A DNA stretch of 64,000 bases. It comes from Antedon mediterranea (taxonomy: Eukaryota > Echinodermata > Crinoidea > Comatulida > Antedonidae). The notes under the pieces are model-generated. The model was not told the origin of the DNA and did not search any database. It saw only the letters and a list, made by a program, of their open reading frames with translations. The translations under genes were made by a program, and so were the position numbers. How positions within the stretch are numbered: the stretch's first letter is position 1; each line of letters opens with the position of its first letter. Positions 1-64,000 of this stretch are shown here, one piece after another. Where the stretch lies: positions 1,139,922-1,203,921 of the forward strand of contig NC_092678.1 in assembly GCF_964355755.1 (NCBI RefSeq). The letters run 5' to 3'.

Positions 1-35
1 GGTAGTTAACACATTGTTTTTTTTTACATTTCTAG

Positions 36-2504
36 AATTTCACATAGTTGTTTGCGGCTTGGATTCAATCATCGCTAGGCGATGGATCAACGGAATGCTT
101 GTAAGTTAGATCAAAACTATCGAAGAGTTAACATAAAATTCAATGTAAAAAAAAAGTTATTTTTGTGCTTTTACAATACGAAAATAAATTTGCTTTAAAA
201 TTGTAGTTAAGCCTGTTAAGATATGAAGACGGTGTGTTAGATCAAGCGTCACTTATTCCGATGATAGACGGTGGAACCGAAGGCTTCAAAGGAAATGCGC
301 GTGTAATTCTACCGGGAATGACACCCTGTATTGAGTGTACACTGGATCTCTATCCTCCACAGGTAATGGCAGATAAATAGTGTATAATTATATTATGACA
401 ACTTGCAATTCAATTGGGACCTATCCTTTAAAAGGAATGCATTAATTGTTGTGTGGTATTACTGTAAATTAAAATCAGCTGTTTCATTTTGTTTTTTTTT
501 AGGTAAACTTTCCAATGTGTACAATAGCACATACACCAAGGTTGCCAGCACATTGCATTGAATATGTTAAAGTTTTGTTATGGCCTCAAGAAAAACCATT
601 TGAAGGTAAGAAGGACATTAAGTGAATGTTAGAATGTTGCAGGAGGGATTGCCCACAATGCAACTAGTCGCGGGTAAAGGCTTTCTTAAAATGACTCCAT
701 TTAAAAATGAATGATTTTTCTTTCTTTCATTAGGTGTTGCCATTGATGGCGATGATCCAGACCACATACAATGGATATTTGAGAAATCTCAACAAAGAGC
801 TGATGAGTACAACATACAAGGGGTGACTTATCGACTTACTCAAGGTAGGCTGTTACCAATACATTATCGGAAAATTTATTATATAGTTTATGAATGACGT
901 TAAAAATATTTGAACATTTTGAACATTATACAGTAAACACACACTATATTGTAGGTGTTGTGAAAAGAATTATTCCAGCAGTAGCGTCAACAAATGCTGT
1001 CATTGCTGCCCAGTGTGTGACTGAAGTATTCAAAGTGGCCAGTAGGTAGGTAACACACCACATACACCCATATAGGTGACCAGTAGGTAGGTAACACACC
1101 ACATACACCCATATAGGTGACCAGTAGGTAGGTAACACACCACATACAGGTGACCAGTAGGTAGGTAACCACACCACATACACCCATATAGGTGACCAGT
1201 AGGTAGGTAACACACCACATACACCCATATAGGTGACCAGTAGGTAGGTAACACACCACATACACGTGACCAGTAGGTAGGTAACACACCACATACACCC
1301 ATATAGGTGACCAGTAGGTAGGTAACACACCACATACACCCATATAGGTGACCAGTAGGTAGGTAACAATTCAAACCACTGCTGTTGGATGTGGTTGAAA
1401 TAAAATAAATTCACGCCACATATAGGTGTGGCTTCGCTTCTAGTATAAAGAAATAGCATTTAACAATTGTGTTTCTAATTATTCTTATTTATTTTTCAGT
1501 TGCTGTAACCCTTTGAATAACTACATGGTATTTAACGACACTGATGGATTATATACCTACACATTTGAAGCAGAAAAGAAAGTAAGAATACAGAGTATAC
1601 AAATATAATCACCCATAAATATATGGTATTATGTGTACACTCACTTAGCCAAATTCTGTAATACAGCATCACATATGTATCACATGTGACACCAGTATTA
1701 TGCTTATGGCCTATGATACATATGTGCATATGTGACACAGTATTACAGAACTTGTCTATAGTACTGGACAAATTATAGATACAATCAGTACAGAGAATCG
1801 TCCAAGATAATTAACTGATTAGTTTGTTAAATACAAACAATAAATGAAACACATTTTAAATAAATGTGCGATGTTTTACAGGAAGACTGTTTGGCATGCA
1901 GCCAAATCCCACAAACAATTCAAGTTTCAACTGATGATACGTTACAAACGGTTTACAACTATCTATGCGAGAATCCACAAATGTGAGTAATGTGCACCAT
2001 CCACCCAACTTCAATGTAAAAAGAATTTGTGAAATGAGTTCCGAAAAATAACAAGATTTGCACCATGACATGATATTTATTTGTGTTTAATATTGTTTGT
2101 GTTTTAGGCAAATGAAATCCCCAAATATAACAACAACAATGGATGGAAAGAATAAAACACTATACATGCCAACTATAGAGTCAATCAAAAAACGCACTAA
2201 GGAGAACCTGGCCAAGAAACTAACAGGTAAATGCTAATGTGTCTTTCGATTATACGCAACACATTAAAAAAACCAACTGATGTCAAAAGTATTGTATAAC
2301 TAAAAATAAAAGCAAATATTGCGTAAAATGCCCAGTCATCAAAATCTCCAAGTATGATATGTTTATGATCACCAGCATATAGGCTAATATTAGTATGTTT
2401 GTGTTGCAGATTTAGGCTTAACCGAGGGACAAGAGATTGTAGTATCCGACCAAACTTCACCAACATCTTTGATATTCGTCATCAAATTTAAAGTAAATTC
2501 ATGA
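36..2504 (+). CDS. UBA3: NEDD8-activating enzyme E1 catalytic subunit (3' part, 5' exons outside window)
   Basis: Catalytic half of the NEDD8 E1 (partner NAE1/APPBP1). It adenylates NEDD8, carries it as a thioester and passes it to UBE2M, feeding cullin neddylation. Nine exons read in phase: 36-100, 207-362, 503-605, 734-844, 955-1045, 1500-1581, 1882-1982, 2108-2226, 2410-2504 (stop TGA). The adenylation domain is entered at [16 protein letters not shown] pair and a later CLAC pair fit the structural zinc site. The catalytic cysteine is in [12 protein letters not shown] (codon 518-520). The crossover segment [19 protein letters not shown] is intact, followed by the UBA3-type [10 protein letters not shown]...GLYTYTF block and a C-terminal ubiquitin-fold E2-binding domain ending [10 protein letters not shown]. 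Nothing looks broken; the N-terminal nucleotide-binding part is simply cut by the window. The family identity is secure from many matching blocks. Exon 5 ends at the first copy of a donor-containing minisatellite. The gene is convergent with TSR2, 313 bp away. Confidence 0.96.
1046..1370 (+). repeat. Minisatellite with 41-bp unit containing the UBA3 intron 5 donor
   Basis: The unit is about 41 bp with some shorter copies. It carries CCAGTAGGTAGGTAAC, the same sequence that spans the exon 5/intron 5 border at 1045/1046. I count nine GTAGGTAAC donor motifs including the true one, up to about 1365. The first unit differs from later ones in GGCC versus GACC just inside the exon. Every unit border is AG|GT. 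Forty-one is not a multiple of three, so use of a later donor would shift frame. ORFs read across this block are repeat artefacts. Confidence 0.9.
1655..1800. mobile_element. Small inverted-repeat element, family B (copy 1)
   Basis: Lies in UBA3 intron 6. ATTCTGTAATACAGCATCAC near the left and GTGACACAGTATTACAGAA near the right are inverted repeats, with CACATATGTATCACA inside. Related copies sit near 8930-9085 and 58225-58410, each with a nearby GTACAGAGAA motif (reversed in copy 2). Length and lack of coding capacity fit a MITE. The ends are approximate. Confidence 0.65.
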
Positions 2505-2817
2505 AAATATTACATTAAAACATGAATACAAACTGATAAATTAAATTAAATTAACTAAAATGAACACAAGTGTTTTATATTCTAATATACATTTTTTTGT
2601 AGTGTACATGCATTACTAAAGAATAATAGTAAAACTTTTAGGCCCAAAATGTTTATTTTTTGTTAAGTATTAAAATATTTGTGTTAAAATACATACACTG
2701 CATTAAAATATATCTTTGTTTTGGACAAGAACAAAAAGCAATGAATATTGGAGTGTATTTTCATTTTTTGAATGTTTTTCAAATATAGTTTAAAATTAAA
2801 ACCTAAATTATTAGTTA
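2505..2817. other. 3' ends of two convergent genes
   Basis: AT-rich 313-bp gap between the UBA3 stop and the TSR2 stop. ATTAAA at 2514-2519 could be the UBA3 poly(A) signal. TTTATT at about 2652-2657 reads AATAAA on the minus strand and could serve TSR2, so the two 3' UTRs may be adjacent or overlap. No other gene is seen. Confidence 0.45.
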
Positions 2818-5638
2818 TCATTTTTTCTTTCCTCTTTTTATTATTGTCCAGCCATCATCTTCATCTTGACTATTTTTTTCAGTAGTTGATTCTGGAATAA
2901 TAAAATAAAGTTATTGTCGTCAGCAAATCAACTCGATGATCTCAATATTACATCAAACAAAAGTAATCAAAACCAGTAAGGAAAACTAATTTAACTTTAA
3001 CAGAATTTAAAACAAAGCTATAGATTGGGTACAGGTGAAGCGCTACAGCCAAAAATGTGCAATTAGTTATAAATATAACTGATTGAGCATTACTACACAT
3101 ACCTTTGTTTGATGATTGAGCATTACTACACATACCTTTGTTTGATGATTGAGCATTACTACACATACCTTTTTTGATGATTGAGCATTACTACACATAC
3201 CTTTGTTTGATGATGATTGAGCATTACTACACATACCTTTGTTTGATGATTGAGCATTACTACACATACCTTTGTTTGATGATTGAGCATTACTACACAT
3301 ACCTTTGTTTGATGATTGAGCATTACTACACATACCTTTTTTGATGATTGAGCATTACTACACATACCTTTGTTTGATGATTGAGCATTACTACACATAC
3401 CTTTGTTTGATGATTGAGCATTACTACACATACCTTTGTTTGATGATTGAGCATTACTACACATACCTTTGTTTGATGATTGAGCATTACTACACATACC
3501 TTTGTTTGATTGGGTAGCAGAATCATTTCCATTCACTAATGATGCATTTGACATCATTGCTTCACAATTATGTTGGCTTACATCTTTCTAATAAATTTAA
3601 ACGGCAATAATGGTTTTAATACTGCATTACATTTATCATATATAGGGTAAATAATTAGCTATGGTTTCCCTGCCCAGCTATTTCCTTTTTATGTCTAAAG
3701 CCTTGTCTACACTATCAAACTTTATGTGACATAAAATGTGATGTGCCCATAATGAACACAATGAAGTCATATCCCTACCTGATCATCATCATCTTCCTGT
3801 CCAGCCGCTGATGTACATCCATCTAATCTTGCTTTTGGTACTTCTTGTATTTCCCTTAAAATTGAACTGTGATTTCCGGATTTGTATAGGTTAAAAAAAT
3901 CACAAATCTTTTTACATATCTGGAAAAAAGATGCACATAAATTTGTTATATATTGAGACAACAATAAAATAGATTTTTTCCCGTTGTTTCTAAAGAAAGT
4001 TTCCACTTAATAGGGGTGTCCCAAAGGAGGGGTTCTACTGTGTAGTTGCTTGTCCCATAAATTGATTGTGGGATAAAATGTCATTCATCATTGTTAAACT
4101 AGGTCATGTCATCATTGTTACACTAGGTCATGTCATCATTCATGGTGTTCTTAAATCTTACTTGATATGAACTGCCATCTTCAGCAATTGTGTCAAATTC
4201 TGTATTTAGGATTTCAGATAAAAACTCATCAAGTTCATCTGGCTCAATCCCATCTAATAAAAAAAAAACAGACTGAAATTTAAATTACTGTTAAAAACAA
4301 TATAACCTGGTATCACATATGGATTTCATTTTATTACAATGCATACCATTTTCCTGAAACCATTGCCATATAGCGCCAACAAACCATTCAGCCTTCTCAC
4401 GTCCATATGGTCCACCAAATCCGTGCTGAACAGCAAGCTAACAACAAAAGACAAAATTGTTCACTGTATATTTATATAATACATTGGAAAAAATAGCTTC
4501 GCCTTATTCAATATTTAGGTCGACCATGCATCTTTGCATACAACATAGAGAACTAGAATAAAATACTGTTAATGTCATGCCGATTAAATTAAATTAGTTA
4601 TGAATTGTTGAATCTTTTTTTTTAAAGATGTATTGTCTCTTTGACAAATTCCCAAAAAATTTTTAAAACAAGATTTTGAAAAAAGTGGGTCATTTTGGAG
4701 TATCATAATAGTTATTAACTTTCACCAAAAATTGGTCAAAAAAAAAATCATTTAACAGAAATACAGATGACTTCCAGTCAAAATCTTCGATCAAAACATA
4801 TCTCATAATGCAAAGCGCTTGTTTGGCTAATCTGTGTATGCATAATCATAAAACTTCTTCGCGATCTGTGTGAAAACACCTTCTCAACTCTGACGACTTG
4901 TAAACAATCCTAATTAACATACAGTATCATGCATAATGCATACTCATGGTTTGAAATCTTTGTTTACTTTCGCTCCCGACAATTTTCCAGACGAAATGTA
5001 ATCAAACTAATTTACCTGTTAATAATCACGTACTTGTTGTTTTTGGCTCAAATTTTCGACTTAAATAAAGTGAATAACTTTAATATATACTTTGATATGG
5101 CCAATTTAAATTTAAAATATTTTGACCTTCATTTTTTTTTGTTTCAAGGGACAATATACATCTTTAAATTTTGACTGAAATTTTGTATTATTTTACAAAA
5201 TAATAATTAATATTAAATAATTAACTGTTAATAGCATGGTCGTCCAATATAATTATTAATTGATATAAACCTAACGCTAGGCTTAGTAAGTAGGAGAGGA
5301 GAGTGAGAATTAACTTGCTAGGCCCTGATGTATGAACCTAGGCAAGCCGCATCAGCTCCACCCAGCAGGGGCCAATCCGCTCGTGGGGGGCCAGGCTAGC
5401 GCCAATCTAGTAGTAGACTGACTAGCTAGGCCTAGCCTAGCCCCGGGCCTACTAGCTAGATATTTAATAATTGTTGTAAATAATATTTAAACATGCAAAT
5501 AGCAAAATATATTACTCATTAGGCCTAACAACTAACCTGTAAAACAGTCCATCCTTGTAATAATGCTTCTATTCCACGATAAAATATATCTTTTTGCTCC
5601 GTAAATCTAGCTTCTTGCTTTCCAGAGGAGGCTGCCAT
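2818..5638 (-). CDS. TSR2: Pre-rRNA-processing protein TSR2 homologue
   Basis: TSR2 proteins escort ribosomal protein eS26 to the pre-40S particle in the nucleus. Six exons (minus strand): 5537-5638 (ATG at 5638), 4347-4437, 4162-4253, 3779-3919, 3500-3587, 2818-2891 (stop TGA 2818-2820), giving 195 aa, close to the vertebrate length of about 190. Family blocks seen: helical start ending GIEALLQGWTVLQ, then LAVQHGFGGPYGREKAEWF, then DELDEFLSEILNTEFDT(I)AEDGS, an acidic linker, and the characteristic C-terminal tail DEDDGWTIIKRGKKK. The start is the only ATG at the head of the matching helix. The donor of exon 5 (3499/3500) is the first of 13 tandem copies. The donor of exon 4 (3778/3779) lies where a half MITE ends. 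Divergent from the gene at 6301. Confidence 0.94.
3092..3510 (-). repeat. Minisatellite with 33-bp unit containing the TSR2 exon 5 donor
   Basis: On the minus strand the unit reads about AACAAAG|GTATGTGTAG followed by TAATGCTCAATCATC. Thirteen CTTTG/CTTTT...ACATACC junctions are present, counted from 3500 down to about 3100. The copy nearest the exon supplies its last bases CAAACAAAG and the donor GTATGT. The first units are exactly 33 bp and stop-free in the TSR2 frame (GMCSNAQSSNK per unit, five times). A one-base-shorter unit then breaks the frame. Two units are 1 bp short and one is 3 bp long. Confidence 0.9.
3698..3778. mobile_element. Half copy of MITE family A beside TSR2 exon 4
   Basis: The sequence starts like CTTGTCTACACTATCAAACT, continues TTATGTGACATAAAATGTGATGTG and stops at CATATCCCTAC, where TSR2 exon 4 begins on the minus strand. 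Full copies of the family continue past this point (CATATCACTACC). The intronic bases GTAGGGATATGAC of the donor therefore coincide with MITE sequence. Confidence 0.6.
4072..4156. repeat. Short tandem repeat, TSR2 intron 3
   Basis: About three copies of a unit of roughly 26 bp, CACTAGGTCATGTCATCATT with spacer variation. It lies directly intronward of the exon 3 donor but does not contain it. Confidence 0.6.
4621..5168. mobile_element. Non-coding DNA transposon, family C (copy 1)
   Basis: A 548-bp segment bounded by inverted ends: TTTAAAGATGTATTGTCTCT on the left and GGGACAATATACATCTTTAAA-type sequence on the right. A second copy (13228-13736) aligns along its whole length, sharing GTGGGTCATTTTG, AATCATAAAACTTC and TTTGATATGGCC. 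Its longest ORF (81 codons) is not conserved in the other copy, so it is non-autonomous. It sits in TSR2 intron 1. Confidence 0.8.
5330..5460. other. GC-rich patch in TSR2 intron 1
   Basis: A local GC-rich stretch with GGCCTAG/CTAGGCC words and CTCGTGGGGGGCCAGG in otherwise AT-rich DNA. No ORF or RNA gene recognised. It may be an old repeat fragment or an intronic regulatory patch near the 5' end of the gene. Confidence 0.35.
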
Positions 5639-6300
5639 TTTGTTTGTTTTTTATACTAGGCCTAGGCTAGGCCATTAACTTAGATAATAATAATAATATT
5701 TCAACATTTTTTACACACAAAAAGTAGCTAAAAAAGTTTCAAATTTATAAATGTATGATAAAAAAAAAGTATTAATGATACAAATACTATTAATGTTTAT
5801 TATTGAAATATATATTATCATAATATAATTTTTGTTGAAAGAGGCTAATGTTTAAGTGGAGTATAGAAACGAGTAAGTCACAACAAACACAAGGTGAAAG
5901 TTCAAAGGTTTCTGTTTAACTACCCCCTCTATTAGTAATCTTAGCCATCGTTCAATGGTTCCCGTACTCGACTCACACCGCACACACCATAGCATAGGGA
6001 GAAATATTGTATACTGTATTACTAATATAATATTATAGTATTTTATTTCTTTTTTTTTAGAATTAACATATGCATGGCCTGGTAAACACCAACATTTAAA
6101 TAAATATTGTTGAAAAAGCTTTAAAAAGTTAATTTTATATTATACTCTGTAGAGTACAATTAAAATAATACCAAACTCTAGTTCAGAGGGCGGTGTTTCA
6201 GAAAAGAATAATAATGGCGCACGGCAATTACAGCTGGCCACACGTCCAACGAGAGAAAGATGGAAATTATTTTGCACATTTAGCCTAATTAAACGATGTA
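5639..6300. promoter_or_regulatory. Divergent promoter region TSR2 / AT-hook gene
   Basis: A 662-bp interval between two opposite start codons (5638 minus, 6301 plus). It must hold both 5' UTRs and promoters. No clear TATA box can be assigned in such AT-rich sequence. Most of 5650-5912 is an interspersed repeat (family D). Confidence 0.55.
5650..5912 (+). repeat. Interspersed repeat family D, copy upstream of TSR2
   Basis: Includes GCTAGGCCATTAACTTAGAT..., ATAATATTTCAA, TTTATAAATGTATGAT and ends near AAACACAAGGTGAAAGTTCA. Its reverse complement is found at about 52845-53105, upstream of TAF3, with only small indels. A further partial copy follows at about 53277-53345. No coding potential. 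Confidence 0.8.
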
Positions 6301-9300
6301 ATGGAACCTTCAGTAAGTTCTAAGGCTTGTATAGAACCTATTAAGACACAAGATAAGTGTAGACAGACCAAATTATATTGTGAAGATTTTATTCAGGTTG
6401 GTTTACTTTTCTTTATTTTTTGTGTTGACATCGGAGGCTAGCTAGGCTAGCCATGCATGCTCCTCCCTCTCTCTTGGACTGCACGATGATGTCAGTCTGA
6501 TCATCAGTGAACGATCGGTGTTTTGGTTAGACAAACGTGTAGGCCTATCCTAGGGAAGTTTTCATGCTCAATTCTTTTTCTTCTATTACTAGCTTTACAC
6601 TTTGTTAATTTAACTAATATATAATATTTAGCAATTTAATGTATTTTTTTAGCTTATTTGCAAATGCGTAATTTCAGTATTAATTTCTTATTTATATTAT
6701 AAAAGTATTAAATAAATAGGCTAGGCCTAGCTAGATCTCTGTACTGTACAGTACATGTGAGGTCGAGATCTGTTTTTGTTTTGCAAAATGCAAGGCTAGT
6801 CTAGGGATGTATGTAGTGGTATGCTGTATGTTGTAGAATAGAATAACATGCATGTAATGTCCTAGTAGGAGGCCTAGATTAAAATAAAACCACAATCATG
6901 CTTTGAAATGTGAAAGTGGTGGTCATTATTAAATATTATACATAAATCATTGAATGAATTTATTGAAAGTTTTAATAATATTTTGTTAATTAATTTATTT
7001 TATTTTTTAATGTTTTTATACAATATGCATAATTGTACAGTTTGTTGTGAAACTGAGACACTACATAAATGATAAATAAATAAAATAAAAGTAATAAAAT
7101 AAACAAAACATTATTTTGATATTTAATTAAGAAAGTATCAAGACTTTCATCTGCCACCCCTATTTTATGGGTGTCTAGAAAACTCAGATCTGGCACACAG
7201 TATTATACGTTTTCTTACTAATAAAAATAATAATAGAGTTTTCTAGACACCCCTATTTTATTCAAACAATTGCAAAACAAAAGTTTTTTTTTTCTCTTTC
7301 GTGGGGGTCACCCACATTTATTCATTCCTTTTACAAATATATATTATATAACATACATACATTTTTATAAAATAAAGAACAATAAAATGCAATATAAAAG
7401 CTAAAAAGGCACTATATCTATACATGTACATAAAATCGATGGAGTAAAAGTATGCTTTAAAAACGTACATTTTATGTTTATTGCAAGTTATAGTAAAAGT
7501 ACAACTATTTATCATTTAAATTTACTTTATATTAAGAAATGTATTAAAAAGTAGCTGTTTCTTTTATTATATCTTAAATCAGTACTCACAATTTGTTTCT
7601 TTATTTCTTTTGACCTTTCCTTATATTACATCCGTTACAAATATATACACACATACACACATTAATATACCTATTTACATTTACGAATCAGTTTAATATA
7701 GTTACCAAAACCCATCAAATTACAATTTTGGAATTTTGATATATTTAAAATAAAAATATTGTTTTTTTTTACATGATTTTGGTCACATAGAATTTTTCAT
7801 TTTGACCGAAAATGTAGACAGATTGGAGACAATTTTTGTTCAAAATTAAAAGTTATATATGAGTTGACCAAAATTATAATGGTCAATAAAAAAAATATTT
7901 TTTTGAAAATATATCAAAATTCAAAACTTTTAATTTATCTTCAGCCTAATTATCATAAATAATACTTTTCATCGTTATTTGAGGCAAATTAATATAACTG
8001 TTTTGTATTTTGCAAATTTTCTGAAAAACTGGATATTTTGTTATGTGATATAATTTGTAATATAAAAAATGTGTAAAAATATTGTATTCTAGTAGCATCA
8101 TATACACATTTATAAATATGAATTTAAAATGAATGAAATGTTTACAAATACAAGAATGATCATACAGTACTAAAAAACATTACAATTTCACTAACTTACT
8201 AACTTTAAAATTGTGTAACAAAAGTTTTTTCTGAAGTTCTTTCACTCTATTGAATAAATAAAGCACTTAGATTAGGCCTACATGTACACTGTACTAGCAC
8301 CCAGCTGCATGAAAGAATGTACCAATATTAACTCGTTTAAATTTAATTTTAAAAAACACATTTTATCGTAATTGTTTAATTGAATTTTTTTGGATAATTA
8401 TTTTTTTATATAATAGTTTTAAATTTAAATGTATATAGTAGATTCGTATTAGTAAAGTATAGTTTTATATATTTTGTCATTTTCAAGAGGGCCCCTGAAT
8501 ATCAGCTGGCCTGCGGGTTCAGCTGGAAGGGTTACCCTCTATAAATAAAGTTGAAATAAAATAAAATAGCCATGTTTATAAGGTATCATTACCACCACCC
8601 ACCCTTAACTTTTCTCACCCCACCCTTAACTTTTCTCACCCCACCCTTAACTTTTCTCACCCCGCCCTTAACTTTTCTCACCCCACCCTTTTAATGTTCT
8701 CACATCACTGATTATACACTAGTACAATTGTTTAATTTTGCAGAGTTTTAATGAGTTGATGCGAAAATGTCGACGTGATACATTATTCCGTCTTTATTGC
8801 AAAGTAGTGTATGAGTTGGTGACACGGGTTCATGGACTTTGTAGGTGTGGCAAGTGTCTTGTTGAACTCAAAGGGGTCATTAATCATCTCTGCAGGTTGG
8901 TAGTACCTTTACACAGTCTTCAACTCCAATACCAGGTTCTCTGTACTGTATATATGCAATTATCTCCCAGTATCATAGGCAAATTGTGTATTACAGTGTC
9001 ACATGTGGCATCTGTATGTTACGGTTTGGTTAGGCTTATGGCTTATGTTAAAACTCTCTATCTCTGTATTATAGAATTTTGTTATGATATATAATTAATA
9101 ATAATAATATCCTAGATTTATATAGCGGCCTAATGTTGTGAAACCTCTATGCGCTGTGGATAAACTATAGGATAAATCAGGATAAATTATTGTACAGCAG
9201 AAGAGTACTGAGAAACCCAAAATTAGAAGTTTCTTGAGGTCCAAAAGGACCCATTTTTACCAAAGACATAGAAAAACATATCAATATCATGTCTTTTTAC

Positions 9301-12300
9301 GCTTTGAAATCTGTAAATGATCAAATTTACTTGCATAATTGATAACTGTAAACATCATCATATTGTAGAATGAAGTACACAAAGTAAGTGTATACGAATT
9401 GTATTGTAATTGATTGATTTTTAAATTAATTTTAATTTGGATGCCTTACTATATCCTATGTAATAATAATTAGTTATCCGCATTCCGCATTCAGCGGATA
9501 ACTCCTTGTAACTGTCCTGTTTCATCATCTTTTTTTTTTTTTCTGTATTCTTTCTTTCTGTCATTTTTGTGTCACGCATATCTCAAAAACGTGTAAACAT
9601 TTTATAACTTTGTCAACATGTGGGCATTCACGTGAAGTTGTGCACCTGCTATTGTGAATGACGTCAGAAATGCGCAACGTGACTTACGCGCGTTTTTATG
9701 AATTTCGCATTTTTAACATATATCGAAAACCATATAACAACGTAAATTGAAACTTAACAAAAGTTTAATTTATATCTTGCGCTAGCTGACTGTGGAAAAA
9801 AAATGGCATGTTTCACACGAAGTTACGCGCGCACGCGCGTTTGAAATTTCAAAATGCGAAAAAAAAAATTTCTAATCAACTTTCTACGCGTTTCATGTCA
9901 TTTTGAGCATGTAAAAAATTCCCACGCGGGTGCATTTTTTTACGCGCATGGTGTGAACGTAGCGTTGAAAACAATTTTTTTTGTGTGATTTATGTTTTTC
10001 CAGCCTTTTCTAGTAATTTTACCAACTTTTAAACAATTTTGAATTAAAATTACGTCATACAGGCACGTTGAATTGGATAATTTACGTGCGTTTTTGATGA
10101 AAAAGTTAAAAAATTTGTCAAAATTATACCTTTTTTTAAACAATCATAGATTCTAAACTACGAGGTGAACTTTTTTTTAATTACATATCCAGGAAGATGA
10201 TAAGTTGTAGATAAGGAATCATGCATTGATATGGCAAACCGGTCATTGTGACATCATCGTATGGCCACGCGAATATAAAATATAGGATTTTTGTATCTTT
10301 TGTCATAGCTCATCACATTTAATAGAGCGCATCTCCACTTATCTGTTTTCCATTTTCACCCCGATTATTATATTTTCTAGGTCAATCAACTATCTTACGC
10401 ATGAGTTAAAAATATTTTAATTTTTATGACGTCATGTCTAAAAATGTAAATAACGTGGGTCACTTATATTCATCTTTACAGTAAATTTTAATCTGTTATA
10501 CTAATAGCTCATCAGAATAAAAAGTGATAATCATGATTAAAACGTTTTCTGGAAGCTATTGGATTGTAGATAGTCCCGTAATTTCACCTATTCTACACTG
10601 TATGTAGCATACAGATTATACCGTTTGCACTGTATATACCATATGACACAAAATTGACAGAATTCAGCACTAAACAGCATATCATATTCTTCAGTTCAGG
10701 TCATAATGCCATAATCTTTTTCTGTGTGCAAACTGTCAACGTATGACGTGCACGTCGCGTTTGTGTGGTGCGGATAACTAACTCGTCAAAATGACGAGTT
10801 ACATGTCTAGTTTAAGTTGATTTTACTTTGCGCTTACTTTATGGCGTATGCGCTTAAGTACTTTGTTTACTTCGTGCTTAATACTTTGCGGGTTTTACAA
10901 TGTGCGTACAGCAGTTTAGCAATACCCAGTGAAGTTAAGTTTCCTACTAAAATATGGAAGTGACTTGAAGAGGTTAATAATGACATACAGTAGCATGCAG
11001 ACAGATAATAATGTTACCAATGTTTATGTTATTTAAATTTTCAATGTTTATTTCAACTTTTGTTTACATGCATTTAATTTTAAATGTTATTTTTGATTGA
11101 TTGTGTTTTTATTGTAATTCCAAAATATAGATAATTTTTTTAAGAATATTGTCGCTTGAGGAAATAATTTAAAAAAAAACGTTTTTATTGAACAATGAAT
11201 ATGACATTCCAGCATTTATCTATGCCATACTTGACAAAAATTGTCCAGTGCACTAGCCTAGTCTGATTGGTTTTGAGATTGCAACAAGTTAAATATAAGG
11301 CACACTAAAATAGATACTATTTACCCAACATTAAAATAATAAAACACTTTACACTGATGCAGAATAACTGCATTTAATAATGTTATGATCTTGCAAATGT
11401 TGATAGATAAATCATACACAATCTAAAGTTGAACACTTCCTGTCGGCGTTCAGCAGTCACTATTGAGCTCAGTTTATGAGGCCAGTGAGGGTAGTCTGCT
11501 ACAGTACATACAGTAGTACCTACTGTAACAGCTTAATGATGGTTTTTGCACTAATAAAATTACTACTTTAATATAAACAGAATGTGTATAATGCCCACTC
11601 ACTCATCTAAAGTGTTATCACATTAACGACAGAAAAAATATTATCATTTAGAAGACATCCACTTCCACTTGGCAAGCAACATCCTTTTTTTTTATATTTG
11701 ATGTGAATTCATAAGCGGTTGTGACATTCAGGAATCATTAAATATTTCCAACTTAAAAAAAAAATATAAGCAAATGCCAAGCCATCTTTTCTTTTGATTT
11801 TCTGCAAAAACATCAAAATAAAAAATAAATAAAACAATTTGAATACTATTTGTAATGTTTTAATAAAGTTAAATTCAAAAAAAAAATAATAGTTTCTGTA
11901 AACTTACAGTACACAGAAAAAAACCCCTATTTTCTTCTTATTGCCTTTTTCCCTAAATTTTAGTTTATTATATATTAAATTATTATAGTAAACTTTTGGG
12001 TTTTTCCTGATCTAATTTTTAGATTATTATTATTATTATGTGACATTGACAATAAAGTAGCCAACAAGCTCTTTCATATAAGAGAATATATCTTATAATG
12101 TTGGTGTTATAATTATATGTTAACTGTATTAAATTGTGTAATTTTTAAACTTATTTCTCTAGCTCCTGTGCCCAATATATCATAAGTGACGATTTCTCGT
12201 CAGTGCCCGAGTCATTTCGTCTGAACCTGAGCGACGCCTTGCAAGCAGCGCAAGAAGAACTAGGCTGCTTAAGTGGTGATAGGTTCTTTAGGCTGGCTGG

Positions 12301-15300
12301 GCTGTGTGTTGCTCCCTGGTCTCACCCATTCCTAGTGGGCATTATGGAAGGAACATCTGGCTCACAGGGATCAGGTAAGCTTTATCACATTATTCCCACA
12401 ATCTATTAGTTTCCCTTAAGTTTCCCTTCTGTAAGATTTTAATATTTAATTTTTGTTTATGATTTCAAAATTTGAATTTTAAATGTGTTATTTCTACTGT
12501 AGTTCTTATTTATTAGTTTTAAAAAAATGTACAGACATTTGTAGGACATTTTCTGTGTCCAAAAGAAAGTTGACTGTACACAACCATTATTGACTTACAG
12601 TTTATAAATGAAATCAAATGCTTTTAAAATAAAACAACTCTTTGCATTAACTTTTTGAAAAAAATCATGATTTTTTAAACAAATCTTGTTCATAAATTGC
12701 TCAGTGTCATATCCCATGGGTGTGATAATGTGACTCATTTATCTAATCACATCTACAGACAATTGAGTCACTTTGTTATTTTGATTCCTTAAAATGACAA
12801 ATTAAACTAATTATTGTTTATTACTAATAAAGTAATAGATGCTAATTTAAGAAAATTCAATTTCCATTGTTATAAAATTTTTTTAATTTTTTAAAATAAT
12901 TAATAAATATTTTAGTACAATTTTTGTCAAAATTGTTATTTTTTTATTTATATGTTACTTACTGTAAAGTGTATACAAAATTAATGACTTGATGCTGATA
13001 TTCTATATAATATGTAGATTAAAAAACAGGAAATTATTAAAGAAGAAATTGTAGTACTAATTGTAAATAGGATAATAATAATAATTTGTAATAAGACCCA
13101 GTTCAGTGTGACATGAATCGAAAAGGTTAGCTTTTTAGTCTCAATTTTGCAAGTTGCGATTGCGATTTCACTATAACAGAATCATTGAGTAAGTATTCAA
13201 AATTAATGATTTATAAATAAGTATACATTAAAGATGTATTGTCCCTTTGACTAATTAAAAAAAAAAGGTGGGTCATTTTGAAGTATCATAATAGTTATTA
13301 ACTATCACCAAAAAAATCATTTAACTGAAATACAGACGTTAAAAAAATAACATTGACTTCCAGTCAAAGTTTTCAATCAAAACATATCCCATAATGAAAC
13401 GCGCTTGTTTGGCTACTCTGTATGCATAATCATAAAACTTCCTCAGGATCTGTGTAAAAATACCTTCTCAACCGTGACGAGTTGTAAACAATTCTAATTA
13501 GCATATACATAATGCGTACTCGTGGTTTGAAATCTTTGTTTACTTTCGCTCGCGACGATTTTCCAGACGAAATGTAATCAAATCAATTTACCTGTTAATT
13601 ACGTAACTTGTTGTTTTTGGCTCGAATTTTCGACTTAAAGTGAATAACTTTAATATTACTTTGATATGGCCAATTTAAATTTAGAATATTTTGACCTTCA
13701 TTTTTTTTGTGTTTCAAGGGACAATACATCTTTAAAATAACATTAGGATTTAAAATAATAGTAATTTAAAATTTATATATTAATTTGTATCTTCATTGAG
13801 ATTCAGGTACATTGTCACTGAAAAAAATATTATTAATATCTTAATTTTTTAATTTTAGAGAGGACACAAAACTACATAAGCTATGAAGGAATTGATCTGC
13901 TGTCCTCTAGAGTCGAGATTCTACTCGAGAAAGATCCAAACAAGGCCATTCGGTTGTGTCAGGCGTGTGCCGAACATCAAGAGATAGGCAAAGACACTGT
14001 GTTCCTAGAAACCTGTCTTGTTGTGTTGTTTAATCAGGGAATGCCTCCTGAATTTTCCATGCAGGTTAGAGTTTTTAAACTGTTGTACTAAAGTTGATCT
14101 TATTTCCTATGATTGTCTATTATTTTTTGGGTTTCAAGTCGAGTAAATTTATTGTCATTGTCATATAAAAAACATTTACATTGAAATGAATTTGAACGGT
14201 TTCGGCTACTAACAAATAAATAGAACTTAAACTACATGGTGAAACTATGCCCCGTCAGACACCATCCTGGTATTTACTATGCCCGTCAGACACCATCCCG
14301 GTATTTACTATGCCCCGTCAGACACCATCCCGGTATTTACTATGCCCCGTCAGACACCATCCCGGTATTTACTATGCCCGTCAGACACCATCCCGGTATT
14401 TACTATGCCCCGTCAGACACCATCCCGGTATTTACTATGCCCCGTCAGACACCATCCCGGTATTTACTATGCCCCGTCAGACACCATCCCGGTATTTACT
14501 ATGCCCCGTCAGACACCATCCCGGTATTTACTATGCCCCGTCAGACACCATCCCGGTATTTACTATGCCCCGTCAGACACCATCCCGGTATTTACTATGC
14601 CCCGTCAGACACCATCCCGGTATTTACTATGCCCCGTCAGACACCATCCCGGTATTTACTATGCCGCGTCAGACACCATCCCGGTATTTACTATGCCCCG
14701 TCAGACACCATCCCGGTATTTACTATGCCGCGTCAGACACCATCCCGGTATTTACTATGCCCCGTCAGACACCATCCCGGTATTTACTATGCCCCGTCAG
14801 ACACCATCCCGGTATTTACTATGCCCCGTCAGACACCATCCCGGTATTTACTATGCCCCGTCAGACACCATCCCGGTATTTACTATGCCCCGTCAGACAC
14901 CATCCCGGTATTTATTATGCCCCGTCAGACACCATCCCGGTATTTACTATGCCCCGTCAGACACCATCCCGGTATTTACTATGCCCCGTCAGACACCATC
15001 CCGGTATTTACTATGACCCGTCAGACACCATCCCGGTATTTACTATGCCCCGTCAGACACCATCCCGGTATTTACTATGCCCCGTCAGACACCATCCCGG
15101 TATTTACTATGCCCCGTCAGACACCATCCCGGTATTTACTATGCCCCGTCAGACACCATCCCGGTATTTACTATGCCCCGTCAGACACCATCCCGGTATT
15201 TACTATGCCCCGTCAGACACCATCCCGGTATTTACTATGCCGCGTCAGACACCATCCCGGTATTTACTATGCCCCGTCAGACACCATCCCGGTATTTACT

Positions 15301-18300
15301 ATGCCGCGTCAGACACCATCCCGGTATTTACTATGCCCCGTCAGACACCATCCCGGTATTTACTATGCCCCGTCAGACACCATCCCGGTATTTACTATGC
15401 CCCGTCAGACACCATCCCGGTATTTACTATGCCCCGTCAGACACCATCCCGGTATTTACTATGCCCCGTCAGACACCATCCCGGTATTTACTATGCCCCG
15501 TCAGACACCATCCCGGTATTTACTATGCCCCGTCAGACACCATCCCGGTATTTACTATGCCCCGTCAGACACCATCCCGGTATTTACTATGCCCCGTCAG
15601 ACACCATCCCGGTATTTACTATGCCCCGTCAGACACCATCCCGGTATTTACTATGCCCCGTCAGACACCATCCCGGTATTTACTATGCCCCGTCAGACAC
15701 CATCCCGGTATTTACTATGCCCCGTCAGACACCATCCCGGTATTTACTATGCCCCGTCAGACACCATCCCGGTATTTACTATGCCGCGTCAGACACCATC
15801 CCGGTATTTACTATGCCGCGTCAGACACCATCCCGGTATTTACTATGCCCCGTCAGACACCATCCCGGTATTTACTATGCCCCGTCAGACACCATCCCGG
15901 TATTTACTATGCCCCGTCAGACACCATCCCGGTATTTACTATGCCCCGTCAGACACCATCCCGGTATTTACTATGCCCCGTCAGACACCATCCCGGTATT
16001 TACTATGCCCCGTCAGACACCATCCCGGTATTTACTATGCCCCGTCAGACACCATCCCGGTATTTACTATGCCCCGTCAGACACCATCCCGGTATTTACT
16101 ATGCCCCGTCAGACACCATCCCGGTATTTCTAGAACTGGTTTCGGGATTGGTAAAAAACTACTGTAAGCCCCGGCGGCGGACACCATCCTGGTATTTCTA
16201 GAACTGGTTTCGGAGTTGTTGGTTAACTTTTTATTGTATCAATATAAAACAAATATAAATTAGTATTTTCTATAATTTATTAAATTTTAAATTCAAAATG
16301 TTGAATTGTTACTTTTAGGTTTGGATTCAAGAGAGTGAGAGAGTGTTAGAATCACTTAAGAACATGCTAATGTACTACCCAGCACCAGTCATCAAGCTGG
16401 TTGACACTCTGCTCCTTAAGGAATGGAACCAAGAACACTCTGGTTTGAAAGAGGAGAAAATGGAAGATCTCTTGCGCATGTGGATCGATGTCCACTACAA
16501 ACATGGATCTTTTGATGAACTGTACAGAGCTGCCGTCAATCTGGCCATGTATAATGACGACACCAAGAGTGTTATTCATTTTGCAGATACAATTGTCAAG
16601 CAGGTATTTATTGGTTTTCTTATGCATGTCAATTGTGTGTGTGTTGTTTGTACTCTATATGCATTATGTTGAGTTAATTTCTAAGTGACACACTTTTAAT
16701 AAGAATGTCAATACAATAATTAGTTTGGGGGCACGTGCTCACCTCCCCTCTCCTTATTCACATTTGTTTGGGGGCTTGTGCTCACCTCCCCTCTCCTTAT
16801 TCACAGCTAATTTGTTTGGGGGCACGTGCTCACCTCCCCTTTCCTTATTCACAGCTAAAATGAGATTACTTTTGATATACTATTAATATTATTATTAATC
16901 CCTCATTCAAAATACTTGATCCGTCCCCAAGAGCCTTTTTGTGCTTCTTTAAAGACAATCTTACCGTTTGATACAAATTTCCAAATAATAACAATTTATG
17001 ACATATTTCTGTTTTCATATGTTTTTTCAACAGATTGGACAAGAAGCATTACCATTATTTGTTAACTTACTTGTTGATAACATTCAAGTTCCTTTTCACC
17101 GATTGGACGAAATTGAGTGTCAATTAGCCAATCAGAACAATGCTGTTATTGGCGAAAGGTTGGCTGATGCATTGTGTGAAAATACTGGGTTAGAGTGCCT
17201 ATGCAGGATGGCTAACTTTGTGTCATGTCCGTCAAAGCAAAACTATCTAAAATTGAAAGAGGTATTTGAAGCAGCAAAGGAGAATTATAAACAGCCTATC
17301 GTGCCACTTTTATCATCTAGGCTTGACCTCATCCTTACTAAAGTTATTCTTGGACTTTTACCCAAGGCATTCAACCCATGGAATAGTTGGGACAGTTTAG
17401 AACAAGTGTGCAACAAATTGCAAAGAACATCTAAACAAGTAAAGACAAACAAAGGAAATGGTATTTTAAATGAGATTGTTACGTACAAAAAACCAAATTG
17501 GTTTCTTGATATGTTGGAAGATGATTGGGCTTGTTACGCAAAAGGGAAGCGCAACGAAGCAGAAGAAGTGGTGTGTAATGATGATGAAATTGTCGCTGAT
17601 GAACCGGCGAATTTAGAGCCTGCTAACTCTCAGGATTTAGACGCAGTAAACAAAGCTTCTAACGATTTAAAAACAAATGAAATAGAAACAAATGATTTGT
17701 TAAATAATGTGGAGAACAAAGTTAAAAAGAAACGAGGAAGAAAGTCACTGAAAGATGGATTAGTAGATGGAAACATTAAAAGACGATTTAAAAGGGATGG
17801 TGATGAAAATAAAGGAAGCAAAAAGGAGGCAGACAAGAATGATGGCTGTAAAGAATCGCCAAAACCAAGGAAAAAACCTGGAAGAAAACGCAAGGCTGAC
17901 AAGTTAAAAGACAACATTGAAAACAATGATAAATTAGATGTTAAAGATGTAAAAGAGATAAATAATGAATTAAATAGCAAAGATTTAGCTAAATCTACTA
18001 CAACGCTGGACAATGGCAGTGCTGATGATCCCTCCGCTGCTGACACTGTCAAAAAGATTCAGAAAGGTGGAAAGAAACGCAGACGTCAAAGAGATGACTT
18101 CGGAATTGGACGTAGGAGAAGAAAACCAAACAGAAAGACATCCGACGAGAAAGGTAAATTAAAAGGAGATGAAGATGAATTGGATGATAGCGAGACGGAT
18201 GAGGAACCAATGTCAGATGTTAAAACAAGTAATTCGACAGCTGAGATGATTTCATTAAACTTGCAAGAGACGCCAATAAATAGATGTTGTTTGACTCAAT

Positions 18301-21040
18301 TGGAGACACCCCCGCCAGATACCAATTCTTGTCTGCCTTCTAAGCCTGATCCATATAAGATTCCAGAATTGAATACTGTCCACAACAACCCAGTGCTAGA
18401 AAATGGAGAAATGACTTTGATTACGGGTGAGAAAAAGGATAGTGAAGAAACTCTAAATGTATCGCCAAAGAAAAAAGTAAAGAAGAAAACAAACAAATCT
18501 CAATTGAATCATAAATTAGACGTGAATAAGTTGACAGAGGGTAATAATTCTGAAAGTTTATCAGTCAAGATGTCTGAAGACCTCATTTTGCCAGTTAACA
18601 ATGCTAATTGTTTTTCTCCAACAACAGAATCAGCCAAACAAGTGAAGGCTCCTTTGTTATTTAATGCAGATGGGAATCAGACTGTCCTAAAAGGGACAAA
18701 CGATGTTGTACCATCAGACTTAAATGGTTCTTTTTCAGTGAAAGATGTTGTTTCTCCAAGTAAGAATTCAAAGTACTCTTCAATTAGTGATAAAAGAAAT
18801 CCAGAATCAAGAATTAATTCACCAAAAAACAAGTTAAAGAACGCATCGGGACAAGAGGCACTGAAGGATTGCTTAATCAAGAATTGCCAATTAACGATTT
18901 CTCCGAAAGGAGGAGCAAGAAACTCGCCCGATAAGACTGTAAAGACAAAAGCACGAAGAACTCCAGTTAAGAATAACAATGTAGACACTGTTGTCAAATT
19001 AAGGTCTGATACCTCTAAGGGGTCAAATGTCAAAGAGGTCAATCATTTTTTGGTTGGTGCTGCTAATGATAAAGTACTTGGCCATACGGTAAGCTTTTTA
19101 CTCATTTAATCTCCATTTTATATTTCAATTTAAACAATACCTCAATCCGTTCCATTTAATTGTCTAATTTTAATGAAGAATAAAAATTGGAAAGTATACT
19201 ACTTTTGTGCTACTAACTTGTTAATGTAGATAACATGTTTAAAGTTTCCTTTTCCATTTCAAATACTACTACTAGACCAAGTTGACCTTTAACCTATAAC
19301 CGTAGTTTTGCAGCTAAGACGCTTGGCTACCAATACCAGAATCAAATCATGTCCCAATGACCATATAAGGATGTTGTATTTGTGTCTGTCATTAAGCTTT
19401 GTCTACACTATCTAACTTTTTATGTGACAAAAAATGTTATGTGCCCATATATGAACATGATGATGTCATATCACTACTATATTTGGACACATCACAACTT
19501 ATTTTTGTCAAACTAGTTTGATAGTGTAGACAGATCTATAGAACCGGGATTATGTGAATATCCTTGGCAATGTGCCAAATAACGACAGTAAACATAATAA
19601 TTGTATTACTATTTTCAGGAGACGGAAAACAAGGACGGACTTAGAGAAATCAAGCCATGCGAGAAAAACGTTGGTTCTGACATCAACCAAATCTCAATTA
19701 AGAAAATGGCAGAAGTACAAAGTGAAGGGACAAACTCAAGTGATAATAAACCAGTTTGTACCGGTATGCTAAAAGCAAGTGCCGCAATGAGAAGAACACA
19801 TTCAAGAGTTTTAGAATTATCAATGAAGAAGTCAATGAAGAAAAAGCAATGTTCTGAAGAACCAACTTTCGAGCTAGATGAAGTATCAGGTTTTTTCAGA
19901 GATAAAGTAACTATGAAACCGCTCCCAAAACATTGCGTCTTGGAATGCCATACAACAGGTTATGTAGAAAATAACGATTTCGAAATAACTTCTCAGGAAA
20001 GTGAGTTTAGCTCAGATAAACTTGACAATGAAATTCCAAAAACTGTAAATTGTACAGAATTACAAACAAGTGCAGACATGTCCCCTAATAAATCAACTGA
20101 AATGAATGGTTTGAAAAGTGACATAAAGAAGGTTCGTCGGAAAGGAAAGAGACAAGTAAATGAGCTGAAAAAAGATGACGATAGCTCTGAAGATCTTGAA
20201 ACGAGACGGATCGTTTCCGGTAATAAAACGTGTAATTTATTAACTAAAAGTAACTCAGAGGAAAATGATGTTAAGAAAAAGAGAACTTGTACTCTCTCTT
20301 CTAAGAGAACAGTTTACGAAACTCGAAGTTTAAATCAGAAACGGGAATCATCACCAGAACCAGACAAAAATGCGTCTGTAAGCAATAAAAATACTGATAA
20401 ATCACCTAATAAACGAACTATTGCCAAAAGTGGTTCGGGAATGGAAGCGCATAAGACTAGACTTAGGCAGAAGAATGTACGTACGCAGAATGTTGTACAA
20501 GCTGTTGATTCGGTAACAAGTACGCAATCGGTTAGTGAGTCTTGTAAACCAATGCATACAAATTTATCCAATGATGTTTTAGAAATCAGCGATTCTTGTC
20601 AAACTAATCAAGGTAGCGGTGAGCGTGTGCGATACACTAGTGGTGAGCGCGTGCGATACACTAGCGGTGAGCGTGTCCACCGTACAAGACGTTTAACTGA
20701 CAAAGTTAAATCTCCAATAAAATCTTCAAACATTGTTAATGACTGTTTGGAAGAATTGATTCCAATTAGACTAGAATCTGTGATTAAAAACACAAATGAA
20801 CCCGTCGCTACGTTTGGTGTCGGTAAACCGCAACAGCCTAGACGAATATGTACGCGCCAGAGTTCTGGCGGAAACTTGAAGAGTAATTCGTTAGTAAGTT
20901 TGGTACAGGAAGCGAAAATGGAGTTAAAAGCGGTTGAAACAAATACTTGTGAATCAAAGAAACAAGACGAACAAATTGCGGAAGATAAACCACTTTTTAA
21001 AGATATAAAGCGTTATACTAGAGAACGCAAATCATTGTAA
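6301..21040 (+). CDS. Large AT-hook nuclear protein with RLF/ZNF292-like N-terminal region, no zinc fingers
   Basis: Seven exons in phase: 6301-6396, 8744-8895, 12163-12374, 13859-14064, 16319-16603, 17034-19088, 19619-21040; 1475 aa. Residues 1-480 are helical and Cys/Leu-rich. The order of landmarks YCEDFIQSFNELM, LQAAQEELG, ISYEGIDLLSSRVEILL and KAIRLCQACAEHQEIG matches the N-terminal region of vertebrate ZNF292/RLF/ZNF654 (family knowledge, not a search). From about residue 480 the chain is lysine/asparagine-rich and disordered. It has AT-hook-like KKRGRKS (about residue 550) and KKPGRKRK (about 596) and a basic run GRRRRKPNRK (about 675). Three SGERVRYT-type octapeptides are coded at about 20615-20690. 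None of the C2H2 fingers that end RLF/ZNF292 are present, and the last exon ends cleanly in TAA. A nuclear, DNA-binding role is inference. The start (6301) is the least certain junction, but exon 1 splices in phase. Confidence 0.75.
6397..8743 (+). other. Intron 1 of the AT-hook gene
   Basis: AT-rich, with no exon recognised. It holds an inverted pair, TCTAGAAAACTC at about 7177 and GAGTTTTCTAGACACCCC at about 7233, both beside CACCCCTATTTTAT. It also contains the C-rich 20-bp array listed separately. ORFs here are AT-rich chance ORFs. Confidence 0.5.
8590..8700 (+). repeat. 20-bp tandem repeat, five copies
   Basis: The unit is CACCCTTAACTTTTCTCACC with few changes. It sits about 45 bp upstream of the acceptor of exon 2 and adds an unusual pyrimidine-rich (C/T) strand there. 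Confidence 0.8.
8930..9085 (-). mobile_element. Family B small element (copy 2)
   Basis: Starts near GGTTCTCTGTACTG, passes AGTATCATAGGCAAATTGTG and TATTACAGTGTCACATG, and ends near TCTGTATTATAGAATTTTG. Reverse orientation to the copies at 1655 and 58225. It begins about 35 bp after the exon 2 donor. Confidence 0.55.
9470..10830. other. CpG- and ACGCG-rich intronic segment, likely transposon remnant
   Basis: Within intron 2, base usage changes: GCGCGCACGCGCG, ACGCGCGTTTT, CACGCGGG and repeated ACGTCA/TGACGTCA words in a genome otherwise poor in CpG. GTTATCCGC / GCGGATAACT occurs near 9473-9505 and GTGCGGATAACTAACTCG near 10769-10790, close to ACTCGTCAAAATGACGAGT (a short palindrome). A shared GATAACT word near both ends hints at one element about 1.3 kb long. 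No transposase ORF is seen. Confidence 0.4.
13228..13736. mobile_element. Non-coding DNA transposon, family C (copy 2)
   Basis: Begins TTAAAGATGTATTGTCCCTT and ends TTCAAGGGACAATACATCTT plus TAAA, so the ends are inverted repeats of about 20 bp. It is collinear with 4621-5168 with several small deletions. Lies in intron 3 of the AT-hook gene. Confidence 0.82.
14236..16132 (+). repeat. 32-bp VNTR, about 59 copies
   Basis: The unit is ATGCCCCGTCAGACACCATC followed by CCGGTATTTACT. Copies are nearly identical. Recurrent variants are GCCGCGTC for GCCCCGTC, plus single GACCCG and TTTATTATG units; the first units are a little shorter. Because 32 is not a multiple of three and the unit has no stop, all three forward frames stay open for up to 1.9 kb. 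The resulting 96-nt peptide period is an artefact. It lies in intron 4 of the AT-hook gene. The flank CGGTATTTCTAGAACTGG repeats at 16122 and 16190. Confidence 0.95.
16722..16860 (+). repeat. Tandem repeat of about 50-57 bp, three copies
   Basis: The unit contains GTTTGGGGGCACGTGCTCAC and CTCCCCTCTCCTTATTCACA. The middle copy has GGCTTGTG and the last CCTTTCC. It lies in intron 5 of the AT-hook gene, and the CACGTG E-box occurs in two of the three copies. Confidence 0.8.
19310..19370 (+). mobile_element. Possible tRNA-derived SINE fragment
   Basis: GCAGCTAAGACGCTTGGCTA followed by CCAATACCAGAATCAAATC resembles the A-box-to-B-box part of a tRNA-related SINE, like that at 60768. Short and without a tail. 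Confidence 0.4.
19393..19535. mobile_element. MITE family A, full copy
   Basis: TTAAGCTTTGTCTACACTAT at the left and GATAGTGTAGACAGATC at the right are inverted. The core holds TGTGCCCATATATGAAC and a palindrome-like GATGATGTCATATCACTACT. Intron 6 of the AT-hook gene. No coding capacity. Confidence 0.85.
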
Positions 21041-21251
21041 CATTTGCCAGGAATAATTCATCTTCCTTCTATCGATTTTTGATAACAAAATTTGTAAATC
21101 TGTAGTAAGATTTTTTTAATATAAATGACAATGTCCATATTTTCAGTGTTAAACTTTGTAGTTATAAGGCCAGTGGAAGGTTTGGACCAGGGTGCTATTT
21201 GATGAAGACTAGACAGAAACTTGTACATAACGTTGAAGTAGAGATTGCAAA

Positions 21252-21384
21252 AATTCTGTCTACACTATTAAACTGGTAGTAATATATCCAAATATAGTAG
21301 TGATATGACGTCATCATGTCCATATATGGGCACATCACATTTTTTGTCACATAAAGTTTGATAGTGATGACAGAGCTTTAGATA
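21252..21384. mobile_element. MITE family A, full copy
   Basis: Runs from TTCTGTCTACACTATTAAAC to TTTGATAGTGATGACAGAGC. The core AGTGATATGACGTCATCATG is nearly self-complementary and is followed by CCATATATGGGCACATCAC. Lies 0.2 kb after the AT-hook gene stop. Confidence 0.82.
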
Positions 21385-21883
21385 GTTAACTTTTGTAATT
21401 TATTACAAGGGCTTTATAGTCCTAATACCATAGGTAAAATCATAGATTTAAATACTATCATGAATGTTGATAAATAATACAGTTCTTTTGTAATTACACT
21501 GCTTTGGCTTCCTCAGTGTTTTATAGCCATCATTATGATGGCTCACGAATATCCATTCAAGTTGTCCCAACATTGTGAATCTATATAGACCAGAGCTAAC
21601 TTTTTAAGCCATAAGATTTTTTTCTTAAATATGTAAAAATATTGTTTGTGTTGGCTGAAATCAAAGATAATTTTTCCGCTAAGCATGTTCTGATAAATCT
21701 GACTGCTGTGGTGTTATAACAAACAAATATTGACTGGGTTGAAGAGCAATGGTGATCTGGAGACTATATTCAAGTATAATAGTCTCCGCATCACTAGCCT
21801 CAGAATGGCGAAACGTGTATTAACCAAAATGGACATTCATTCTATGACAATGAATATGAATAGTCATCATTTTGTGTTGTACA

Positions 21884-22215
21884 ACAGTCACTTTTTGTAA
21901 CAATGGTCATTATGTTAACAACGGTCACTATTTGTAACAATGGTCACTATGTTAACAACGGTCACTTTTTGTAACAATGGTCACTATGTTAACAACGGTC
22001 ACTATTTGTAACAACGGTCATTATGTTAACAACGGTCACTATTTGTAACAATGGTCACTATGTTAACAACGGTCACTATTTGTAACAATGGTCACTATGT
22101 TAACAACGGTCACTTTTTGTAACAATGGTCACTATGTTAACAACGGTCACTATTTGTAACAATGGTCACTATGTTAACAACGGTCACTATTTGTAACAAT
22201 GGTCACTATTTGCTT
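21884..22215 (+). repeat. Tandem array of GTTAACAACGGTCACTAT / TTGTAACAATGGTCACTAT
   Basis: Two alternating half-units of 18 and about 19 bp make a roughly 37-bp higher-order unit repeated about nine times, with GGTCACTTTT and GGTCATTATG variants. Intergenic or 3' UTR of the AT-hook gene. Confidence 0.85.
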
Positions 22216-23079
22216 GTTATACCACATACATAATATACAGTTGATATCTGGTATTTTCACCAGCCTCGGTCATAAGAGAGCATGCTGACTATGTCATGCC
22301 AAGTTATCAAGATGTACATAGTAATGTTAAATTACATTTACATTTTATTATAGATAAACATTATGTGTTTTTATTTGTCAACCAAATTTAAACTTTTCAA
22401 GCTTAAGGGATGATTTTTACCTAATTTTTCCATTATAATCTCTAAGTACAGGAAAGGTATGCTCAGAATCAGTAAAAGGTTGAAAAAATTGCAACAGAAT
22501 TTTTTTCACCACAATGTATTTCTATAAGGTCCCTATATGAACATACTAAAAGTCTAGAAAAATCCAGGTAGGGGAAATACGTTTTTTTAAACAAAATGGC
22601 CGCCAATGGCAAAAAATGTCTAAAAATGAACAAAAACATATATTGTATATCTAATTACCACTTGATAGCAGTTTTTATAATGCTTTTTATATTTCTTTAG
22701 TGTCAAACATTTCAACTGCAATATACATATTAATTTAAGTGCTATTCAGCAAAAACACACATTTAAGTATCAAGATATCACCACAGTTATAATAATAGAC
22801 AACGTAGTCCTAAGCATTATAATGCAGGAATATGGTGTCTAATAAAACAGTTCATTTACATTTGTACTGTCACAACAATAGAATTATACAATCTTACAAT
22901 CTATTAATCCATTTATTTTCATTGTCCAGTTATCATCCTCTGTCTATAGGTAGGAATTAAGCATGTGCTGATGCCGTGGTATTCGTCACAAACAGTGGTA
23001 CTGGTGGTAAATTTGTCGTCAATGGACACATCACGCCATTTGTAACTTTCCATCCCCCCCTCTATGGGTTGAAGAGTAT

Positions 23080-23137
23080 TTTCTATCCACTGCTGTACTA
23101 TGGTAATATACACGCAGGGAATGACATTTTGCAGCAT
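23080..23137 (-). pseudogene. Decayed coding segment shared by both hairpin arms
   Basis: On the minus strand the left arm reads VQQWIENTLQPIEGGMESYK, continuing DKFTTSTTV with no stop for 72 codons (22919-23137). The right arm (plus, about 24155-24260) reads a stop-broken version with QWIGNSLQPI and DKFTT-like bits. This suggests both arms descend from one coding sequence. The family is not recognised. Confidence 0.35.
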
Positions 23138-23546
23138 TTGTTGTTGCGGGAATAGACTTTATTTCAAGTGCTGTTTTGCTTTTTGCTACTTTCTCCCAGA
23201 ACGTATTCCTCCATACAGTATATAGCTACCAATTCCAATTCCTCTGATGCGATGGTTTCTTTTTTTTTGGAGACGTTTGGTTTTACAGAGTTTGTAAGCA
23301 TACTACTGCCCAGGTGTTATGACTTTTTAAGACTAAAACCTTTTCCTATACCAAATAGATGGGATGTAGTATCACATCCCTGAATTACATGTATAAAAAG
23401 CAAATTAATTTTTACAGAGCTTCACACCAAGGAAAGACTTTACATGCATTCACAGTGCTCCCCATCGAGAACATACGGTATTAAATCAATGAATGAAGCA
23501 CCCGTGACAGAATATAAATTTAAGAGGAAAGAACATATTATTATAC

Positions 23547-23762
23547 ATGGGTCAAAATCAACCATATTCATCAATAGAGAAGCAGTGCACATTCCCTCAC
23601 ATATACTATTTCATCATTGATGGCTATGTGAGACAGTCATACACAATGCATCATTTGTTGAAAAAGAACCTTGTACTTTTCCTGCAGCCCTCTTTTACTC
23701 CATACACACTGCTAGACTACTCAGAAACCTTCATCTCACTGCCCACTGTATGTTATCAATAG
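23547..23762 (+). pseudogene. Fragment resembling sulfatase-like hydrolases in the hairpin loop
   Basis: A 71-codon open stretch contains HIYYFIIDGYVRQSY and, 40 residues on, DYSETFISLPTV. Alkaline-phosphatase-superfamily sulfatase-like proteins have a metal-binding start of the form N/DIYYIILDGYxR and a later NYSQTxxSL block with similar spacing (recalled family pattern, no search). It is short, with stops on both sides, so at best a relic. Chance similarity is possible. Confidence 0.25.
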
Positions 23763-24421
23763 GGGAGCACTGCTACATCAAACCTCTTGGCCCGAAACAG
23801 CAACATTTCAAGACATTTATTATGTACCATGTATGTTTGTTACGTTATGTGAAGGCAAAGTAAACTCTTGTGTTTAATGGCTGTAATTATGGTCCGTAAG
23901 TAAATTTGGTTTAGGAAAAGGTGTTGGTCTTAAAAATCATCACAGTTGGAGTTGTATGTCAAATTCTGTAAACCAAACAGTTTCCAAAAAAAAAGAACCA
24001 TTGCATCAGGAATTTGGCATTGGATGGTAGCTACCGTATATATGGAGGGAAGTCAATGGAGACTTTAGACAGCCTACTTTTCTTTGAGAAAGTTGCAAAA
24101 AGCAAAGCTATTCCCTTGCTGCAAAATTTCATTTCGTGAGTCTTTATTACCAGGTATAGCAGTGGATAGGAAATTCTCTTCAACCCATAGACTAGGGATG
24201 GAAAGTATTGATGACAAATTTACTACCAGCACCAGAGAAACTATTAAAGTTGATTAGATGTACCTGTAAATAAGGTTGTAGTAAAATGAATTGCAGTTCC
24301 AGAAAATATGGTTTGGACTGCTGCTCCACTATTTTTTAAGAATGCCACGGCATCAGCACATGCTCAATTCCCCACCAATAGATGGAGGATGAGATACTGA
24401 CAAGATGAAAGTGAAATTACC

Positions 24422-25010
24422 GCATTTATTTGAATAAATGCCCTTGGTGGTTGATTTTTAAGGAGGGTAGTGGGGGCATGTAATCGTTGTGAGGAGTTTA
24501 TTCGGAGAGGCGTTTATTTTTGTGGGTGTAATGTGGTAACATGTATAATCAAATAAATACACCCTTTATATATGAACAAATACAACACCATCATGTCATT
24601 CAGCGAATTCTATTACAAATAGAGATGTGTTAAAATACAATATTGTGTGTAATATGCATGTGGCGGGGCGTACATTTGAGGAAAAAAATGGCGCAAGGAT
24701 TTTCCCGATGAGGGGGGGGGGGGGATCTAGAGCGCAGCTAGCATCAATTGGCTGGGCCATCAATGGGAGCGCACCCAGAAGTTCCAACAATATTATACCG
24801 GTAAAGGGTAGTTTTACTCACTTTTAAAAATGAAAATCCTTGAAACAGCACTCAATGGGGTATTGTTTTATATTAGGAAATATCATCATATTGTCTACAT
24901 ATACAATTGGGGAGAGGGGATGGGGGGGCCGGACAGACTCCCTCACCCTTCCCATATTATCTCCCATCCCTATACCCCTCCCCGCTGGCACCACCAATGT
25001 TGTAATATAT
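24422..25010. mobile_element. Insertion in the right hairpin arm
   Basis: This block has no counterpart in the left arm, while sequence on both sides does. It begins GCATTTATTTGAATAAATGC, a palindrome, and includes a G9-10 run at 24713 and C-rich CCCTATACCCCTCCCCGCTGG. Type unknown. Confidence 0.5.
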
Positions 25011-25147
25011 TGTTATAACAGTACAAATGTAAATGAACTGATTTATTATTAGACACCGTAATCCTATGCATTAAGCATAGGAATGACTGCGTTTTATATA
25101 TTATAACAATAGAGATATATCTAGATACTTAAACATTTGTTTTTCAG

Positions 25148-26568
25148 CCATTTTCTACGAAAGCCCATTAATGGCATTTTAAGTATATGTTTTTCGAACG
25201 TAATCTGTTATAACGAATTAGTAATTCGTTTGAACGGATTAATAATCTGTTCAAACGAATTAGTAATCCGTTCAAACGAATTGCAACATATACAACAAGT
25301 GCCATTTAAAGTATATGTTTTAATTCGTTTGAACGGATTACTAATCCGTTCAAACAAATTACTAATTTGTTTAAACGGATTACTAATTTGTTCAAACGGA
25401 TTACTAATCCGTTCAAACGAATTACTAATTTGTTTAAACGGATTACTAATTCGTTCAAAACAAATTAGTAATTTGTTTAAACGGATTAGTAAACCGTTCA
25501 AACGAATTACTAATTCGTTCAAACGAATTAGTAATCCGTTGAAACGAATTAATAATTTGTTTAAACAAATTAATAATTTGTTTAAACGGATTATTAATCT
25601 GTTTGAACAAATAAGTAATTCGTTTGAACGAATTAGTAATCCGTTTAAACAAATTATTAATTTGTTTAAACAAATTAATAATTTGTTCAAACGGATTACT
25701 AATTCGTTAGAACGAATTAGTAATTCGTTTGAACAAATTAGTAATCCGTTTAAACAAATTACTAATCCGTTTGAACGGATTCCTAATTCGTTTTAACAGA
25801 TTATTAATCTGTTTAAACAAATTAGTAATTCGTTTGAACAGATTATTAATCCGTTCAAACAAATTACAACATATTCTTTAAATGGCACTTGTTGTGTATA
25901 TACGAAAGCCCATTAATGCCATTTTAAGTATATGTTTTTCGAACGTAATCCGTTCTAACAAATTAGTAATTCGTTTGAACGGATTAATAATCTGTTCAAA
26001 CGAAATAGTAATCCGTTCAAACGAATTACAACATATACAACAAGTGCCATTTAAAGTATATGTTGTAATTCGTTTGAACGGATTACTAATCCGTTCAAAC
26101 AAATTACTAATTTGTTTAAACGGATTGCTAATTTGTTCAAACGGATTACTAATCCGTTCAAACGAATTACTAATTTGTTTTAACGGATTACTAATTCGTT
26201 CAAACGAATTACTAATTTGTTTAAACGGATTATTAATCCGTTCAAACGAATTACTAATTCGTTAGAACGAATTAGTAATTCGTTTGAACAAATTACTAAT
26301 CCGTTTAAACAAATTACTAATCCGTTTGAACGGATTCCTAATTCGTTTTAACAGATTATTAATCTGTTTAAACAAATTAGTAATTCGTTTGAACGGATTA
26401 CAACATATTCTTTAAATGGCACTTGTTGTATATGTTGCAATTCGTTTGAACGGATTACTAATTCGTTTGAACAGATTATTAATCCGTTCAAACGAATTAC
26501 TAATTCGTTAGAACGGATTACGTTCGAAAAACATATACTTAAAATGGCATTAATGGGCTTTCGTAATT
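25148..26568. mobile_element. Nested fold-back element made of AATTCGTTTGAACGGATTA palindromes
   Basis: Ends are TACGAAAGCCCATTAATG (left) and CATTAATGGGCTTTCGTA (right), flanked by ATTTTC on both sides, a likely target-site duplication. The interior is an array of roughly 20-bp words AATTCGTTTGAACGGATTAC and their complements CCGTTCAAACGAATTAC, separated by TA/AAT. A 150-bp head block (GAACGTAATC ... ACAAGTGCCATTTAAAG) recurs at 25910 and inverted at 26410. ORFs reading NGLLIRSNELL or KRISNPFKRI are artefacts of the repeat. Confidence 0.8.
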
Positions 26569-26838
26569 TTCTAATTAACAGCACCTAAAATAATGTGTAT
26601 ATTGTAGTTCAGATCTTCGAAACTCTAAAGAAATATATAAACCATTGTAAAAACTGTTATAAAGTGGTAATTAGATCTATCATTTATGTTTTTTTGTCCT
26701 TTTTTAGGCATTTTCGCCATTGGCGGCCATTTTGTTTAAAAAAAACCTTTTTCCCCTACCTGGATTTTTCTAGACTTTTAGTATGTTCTTATAGAAATGC
26801 ATTGTGGTGAAATAAATTCTGTTGCAATTTTTTCAACC

Positions 26839-28885
26839 ATATTTCATAGTATCTTTGCAGGGCTGCAGCCCGCATGAGGCAGAACCTGACATTTTCAATT
26901 TTCACTACCCATCTCAATTCCCCAGCAGAGACCATTATATTTTATATTAATAATTATATTTAAAGCATTTTTGGCTCTTCTGTTTTTAACCTCCCGCTAC
27001 GGCCTTGCTTCGGTTTCGGGTTGTACAGTTTGCATTGCACGTCAATTCATTGTTCGCATGCGGAGTCCATGTGAAACAGTTCTCCAGAACAATATGCGTC
27101 CTAGGTCATTGTAAATCAAAAGCTCTCAAAAGTTAGTTTTTTAAAGTATTTTTCATTGACAAAAAAAATAACATCATTGTCACTGTTCTTATAAAGTTGA
27201 TTGTTATTAGCGTAGGTTTTGTTGTTTTACAGTTAAAGACCAATTTGGTAATGTTCTGTAAATATCATACGTGAATGTTAGTTATATTATATATAGTATT
27301 CAAACAAATATGTAATTTGTAAAATCTCAATAGTCATTAATAGTTAATTTTATAGTGTTTTTCTTTATAATTGTATCTATCTTATAGTCTATAGGTTTAT
27401 ATTATATTTGTGTTTTTTTATATTTTTTTATTTTTTGTTATAGTTAAAATTTAAAACTAAATGTTAGTTATGTAGTATGGCTGGTTTTTTTTGTACTTAG
27501 GCCTACATGCCTTCCACTTTACAGTAGGACCCAAGTTTTACGTACACATCATAAAATGATTATCATTTTGTTTGTAATTTAATACATATCATCTATGGGT
27601 TGGGGAAGGGTTGTTCAAACGGGATACTTTGTAGGCTTTTTGGTTGCCTAGGTAACATGTAGGCTCTACTGTAGACACTTTTTTGGACCCGCCCAGCGGT
27701 AGGAATAAAAATAATGTTTGTTTTTGTGAAACCTTCGTAAATACATTTAATCAAGACTTTGTCAAACATTTGTCATGGAAATATTTATTGAAAAAGCACA
27801 TGAGAACACTTTGAATGACATCATCGACAAATCACATCACCGTTTAATGACATCACCATTAAATGACATCATTGACAAATGAACCATCCAACAATATAAC
27901 TTCTATTTTACTAATATATCTTAAAACCATGTGAATACTCCTGCAATGTAATACCCTTTTTCGTGAATAACAAAACTGCACATTATGTGCGCACCGGTGC
28001 GAGTAAACACTACGTCATTAAAACTAGCGCCGTCATGTATAGTGCGTGTGAAAGGGTTAAATACATCGCATGTTATTCTGTCCTAACACTACCATCATTT
28101 TAAATTTTTTCACAGTATTATGAATTTAAATTCAATGTTTTACACCAAATTAACAATTTCACCACAAACACATTATTAAAGTTGTGGAAGACAAACAAAA
28201 TCAAATATTTTCTTTGGAATAGTTATTCAATAATTATGTTTAACTTGTTTATTATGTTCTTGTAATAGTTTATTATCAACACATAAAAATATTATTTTAA
28301 CGACCATGAATAGTATCATTTTTGCCAAAAGTATAAAATTAATTGTACAATATTAAATAACTAACAAAATTATGCATCACTTCCTTTGAAATAATATACA
28401 AATAAAATAATAAATGAAACATCAAACAAAAATATATATTTTTAAACAATTTATTTTTGTATAATTTTTTAATATTTTTTTTTTAATTACAGGTTGTTTC
28501 AACATACAGGTCAGTAAAGTTAATTCAACATTTGAATGTCATTCCTGAAATAATTCATTTTAAATCAACACACAACATTAACACTCTAACCCATTTAATC
28601 ACTAACTTCTGTTTGACCGACTTTGTTCGCCAAACAATACACAACAGAACTCAATACTTGTGTGTAACCTGCGCAAACGCCACGCCTTCACAATACGTCA
28701 TTGGCACTACTGTATTTATAATGCATTCATTAATGAACATGCAAACAAATGTGTTGTATGTTCCGCATTAACCACTAATGACATACAAATAACATGTATT
28801 ATAAAGCTCTGTCTACACTATCAAACTAGTTAGACAAACAATTGTGATGCCATAGGCTATTTTATTTCATTTTATTATTTCCCCA
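26839..28885. other. Intergenic region, no gene recognised
   Basis: Between the fold-back element and the importin-9 stop. It includes three copies of the word ATGACATCA(C/T) near 27810-27870. An AG-preceded short ORF (28532-28771) has no recognisable domain. A MITE A remnant lies at 28804. TTTATT at 28861-28866 reads AATAAA on the minus strand and may end importin-9. Confidence 0.5.
28804..28855. mobile_element. MITE family A, left-end fragment
   Basis: AAGCTCTGTCTACACTATCA followed by AACTAGTTAGACAAACAATTG, then divergence. Only one terminus remains. Confidence 0.6.
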
Positions 28886-31800
28886 TTATTGTACAGAGAT
28901 GCCAATTGTCGACAGAATGTGTTTCTCAATATTGTTGAGGTGCGAGGCAAACACCACATGTGAAGGATGATGGGATAGCTGCTGTAGAAATTCCGTAAGA
29001 TGAGCCTGGAAAAAAAAAATTTTTTAAATCACTTTTTCTGCACCGAACAAAAAAAAAACGGTTACACGTTTTTAACATAACATTATTGTTTTTTTAGTAC
29101 AAGTTACACTTCATAACACTGTTTTTCATTTAGTTTCACTTTAACTAATCACTTTCATAATAACAGACAATTTAAGAGAAGGTCGTAACCGTGACAACAG
29201 TAGTAAACTATCTACCTGAATGTCAATTTGAAAGACAGGATCCTGCAACGCATCTGGATCATCCTCATCATCATCATCTACATCCGCATCACCAAAATCA
29301 TAACCTAAAAACAATAGAATATGAAATTGTCATCTAGAAAAACATTACTTATTGCACCAGTACTACATCATAACAGGGCAATATCTTAATATTATTACCT
29401 AAGAATGATGATGTAGGTACAAAACCTGCCAACTGATTTGCTAAATCATTATCATTGATGTTATCATCATCGTCATCATCGTCTTCATCTTCATCCCAAC
29501 CATCCTCCTATGAACACAAACAAATCAAGTTATGTTATTACTCATTTTAAAATATATATGACCTCAGCTACTGACATGACCTCAGTTTGCTAATGACACG
29601 GCCCCAGCCAATGACAAGACCTCAGTTTGCTGATGACATAACACCAGCTACTGACATGACCTACACTAATGACAAGACCTCAGTTTGTTGATGACATGAC
29701 GCCAGCTACTGACATGACCTCCACTAATGACATGACCTCCACTAATGACATGGCCTCAATTTGCTACTGACATGATCTCTACTAATGACATGGCCTCATT
29801 TTTCTAATGACATGACCACCACTAATGACATGGCCTCAGTTTGCTAATGACACGACCTCAGCTAATGACATGACGCCAGCTAATGACATGACCTCAGCTA
29901 ATGACATGACCTCAGTTTGCTAATGACATTACCTCTTCTATGTCTTCGCCGCCGGCTGATGCCTGCCTTGATATATTTGCCTCCATCACGTTTGACAATT
30001 CATTCACTAATATTTTGTAAATTTTAACCTGAATTGGAATTACAGTCCATTCTACAGGAGCTGTGAATTTAAATAAAATTACTAAAAAATTAATCTGTTT
30101 TTCTAATACCCCTTATACATCGCCTATAACAAATCCGGAGCTTACACAAATTCTGGTGTGTTAATAGCAGTGTTTTGTATGGTCAAATCAAATGACAGGA
30201 ATTTATTTAGGTGTTATATAATACAGTTTATTTCACGCCATGTGACCCACAATCATCCAATCAAATGACAGGAATTTATTTAGGTGTTATATAATACAGT
30301 TTATTTCACGCCATGTGACCCACAATCATCCAATCAAATGACAGGAATTTATTTAGGTGTTATATAATACAGTTTATTTCACGCCATGTGACCCACAATC
30401 ATCCAATCAAATGACAGGAATTTATTTAGGTGTTATATAATACAGTTTATTTCAAAAGTGTTTATGGCATAGACACACTTTGACTACTCTACATTGTTTT
30501 TTAATATACGATATTTACTAATGATCTTGTTCTTACAAATTGCTGCCTTTGAGCGTGTTCTGATTCCTTCATGTTTGAATATTTCATCTCCTTTCACTAC
30601 GATGCCATCCAATCGGCTGTCATTGGTGTTAATGAAATGTTTCAAAAGCTCACTAAGGGCTGTAATACTGCAAAAAAGATTAGTGTTTTTAAACAAGTAG
30701 TATTTTGATATACCCAAATATGGTAATAATATGCTCAAATATGGTAGTGATATGACATCATCATGTCCATATATGGACACATCACATTTTTTTTGTCACA
30801 TAAAGTTTGATAGTGTAGACAGAGTTTTATATAGTCGCATATTTCATTCACTTACCTAACTTTACACTCATAAGCACCATAGAAATTGTGTTGACGGGCA
30901 GCCCACTCAGTAAGTACGAACTCAAGAGCTGTGTTACCGGTCGGTCCTGGTACTTGGTAGAGAAAGTCCAAGACTGCGTTAAGTTGAGAATGCATAAGGT
31001 GAGCAAACACCATAACTAAAGACTTTGAAAATAAATAGGTATTACATGCTATTGTGTTTACACTGTTACTATTAAATAATATTTAATATCAATTCATGCA
31101 AAACATTGTATGTAAACCAATTTGAGCATGTAACTCTTTATTTTAACTGGTGACCATGCTGCAAAGTTTGTCTCTGTAGAAGTACCGATGAAGTCAATCT
31201 GTGACGACAATAGAATGGACCCGAGACCTGACTATCTTCAATAGAATGGACCCGAGACCCGACTATCTTCAATAGAATGGACCCGAGACCTGACTATCTT
31301 CAATAGAATGAACCCGAGACCTGACTATCTTCAATAGAATGAATCCGAGACCTGACTATCTTCAATAGAATGGACCCGAGACCCGACTATCTTCAATAGA
31401 ATGGACCCGAGACCCGACTATCTTCAATAGAATGGACCCGAGACCCGACTATCTTCAATAGAATGAACCCGAGACCTGACTATCTTCAATAGAATGGACC
31501 CGAGACCTGACTATCTTCAATAGAATGGACCCCGAGACCTGACTATCTTCAATAGAATGAACCCGAGACCTGACTATCTTCAATAGAATGGACCCGAGAC
31601 CTGACTATCTTCAATAGAATGGACCCGAGACCTGACTATCTTCAATAGAATGGACCCGAGACCTGACTATCTTCAATAGAATGGACCCGAGACCTGACTA
31701 TCTTCAATAGAATGGACCCGAGACCTGACTATCTTCAATAGAATGGACCCGAGACCTGACTATCTTCAATAGAATGGATCCGAGACCTGACTATCTTCAA

Positions 31801-34800
31801 TAGAATGGATCCGAGACCTGACTATCTTCAATAGAATGGATCCGAGACCTGACTATCTTCAATAGAATGGACCCGAGACCTGACTATCTTCAATTTTTAA
31901 ATAATAGAAAGTTTTGAAAAAATGTACGTTGTATGATGTGTATGTTTATTGAAAAATTTAGTCTTTAAATTAAATTGTATATAAGTTGTGATGAGAAAAC
32001 AGTTATTTGTTTGTTGTCAAACTTATTTTGGTGTCCGTGTGTGGAAAACAAACTCACTTGTACTACGCTTAATGTTTCAGCTTGTTGCATCTTGCTGAGG
32101 ACCGCTTTCAAAATGGCCGACAGATCGTCACCGAGTCCGATCCCAACCTTTGAGATTAAAATAGCAACAAGTCGTCCAATGAACGCAGCTGTAAACTCTG
32201 ACGTTTGCGGGTTCAGTAATTTTGAAATTGATTTTGTAATATACGAGATTCCGTTATTGCCGGCGCCATCGTGCCACGTTTTTATCTGATCAAGTCCTAC
32301 GGATACATATGCTCGTAAGCATTCACCGCCACTCTGTAAGAAACAAATTCTTTTATTTCAACAACCAATGAGCAAGCATGTAGAATATTCACCATCACTT
32401 CCGATGCTAGTCTTTTAGTTTAATACACCCCTCCCCCATCTCAACAAGCTCAAATTGTTTACATAGCCCGCATGGCAGCATTGTCATCTTCAGTTTGAAC
32501 TGGCAACACCTCCCCAAAACCCCAACCAACCCACATCCAACAAATTGTTTCCTAACCTGCATGACAGCATTGTCGTCTGATCTTAGTGTGCACTGAGCGA
32601 CTGCGGGGAAGGCTATAGTCACATGATCACTAGACAGCGGTGCACCTGTGCTTCTTACAACTGTACATAGAATATCAAGTGCTGGCTGAAACATAAAATG
32701 CATTAAGATCTATAGTAATCATTGTATAATATGCTCTGAGATTGATATGGTCCAATGGTAAGGGACCAGACTAGCATGTGAGAGGCGTGGGTTTATGCAT
32801 TAAGATCTATAGTAATCATTGTATAATATGCTCTGAGATTGATATGGTCCAATGGTAAGGAACCAGATTAGCATGTGAGAGGCGTGGGTTTAAGTAAGTT
32901 TCAGCAATATTGATTGCATCTTTAGGCAAGGTACTTTACTCTCATTGCTTTGTCCTTCAGATGAAATGTAAAGCCGTGAGTCCCATGTACAATGAACATG
33001 TACACTTGATACAGAGGGGATGGTCTCCTTTGTAGGCTCTGCACTGCTGGTGGGTTCATGGAGGGCATTCAAATGCACATTCACATTTCAAACACTCACC
33101 GACTGTATACCCATAGGTAGCTTCTCTGGGTCGCTGTTTATAATACTAACAATTGTGGGAATTAATCGTTTCTCAAGTGCATCTTTACAGTCTGGATTTG
33201 AGGCTAGCTCTTTGAAGATGTCTTCAACATATGATGCCATAATTGGGTCTATAAAGAATAAAATGTATTTTTTCAAATATTATCTCAAATTCCTGGTTTC
33301 CTTAGTGTTTTGTAGATCTATAATTGTTAACGTACTTTACCTTGACTAAATTTGAGGAACAAAGCAATTGCTAATGGTGCTATCTGCTTCTCACAAGTGG
33401 CTGTAAACGGTTTATCAATCTGTAAAACAACATAACATGTTTACAACTGCATTTGTTGTTTTCAATTCAGTTCATGTTTATCATCGTTATAAATTGTACA
33501 CACACAGTATATAAATGATGACTTAAGGTTAACTCAGAAAATGCTGTACAAGACGTCTCGTCGGGAGCAAATAAAACATGTTTAAAGTTCTTGCGACGAC
33601 CTAAAATCTACAGCTGACACTATCTCAAGATGACCAGCTCAGACAGCACCATCGAGTCAAGATGTTTAGTCGGGCCTTGTTGTACGATGCTGTCTGAGTT
33701 GGCCGCTTTGCACGATTTGTTTGTATCTGTTTAAATGAATTGAAATCAAGTTGCTCTCAGTTATTTTCTATTTAATTAAGCAGGTTTTTTAATTAATCTT
33801 GTTTTACTTTTCTCCTAGGGGTGTCTCACACTACTATGGCATTAATCGTTTTATCTAGGTAAGTTGCCAGTTTTATTAACACTGTATACTTACTGTTAAT
33901 GCAATACTTATTGTTTCCATGACGAGAGACAGAACATCAGATGAACTCTGTTTGGCTAATTCAATCAACTCGGCCATTATCGTTGGTAAAAATGGAACCA
34001 AAATCTGACTATTATTGGACGTTTTTAGATGATCGCAGTAACCGTGGATGGCTCGCACAGCTGACACACGAACGGAAGCGGGTTGTGACGCACCAAGTCC
34101 TAACGTTGTTGCTTCTAAAAAACTGAAGAGTCATTAAAAAAATTATGAAAATACTTTATAGAAAAACCGGAGGATGTAGCATCTTCAAGATCAACTAATC
34201 AATTTAAGTCAGGTCTCAACTGACATGGTCCAACCACCCTGTGCCGTGAGCTCCGGAAACAAGTAAGTAAACAAGTAATATTCAAAACAAAAAAGATTTG
34301 TCTTACTTCTGTACTAATTTTGGTGTCATAGCTAAGGTAAACCTACTGGCAGCCCACAACGCTCGTCCTAATAAAAACGGTGAAACTGTTGAGAAATAAA
34401 AAAAAAATGTTAAATTATTGCTATGAGAATCATACGTTTTGTTATATTACACAATGTTTTAGGCTCTTTTTACACTATCAAACTTTAAGCGACACAAAAA
34501 TGTGATGCGCCCCAAATGATATATCATATCATTACCAGATTTGGGCACATCACATTTTTTTGTCAAACAAGTTTGATAGTGTAGACAGAGCGTTACACAA
34601 TGTTAATATTGATTCGTGTTTAAAACATCACAGCGTGGAAATGTACGTAATAGTTACCGGGATAATTGAGGTCCGCTAGTACCACTGTTGTCAGAAATGA
34701 CTCCATATCAAACTGCAGTTTACCACTCGCAACCTTATCACAGATTAAACTTTTTACACTACCGAGAGCCAACAGGCTCGACTCGTGAATTTTCCACCTG

Positions 34801-37800
34801 AAAAAACAAACAAGCAAACACCCTCTATTAAAAGGATTTTTTTCGACCTTTGTGAGGGACAGGCGATGTCTTTACATACATGAACTAACAGACAGATGTT
34901 ATTGTGTTATTACAGTGTTTTGGAAGTATATATATATATATATAAACAAAATGATTTTCGATCGTCCTATATTTATATACTTGTTTACCAGTAACAGTTT
35001 CCGTTGTCCTTAGCAACCTGTGCTTCTTGAAAATGCCTAGTTACTGCTGAAACTAGTCCAACGCTGCTGTCATTCTGGAACTCTGCTGCAAGTTGCTGCA
35101 ACAAACAAAATGAATATACTGTATATCTATACTTGTAAAATTATATTATTACTTATAACTACATAATTATGCTAATCAACGAATGCTAGTTATCTTACCA
35201 GTAAAAGGTCTTGGGCAGATATTCGAACGCTGTATGAGAATGTTTCAACGTCCTCGTCTTCAACAAATTGATTTGGGTTATTTGTCCAGGTTGTTGCCTG
35301 AAAAAAACCCCAATATATCATTTAAGCTCTGTCTACACTATCAAACTGACAAACAAAATTAGATGTGCCCAATTATGGTAATGATATGCTTAAATATGGT
35401 AGTGATATGACATCATCATGTCCATATATGGGCACATCACATTCTCATTCACATAAAGTTTAATAGTGTAGACAGAGCTTAAGAAAGTTTATCAGTTACA
35501 TACACACACTGAATTTAAAGGACAGAACTTTTATGCAAATTTTACCTGTTCCTCTGTAATTTGCATATATAATACGATGTAATAAAACAGCTGATCAACA
35601 CTTTTCTTGATAGTGCTTCTAAACTTTGGCGTCTCTATCATCCCATTGATAAAATCAAATACACTAAATACAAGGTTTTCAAATCCTAATACTTCACCTG
35701 AAAGAACAAATTTAACTAGAATTGAACTCGTTACGATGACGAGTTAGGCTATCGCGCAACGCATTGTAACATCAACATGCTATTTATTAGGTTTAATCTA
35801 CAGTATGCTGTACCACAATTGTTTGTACAAACGGCATTGCATCGATCAAAACCGTTCAACAAGCATTGACGGTATTGGCATTGTAAACGGTTTAGTTGAT
35901 GGTTAGTTTTTACTTTACACCACTCACGTTTATTTAAGTGTTTGAATATGATGACCTTTTCAAATAAAAAAAAAAATTCATATGTCTGAAGGAGAATGTT
36001 TTGAGTAATAACATTATTGAAAATTGATAACGTTTACGTGATATGCGCCATATGATGATGTCATAACATACCTACGGTTGCACAAATGGGGTTCTTAATC
36101 TTTAGTAGAAGACCCCTCCAAAATAATAGAACCTACCATCAGAGTCGATTGGATTGTCAGCCTCTTCTGTTCCGTTGACAACAGTTGTAATGTACACTTC
36201 AGCACTCTCTGTTAGAGTCTTCCAAATTGGGGGTAAGATTTGCGGCATGAATTTGTTCATCTGTTTGGGGTAGTTTTTAATTAGTGTTGTTAAAGCCTAT
36301 GAAAAAAAAACATACAGAGTTAATGTATATATCAGTACAAATATGTATAATAAGGTGTGTTTTTACCCAAATATAGCTTACCTCAATATAGCTTACCTCA
36401 ATATAGCTTACCTCAATATAGCTTACCTCAATATAGCTTACCTCAATATAGCTTACCTCAATATAGCTTACCTCAATATAGCTTACCTCAATATAGCTTA
36501 CCTCAATATAGCTTACCTCAATATAGCTTACCTCAATATAGCTTACCTCAATATAGCTTACCTCAATATAGCTTACCTTAATATAGCTTACCTCAATATA
36601 GCTTACCTCAATATAGCTTACCTCAATATAGCTTACCTCAATATAGCTTACCTCAATATAGCTTACCTCAATATAGCTTACCTCAATATAGCTTACCTCA
36701 ATATAGCTTACCTCAATATAGCTTACCTCAATATAGCTTACCTCAATATAGCTTACCTCAATATAGCTTACCTCAATATAGCTTACCTCAATATAGCTTA
36801 CCTCAATATAGCTTACCTCAATATAGCTTACCTCAATATAGCTTACCTCAATATAGCTTACCTCAATATAGCTTACCTCAATATAGCTTACCTCAATATA
36901 GCTTACCTCAATATAGCTTACCTCAATATAGCTTACCTCAATATAGCTTACCTCAATATAGCTTACCTCAATATAGCTTACCTCAATATAGCTTACCTCA
37001 ATATAGCTTACCTCAATATAGCTTACCTCAATATAGCTTACCTCAATATAGCTTACCTCAATATAGCTTACCTCAATATAGCTTACCTCAATATAGCTTA
37101 CCTCAATATAGCTTACCTCAATATAGCTTACCTCAATATAGCTTACCTCAATATAGCTTACCTCAATATAGCTTACCTCAATATAGCTTACCTCAATATA
37201 GCTTACCTCAATATAGCTTACCTCAATATAGCTTACCTCAATATAGCTTACCTTAATATAGCTTACCTCAATATAGCTTACCTCAATATAGCTTACCTCA
37301 ATATAGCTTACCTCAATATAGCTTACCTCAATATAGCTTACCTCAATATAGCTTACCTTAATATAGCTTACCTCAATATAGCTTACCTCAATATAGCTTA
37401 CCTCAATATAGCTTACCTTAATATAGCTTACCTCAATATAGCTTACCTTAATATAGCTTACCTCAATATAGCTTACCTTAATAACCTCCATTTTAAGACC
37501 GCTATCAGATATTTGACCATCTGGCGTGTTGAGGGCTTGAATAAATGCCTCCACAAAACTAGGTAGCAAAGGATATACAAGTTTTGCTGCTAAACCCTGT
37601 AAAAAAAAAACATTACACATTAATTTTACTAATCTTCTTTTATAGAGTAGGTGCTGTACTTGAAACCTATAGTGCCTGATTGTTAAGCTCTGTCTACACT
37701 ATCAAACTAGTTTGACAAAAAAATTGTGATGTGCCAAAATATGGTAGTGATATGACATCATCATGTCCATATATGGGCACATCACATGTTTGATAGTGTA

Positions 37801-39231
37801 GAGCTCCATACCTTTACAACTTCGTTCACGCTGAATATAAGTAATGCGCAAGTGTTAAATATCTCAACAGCCCGCCCTCTAGTTCTGATGCTGTATAGTT
37901 CTGCATTGGTGAATATTCGGTACATTTCGGGCAGGATAACTGGCGCTACGTTCGGCATCTGCATATCAGTAACCTCACGGGAAAATTCTAAGATAAATAA
38001 AACAAAGAATATTTATGTATTCATTACAATGTTTATAATCTACAATAGTATGCATACTGTATTAATACTATAAGCAACTTTTACATTGTACAATATATAT
38101 TTTCCAATAATCTCACCCGTCAGAACGCGCATGGCGCCGTGTACCGCATTTGCATCACCGCTTGTAATCAAATGCATCAGCTGTTCAAAGAGGTGCGGCC
38201 ATGCTTCTGGCCAATCCCAATGAGCGATTGCAGAAATGGCATATGCTATGCTTGAGCGCACTTTGCTTATGGACTCTTGAAGTCCTGGGAGAAGCATTCG
38301 TCGTATTTCAGTTTTTGCCTGAAAAAAAAACCAGAAATTTGTTAGTAAAATTAACACGTAAAAAGTTCATAATCAATCTTTTATGTTATTTTATTTGACG
38401 TCTTTTTTTTAAAACGAATTAATACTTACAGGTTCTGTCGGTTCTGGCGGTCTAAACTTGTCGGCATGCTGCGACCAATGACTTTCCACATATTGCTTCA
38501 ATATTACAGATGCCAACTGATAAATGCAAGGACAGATTTGTTTTTTATTTTCTGTTTTTCTAAATTGGCTAAATGAATTAGTAATAGAAAGCATTGAAAA
38601 CAAATGAAATTGTTTGTAAAAAGTAAAAACAATTGTTGAATGCAAATGAGTACCTGTCTGATGGCAAGCGCCCCCTTTGGATCGACGGTTAATTCCGCAA
38701 GGTGTACTCCAAATTCTAAAAAGAAAATCATCAGCAGAAAATTATTGAAGATGGGTTACGTCATAGACTATATATATGGCCTAGCCCTAGACTAGGCCTA
38801 GTATAGTAACGTATTCCACATCCTTCAGATGGGACTGTAAGCTGTTGGTTCATCAACAGCTGGCTGATTAAAGAATGATGTTGTTACACAGTGAATCATA
38901 GTTGCTGGTTCGATGAAACATAAAACTAAAAATCGGCCACTCTCCTCTAAGTTTGCTAGGCCCTGCTGCTCAGTAAGGTAAACCTTGTTGATACCCCCAC
39001 CAACCTCACTCATGTCCGTCTGTACTCTGTTTACAATGGGACGAGTCCTGTGTCGAGTCGGTTGGCATGGTCAACAAATAAACAAAATCACTACTTACCC
39101 TCAGTTACTTCAAGCAGTTTTATCTGTTCTTCACCTTGTATACGTACAAGCTGTTCTGGAGATAATATAGCATGCAAACTTTCTACAATGTGGTCGCGAA
39201 TAGAGCGTGTTACATCAACATTTGATGCCAT
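28886..39231 (-). CDS. IPO9: Importin-9 (karyopherin beta family)
   Basis: A HEAT-repeat transport receptor that binds RanGTP and carries histones and ribosomal proteins into the nucleus. Twenty-three exons (minus): 39099-39231, 38654-38715, 38430-38516, 38117-38318, 37812-37987, 37477-37596, 36137-36296, 35546-35697, 35199-35297, 34989-35095, 34658-34797, 34307-34385, 33894-34122, 33341-33419, 33100-33248, 32557-32685, 32058-32333, 30856-31022, 30537-30667, 29933-30060, 29399-29507, 29216-29304, 28886-29005. Total 1040 aa, like human importin-9 (about 1041). Landmarks: N-terminal importin domain ending [77 protein letters not shown], an acidic loop [11 protein letters not shown] (about 940) and [21 protein letters not shown]. 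The start is the first [13 protein letters not shown]. Introns 6 and 20 open with donor-containing arrays. Four MITE A copies and a SINE lie in introns. Confidence 0.97.
29545..29932 (-). repeat. Degenerate array derived from the IPO9 intron 20 donor region
   Basis: On the minus strand exon 20 ends GAAGAG|GTAATGTCATTAGC. About 17-20 irregular copies of GAGGTCATGTCATTAGC, some with CAAACT or GTG inserts, follow to about 29560. The GT is kept in many units (GAG|GTCATG) but position +3 is C, so most are poor donors. The array begins at the exon edge. Confidence 0.75.
30189..30455 (+). repeat. 73-bp tandem repeat, about 3.6 copies
   Basis: The unit includes AAATGACAGGAATTTATTTA, TATAATACAGTTTATTTCAC and CCATGTGACCCACAATCATC. 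Copies start at about 30190, 30263, 30336 and 30409 and are almost identical, so the expansion is recent. IPO9 intron 19. Confidence 0.9.
30700..30827. mobile_element. MITE family A copy
   Basis: The right end AAGTTTGATAGTGTAGACAG is intact and the left end is eroded (TTTTGATATACCCAAATATG). The core GATATGACATCATCATGTCC and CCATATATGGACACATCAC are typical. IPO9 intron 18. Confidence 0.8.
31208..31892 (+). repeat. 31-bp minisatellite, about 22 copies
   Basis: The unit is ACCCGAGACCTGACTATCTT followed by CAATAGAATGG. Variants are CCCGACT, ATGAAC, ATGGAT and one extra C. It lies in IPO9 intron 17 about 0.2 kb from exon 18 and 0.17 kb from exon 17. It contains no good donor on the minus strand. 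Confidence 0.93.
32700..33030 (+). mobile_element. tRNA-derived SINE with duplicated head
   Basis: A 96-bp head (GATATGGTCCAATGGTAAGG ... GTGAGAGGCGTGGGTTTA) occurs twice, at about 32704 and 32800. It has A-box (TGGTCCAATGGTAAGG) and B-box-like (GTGGGTTTA) character of a tRNA. The second copy continues into GGCAAGGTACTTTACTCTCA, CTTTGTCCTTCAGATGAAAT and GTAAAGCCGTGAGTCCCATG, a tail type common in marine-invertebrate SINEs. IPO9 intron 15. Confidence 0.65.
34460..34594. mobile_element. MITE family A copy
   Basis: Runs from TTAGGCTCTTTTTACACTAT to AGTTTGATAGTGTAGACAGA, with TGTGATGCGCCCCAAATGAT in the core. IPO9 intron 11. Confidence 0.82.
35327..35481. mobile_element. MITE family A, longest copy
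   Basis: Begins TTAAGCTCTGTCTACACTAT and ends TAGTGTAGACAGAGCTTAA, so the terminal inverted repeats reach a TTAA on each side. The central part has two CAAATATGGTA/CAATTATGGTA repeats and CCATATATGGGCAC. IPO9 intron 8. Confidence 0.87.
36370..37476 (-). repeat. 15-bp array of about 74 copies of the IPO9 intron 6 donor
   Basis: On the minus strand the unit is GTAAGCTATATTGAG. Exon 6 ends ATTAAG and the first GTAAGC is its donor (37471-37476). Then follow about 74 perfect or near-perfect units. Five or so units have AAG in place of GAG, most of them near the exon. Each junction reads GAG|GTAAGC, a strong donor. The minus frame of exon 6 stays open through the whole array (VSYIE per unit). The plus-strand reading (NIAYL repeats) is an artefact. 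Confidence 0.97.
37684..37805. mobile_element. MITE family A copy beside IPO9 exon 5
   Basis: Starts TTAAGCTCTGTCTACACTAT and ends CATGTTTGATAGTGTAGAGC, with its last base about 6 bp from the donor of exon 5 (37811/37812). The right half has a deletion. Confidence 0.82.
38815..39000 (-). mobile_element. Possible SINE remnant, IPO9 intron 1
   Basis: ACATCCTTCAGATGGGACTG then TAAGCTGTTGGTTCATC resembles the conserved SINE tail motif seen at 32955. The rest is not clearly assignable. Orientation uncertain. Confidence 0.4.
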
Positions 39232-39641
39232 GATGGATGGATTCTGGTGATCGAATGAACTCAGTCGTCGAATATGGCGCGAAATTTTAAAAACTTCGTC
39301 TCACTACGGTTATTCAATGATCTCCTTTTACTCAAGGTGTTTTATTCTGCGCAAACAATTCGATTTGTTTAAAATAATTATGTTATAGCAATATACAGAT
39401 GTTTAAACTGACGTAACCATCGAACATTGATGAAATTTAAAGTTTTAAAATTTCTGCTAAGTTGACTTAGCGAAACATGGCGGTCTTTTGTTTTGATTTT
39501 TATCGATGACCCGGAAGAGAAACTCACAAGGTGATCGCGACGTGGCTGATGTTTACCGGTCCTTCTAATCTAGGGTAGGTAGAAGAGCGGTTGTGGATAG
39601 AGAGGTGGTTATTTATCCTTTAAAATCAGCTGCATCTCATT
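39232..39641. promoter_or_regulatory. Divergent promoter IPO9 / RPN1
   Basis: Just 410 bp between opposite ATGs. Relatively rich in CpG (TCGTCGAATATGGCGCGAAA, CATCGATGACCCGG, GATCGCGACG). AACATGGCGGTCTTTTG fits a YY1-type GCCAT core (inference). No convincing TATA box. Serves both genes. Confidence 0.7.
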
Positions 39642-42600
39642 ATGGAAAACTTTTCTTACTGTGCCCTATTATTATTTAGTATTTTATTTACTGGAATTGC
39701 TTCGAATCAAGATGGTATAAGTGCAAATTTAGAAAATAAATTAGTTTCTAGAAAGATTGATTTGGAGTCCCAGCTGGTAAAAATTACTGCTGAAGTAACT
39801 GTAGCGAACTCCGGCTCAACTCCAACTAAATTATATGTTCTTGCAATTGATGCAGAACTGAGCGAAAATCTGGCCTCAGTTTCCGCATCTGTAAGTATTA
39901 CTAAATATTATCATTTTATTATTTAGGCTAGGCCGAGGCCTAATAAATATAATATTTTCAAGTTTAGAATAAGCTAGCATATAGCAGTAGAAGAGCTAGG
40001 CCTAGCTAGCTAGCTATATACAGTACTTACCGACAGAGGCTAAATTAATTATATAGGCTACATGAATACTAAAATATACAGCCTAGGCTACTGTATTATT
40101 CTTTGGTAGGCCTAATTGTACTGTAGTGTGTATGTTATGCGCGATTTGAACGATTTGCGCAATTTGAAATTGCGCAAAAAAATCCTTGCGCAATTTGAAA
40201 TTGCGCAAAGAATTCTTGCGCAATTTAAAATTGCGCAAGGATTTTTTTGCGCAATTTGAAATTGCGCAATCAACTTGCGCAATTTCAAATTGCGCAAGAA
40301 AATCTTTGCGCAATTTTAAATTGCGCTGCACAATTTGTAAATTGCGCAAGATAGTTCTTGCGCAATATGACACCTTTGCGCAATTTGAAAACGAACTGTA
40401 AATTTTCCCATACATGGCTAGGCTAGGCCTAGGCAGAGGAGTTTAAAATTTAGAATAAGACCATTTCAATGAAGATAATGTTAATACTCACTTTTTAAGT
40501 TTTTAATATTAGTTTAAGCTAGGCCATGTAACCTAGTCAGTATCAGTAGTCCAGACCCTAGCTAGGCTAGAGTAGTATAGCCGGCCGCCCGCGCCGCGCC
40601 CGCCTGGTGGAACACCACCGCTTCGTTTTCCTTCGTCGGTTCTTCGACGGTATGCTAACTTATAACAATATTTGCACTACTAAAATAAGGAAATGCGATA
40701 TTTATCTTTAATTTTGAATCATTCTTAGAAATTACTATAAAAATATGGGTGTGCATGATTTCACAATCTGTCGAAAAACCTTGCGCAATTTGCAGATTAC
40801 TTGCGCAATTTAATACGTTGCTTGCGCAATTTGAAACACATGTTTCAATTCAAATTGCGCAAGGATTTTTTTTGCGCAATTTCAAATTGCGCAAATCGTT
40901 CAAATTGCGCATAACATGTACAATGCAGTAGGTATGGCGACCCTGTGGCATCCCGCCCACAATTGCCCAACAACAGTCAATACACTATTTTTTGCTTATT
41001 AAATTTTTTTCAGTCGAAGGCTGATGATGAAACCATCAATCTAGCTGTTGCAAAAACCACTATTAAAGGACAGTCGTAAGTATTTTTTACACCATACATC
41101 TCTTTAGATATTCTGTGTGTTCATTCAATAAGTAACCTTTGTGCTCAACAATCTGATCTTTTATGTCTATGACCGGTTGGGCCGCCGACAAGTTGAGCCG
41201 CCGGTAATTTCTATGAAACGCCCAGCGCGTCTTTTACGACATTTCGCGTAGTGATTAGAGCGGTGTCCTAGTACAAGTTCATGGTCTTTATGTGTATTGT
41301 GTCATGAAAATAAATAATATATAATTACATACTACAATGTTGGTTTGAACCACCATAAACAACACAGCAAAGGAAATCTTTCAAGGTAAAAATGCCGTGC
41401 ACTCTATATTTGTCTGGCGTGGACGTGTAGGCCTACCCAAAAGACTAATAGAGTATTGATATTCTTAAAATGATGTTAAATAATTAATATCTTTTATTTA
41501 CTATCTTTTAATATCATATTTTATTGAATTTTACAATTTTAATACACAAAATATTTTCCCAAAAAACGGTGATTTTATGTAATTATTTAACCTGAGGGGG
41601 CAACATGTTTACGTCATTTTTGGCTAAAAACGATCATTTTCGGTGATGTTTTAGGTCTTTTATTTTGGAATCTACAAGTACAAGTCAGATTTTCATATTA
41701 TAGTTCTTTAAAGTGTAATATTTAATACTATACTAAAAAGTGTGATATATAAACTTCGTTATCCCTAATGAAAATAGAACTTCTATTAAATAAAAAACGA
41801 GCACCGGCGAAAGTTAGCATTTGGCGTTTCATAGAAAATAACGTTTTTCTGGCGGCGGCTCAACTTGTCGGCGGCTCAACTTGTCGGCGGCTCAACTTGG
41901 CCTAATCCATTTTTTTTTATTCCAATGTCGATGGTACACAAAAAAAAACTTTTTCATTAGTATTTACTTATTTTAATTTGTTTATTTTCCAGCTTTTCAA
42001 CACAAATAAAAACATTCCATTTACTGTTAACTCGACATTAAATTTTCCAATCAAATATGCAAATTAACTAAATATTAGTAATTATTAATGGTTGCCCTTG
42101 AAGTTTGTAAACATAACAACTAATGAATTTTTAAAATTTTACTTTAGTGGAAAAGTATTGTACCGAGTAACTCTAGATAGCAATTTACCTGCTGGCGGAG
42201 AAAAGCAACTTGTGATTGAGACCGTCTACACCAACACACTTCGCCCGTTCCCAACACAGATCAAGCAGAAAGAAAAGCAATATGTAGAATTCTTAGGCAA
42301 TGGTTATTTTTATTCGCCATACAAAACCAAGTCACAAACCACTGAAGTAAAGCTAGCCTCCAGTACCATTGAGTTCTTTACTAAGCTTAGTCCAGCTGCT
42401 GCTAGTGAGGAGGTCATTACATATGGACCTTATGAGGACATTGCACCATTTACAACAGTGAGTAATCAGTCTATTATCACTTACCATTGCCATTATCATC
42501 ATCGTATCTTTTAACACCATTCATTTTATTAGTTTCAAATTGAAAGTTGTCAAGTTCGTAGCTAGGGGTTTGAGCATCGAATGAATTGCCATCCCCTCTC

Positions 42601-45600
42601 TCCCCCCCCCCCTTTTTTTTAAATTTTTTTTTTATCTAAAGTAAAGTTTTAGCTAAAACCATTTTTGTGGGAGAAGTGTTTTGTAGAAAAATGAACCCCC
42701 TATTGTTATGTTATACTGTACCTAGTTTTTGCGATAGTAGTATAATAACTGGTATGGAAATGTCATTCTAATTTCAGGGCGAAGTCCGTATACATTATGA
42801 GAACAACAACGCTTTCCTTACAATAACTAGCATGACACGTCTTGTCGAAGTTTCACATTGGGGAAACATTGCTGTCGAGGAAACCTTTGACATCCGACAC
42901 GTTGGCGCAAAGTTGAAAGGTTCATTCTCACGCTATGATTATCAACGATCGCAAGAAGGAGCATCGGTTAAATCTTATAAGGTATGTAATGATTTTGAAT
43001 AAAGAATACATTGAATTTACAGAAGTATTACAGCTATACATTACTGCAGTATTTACTAACAGCATAGGGTTTCTTCAGTAGATTTACTGCAGTAATCTTA
43101 TTCTCTTTTACACAGACCATTCTTCCAGCCTCTGCCACAGATGTCTACTATCGTGATGAGATTGGTAACATCTCCACTAGTCATCTTGTTGAGCATGATG
43201 AGTACATTGAGCTGGAGCTGAGACCTAGGTTCCCTCTGTTTGGTGGCTGGAAGACTCATTATTACATGGGTTACAACCTTCCTAGCTATGAATACCTGTA
43301 CAGCTCAGGTAAATTTTTTTACCGATAGGGAGCTTTCTTTTTTTAAAAGGGGTAATACACAAATTCAGCAACGCAAGTGTACTGAATGGCTTTTTGAAAT
43401 CTATAACTGCATAGAAGTGATCTGTTGTGAAAACAAAAGTTCCTTACTGTATGTTCTGTCTTAGTCTGGGTTCCAGACGGAGTTTTGTCTTAATATTAGT
43501 AAAAAGATAAATATTTTGGCACATCTGGCGTTTCATACGTATACTACTTGATTTTGGATAATCCGTCTGGGGAAACACGCACAAGTCACGTGGTTTGACA
43601 CCAAGAATTCTTGGTGCATATGATTATCCGGTTGACTAGTTTCAGCTGCATGCGATTGGCTACTCACTCGTACACTGTTTTAATATTCATATTTCAGAAT
43701 TTAGACAATGTGTACTTGGGTACATTTATGAAAGTTTCTGAAGGCTAGAAATTATTTTATATGCCTAGTAGTCTGGTAAACATTTGATGGGATTTTTCCC
43801 AAGAACATGAAAACTCGTCTTGATATGATAGGCTAGCTTCTCCGCAAATCAAACATTGAATGGATCATTATTACGCGGAGATAATTTTGATTTAATTCCC
43901 ACCCAGACCCTGTCCTGTTCTGTGTGGTGGTGTAGCCCTGTTGTTGTGTGCCGCCGGTGGTGGTATGTAGGCCTACTTTATTGGCGTTTTATTTGGCAGG
44001 TCATACGTGCGAATTGAGTAGGACCTACGAAAGAGGCCTAGGCCAAGGACTAAACAATTAATAAACAAAACAACTTGGCATTACGATTTTATATTTCAAC
44101 AGTCTCGATCGTACATTCAGCACTGTACGTACTCGATCTTTTTCATTTTGAAACAAAATGATCATTGGTTGATTCGAAATCCATATTTACATACCGCCCT
44201 CCCCATATAGCCAAATACGGTATGATAAACTACGTCATTCTTATCGGACGTTTGCGGTCTGCAAATCGATTTCTATACGTGTTTCACAAGTCTGTATTTT
44301 CAGACAAAAATCGCGGTCGAAATAAAAACAAATAAATAAAAAAAAAAGATAATACAGACTTGGGGCAAGTCTAGTTCTGTCTACACTATCAAACTTTATG
44401 TGACAAAAAAAATGTGATGTGCCCATATATGGACACGATGATGTCATATCACTAACATATTAGAGCACATCACACTTTTTTTTTTAATGTTGTCAACTTC
44501 ACTTGGAGAGAATAAGCCTTCTTTGTCTGTGTGTCATTGGGTCAACACATCTACAATGAATAATAATTTAAATAATTTTTCTTGTGTGTTAGGTGATGAC
44601 TACATTCTCAAGATGCGTTTCTTGGATCATGTGTTTGATGCTATGGTTGTCGATAAACTCACTGTCAAGATTATACTGCCAGAGGGCAGCAAGTAAGTTC
44701 TTACTTAAACCATGTACTTTAAATTAGACCATGCTTATTGAATGGAATGTTTGATGATTTTTCATGCTGTTTTTTCCTTTTTTTATTAATTCTTATAATT
44801 GATAGAAATATATGTTGAATTTGGAATGAGACCTATTAAGTTTTTTGTAACCATGTTGAAGGGCCAGCTGAGACAAGTTTACTTCTGGGTTGGGCCTCAT
44901 TCTTATGCTCTGTATCATTTGGATGACATTGATGAAATATATGTTTGTTGAATTTGAAGTTATTTTATTATTATTATTATTTTTTTATTTTTCATTGTCA
45001 TATAGGAATATGAAGTTGGAAACGCCATACTCAGTTTCCCAGGACAAGAATGATGTTCATTTCACATACTTGGACACGATTGGACGACCAGTAATCATCG
45101 CCCATAAATCCAACCTTGTTGAACAACACATCCAAGACTTTGAGGTAAGCCATAACGATTAAACGCCCCCTAAAAACCCGCCTGAATTATAAAAACCCCG
45201 GGCGAATAAATAGTAATAAATATATAAAAAGTAATACAAATTGATTGCCATTTAGTTTATCTGTCAGAACAGCAAATTTGAAGTTTATCTTTTATTTTCC
45301 TAGCTTCACTACAGTCAGCAAAGAATGCTTCTACTCCAGGAACCACTACTGGTTGTTGGTGCATTCTATCTGCTATTTCTAACAGTTATCATCCTTGTCA
45401 GATTGGACTTTTCCATTACCAAGGTAAGTCCTTAAAGGCGCTAACGTGTATATATATAAGAGTACGTCAACAATATTACAAGCGCTAATGTATAATATAT
45501 AAGAGTATATCGGAAATAGAAGTGCTAACGTATACTATATAATAGTACATCAAAAATAGATGTAATACTTTCATTTTAGCTCCCAACCTGGATTCGCTAT

Positions 45601-47276
45601 TCCTGCTCATGTGTTACACTTATTACTACTTAATATTATTTATCTCTTGTTATTGTTATTGTAGGATGAAGCTAATGAGACACGAATGAAAGTAGCAAGT
45701 TTAGTTGAGCAAGTACTTAAAGCACAAGACACAAGAAATGACCTATTTAAGCGTTATGAGAAAGCAATTGCAGACTACAAGTCTAGCAAGTCTCTCTCTG
45801 GTATGTTCTTCTAAAGTATGGACTTAGTCCAAGCATCATTGATTTAGTGTCTGTTCATTTTACAATGCTACACATCAGTAGATGGATTGGTCAACAGATT
45901 ATTCACATTTTAGTTTCATTTTTTATAGCTTTCCAATCTGCGGTCAAGAAAATCAATTCTCAGTTGAAAGAAGTGACCCAGACAGTGGCCGCAATTCAGA
46001 CATCGGTCAAACAACAGAGTGAAGTTGCAGAAAAGGTTTGTATTTTACAATTCTCACACTGCCTAGCAAAAGTCGCAAGTTTACACACATTCTGGGGCGT
46101 CAACACCCCAGTGTTTTATATGGTGTGTGTAAGCTCTGTAGTTTACACACATTCTGGGGCGTCAACACCCCAGTGTTTTATATGGTGTGTGTAAGCTCTG
46201 TAGTTTACACACATTCTGGGGCGTCAACACCCCAGTGTTTTATATGGTGTGTGTAAGCTCTGTAGTATACACACATTCTGGGGCGTCAACACCCCAGTGT
46301 TTTATATGGTGTGTGTAAGCTCTGTAGTTTACACACATTCTGGGGCGTCAACACCCCAGTGTTTTATATGGTGTGTGTAAGCTCTGTAGTATACACACAT
46401 TCTGGGGCGTCAACACCCCAGTGTTTTATATGGTGTGTGTAAGCTCTGTAGTTTACACACATTCTGGGGCGTCAACACCCCGGTGTTTTATATGGTGTGT
46501 GTAAGCTCTGTAGTTTACACACATTCTGGGGCGTCAACACCCCAGTGTTTTATATGGTGTGTGCCCTGGTGTGTGTAAGCTCTGTAGTATACACACATTC
46601 TGGGGCGTCAACACCCCAGTGTTTTATATGGTGTGTGTAAGCTCTGTAGTTTACACACATTCTGGGGCGTCAACACCCCAGTGTTTTATATGGTGTGTGT
46701 AAGCTCTGTAGTTTACACACATTCTGGGGCGTCAACACCCCGGTGTTTTATATGGTGTGTGTAAGCTCTGTAGTATACACACATTCTGGGGCGTCAACAC
46801 CCCAGTGTTTTATATGGTGTGTGTAAGCTCTGTAGTATACACACATTCTGGGGCGTCAACACCCCAGTGTTTTATATGGTGTGTGTAAGCTCTGTAGTTT
46901 ATACTCATTCTGGGGCGTCAACACTGGTGTTTCGTATACCGTGTGCCCTGGTATGTTAAAACCCCAGAATTTTGCTAGGTTAAGTGAAATGGGTATTAGA
47001 CAGTGTACATATTGTTTTCATGTAGCTTGAAAAACAACATTGCTTAAGATAAGATAACTTACCGTAACAGTATTGTGAATAAACTATTTTCAGATCTCTG
47101 AGCTACAAAAGCTAAGCGCCCAAGCTAAGGAGCTTGCTCAGCAGAGCGTAACCAACGCAGAGAAGTTGGTGTCTGGTAAATATAGCAAACAACAGTACCT
47201 AGACCAAGATAAGGTTAACAAAGCTAAACGTGAAGATGTTGATAACAGAATTCAAGGTGTTCTAAGTACTCTATAA
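39642..47276 (+). CDS. RPN1: Ribophorin I, oligosaccharyltransferase subunit 1
   Basis: A non-catalytic subunit of the ER oligosaccharyltransferase complex, which moves the dolichol-linked glycan to asparagine in nascent chains. Eleven exons: 39642-39890, 41014-41075, 42148-42457, 42778-42981, 43116-43308, 44593-44692, 45006-45144, 45304-45423, 45665-45800, 45929-46035, 47094-47276 (TAA); 600 aa against about 607 in human. An N-terminal signal peptide ([16 protein letters not shown]) is followed by a large lumenal domain with [34 protein letters not shown] and [14 protein letters not shown]. One membrane span lies in exon 8 at about residues 434-451 ([18 protein letters not shown]), then a charged cytosolic helical tail. 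The start is the first ATG with a signal peptide. Introns 1, 2, 5 and 10 hold transposons and a 62-bp array. Confidence 0.97.
40119..40930. mobile_element. Fold-back element built of TTGCGCAA palindromes
   Basis: Left end TACTGTAGTGTGTATGTTAT and right end ATAACATGTACAATGCAGTA are inverted, continuing as GCGC(G/A)ATTTGAACGATTTG on both sides. The arms are arrays of TTGCGCAATTTGAAATTGCG-type palindromes (40140-40390 and 40780-40910). The middle holds CTAGGCCTAG words and a GC-rich knot at about 40575-40650. Only artefact ORFs (FKLRK/ISNCA repeats). RPN1 intron 1. Confidence 0.8.
41171..41902. mobile_element. MITE-like element with GACAAGTTGAGCCGCCG ends
   Basis: The left end GCCGCCGACAAGTTGAGCCG then TTTCTATGAAACGCC is mirrored on the right by GGCGTTTCATAGAAA then CGGCGGCTCAACTTGTCGGC. 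The right end has the 17-bp CGGCGGCTCAACTTGT word tandemly repeated three times. The interior is AT-rich and non-coding. RPN1 intron 2. Confidence 0.8.
43471..44312. mobile_element. Long interspersed non-coding element, family E (copy 1)
   Basis: Collinear over about 850 bp with 59055-59913. Shared blocks include GTTTCATACGTATACTACTT, GACACCAAGAATTCTTGGTG, GGTTGACTAGTTTCAGC, TTTCCCAAGAACATGAAAAC and CCATATAGCCAAATACGGTA. No ORF of note. RPN1 intron 5. Class unknown. Confidence 0.75.
44372..44490. mobile_element. MITE family A copy
   Basis: TTCTGTCTACACTATCAAAC, then ATGTGATGTGCCCATATATG and GATGATGTCATATCACTAAC. The right end is degraded. It abuts the end of the family E element. Confidence 0.78.
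46080..46960 (+). repeat. 62-bp array of hairpin-forming units, about 14 copies
   Basis: Each unit has ACACACATTCTGGGGCGTCA, ACACCCCAGTGTTTTATATG and GTGTGTGTAAGCTCTGTAG. Inside a unit CTGGGG pairs with CCCCAG and ACACAC with GTGTGT, so every copy can fold back on itself. One copy carries an extra GTGCCCTG, and the last copies are degenerate. Starts 45 bp after RPN1 exon 10, in intron 10. Confidence 0.92.
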
Positions 47277-47579
47277 AATACTCATATTTGAAACAAAACA
47301 TGTTTTTCAACGGAAAAGCTTCGTTGCTTTTTTGTTTTGTTTCATGAATTTTCACCATTTGATGTAGTCTTTATGTATTTAAATTTAATAATAATCACCT
47401 CTTACCCAAGCATCAAATTGTTATCTTGACTGGAGAACACTGTTTTTGTTTTTAGTTACCCAAAATATTCAACTAAACTTTTTTTTAGAATTTTTTTTCT
47501 CTTAGAATTGATTTAGTCTTTAATCTTTTTGAACATTTTTCTTTAATGAGTTTAAATATTTATGTATAGAAAAAATGTT

Positions 47580-47704
47580 TTGTCCCAAATAAAAAAATAT
47601 TGTGGATGCAACTGTAGGTACTTTGAAGTATCAAGTTGCTGATCTAAGTTGCTTTGGCCCATTACGATGCAATCAATGTCCTCTATTCTGGTGTTCACAA
47701 TAAA
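47580..47704 (+). terminator. RPN1 poly(A) signals
   Basis: AATAAA occurs at about 47588 (CCCAAATAAAAAAATATT) and again at 47699-47704 (CACAATAAACAC), 0.3-0.4 kb after the RPN1 stop. Which one is used cannot be told. TAF3 converges from the right, with its stop at 48139. Confidence 0.55.
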
Positions 47705-48114
47705 CACAACTTGTTTACAAATATTTTGTACATTATTTTGTCATTTATTTTATATACATAGTACCATCTTTCACAGTTGTTTTTTTTACATGAAATATAT
47801 CGGTTTTGAAACACATGTTCTTCTGGCGTGATCCTCGTTATAAATATGTTTGAAAATTATAACAAATATCTGTTTTTCGAGATTATAAACTTTTTTTGTA
47901 ATTGTGACACAGGTTTGTCGCACGGCATATACAGCATTGAAAACAAATATTGCCTAAAATTATAAACTATTTCTTAGCATCTGTACACAGAAATGTTTGA
48001 AAACGTCATCATAATTATCACTTAAATGTATATACACCTCCACCAATAGTCTTTATTTTAAAATTACTGTAAAACAACTCCCTGGTATAACCAAATTGAT
48101 CAATTAATTAATAC

Positions 48115-48120
48115 TTTATT
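48115..48120 (-). terminator. Possible TAF3 poly(A) signal
   Basis: TTTATT on the plus strand is AATAAA on the minus, 19 bp past the stop. A very short 3' UTR would result; further signals may exist downstream. Confidence 0.35.
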
Positions 48121-48138
48121 TCATTTCTTATAAAGCTA

Positions 48139-51100
48139 TCAGAATTTTTTCTTTTTCTTCTTCTTCTTTCTGCATTTTGGACAATACCAATCTTGGTCTT
48201 CAGGCGGCTCCTTGACAATTTTCACACATGGCCTACAAAAAAAACAAAAAATTAATTGATCTTCCTCAGTAGAGATTGGTTAATTGCGAGTACACAAGCA
48301 ATAATCATTGACACCTACCAATGATACCAATCATCGCAGTTATCGCAGCCAATCATAGGACTTCCATCATCGGGAAACTGACAAGTCGGACATATCCAAA
48401 TTTTCTCTTCGGTTTCGGCCTAAAAGTGAAATTTGGCAAAAAAGATCATTACCATGCATATGTGTTTTCAATATTTGAATGAATTAGTAATTTTAATAAC
48501 AAAGAAAACGTACAACTACTGTTCCAATTGTTTCAGTAACTACTGATCTTTCTTCTGCCTTTTTAGCTTTAACTTCTTCTGCCTTTTTAGCTTTAACTTC
48601 TTCTGCCTTTTTAGCTTTAACTTCTTCTAACTTTTGACTTTTAACCTCTTCAAACTTCTGTGCTTTAATCTCTTCCGTTTTCTTAGCCTTTGTAATTCCA
48701 GACGTCTTATTGTTTCCCTTAACAGCTTTAGCTTTGCCTTTTGTTGATGGCGTGGCTAATTTAGTTGTCTTTGTTTTGTTTGCTTTTGGAGTGCTAATTG
48801 TTTCCGTCCACACAGACGGTGAACTGGCAGAGGTTTGCATCGGTTCAGGTTTTTCACAAGCAGGAGTTGGAGATATTGTTTTCGGAGAAGACTTTGCTTT
48901 TGTGCTAGGAGCCTTGCGTTCCGGTGTGCTCTTTGATGCACTGCTATTTGCTGGTGATCCAGATTTCTTAACCTTCTCTGTTTTTTTATTTTGATTCATG
49001 GACTTCTTTGTAGCCTTTGGTTCTTTTGTTTTGACTGGTTGTAAATCAAATGGTTTAACTTCTATCGGTGAATCTGGGTTATAGGTCGGAGACACGGGGG
49101 CTTTATACGGTGGTGAATATTTGTAAGTTGGAGAAGCTGAGGGCGATATGTCTGGTTTTGGAAACAAAGGAGTGGGACTGGTTGTCGGTGTTCTTGGGGT
49201 CTCTAAGCTTTGGTTAGAGGAATCGGAATCAAAGTTATATGGCGAAAATATTTTACTGTCCAATTTTATTTCAATCGGGGGTGATTTTGAAGTCGGCGAG
49301 GGTGTTGTCGTCGGAGTAATTGGTCTTGGAGGTGGAAGTGGGGAAGCAGGTTTCACTGGTTTCTTTTTCTTGGTAGTCTTGACTGGAGATGATGTAATAT
49401 TTGGTGTGAGAACAGGAGGACCTGGCGATGGAGGTTGTGGGATAGGTGATAGTGACCTCTCAGCAGGTGATGGTGACCTCACGTCTGGTGAAGGAGGTTT
49501 GATTGGTTTAATAACACTGTAAATAAAGAAATCAGTAATTATCAATGTTTAGTATTGAGATCTATATGATCAACTCCCAGCATTCCCTTCAACATTATTA
49601 TTTACTTACAATCGTTTGCTGCCCTCTCCTGTCGAACTCGATCCAAAGGTCAGCGTTATTTTAGGCACAAGTGGTTCATCTGTTTTGCCCTTGAAGTAAA
49701 AAGCACAGTATGAGTTAGTGGTGGTGTTATTAACATAAAGCACAGTATGGGTTAGTGGTGGTGTTATTAACATAAAGCACAGTATGGGTTAGTGGTGGTG
49801 TTATTAACATAAAGCACAGTATGGGTTAGTGGTGGTGTTATTAACATAAAGCACAGTATGGGTTAGTGGTGGTGTTATTAACATAAAGCACAGTATGGGT
49901 TAGTGGTGGTGTTATTAACATAAAGCACAGTATGGGTTAGTGGTGGTGTTATTAACATAAAGCACAGTATGGGTTAGTGGTGGTGTTATTAACATAAATG
50001 ATAGGCATCATACAGATGTACACTAAAGACATACCTTCTTTGTATCACCTTGATCTTGCTGCGTCCTTATCTTTAGTTTCTTCTTCTTAAACTTATCTTT
50101 TGATTTCTTATCTTTTTTCTTTTCTTCTTTTTGATGGACTTCTGGTTTAACTTGCACAACTTGTAAGGAAGTTGAATTCTTGCGTTTAATATTCAATTTA
50201 GGAATCGGTGCCAATTTACTTTCCTCTTTGCCGTCTTTCACAATCTTTGTTTCGCCGCCTAACATCTTGACCTTAAAAGTCAAGTCGGGTTTCTTTTTTG
50301 ATTCTTTAGCATCAACTAGAATATTACTTGCAATTTTAAGTTTCTTTTCTTTATCTTTATGTATTTTCTTTTGTTTCTTAATAACTGTGTTCTTAACAGA
50401 GTGCAGCATATCCTTAGCATTGTCTTTTTTAATCTTCTTTTTCTTGATGCTACTACTAGATTTTGTTTTTTTATTTTTTAGAGCGGCTTCCTGTTCTCGC
50501 AAAGCTTGTTTGAACGCAAACTTTGGAGGTAAATAAGCCTCTTTGTTTTTTTCAAGCGACTTATTCTTTTGCTTTTTCTTTATAACAGCAGATATGGCAG
50601 CATCTGTCGGATTGTTTACTGGAGAAGTGTCTAACTTTAAACTTGGGACTTCATCACTGTCGCTTGATGACTGCGTACTTGATTGTTTTGCTTTTACCGA
50701 TTCCATTTCTTGTCGTCCTTTCGCAACCGCAGACCTGAATGCTTCTTGCATTGCACTGAATTTTGATTCTGCTGCTGCTGGCGGTGGTGACTGCAATTTT
50801 GAATCACTTTTGCCCTTTGGAGAACTATCAAATTCATCGTCATCAAAATCATAAATATCCGATTTCTTTGATGTTGTCTTTGTGGGTGGAGCCTTCACGT
50901 CCGATTTCTTTGTTACCTGCACTTTAGGTGATTCTGGTTTTGCTGCCGGACTCTTTGATCTAACTACCTCAGGTTTGTCTAAAGACTTCTGTTTAGTAGG
51001 ATACTTAAAAGACGACTCACTTGAAAATAAATTGAAAGATGGTTTTGGCGATTTCTGGGATGTTTTTTGTTTGGTAACTGTAGGAGATGAGACTTGTAAT

Positions 51101-52702
51101 TGTTTTGGTGATTTTTTTACATTATTAGTTTTCGATATTTTGATGTTTTTAGAAGTATCAATATTTTCACTTAATTTTTTAATGTCAGCAACACTGTCTT
51201 TGTTTTGTTTCTTTGCGTCAGATTTTACTGGTGTTTTCTTTGACTCAATTTCTTTTACTGTTTTCTTTAAGTACGGTTCTTTGCTGCTTAATTTTGTAAT
51301 ATCCAAAGTTGTTTTCTGTTTGCTTGGCTCTGCTAACGGACTAGTAGATGATTTTTGTTTGGGTTTGTCTGTAAACTTTGGCGGAGGGGTACATGCATCT
51401 GGCAGTTTCCCTTCCCGTTTTGGCGTGAGGATACCGTTTGCTTCCATAGTCACTGTTTTAAGCTCTTGAGGGGTACCTTCCTCCACCAGTCTCATCCGCT
51501 TACTATCATGTCCGTCATAAGGGCTTTGTAACGATCGTTTCTCTGGTCTCGGTGGCGTGAACGGCGTATCAAAGTTCGGCCCTGTACCCTTAGGAGATTT
51601 AAGATTTGAATCTGTTCCATCATGAAGAACACCATTGGCTGATGTCGAGTGACTAAAATCGGACACATCTACTAAATCAGACGTATCGGTTTCTGAAAAA
51701 AAAAATATTTGTTTTATATTAATGAGTAACTATAATTTAGTTTAAAGTCGATGTTGTAGTAGTGCGTTACATTTGTCTATGATTCTTGTGTCAAAAAGGC
51801 GTCTCTAATTAAAAGGGTTAAATCTGAACACTTACCACCCTTGATAGACACTAAAGGTGGAAGGTAATCTGGTATATAATGTAACCTCTCCCTACAATGC
51901 TTGGAACCAGGCAAAGGGTGCTGAAAACTGCTGGATCTAGGTACAGGGAAACATGGAACTGTTTTAGCAAATGGGATTGGTTCAACTTCTTTGATGTACG
52001 TGTTTAGTTCACTGATTGAGAATCCCATATCGTGGAGAGCAAGACCAAGATCTTCCAATGTTGGATCAGTCTTTCCATCTGGAAAAGAAGAGTTCATAAA
52101 GTATAGTTTGAGGATTACGGTAATTACCTATTTTAGGCCTACAGATTTCAACACTGTTACTTAGTTAGTAATACTATTACTATAGACTTATTTATTATAG
52201 TAAGCTCCTCCCTCTAGCTATTATTAGGCCTATATAGTATATATATATATCAATTATTATAAAAATATTATTTAATAATAAATAATTTCATAAAATAAGT
52301 TGAAAGTTAAATCAAAACATTATATTATCCAAAAGGTTGGTAGGTTCGACACTTCAGGGAACATTTTCGCCAGTGTAGCATTGCAAAAAGCTATAGAAAA
52401 CAACCTTATTGCTACACATTTTTAACATTGTGTAGCAAAAAATACAATACAAAACTATGTTTCTCGACTTAAAAATCAGTTTGATTAGCAATATTGCTAA
52501 ACAAAATTTTTAAATGAAATTTTTCCCTGCACTTACACTGTTCTGAATAACGATGTGTGTACTCGGCTAGCTGCCTAATGTACCTCTCCACTACGTCCGT
52601 CAAAACCTCACACGGAGTGGTTTGTACAGCGTGCCATCCCAAGCCTTGACAGATCTGAGCTACTGCTATTTTCAACAAGCCTCTGCTAAAAACCTCAGCC
52701 AT
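48139..52702 (-). CDS. TAF3: TFIID subunit 3 (TAF3): histone fold plus C-terminal PHD finger
   Basis: A TFIID component that pairs with TAF10 through its histone fold and reads H3K4me3 through its PHD finger. Seven exons (minus): 52537-52702, 51836-52078, 50035-51692, 49610-49689, 48514-49516, 48319-48419, 48139-48232 (TGA); 1114 aa. Residues 1-80 form the histone-fold (BTP) domain (LLKIAVAQICQGLGWHAVQT, RYIRQLAEYTHRYSEQYGKT). ERLHYIPDYLPP matches the TAF3 box after it. The middle is Lys/Ser/Pro-rich and disordered, with three EEVKAKKA repeats near residue 1010-1040. SVVTETIGTVVV precedes the PHD finger, whose ligands are WICPTC, GCDNCDDWYHWPC and WYCPKC. ATG at 52702 is chosen; the frame upstream has only a GTG. 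Shorter middle than some vertebrate orthologues, otherwise complete. Confidence 0.95.
49722..49998 (-). repeat. 37-bp tandem array next to the TAF3 exon 4 acceptor
   Basis: The plus-strand unit is ATAAAGCACAGTATGGGTTA followed by GTGGTGGTGTTATTAAC, in about 7.5 copies, nearly identical. It begins about 15-20 bp intronward of the exon 4 acceptor (49689/49690) and ends about 35 bp from the exon 3 donor, so almost the whole 345-bp intron 3 is the array. Confidence 0.92.
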
Positions 52703-52844
52703 TATAAATGTTTTACTCACGCCTACATCATCGAAATAATATATTAAATGCGGTATTTACGTGTTTCGCATGATTTACTTCTCAGATTTCTGTAAATTTG
52801 AGAATTATTTAGAAAGTTAGCTAGGCCTAGCACGAAAAACATAA

Positions 52845-53105
52845 ACAGTAACTTTTGAACTTTCACCTTGTGTTTGTTGTGACTTACTCGTTTCTACACT
52901 CCACTTAAACATGAGCCTCTTTCATCAACAAAAAATATATTGTGATAATATATATTTCAATAATAGTCAATAATAGTATTTGTATCATCAATACATTTTT
53001 CTTATTATACATTTATAAATGAAAAACCTTTATAGCTATTTTTTTGTGTTTAAACAATTTTGAAATATTATTATTATTATCAAACAAGTTAATGGCCTAG
53101 CCTAG
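52845..53105 (-). repeat. Family D repeat, copy upstream of TAF3
   Basis: The reverse complement of 5650-5912. Starts TGAACTTTCACCTTGTGTTT and GTTGTGACTTACTCGTTTCT and ends AATGGCCTAGCCTAGG. In both places it sits directly 5' of a start codon on the minus strand, but in opposite orientation. Confidence 0.8.
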
Positions 53106-53550
53106 GCAAGGTATATTCAGAGCGTCATTCTGACGATGAAGCATTCTCTACCATTTATGCATTATTAACTTCTGAAATAGAATAGTACTACGCAACTGGT
53201 CCAGTGGACCAAATTTGGCACCGGTGGAACACAGCGATATAGAATAGAAATAAGTCACCAATTTAAATATATTTTCGTAGCTATTTTTTGTGTTTTAAAC
53301 AATTTTGAAATATTATTATTATCAAACAAGTTAATGGCCTAGCCTAGGCGAGGTATATTCAGAGCGTCATTCTGACGATGGAGCATTCTCTACTTCTCTA
53401 CGGTGCGCCATTTATGCATTTATTAACTTCCGAAATAGAAATAGTACTACGGTAACTGGTCCGGGAACTGGTCCAGTGGACCAAATTTGGCACTGGTGGA
53501 GCACAGCGATATAGAATAGAAATAAGTCACTAATTTTAATATATTTTTTT
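53031..53550 (+). repeat. Two-copy tandem duplication of about 250 bp
   Basis: Copy 1 (about 53031-53276) and copy 2 (about 53277-53550) share ATTCAGAGCGTCATTCTGAC, GGTCCAGTGGACCAAATTTG and GCGATATAGAATAGAAATAA. A third partial segment (AATTTGGCACAAGGGGAGCAC) follows at 53588. Each copy begins with the family D tail. Confidence 0.8.
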
Positions 53551-54255
53551 TTCGTATGTTAATATTACACTATGCTCAAGTTGACCCAATTTGGCACAAG
53601 GGGAGCACAGTGGTATAAAATAGAAATAAATTCACTAAATGTTAATATCTCATTTGTGTGATAACACGCCGTATTATTCAATGGTAACAATGCTGATAAA
53701 ATTGTAGATCTAGTAACCTATGCTTTTATTAAATATTTTTTACAATAAAAATCAAATATTTCTCCTGATGTTTCATTTTCCGTGAATAAATTGTCTAGCA
53801 TAAAGTGGTGTTTTAATTCTTGAGATCCACAATTAAAATTATCCAAATACATACTTAAATTATTGTCTATGAGGTTGTTCTTAAGATCCAAGTATACAGT
53901 ACATTATTACTAAATTTTACTTTACTAAATTAATTTGTTTAAACGTCAACTTAAAACTGTTCTCTTTTTTTTTATTATTAATAATGCTTGTATTGCATTG
54001 TTAAATGTTAGGCGCTTTGTTGTTTGTAGGGCGCCGTATAAAAAATTACATTATTAGATAGATAGATATTATATTTCTACGATTTTTAAAACGCAAAACA
54101 CGTTTATAAACACCGAATATGACGTCATAAGAATCATTTCCGTTCCGACGAATGGCCCTTTACGCGTCATAAATGCGCTTCCGTTTTGGAATTTCTCAAG
54201 CGGAACTACACCCCTTCGATAGAAATGGAAGTGGCCTTTTCTTTATTTATAGAAA

Positions 54256-54955
54256 ATGAACGAATTGCTAATGATTGCGCCACACAGCCCCAACAACATC
54301 AACAAAAACAATATAAAACTAGCTGTTAAAATGAAATGTTCATTGTATGAATACATTGCCCTGTGCACCAGAGAACCAACAACTAGGCAACCTCACTGTT
54401 TTTTCCTAAAAGTTCAGGTAACTAGTTTAATTGAAGGAAAAAGTTAGCCTAGGCCTAGGCTTAGCTAGAGAGGATCTAGGCCTAGTTAGAGAGAAGCCTA
54501 GTCTGCTGAGAGGGGAACTGGGTGGGCTATAGGCTAGAGAGAGTAGTCAGGCAAGGCACTGTGCACTGCTCAGTCATGCCCCGGGAGCTCAGTGTGAGAG
54601 ACAGGCTGTCAACTCTCCTTATCTTGATTCCCTGTTTGAAACTGTTTTGAAAGGCGATATAGGGGCCTATATATAATTATAATCATATATTTCATATCCT
54701 AGGCCTAGTAGTACAGTTCATGACATATGGCTTTATAAATCGGTATTCTTTTAATTCTTATAATTTATATTTTTATATAGTCCTAAATAACACTACACAG
54801 TTTTAACTATAATTTTCAATATTTTTTTCCAGATTGTTTTAAAAGGTGAAAATAATGGGAGGCCAAGGCATACGATTTGGACGAAAGACAGGCGCTACAC
54901 TGAAACGTCCGCGAGGCGGAAGACGAAATGTGTCGGCTCATTACAGCATACGTAA
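54256..54955 (+). other. Upstream ORF spliced across the RBR 5' intron
   Basis: ATG at 54256 opens 54 codons to the donor at 54417. If joined to the acceptor before 54833 the frame continues past the main ATG (54855) in another frame and stops at 54953-54955. Translation from it would bypass the RBR start. The peptide (MNELLMIAPHS...) is not recognised. It may be a true uORF or chance. Confidence 0.35.
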
Positions 54956-57900
54956 AACTGAAAAGTATGTCGAACCACAAAACGAAGGATTGATTTCTGA
55001 TACGTTTGCTGAGCAGTTTGATGATGGGGACTTGTGCAGTCAACTTGGTATAAAATACTTTTACTATATAATTGTGTAAACACAGACTTAAGCTCTGTCT
55101 ACACTATCAAACTTGTTTGACAAAAAAAAGTGTGGTGATGTCATATCACTACAATATTTGGGTATATCACTACCATAATTGGACACATCACACTTTGATA
55201 GTGTAGACAGAGCTTTATGTCTTTTGTAATACTGTTTTCATGATTTGAGTAAGTAAGTAATAACTGATAAGTGTAATTATGCTTATTTTTTTCTTTATAT
55301 TTCAGATAACAATGGAGTTGAATATTCCCTTAACAAGCGCAAAAGATGGACCATTCCTGGATTTCTTAAAGAAAATATTGTGACCAATCCAATGAATCGT
55401 GACAATTCTTTTCAAGTTCGACTTGTGGAGCGTCAGATTCTAGGGGATTCATCTAAACGGGCGGACTGTATCGCTGTGCACTCAAGCAAGGAAGAAAAGC
55501 ATACCCATAAACCGTGTAAGACATTCTCACTGTTAGAGGATCTCATCAAAGATGCCCCATCACAAAAACAAAAGTCAAGAAATAAGAAGAGATTTACAGA
55601 TGAAGAAAGCATGCCAGAAGTTGATATTCCTACAATGCCAGAAATACGATATGAAGTTGCTTACCCACGATCTCTCGATTCTTTTCCTAATTTTAATCCT
55701 TCAAAAATCAGTAAATGTAAGTCAAATTTATTATTGTATATGTTAATTTTACATAATAATATGTTTTGTTTATTTTTGTTACATGGGTGACCTTTTCTGT
55801 AGTACCAGAATTTTCTCAAAAAGGGCTTGGTATACAACTCGCAATAGGCCTGAAAATACTATTTATTTAATAATATGATGCTACAGTATTACTAATTTTA
55901 TAATTTATTTCTACGCAGAAAAGTAAATAGGAGTGTTTTTTTTATTTCCAGAAAACAGGTTAAATAAACTTATATATTGGTTTGTTTTATTACAGCAAAA
56001 ATTAAAACAAAACGAAACAGACTAGATTATCTGATGGAAGATTTTCTAGACATGGAAGAAGAATTCTGGGAAGAGAATGACGATAGTGAGGAGAGAGTGC
56101 AGTGCGAGAATGAATTTAGACGGCCTGCTACAAATTTAGGAGACTTTATTACATCTCAAGGGGGAATTAGCTTACAAGTAAAACAGCGAGAGAAAGAAAT
56201 TGAAGACAGACATTTTGAAAAAAATTTAAACGAGAACGAGAACAGAATATGTCCGAATCAGGCAGCTAAACAATCTTGGTTATACTTTGGAAAAGACAAC
56301 AAAGTTATAATTCAGAAGAAACAAAGAGAACTACCAAAGAAGAAAATAAAAGTTGCCAAAAAATCTAAGAAAATAAGAGAAGAAGATGATGATGTAGAAG
56401 ACAACAATTGCCAGAATATTCCAAATATTTGCATAAATATTTGCAGAGATTCTTGCGCTTCAGAAAATCTGCTAGAAGAGTTTGGCCAGGAGTATGTGGA
56501 TGGAATTTGCCAACCAAGAAGGTTTATTATTAATGTAACAGAAAGTGTACACAAACAATTAACAGACAGTGACCAGCTTAACGTGGTGAGGAAGATGAAG
56601 TTCTGGGGATACGAGTGCTGTGTCATATTTACTACTGAAGACTCTTGCCATAATTATATTAAAACGAGGTGAGTATAAAAAACAAGCATTCATCTCATGA
56701 AAATCCTCAATTATTTCACAGATCAAATATAGCTTTGAAGTAACATATTCTGTTTATATTGAACCGTAAAAGTGAACCAGAAGTTTGTCCTCCGTCTGAT
56801 ATTTTTTAACATGTTTATACTTTATTTTAGGTTAAGCTTATTTGGGTTAAAACAATCAAATACCAACATTTACCTGGATGCATTTCAGCCAAGTCTTGAC
56901 AACAGCAGAGTGTACACCGTGTCAGAGGTCATTGACACGGTTAAACGACTTATTGCAGTTAACCCACCTAAATTGTAAGTTTGATTATTAATACTAAATT
57001 TTGATGTAGTTCATAATGTTGTTTAATGTGTCACATAGTAATGTCACTATAATAATAATATGTCACTGTAATATATGTCACTGTTATGTGTCACTCTATG
57101 TCACTGTTGTGAATATGTCATTTTATGCCACTGTTATAATAGGTCATTCTATATCACTATTATAATATGTCACTATTTCTTTTTCAGGTATGACTTTGAT
57201 TCTTTGTCATTTGAATTGAAGCCAGAGATGCCATTCACAAATCTGAGGTCTGTCCTAAACCTGAATGTTGAGGTCATGCCCCCTTATCTTGCCCTTAAAT
57301 GTATGCAAGATTTAAACACAACAGCTGCTAACACTCAAGTAAGTATCGACCCCATACCTATTATAATATTAAATCTTACAAATATGTGAAAATAACAAAT
57401 TCAGTTTAAACAAAACTCCTAAGTTATTTATTTTGTTTGTTTCAGCTTGTAGGTACTACTGCAACACACTCAGATACTTGTGGGATCTGTGATGAATACC
57501 TATCGCCCTCTATCGTACCATACTTGGCCCTCAACTCTTGTCAACATTGGTTTTGTGGTGAATGTTGGCGGCTACACATTGAGAGTAGAATACAGAGGGG
57601 AGACCCTTTATTCCTTTGTCCAGTGAGTATTTCAATCATCTTTACACCCTGTTCACACTAAAGCCGAATGTCAAAGTTCAAGAGTTAGTGTGAACACAAT
57701 TAATAAATATGAATACTATAATTACAATATTGAACTTATTATTAGCTTATATTTACATCAAATTTTCAAGTTTATTGGAAAAAACTGAATTTGTTAGTTA
57801 TTTGTTAGTTATTTGTTAGTTTGAAGTTAAATACTAATGGTTTAATTGTGCCTCTTACTTCAAGGGTCATAATTGCAAATCACAAGTGGACGACCTGTCG

Positions 57901-60900
57901 TTGATGTCTCTTATTTCTGGGGATCAGTTCTTAAGGCACAAAGTACATGCTTTGAACCGATACGTTGAAAGCAACCCAGAGTGGTACTGGTTTCCTAGAC
58001 CACAGTGTGGTCGTGTGGCTAGGATCCAAGGTTACGCCAGTGGTCATGGTTTCTTGACCTGTGATTGCGGTCTGGAGTCGTGTCTCGAGTGCAAAGAGAA
58101 AGTCCATTGGCCAGCTACTTGTCAGCAGTTTAAAGAATATCAGGAAAAAATGAATCTAAAACGTAAGAATTTTGATTTTGCATAATAACAGTTTCAGTAG
58201 ATCCTCAGAACTGTATCTGTAAATTTAACAGTATCATTGGCGAATGCTGTGATACAATGTCATATATGTATCACAACTGATGCCTGTATCGGGCCATAAG
58301 CCTATCTAACCTTAAAATAAGCATGCTATGTGATACATATGTGACACTTTATTCCAGAATTTTCCTATGATACTTGACAAGAGTATGTGCTGTACAGAGA
58401 ACCAATTTAAATTTCAAACTTTCTTTTTCTAGGTTTTCTCGAACAGCCCTTAATTACCAAGGTGCAAGTGAAGCGATGCCCTGCATGTCACCAGCCAATG
58501 CAAAAGAATGGAGGTTGTAACATGGTGACGTGTCGATGTCGCCATATGTTTTGTTGGCAGTGTCTCTATATAGTTGATTTCTGCAAATGCCATTCAATTG
58601 GTAATTTTAAAAAGAAATTTGAGGTAATTTACACCAATTCTTATGGCCTCTTTGTGAGACTGAATAAGTGACGGATGTTATAGTATACATAATAAGTGAC
58701 GGATGTTATAGTATACATAATAAAATAAAATTAACTAATTAAACAAATTTTCTTTATAGTTTATCAAATTGGAACCAGTTATTACAGTGGTCGCCAAGAT
58801 GAGTTTGTTTGACAAGGCATTGCACCATCATACGTCATTTGGAGGCCTGAAAAGGAGACAATTGAGAAAAACAGCCAATTCTGTTGTTGTCAAAATGGTA
58901 TGTGCAGTGCTTGTATATTGTGTATTTTAGCTTTTTGTGGCAGTATCTAATATTAGGAGAAAGTAATGGTTTAATATATGAAAATGTAATGTAAATGGGG
59001 GAAAAACCTGTGACTTGCAGCCTACTGGGCTGAATTATGCACAGGTATGGATGTAGTTCCAGACTTAATATTAGTAAAAAAAAAAATGTTTGTACAAATA
59101 GCGTTTCATACGTATACTACTTGAGCTTGGATACTCCGTCTGGGGAAACACGTACAAGTCACATGGTTTGACACCAAGAATTCTTGGTGCATACGATTAT
59201 CCGGTTGACTAGTTTCAGCCGGATGCGATAGCCTACTTACCCGAAAATATATTAATATGCTTTTTTGGAACAACTAAGATGATGCGCATGCGCTATGTTA
59301 CGTTTAGACGATGTAGAGAGATGTGTGCTTTTGGGTACTCTAACTCCAACACATTTTTTTGCGTGATGATGAAAGTTTCCTGAAGGCTAAAACTGATTTG
59401 ATATGCCTAGTAGTAAACATTTGATGGGATTTTTCCCAAGAACATGAAAACTCCTCTTGATATGATGGGCTAGCTTCTCCGCAAATCAAATATTCAACAG
59501 ATCATTATGCGGAGATAATTTGATTCATTACCACCCGCCCAGAACCCTGCCCTCTGTGGTAGCTATGTGACAGTGGTATGTACCTATTTATCATACAAGT
59601 ACGAGTCCTAGGCTTAAGACTAGATATGTAGGCCTAACTAACAAAAACACTTGGCCACACTGTAGGCCTATAATGTCACAATATATTTCAACAGTTGTTA
59701 TTTCAGTCTCGATTGTACTTAAATATGTACTCTTCTTAAAATCAAATGACGTCCGTCGTTTGAACATCGGTTGATTCGAAATCCATATTTACATACCGCC
59801 CGCCCCATATAGCCAAATACGGTATGACAACCTACATCATTCTTATCGTATGTTTGCAGTCTGAAAATCGATTTGTATACGTACATCACAAGTCTGTATT
59901 TCCAGACAAAAATCTAACCGTTGACTGGTGGACTAACATAAAACAGACAGACTTTAAGCATGTCTTAGCCTGGACGACACATATCACAACTTTCTACTCC
60001 CCTTAGGGTCCTTTTGTGTCGAATGCTGGCACCAAACAGTGTCCGGCTTTTAATCATTAAATACATTTTATTTTTGTAGTTTGTAAAATACAAAAGACTT
60101 GGCATACAAAACCAAACAGCGGCCTCATCGTATGATACAAGTAGGCTTCAAGATCTTCTAGCTCTCACTCAAGATGTTTTACAGTTCTTTTTTGAGGTAA
60201 CATTTTATATCCTTTACAGTATATGTATTGTTATTTTGTTTGCTTAATTTAGTGATATGATGTTGTCGAATGGTAGTAGTCGGTAGTTTGGTTTTTTGAT
60301 GGTTTGGTGCTGGTGAATAAGTATAAATGTTTGTTTTATGATTCTATATTTAATATAAATTTATAATCTCTGTCGACAGGCCAAAAGGATTCTGGAATAT
60401 GGGTTTGTTGTGATTAGCTACTATTCTAGACGTGATCATTGTCAAGAAATGTTTTACCAAGTTTTGAGACTGGAGCACATCGTTCAAAGAATGGAAGAGG
60501 TAAATATACTGTAGTCTTCTTAATCCTGACAACATAGAGGTATTATATTACAACTAGAGAGTCAACTAGGTGAAAGGGTAGGGACTCCTCAAAATGGTAG
60601 TATGTGACTGGGTAGTGTGCATAACATCAAACTGGCATATCTGATGGGATGCAGCCATATTTGGTAGTCCCTCTCCATTGCGGCTCTTGCGTTTGGAGCT
60701 GTTATTGTGTTGAGTATACTCTGTAATCGTAATAGACTAATTTGGCTGATTTATCATTGATATATGTGTAGTGGAGCTGTAGCTTGGTGGTTAACACGCT
60801 GGCCTTCCAATCCTGGATTTAATCCTGACCTAGTGTCTTCTTCTCTTCTACTTCATTCCCTAAACCTTGTTGTATATTTCCGCAAATATATTGTATGTTT

Positions 60901-61139
60901 GTAATTATATTTTTGGCTGTGATTGGCTTAAATAGAATATAACTGTGTATAATTATAATAATGATAATAATATAACTATAATGTATATTTGTTTGTTTCA
61001 GATCTTGCAAGGTAATTGCAGACACTACTCACTTGATGCAACAGAGACAATCCTTAGAAGTTTGTTGACATCTGGAAATAATGACCTTAAACTCATGGCA
61101 CAAACATTAAAGTCTAACCTGCGACAACCTGTCCATTAA
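54855..61139 (+). CDS. RBR-type (RING-IBR-RING) E3 ubiquitin ligase, Ariadne-like C-terminal half
   Basis: RBR ligases take ubiquitin from an E2 at RING1 onto a RING2 cysteine and then to substrate. Twelve exons: 54855-55047, 55306-55716, 55996-56668, 56831-56974, 57188-57338, 57446-57622, 57865-58162, 58433-58623, 58760-58897, 60080-60196, 60380-60499, 61002-61139; 916 aa. Residues 1-400 are basic then acidic and disordered (RGGRRN, MEDFLDMEEEFWEEND). RING1 is in exon 6 (CGICDEYL...SCQHWFCGECWRLHI...CP). The IBR is in exon 7 (YWFPRPQCGRVARIQGY, CDCGLESCLECKEKVHWP). RING2 is in exon 8 (RCPACHQPMQKNGGCNMVTC, RHMFCWQC), with the catalytic cysteine at codon 58516-58518. The usual GGCNHM has lost its histidine here (GGCNM). 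Exons 9-12 are helical, like the Ariadne domain, but I could not place the gene with a named ARIH/ANKIB1 family. The long N-terminus is unlike theirs. A MITE, a family B and a family E element lie in introns. Confidence 0.85.
55090..55214. mobile_element. MITE family A copy
   Basis: Starts TTAAGCTCTGTCTACACTAT and ends TTTGATAGTGTAGACAGAGC. The middle is shortened and has GATGTCATATCACTACAATA. First intron of the RBR coding region. Confidence 0.85.
57020..57180 (+). repeat. Degenerate TGTCACT repeat before RBR exon 5
   Basis: ATGTCACTATAATAATA, ATGTCACTGTAATAT, TGTCACTGTTATG and ATGTCACTATTTC recur about every 15-20 bp up to the acceptor polypyrimidine tract at 57180. Irregular. Confidence 0.7.
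58225..58410. mobile_element. Family B small element (copy 3)
   Basis: GCTGTGATACAATGTCATAT and ATGTATCACAACTGATGCC at the left, GTGATACATATGTGACAC with CCAGAATTTTCCTATGATAC at the right, then GTACAGAGAACC. Lies in RBR intron 7. Confidence 0.6.
59055..59913. mobile_element. Family E interspersed element (copy 2)
   Basis: The partner of 43471-44312, same orientation. It has a 50-bp insertion with GATGATGCGCATGCGC and some small deletions. It fills much of RBR intron 9. The 60-codon ORF at 59824 is part of it. Confidence 0.75.
60768..60850 (+). mobile_element. tRNA-derived SINE head
   Basis: TGTAGCTTGGTGGTTAACAC, GCTGGCCTTCCAATCC and GGATTTAATCCTGACC have the spacing of tRNA A and B boxes (TGGTGGTTAA...GGATTTAATCC). 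No full tRNA cloverleaf, so a SINE rather than a tRNA gene. RBR intron 11. Confidence 0.6.
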
Positions 61140-61307
61140 ACCAATTATTCAAAGACATTACATTGTTGTTACTTTGTAGGTACACACCTAATTGGTGGCT
61201 TAGGCTGCTTTTGTGTTTTCTTGGCAGCTAGTATGATTTTATATTTTCTTCTTGCGTCATGTGTTTGTATAATTTGTATTATATTTTGTAAAATGTCTCT
61301 TTTGCTG

Positions 61308-61313
61308 AATAAA
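61308..61313 (+). terminator. RBR ligase poly(A) signal
   Basis: AATAAA in GCTGAATAAATAAC, 169 bp after the stop. The next 480 bp (61320-61800) are AT-rich with no feature recognised. Confidence 0.6.
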
Positions 61314-61804
61314 TAACAATAATAATAACTCATTTTGTCTGCCACATAGTTGAAAGTTGTTCAAAGTTGTGTATTCTATGTGAACAAATACTTTATACCC
61401 TACACCTCTTAGTCTACAGTTGAACCAATATTACTTTATTAAAACATGGGGATAATATTTGTGTTTGTTGAATTGTTTATATAGATGATAATGTGAAATC
61501 TGATTATTTCCACAAAAAAATTGTTGATAAAATGTGTACTTTACTTTATTATTAATTGTAAACTTTAAAAGTTGTACAGTATTTCAGTTATGAAACACTA
61601 TGATGCAATAATATGACCTTATATTATAAAATTGTCTTGATTACTTTCTTTTTTTCATTAGAATTTGTTTAAATAGAGGTGCCGAATTCGCTCCTCTTAA
61701 ATTTTGATGTTAAGATGCATTTTAATAAAATCACAGGACCCTCAACAATATTCTAGTGCAGTTACTGCATATTTTAAAAGAAAATAAATTTTGTTTTGAC
61801 GAAA

Positions 61805-64000
61805 TTTGCTTTCCATAATATTCATAAATCAATTATTTTTTGACGAATGTTGCCTTTCATAATATTCATAAGTCAATACCTTGTTTAACGAATGTTGCCT
61901 CCCGTAATACTGAATCAATACATTTTTTTAAGGATGTTGCCTTCCATAATACTAAATCGATACCTTGTTTGACAAAATTTGCCTTCCATAATATTGAATC
62001 AGTACCTTGTTTGACGAAATTTGCGCTTCCATAATATTGAATCAGTACCTTGTTTGACGAAATTTGCCTTCCATAATATTGAATCCGTACCTTTTGTTTG
62101 ATGAAATTTGCCTTCCATAATATTGAATCAGTACCTTTTGTTTGACGAATTTTGCCTTCCATAATTTTAAATCAGTACCTTGTTTGACGAATTTTGCCTT
62201 CCATAATATTGAATCAGTACCTTTTGTTTGACGAAATTTGCCTTCCATAATATTGAATCAGTACCTTGTTTAAATTTGCCTTCCATAATATTGAATCAGT
62301 ACCTTTTGTTTGACGAAATTTGCCTTCCATAATATTGAATCGGTACCTTTTGTTTGACGAATTTGCCTTCCCTAATATTGAATCAGTACCTTTTGTTTGA
62401 CGAAATTTGCCTTCCATAATATTGAATCAATAAATTGTTTGTCGAAATTTGCCTTCCATAACACTGAATCAATACCTTGTTTGACGAAATTTGCCTTCCG
62501 TAATATTGAATCAGTACCTTTTGTTTGACGAAATTTGCCTTCCATAATTTTAAATCAGTACCTTGTTTGACGAATTTTGCCTTCCATAATATTGAATCAG
62601 TACCTTTTGTTTGACGAAATTTGCCTTCCATAATATTGAATCAGTACCTTGTTTGACGAATTTCGCCTTCCATAATATTGAATAAGTACCTTTTGTTTGA
62701 CGAACTTTGCCTTCCATAATATTGAATCAGTACCTTTTGTTTGACGAAATTTGCCTTCCATAATATTGAATCAGTACCTTTTGTTTGACGAATTTTGCCT
62801 TCCATAATATTGAATCAGTACCTTTTGTTTGACGAAATTTGCCTTCCATAATATTGAATCAGTACCTTGTTTGACGAATTTCGCCTTCCATAATATTGAA
62901 TCAGTACCTTTTGTTTAACGAACTTTGCCTTCCATAATATTGAATCAGTACCTTTTGTTTGACGAAATTTGCCTTCCATAATATTGAATCAGTACCTTTT
63001 GTTTGACGAAATTTGCCTTCCATAATATTGAATCAGTACCTTTTGTTTGACGAAATTTGCCTTCCATAATATTGAATCAGTACCTTTTGTTTGACGAAAT
63101 TTGCCTTCCATAATATTGAATAAGTACCTTTTGTTTGACGAAATTCGCCTTCCATAATATTGAATCAGTACCTTTTTGTTTGACGAATTTTGCCTTCCAT
63201 AATATTGAATCAGTACCTTTTGTTTGACGAACTTTGCCTTCCATAATATTGAATCAGTACCTTTTGTTTGACGAATTTTTCCTTCCATAATATTGAATCA
63301 GTACCTTTTGTTTGACGAATTTTGCCTTCCATAATATTGAATCAGTACCTTTTGTTTGACGAAATTTGCCTTTCATAATTTTAAATCAGTACCTTTTGTT
63401 TGACGAATTTTGCCTTCCATAATATTGAATCAGTACCTTTTGTTTGACGAAATTTGCCTTCCATAATATTGATTCAGTACCTTTTGTTTGACGAATTTTG
63501 CCTTCCATAATATTGAATCAGTACCTTTTGTTTGACGAAATTTGCCTTCCATAATTTTTAATCAGTACCTTGTTTGACGAATTTTTCCTTCCATAATATT
63601 GAATCAGTACCTTTTGTTTGACGAATTTTGCCTTCCATAATATTGAATCAGTACCTTTTGTTTGACGAAATTTGCCTTCCATAATTTTTAATCAGTACCT
63701 TGTTTGACGAATTTTTCCTTCCATAATATTGAATCAGTACCTTTTGTTTGACGAATTTTGCCTTCCATAATATTGAATCAGTACCTTTTGTTTGACGAAA
63801 TTTGCCTTTCATAATTTTAAATCAGTACCTTTTGTTTGACGAATTTTGCCTTCCATAATATTGAATCAGTACCTTTTGTTTGACGAAATTTGCCTTCCAT
63901 AATATTGATTCAGTACCTTTTGTTTGACGAATTTTGCCTTCCATAATATTGAATCAGTACCTTTTGTTTGACGAAATTTGCCTTCCATAATTTTTAATCA
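61805..64000. repeat. About 44-bp satellite array running off the window
   Basis: The plus unit is CCTTTTGTTTGACGAAATTT then GCCTTCCATAATATTGAATC and AGTA, in about 50 copies. Copies at the left edge (61805-62100) are diverged and shorter, and those toward 64000 are more uniform, with alternating AAATTTGCC/AATTTTGCC and TTTTAAATCA variants. On the minus strand each unit holds CAAACAAAAG|GTACTG. ORFs inside are repeat artefacts. Confidence 0.93.

Follow-up and report, generated by a model that had tools for sequence, protein, structure and literature searches.

Minisatellites spanning 5' splice sites in a crinoid are probably mirage-type arrays tolerated at donors

The window analyzed here, a 64,000-nt (64-kb) stretch of the Antedon mediterranea genome, contains intronic tandem arrays that overlap the end of the preceding exon and copy the 5' splice site (donor) into their units. 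The question raised by this locus is whether donors attract repeats or whether repeats born at random in introns occasionally include a donor. A sequence-only reading of the window had tentatively ascribed three such arrays with unrelated units, and a degenerate fourth, to a shared process acting at donors. Repeat birth would be tied to splicing or transcription if the genome as a whole turned out to hold more donor arrays than chance predicts.

Results

Four arrays in the window contain a donor

Tandem arrays were called by TRF and positioned against gene models of the 64-kb window, which comprise 67 introns (Table 1). The RPN1, TSR2, and IPO9 models are 100% identical to A. mediterranea NCBI proteins, and the UBA3 and ZNF292-like models are without their 5' part. 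The window has 21 intronic arrays over the 67 introns, making up 24.8% of intronic bases. These counts cover modelled introns and exclude an array at 8598–8690 that lies upstream of the earliest exon modelled for the ZNF292-like gene and could be intronic. TRF and the gene models placed donors within the UBA3, TSR2, and IPO9 intron 6 arrays and located the degenerate fourth case in IPO9 intron 20, all as the sequence-only reading had proposed. That reading had the arrays starting exactly at the exon edge; they do adjoin donors, but they start inside the exon, by 11 nt in UBA3 and TSR2, 7 nt in IPO9 intron 6, and 3 nt in IPO9 intron 20. The three arrays it had listed as donor-free, near 31208, 46080, and 49722, all exclude the donor of their intron; the RPN1 array among them holds 14 internal donor-like sites with the intron's own donor outside.

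Table 1. Arrays and adjoining exons in the window
Feature	Position	Strand	Basis
UBA3 exon, ends ...GTGGCCAGTAG	955..1045	+	Open gene model; gap-free at junction against solved UBA3 chains
UBA3 intron 5 array, 41-bp unit, spans donor	1035..1368	+	TRF
TSR2 exon 5, ends ...CAATCAAACAAAG	3500..3587	-	Gene model equals NCBI protein
TSR2 intron 5 array, 33-bp unit, spans donor	3080..3510	-	TRF
IPO9 exon 6, ends ...GTTATTAAG	37477..37596	-	Gene model equals NCBI protein
IPO9 intron 6 array, 15-bp unit, spans donor	36370..37483	-	TRF
IPO9 exon 20, ends ...GAAGAG	29933..30060	-	Gene model equals NCBI protein
IPO9 intron 20 array, degenerate 18/22-bp units, starts at donor	29558..29935	-	TRF
Comparison array, 31-bp, within IPO9 intron 17, splice sites excluded	31208..31894	-	
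Comparison array, 62-bp, RPN1 intron 10, starts at intron position 43	46078..46924	+	
Comparison array, 37-bp, TAF3 intron 3, ends 10 nt short of acceptor	49700..49998	-	

The three regular arrays are ladders of strong donors. Each of the 74 donor-bearing units of the IPO9 intron 6 array matches or exceeds the median score of the 63 remaining donors, and the median donor score is likewise equaled or exceeded by the donors of 13 TSR2 units (GTATGT) and 9 UBA3 units (GTAGGT), compared with 0.40 sites of this strength per kb of non-array intron sequence. The IPO9 intron 6 array is in frame, with zero stops in the 150 codons read, and the TSR2 frame continued into its array reaches a first stop at residue 114. 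Such numbers of strong sites favor the idea that donor arrays are retained for function, with many U1 sites that could block early polyadenylation or tune splicing. We consider this very unlikely: the inner copies of the IPO9 intron 20 array, most of which read GTC, all score below the tenth percentile of donors, and the units are unrelated from gene to gene. The last 11 nt of the UBA3 exon recur in the array with one mismatch, where the exon has GCC (Ala, the same as in the solved homologue) and the units have ACC.

Each of the four introns has its acceptor beyond the array, 131 nt past the array end in UBA3 intron 5, 188 nt in TSR2 intron 5, 73 nt in IPO9 intron 6, and 50 nt in IPO9 intron 20. 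The sequence-only reading had likened each unit to a tiny GT..AG intron and had suggested the tandem-duplication model of intron gain (the Rogers model), in which AGGT is duplicated and a new intron, formed by one unit or by the array in full, takes both GT and AG from the repeat. The arrays resemble that process in duplicating an AGGT-containing segment, and AG|GT does stand at every unit border of the three regular arrays. The duplicate in the Rogers model provides the splice sites of the new intron, whereas here the acceptor lies outside the array. The choice of phase is arbitrary in any repeat containing AGGT, and usual spliceosomal introns are longer than these 15–41-nt units. Intron gain is the least probable of the explanations considered.

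Donor arrays occur elsewhere in the genome

Five further donor arrays were found outside the window, in AASS, TDP2, DHX8, SLC35A1, and at one predicted exon on C2 (L036). This brings the total to nine arrays spanning an exon-intron boundary in eight genes, counting the C2 exon, which is predicted only. The exon nucleotides included in the unit number 39 in AASS, 29 in DHX8 (2 mismatches), 23 in TDP2 (1 mismatch), 14 in the C2 case, and 7 in SLC35A1; eight of the nine arrays have at least 7 matching exon nucleotides per unit, and IPO9 intron 20 has only 3. AG/GT signals are present in the units of the window arrays and of the five arrays outside it (L025, L030, L031, L035, and L036), although the inner units of IPO9 intron 20 fail to score as donors. 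The exon copy at the boundary departs from the units in UBA3, TSR2, DHX8, and TDP2 and agrees with them in AASS. The exons of UBA3, TDP2, DHX8, AASS, and SLC35A1 align to solved homologues, with a gap-free junction in TDP2 and DHX8. Because these exons match solved homologues, the source of the unit sits in the exon. The stretches of coding exon in the AASS, DHX8, and TDP2 units identify an exon-intron border as the source. The exon finder favors a donor 97 nt upstream at the SLC35A1 locus (L030; 24.1 versus 23.0), and the array donor was accepted there because the alignment to SLC35A1 protein runs up to it.

Comparison by eye shows no relationship between the units of one gene and those of another. 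In this respect, and in the inclusion of the donor and the recurrence of the pattern outside the window, the sequence-only reading is supported. The array part of IPO9, used as a query with a tool that skips simple repeats, returned its own array and two weak matches (71–74%) at one place on C8. Introner-like dispersal of related intron sequences was not encountered in the comparison of units by eye and this one IPO9 query.

Several candidates were rejected. The 44-bp array at 61789–64000, considered as a fifth donor case in the window, extends to C9:1205743, and the 3 kb of sequence analyzed there gave no credible exon prediction. The first donor-like site of the L029 array lies 69 nt downstream of the predicted donor of the preceding exon, presumably SLC35F-like, and its unit is dissimilar by eye to that donor. 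L032, L033, and L034 lack a credible exon that terminates where the array begins.

Donor enrichment depends on the null

The 21 intronic arrays of the window include a donor in 4 cases and an acceptor in none, and all the donor cases fall among the arrays with five or more units (4/8 versus 0/13 smaller arrays). Random placement of all 21 arrays with an 11-nt exonic overhang gave P = 0.019 within the same intron and 0.001 in any intron, and a 20-nt overhang gave 0.115 and 0.006, respectively. Four donor arrays were reached in 0/4000 runs when the eight larger arrays were placed at random, and a mutational null gave 0.053 for all 21 arrays and 0.001 for the eight. The 11-nt overhang and the cut-off of five units were both fixed post hoc, and the P value of the window excess varies from 0.115 to < 0.001 depending on the null and on these choices. 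The excess is also partly a selection effect because the window was picked by the sequence-only reading for its donor arrays. Measured by base density, donor enrichment is absent: 4/67 donors lie inside arrays versus 24.8% of intronic bases, and on base coverage the claim that donor arrays exceed the intronic repeat density fails. A donor-flank recurrence test was positive for 2/67 window donors versus 5 to 7/67 positions located 30–100 nt into the intron.

A random sample of 20 stretches (200 kb) yielded 73 arrays. Exons were called in it by a finder that was trained and scored on the same window (53/60 internal exons exact, 4 false among 75 calls at threshold) and is blind to first, last, and untranslated exons. 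Of 89 exons called, one that was more than half array was discarded, and the donor lay in an array for 1 of the remaining 88. Window and sample together have 5/155 donors and 0/155 acceptors in arrays, a 5:0 lean (two-sided sign test, 0.0625) not expected if arrays simply arose at random.

The donor word AGGTAAG coincides with a true or predicted donor in 4/8 listed arrays, a small count that includes L036, whose exon is predicted only, and L030, where the finder slightly favors another donor. Outside arrays the word is a donor in 7/16 occurrences in the sample and 5/6 in the window (12/22 pooled), and the rate in arrays does not differ from the sample or the pooled value (Fisher P = 1). Genome-wide matches number 868 for the tripled donor motif versus 924 for the same motif backwards, and outside arrays in the sample the donor word occurs 16 times and the backwards word 21 times.

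A donor-linked process, such as transcription-linked R-loops or slippage favored by AGGT, would seed or expand arrays preferentially at 5' splice sites. The larger window arrays under the mutational null and the donor-to-acceptor lean speak for it. Against it, AGGTAAG is a donor no oftener in arrays than outside, the donor motif is matched no more often genome-wide than the backwards control, and donor inclusion is rare among sampled exons and absent from the smaller window arrays. Attraction of arrays to donor sites is not supported by the present data, and the shared process proposed in the sequence-only reading is reduced to a weak hint in the array-level counts. We judge it unlikely, though less remote than function or intron gain, that a transcription- or splicing-linked process in this lineage favors the birth or expansion of minisatellites where 5' splice sites are active. 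If it did, splicing would have left donor arrays as its mutational footprint, and in a few percent of introns the spliceosome would have to select the first of a ladder of near-identical donors.

Discussion

The arrays contain exon letters, their units are unrelated between genes, and the acceptors lie outside the four window arrays. The probable explanation is that these are mirage-type minisatellites born at random in array-rich introns and tolerated at donors; the data give no indication that donor-specific seeding is needed. In this crinoid genome, whose introns hold many tandem arrays, a short segment would duplicate and then expand via slippage or unequal exchange. Where the segment happened to run from exon into intron, the end of the exon and the donor would be copied into each unit. 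The extra copies would sit in the intron and leave the first donor beside an intact exon; normal mRNA would therefore be made from the first donor and the array tolerated. The NCBI IPO9 and TSR2 proteins equal models spliced from the first donor, and predicted use of the first donor fits the gene models and homologues. We infer expansion by slippage or unequal exchange, tolerance, and no attraction to donors.

Repeats of this kind have precedents. The amphioxus Adh3 case is said to have been reported originally by Canestro in 2002. Mirage minisatellites occur in amphioxus Adh3 and the globins BflGb6 and BflGb9, with Adh3 units of 10–72 bp and splicing that is apparently regular as reported (excerpts of PMC3087553). 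The crinoid arrays match the kind described in those excerpts, sharing a boundary-spanning repeat, a unit with exon and intron sequence, and AG/GT signals. They differ in host (a crinoid versus a cephalochordate), in unit number (up to 74 here), and in the side of the intron seen so far (nine donor-side cases, and none on the acceptor side among 155 acceptors), whereas both sides are involved in the amphioxus globins. Human segmental duplications, according to the excerpted text of PMC2812944, also have internal tandem repeats sited at exon-intron boundaries; those repeats are variable and yield alternative transcripts and novel introns, whereas the introns and models here look ordinary. The parts of PMC12783039, PMC3902484, and PMC5585400 that were retrieved hold no precedent for boundary repeats, and no echinoderm mirage minisatellite was found among the literature matches listed. 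These arrays extend mirage minisatellites from amphioxus to a crinoid, and several of them lie in conserved genes. An intron like IPO9 intron 6, where 74 strong donors follow one another, offers a natural setting in which to study the choice that the spliceosome makes between equivalent 5' splice sites.

Arrays that include a donor

Gene modelling in the window, which is part of contig C9 of the 354-Mb genome, gave seven open models with a total of 67 introns. They cover UBA3 and a ZNF292/RLF-like gene (5' part missing in both), TSR2, IPO9, RPN1, TAF3 and an RBR-type ligase. The names ZNF292-like, TAF3 and RBR-type ligase are presumed identifications, and the RPN1, TSR2 and IPO9 models have full-length 100% identity to NCBI proteins of Antedon mediterranea. 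TRF analysis gave 33 merged arrays of period at least 9, and 21 of these lie inside modelled introns. Comparison of the 21 with the gene models shows that four include the donor (UBA3 intron 5, TSR2 intron 5 and IPO9 introns 6 and 20) and none includes the acceptor. The sequence-only reading had the arrays starting at the exon edge; the four do include the donor, but they start 3-11 nt within the exon. It also took each unit for a tiny GT..AG intron. Because the arrays start inside the exon and end 50-188 nt short of the acceptor, the AG/GT at every border is a property of the donor being within the repeat, and the tiny-intron look is a choice of phase.

Features of the window
Feature	Position	Strand	Unit (bp)	Start inside exon (nt)	End before acceptor (nt)
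UBA3 intron 5 array	1035-1368	+	41	11	131
TSR2 intron 5 array	3080-3510	-	33	11	188
IPO9 intron 6 array	36370-37483	-	15	7	73
IPO9 intron 20 array	29558-29935	-	18/22	3	50
RPN1 intron 10 array	46078-46924		62		
TAF3 intron 3 array	49700-49998		37		10
Array at window end	61789-64000		44		
Alternating palindromic units	25200-26521		21		
MITE-like element copies	35320-35490, 37680-37810, 34460-34600, 44370-44500, 55090-55215, 30750-30830				
Inverted-copy cluster, RPN1 intron 1	40155-40347				
Coding repeat, ZNF292-like gene	20614-20673				
Coding repeat, TAF3	48550-48675				

The arrays are genuine minisatellites of the mirage type, a known kind found here in a crinoid. In amphioxus, Adh3 and two globin genes are described as carrying 'mirages', tandemly duplicated exon-intron boundaries that resemble minisatellites and contain AG/GT signals; RT-PCR suggests that regular splicing is undisturbed there (PMC3087553). 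The Antedon mediterranea arrays are of the same type in a different host. Other reports cover repeats at exon-intron boundaries in human segmental duplications, as well as tandem duplication as a source of new introns (PMC2812944, PMC4974935). No echinoderm case appears in the titles and abstract starts among the literature matches listed, which is no proof of absence.

Origin and strength of the copied donors

The clearest cases of unit origin lie outside the window. The 51-bp AASS unit consists of 39 exon and 12 intron nucleotides, the 37-bp DHX8 unit contains 29 exon nucleotides, and the 31-bp TDP2 unit contains 23 that code for a conserved TNLRD stretch. Alignments to PDB structures are gap-free across the splice junction for the TDP2 and DHX8 exons and reach the final residue ahead of the donor for SLC35A1 and AASS. 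A ninth donor case (L036, contig C2) has a predicted exon only. Within the window, the exon-like AAG ending occurs in units 2, 4, 8, 15 and 60 of the 74 in IPO9 intron 6, mostly close to the exon, and UBA3 has GCC in the exon (Ala, as in the solved homologue) versus ACC in the units.

Minisatellites would start when a short segment is duplicated, and slippage or unequal exchange would then lengthen them. Duplication of a segment straddling a donor would make every copy a donor and leave the first copy adjoining the intact exon. Protein-level comparison shows the NCBI IPO9 and TSR2 proteins are consistent with first-donor use. Selection may act against arrays on the acceptor side, because an earlier AG would compete with the acceptor.

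Copied donors were scored with a matrix built from the other 63 donors of the window. Sites scoring at or above the median number 74 in the IPO9 intron 6 array, 13 in TSR2 and 9 in UBA3. No inner copy in the degenerate IPO9 intron 20 array reaches the tenth percentile of donor scores; the donor of that intron has rank 5 of 63. When translation is continued into the intron, the first stop comes at residue 2 (UBA3), 7 (IPO9 intron 20) or 114 (TSR2); IPO9 intron 6 has none within the 150 codons read.

Donor preference

With an 11-nt exon overhang, random placement of the 21 arrays gave P = 0.019 when each stayed in its own intron and 0.001 when any intron was allowed; a 20-nt overhang gave 0.115 and 0.006. 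None of the 13 smaller arrays includes a donor, and four inclusions were reached in 0 of 4000 random placements of the eight arrays with at least five units. For all 21 arrays, a null with a unit-sized seed falling anywhere predicts 1.48 inclusions (P = 0.053); for the eight larger ones, a subset picked post hoc, it gives P = 0.001. Measured against intronic repeat density, the comparison on which the proposed donor excess was to stand or fall, 4/67 donors lie in arrays, below the intronic average of 24.8% of bases. The 21 letters around a site reappear within ~130 nt at 2/67 donors, 0/67 acceptors and 5 to 7/67 positions 30-100 nt inside the intron.

Twenty random 10-kb stretches yielded 89 predicted internal exons, 88 of which were kept. 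Arrays contain 1/88 donors, 0/88 acceptors and 1 to 5/88 positions 20-150 nt 3' of the donor. Together with the window, 5/155 donors and 0/155 acceptors lie in arrays (sign test, two-sided: 0.0625). Across the genome, a pattern made of three AGGTAAG words has 868 matches versus 924 for the backwards control, counted as matches and not arrays; outside arrays, the random sample contains the word 16 times and its reverse 21 times. The 5' edges were read for all eight arrays among the matches listed (the first on C2, seven on C1). Four of the arrays sit at a true or predicted donor (SLC35A1, DHX8, TDP2, L036) and four (L029, L032, L033, L034) do not. Outside arrays, AGGTAAG is a predicted donor in 7/16 cases in the random sample and a modelled donor in 5/6 in the window. 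The 4/8 fraction does not differ from 7/16, or from 12/22 with the window included (Fisher P = 1). The proposal of a shared donor-linked process keeps its pattern, which recurs at further donors (AASS, SLC35A1, DHX8, TDP2 and predicted L036), but the AGGTAAG fractions do not differ and there is no excess over the backwards control. A special process is possible but not supported; a modest donor preference is compatible with the data because the counts are small.

Other repeats of the window

The RPN1 intron 10 array has 14 internal donor-like sites and lies away from the exon border, and the TAF3 intron 3 array excludes the acceptor. The 44-bp array extends beyond the window to C9:1205743, and exon prediction over 3 kb at its far edge gave no credible exon. 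The palindromic units (AATTCGTTTGAACGGATTAC and kin) alternate over ~1.3 kb between inverted flanks and have the look of a fold-back element. A dispersed, MITE-like element of ~110-150 bp that starts and ends near AAGCTCTGTCTACACTATCAAACTT recurs in introns. The RPN1 intron 1 cluster consists of inverted copies of TTGCGCAATTTGAAATTGCGCAA, and two tandem repeats are coding.
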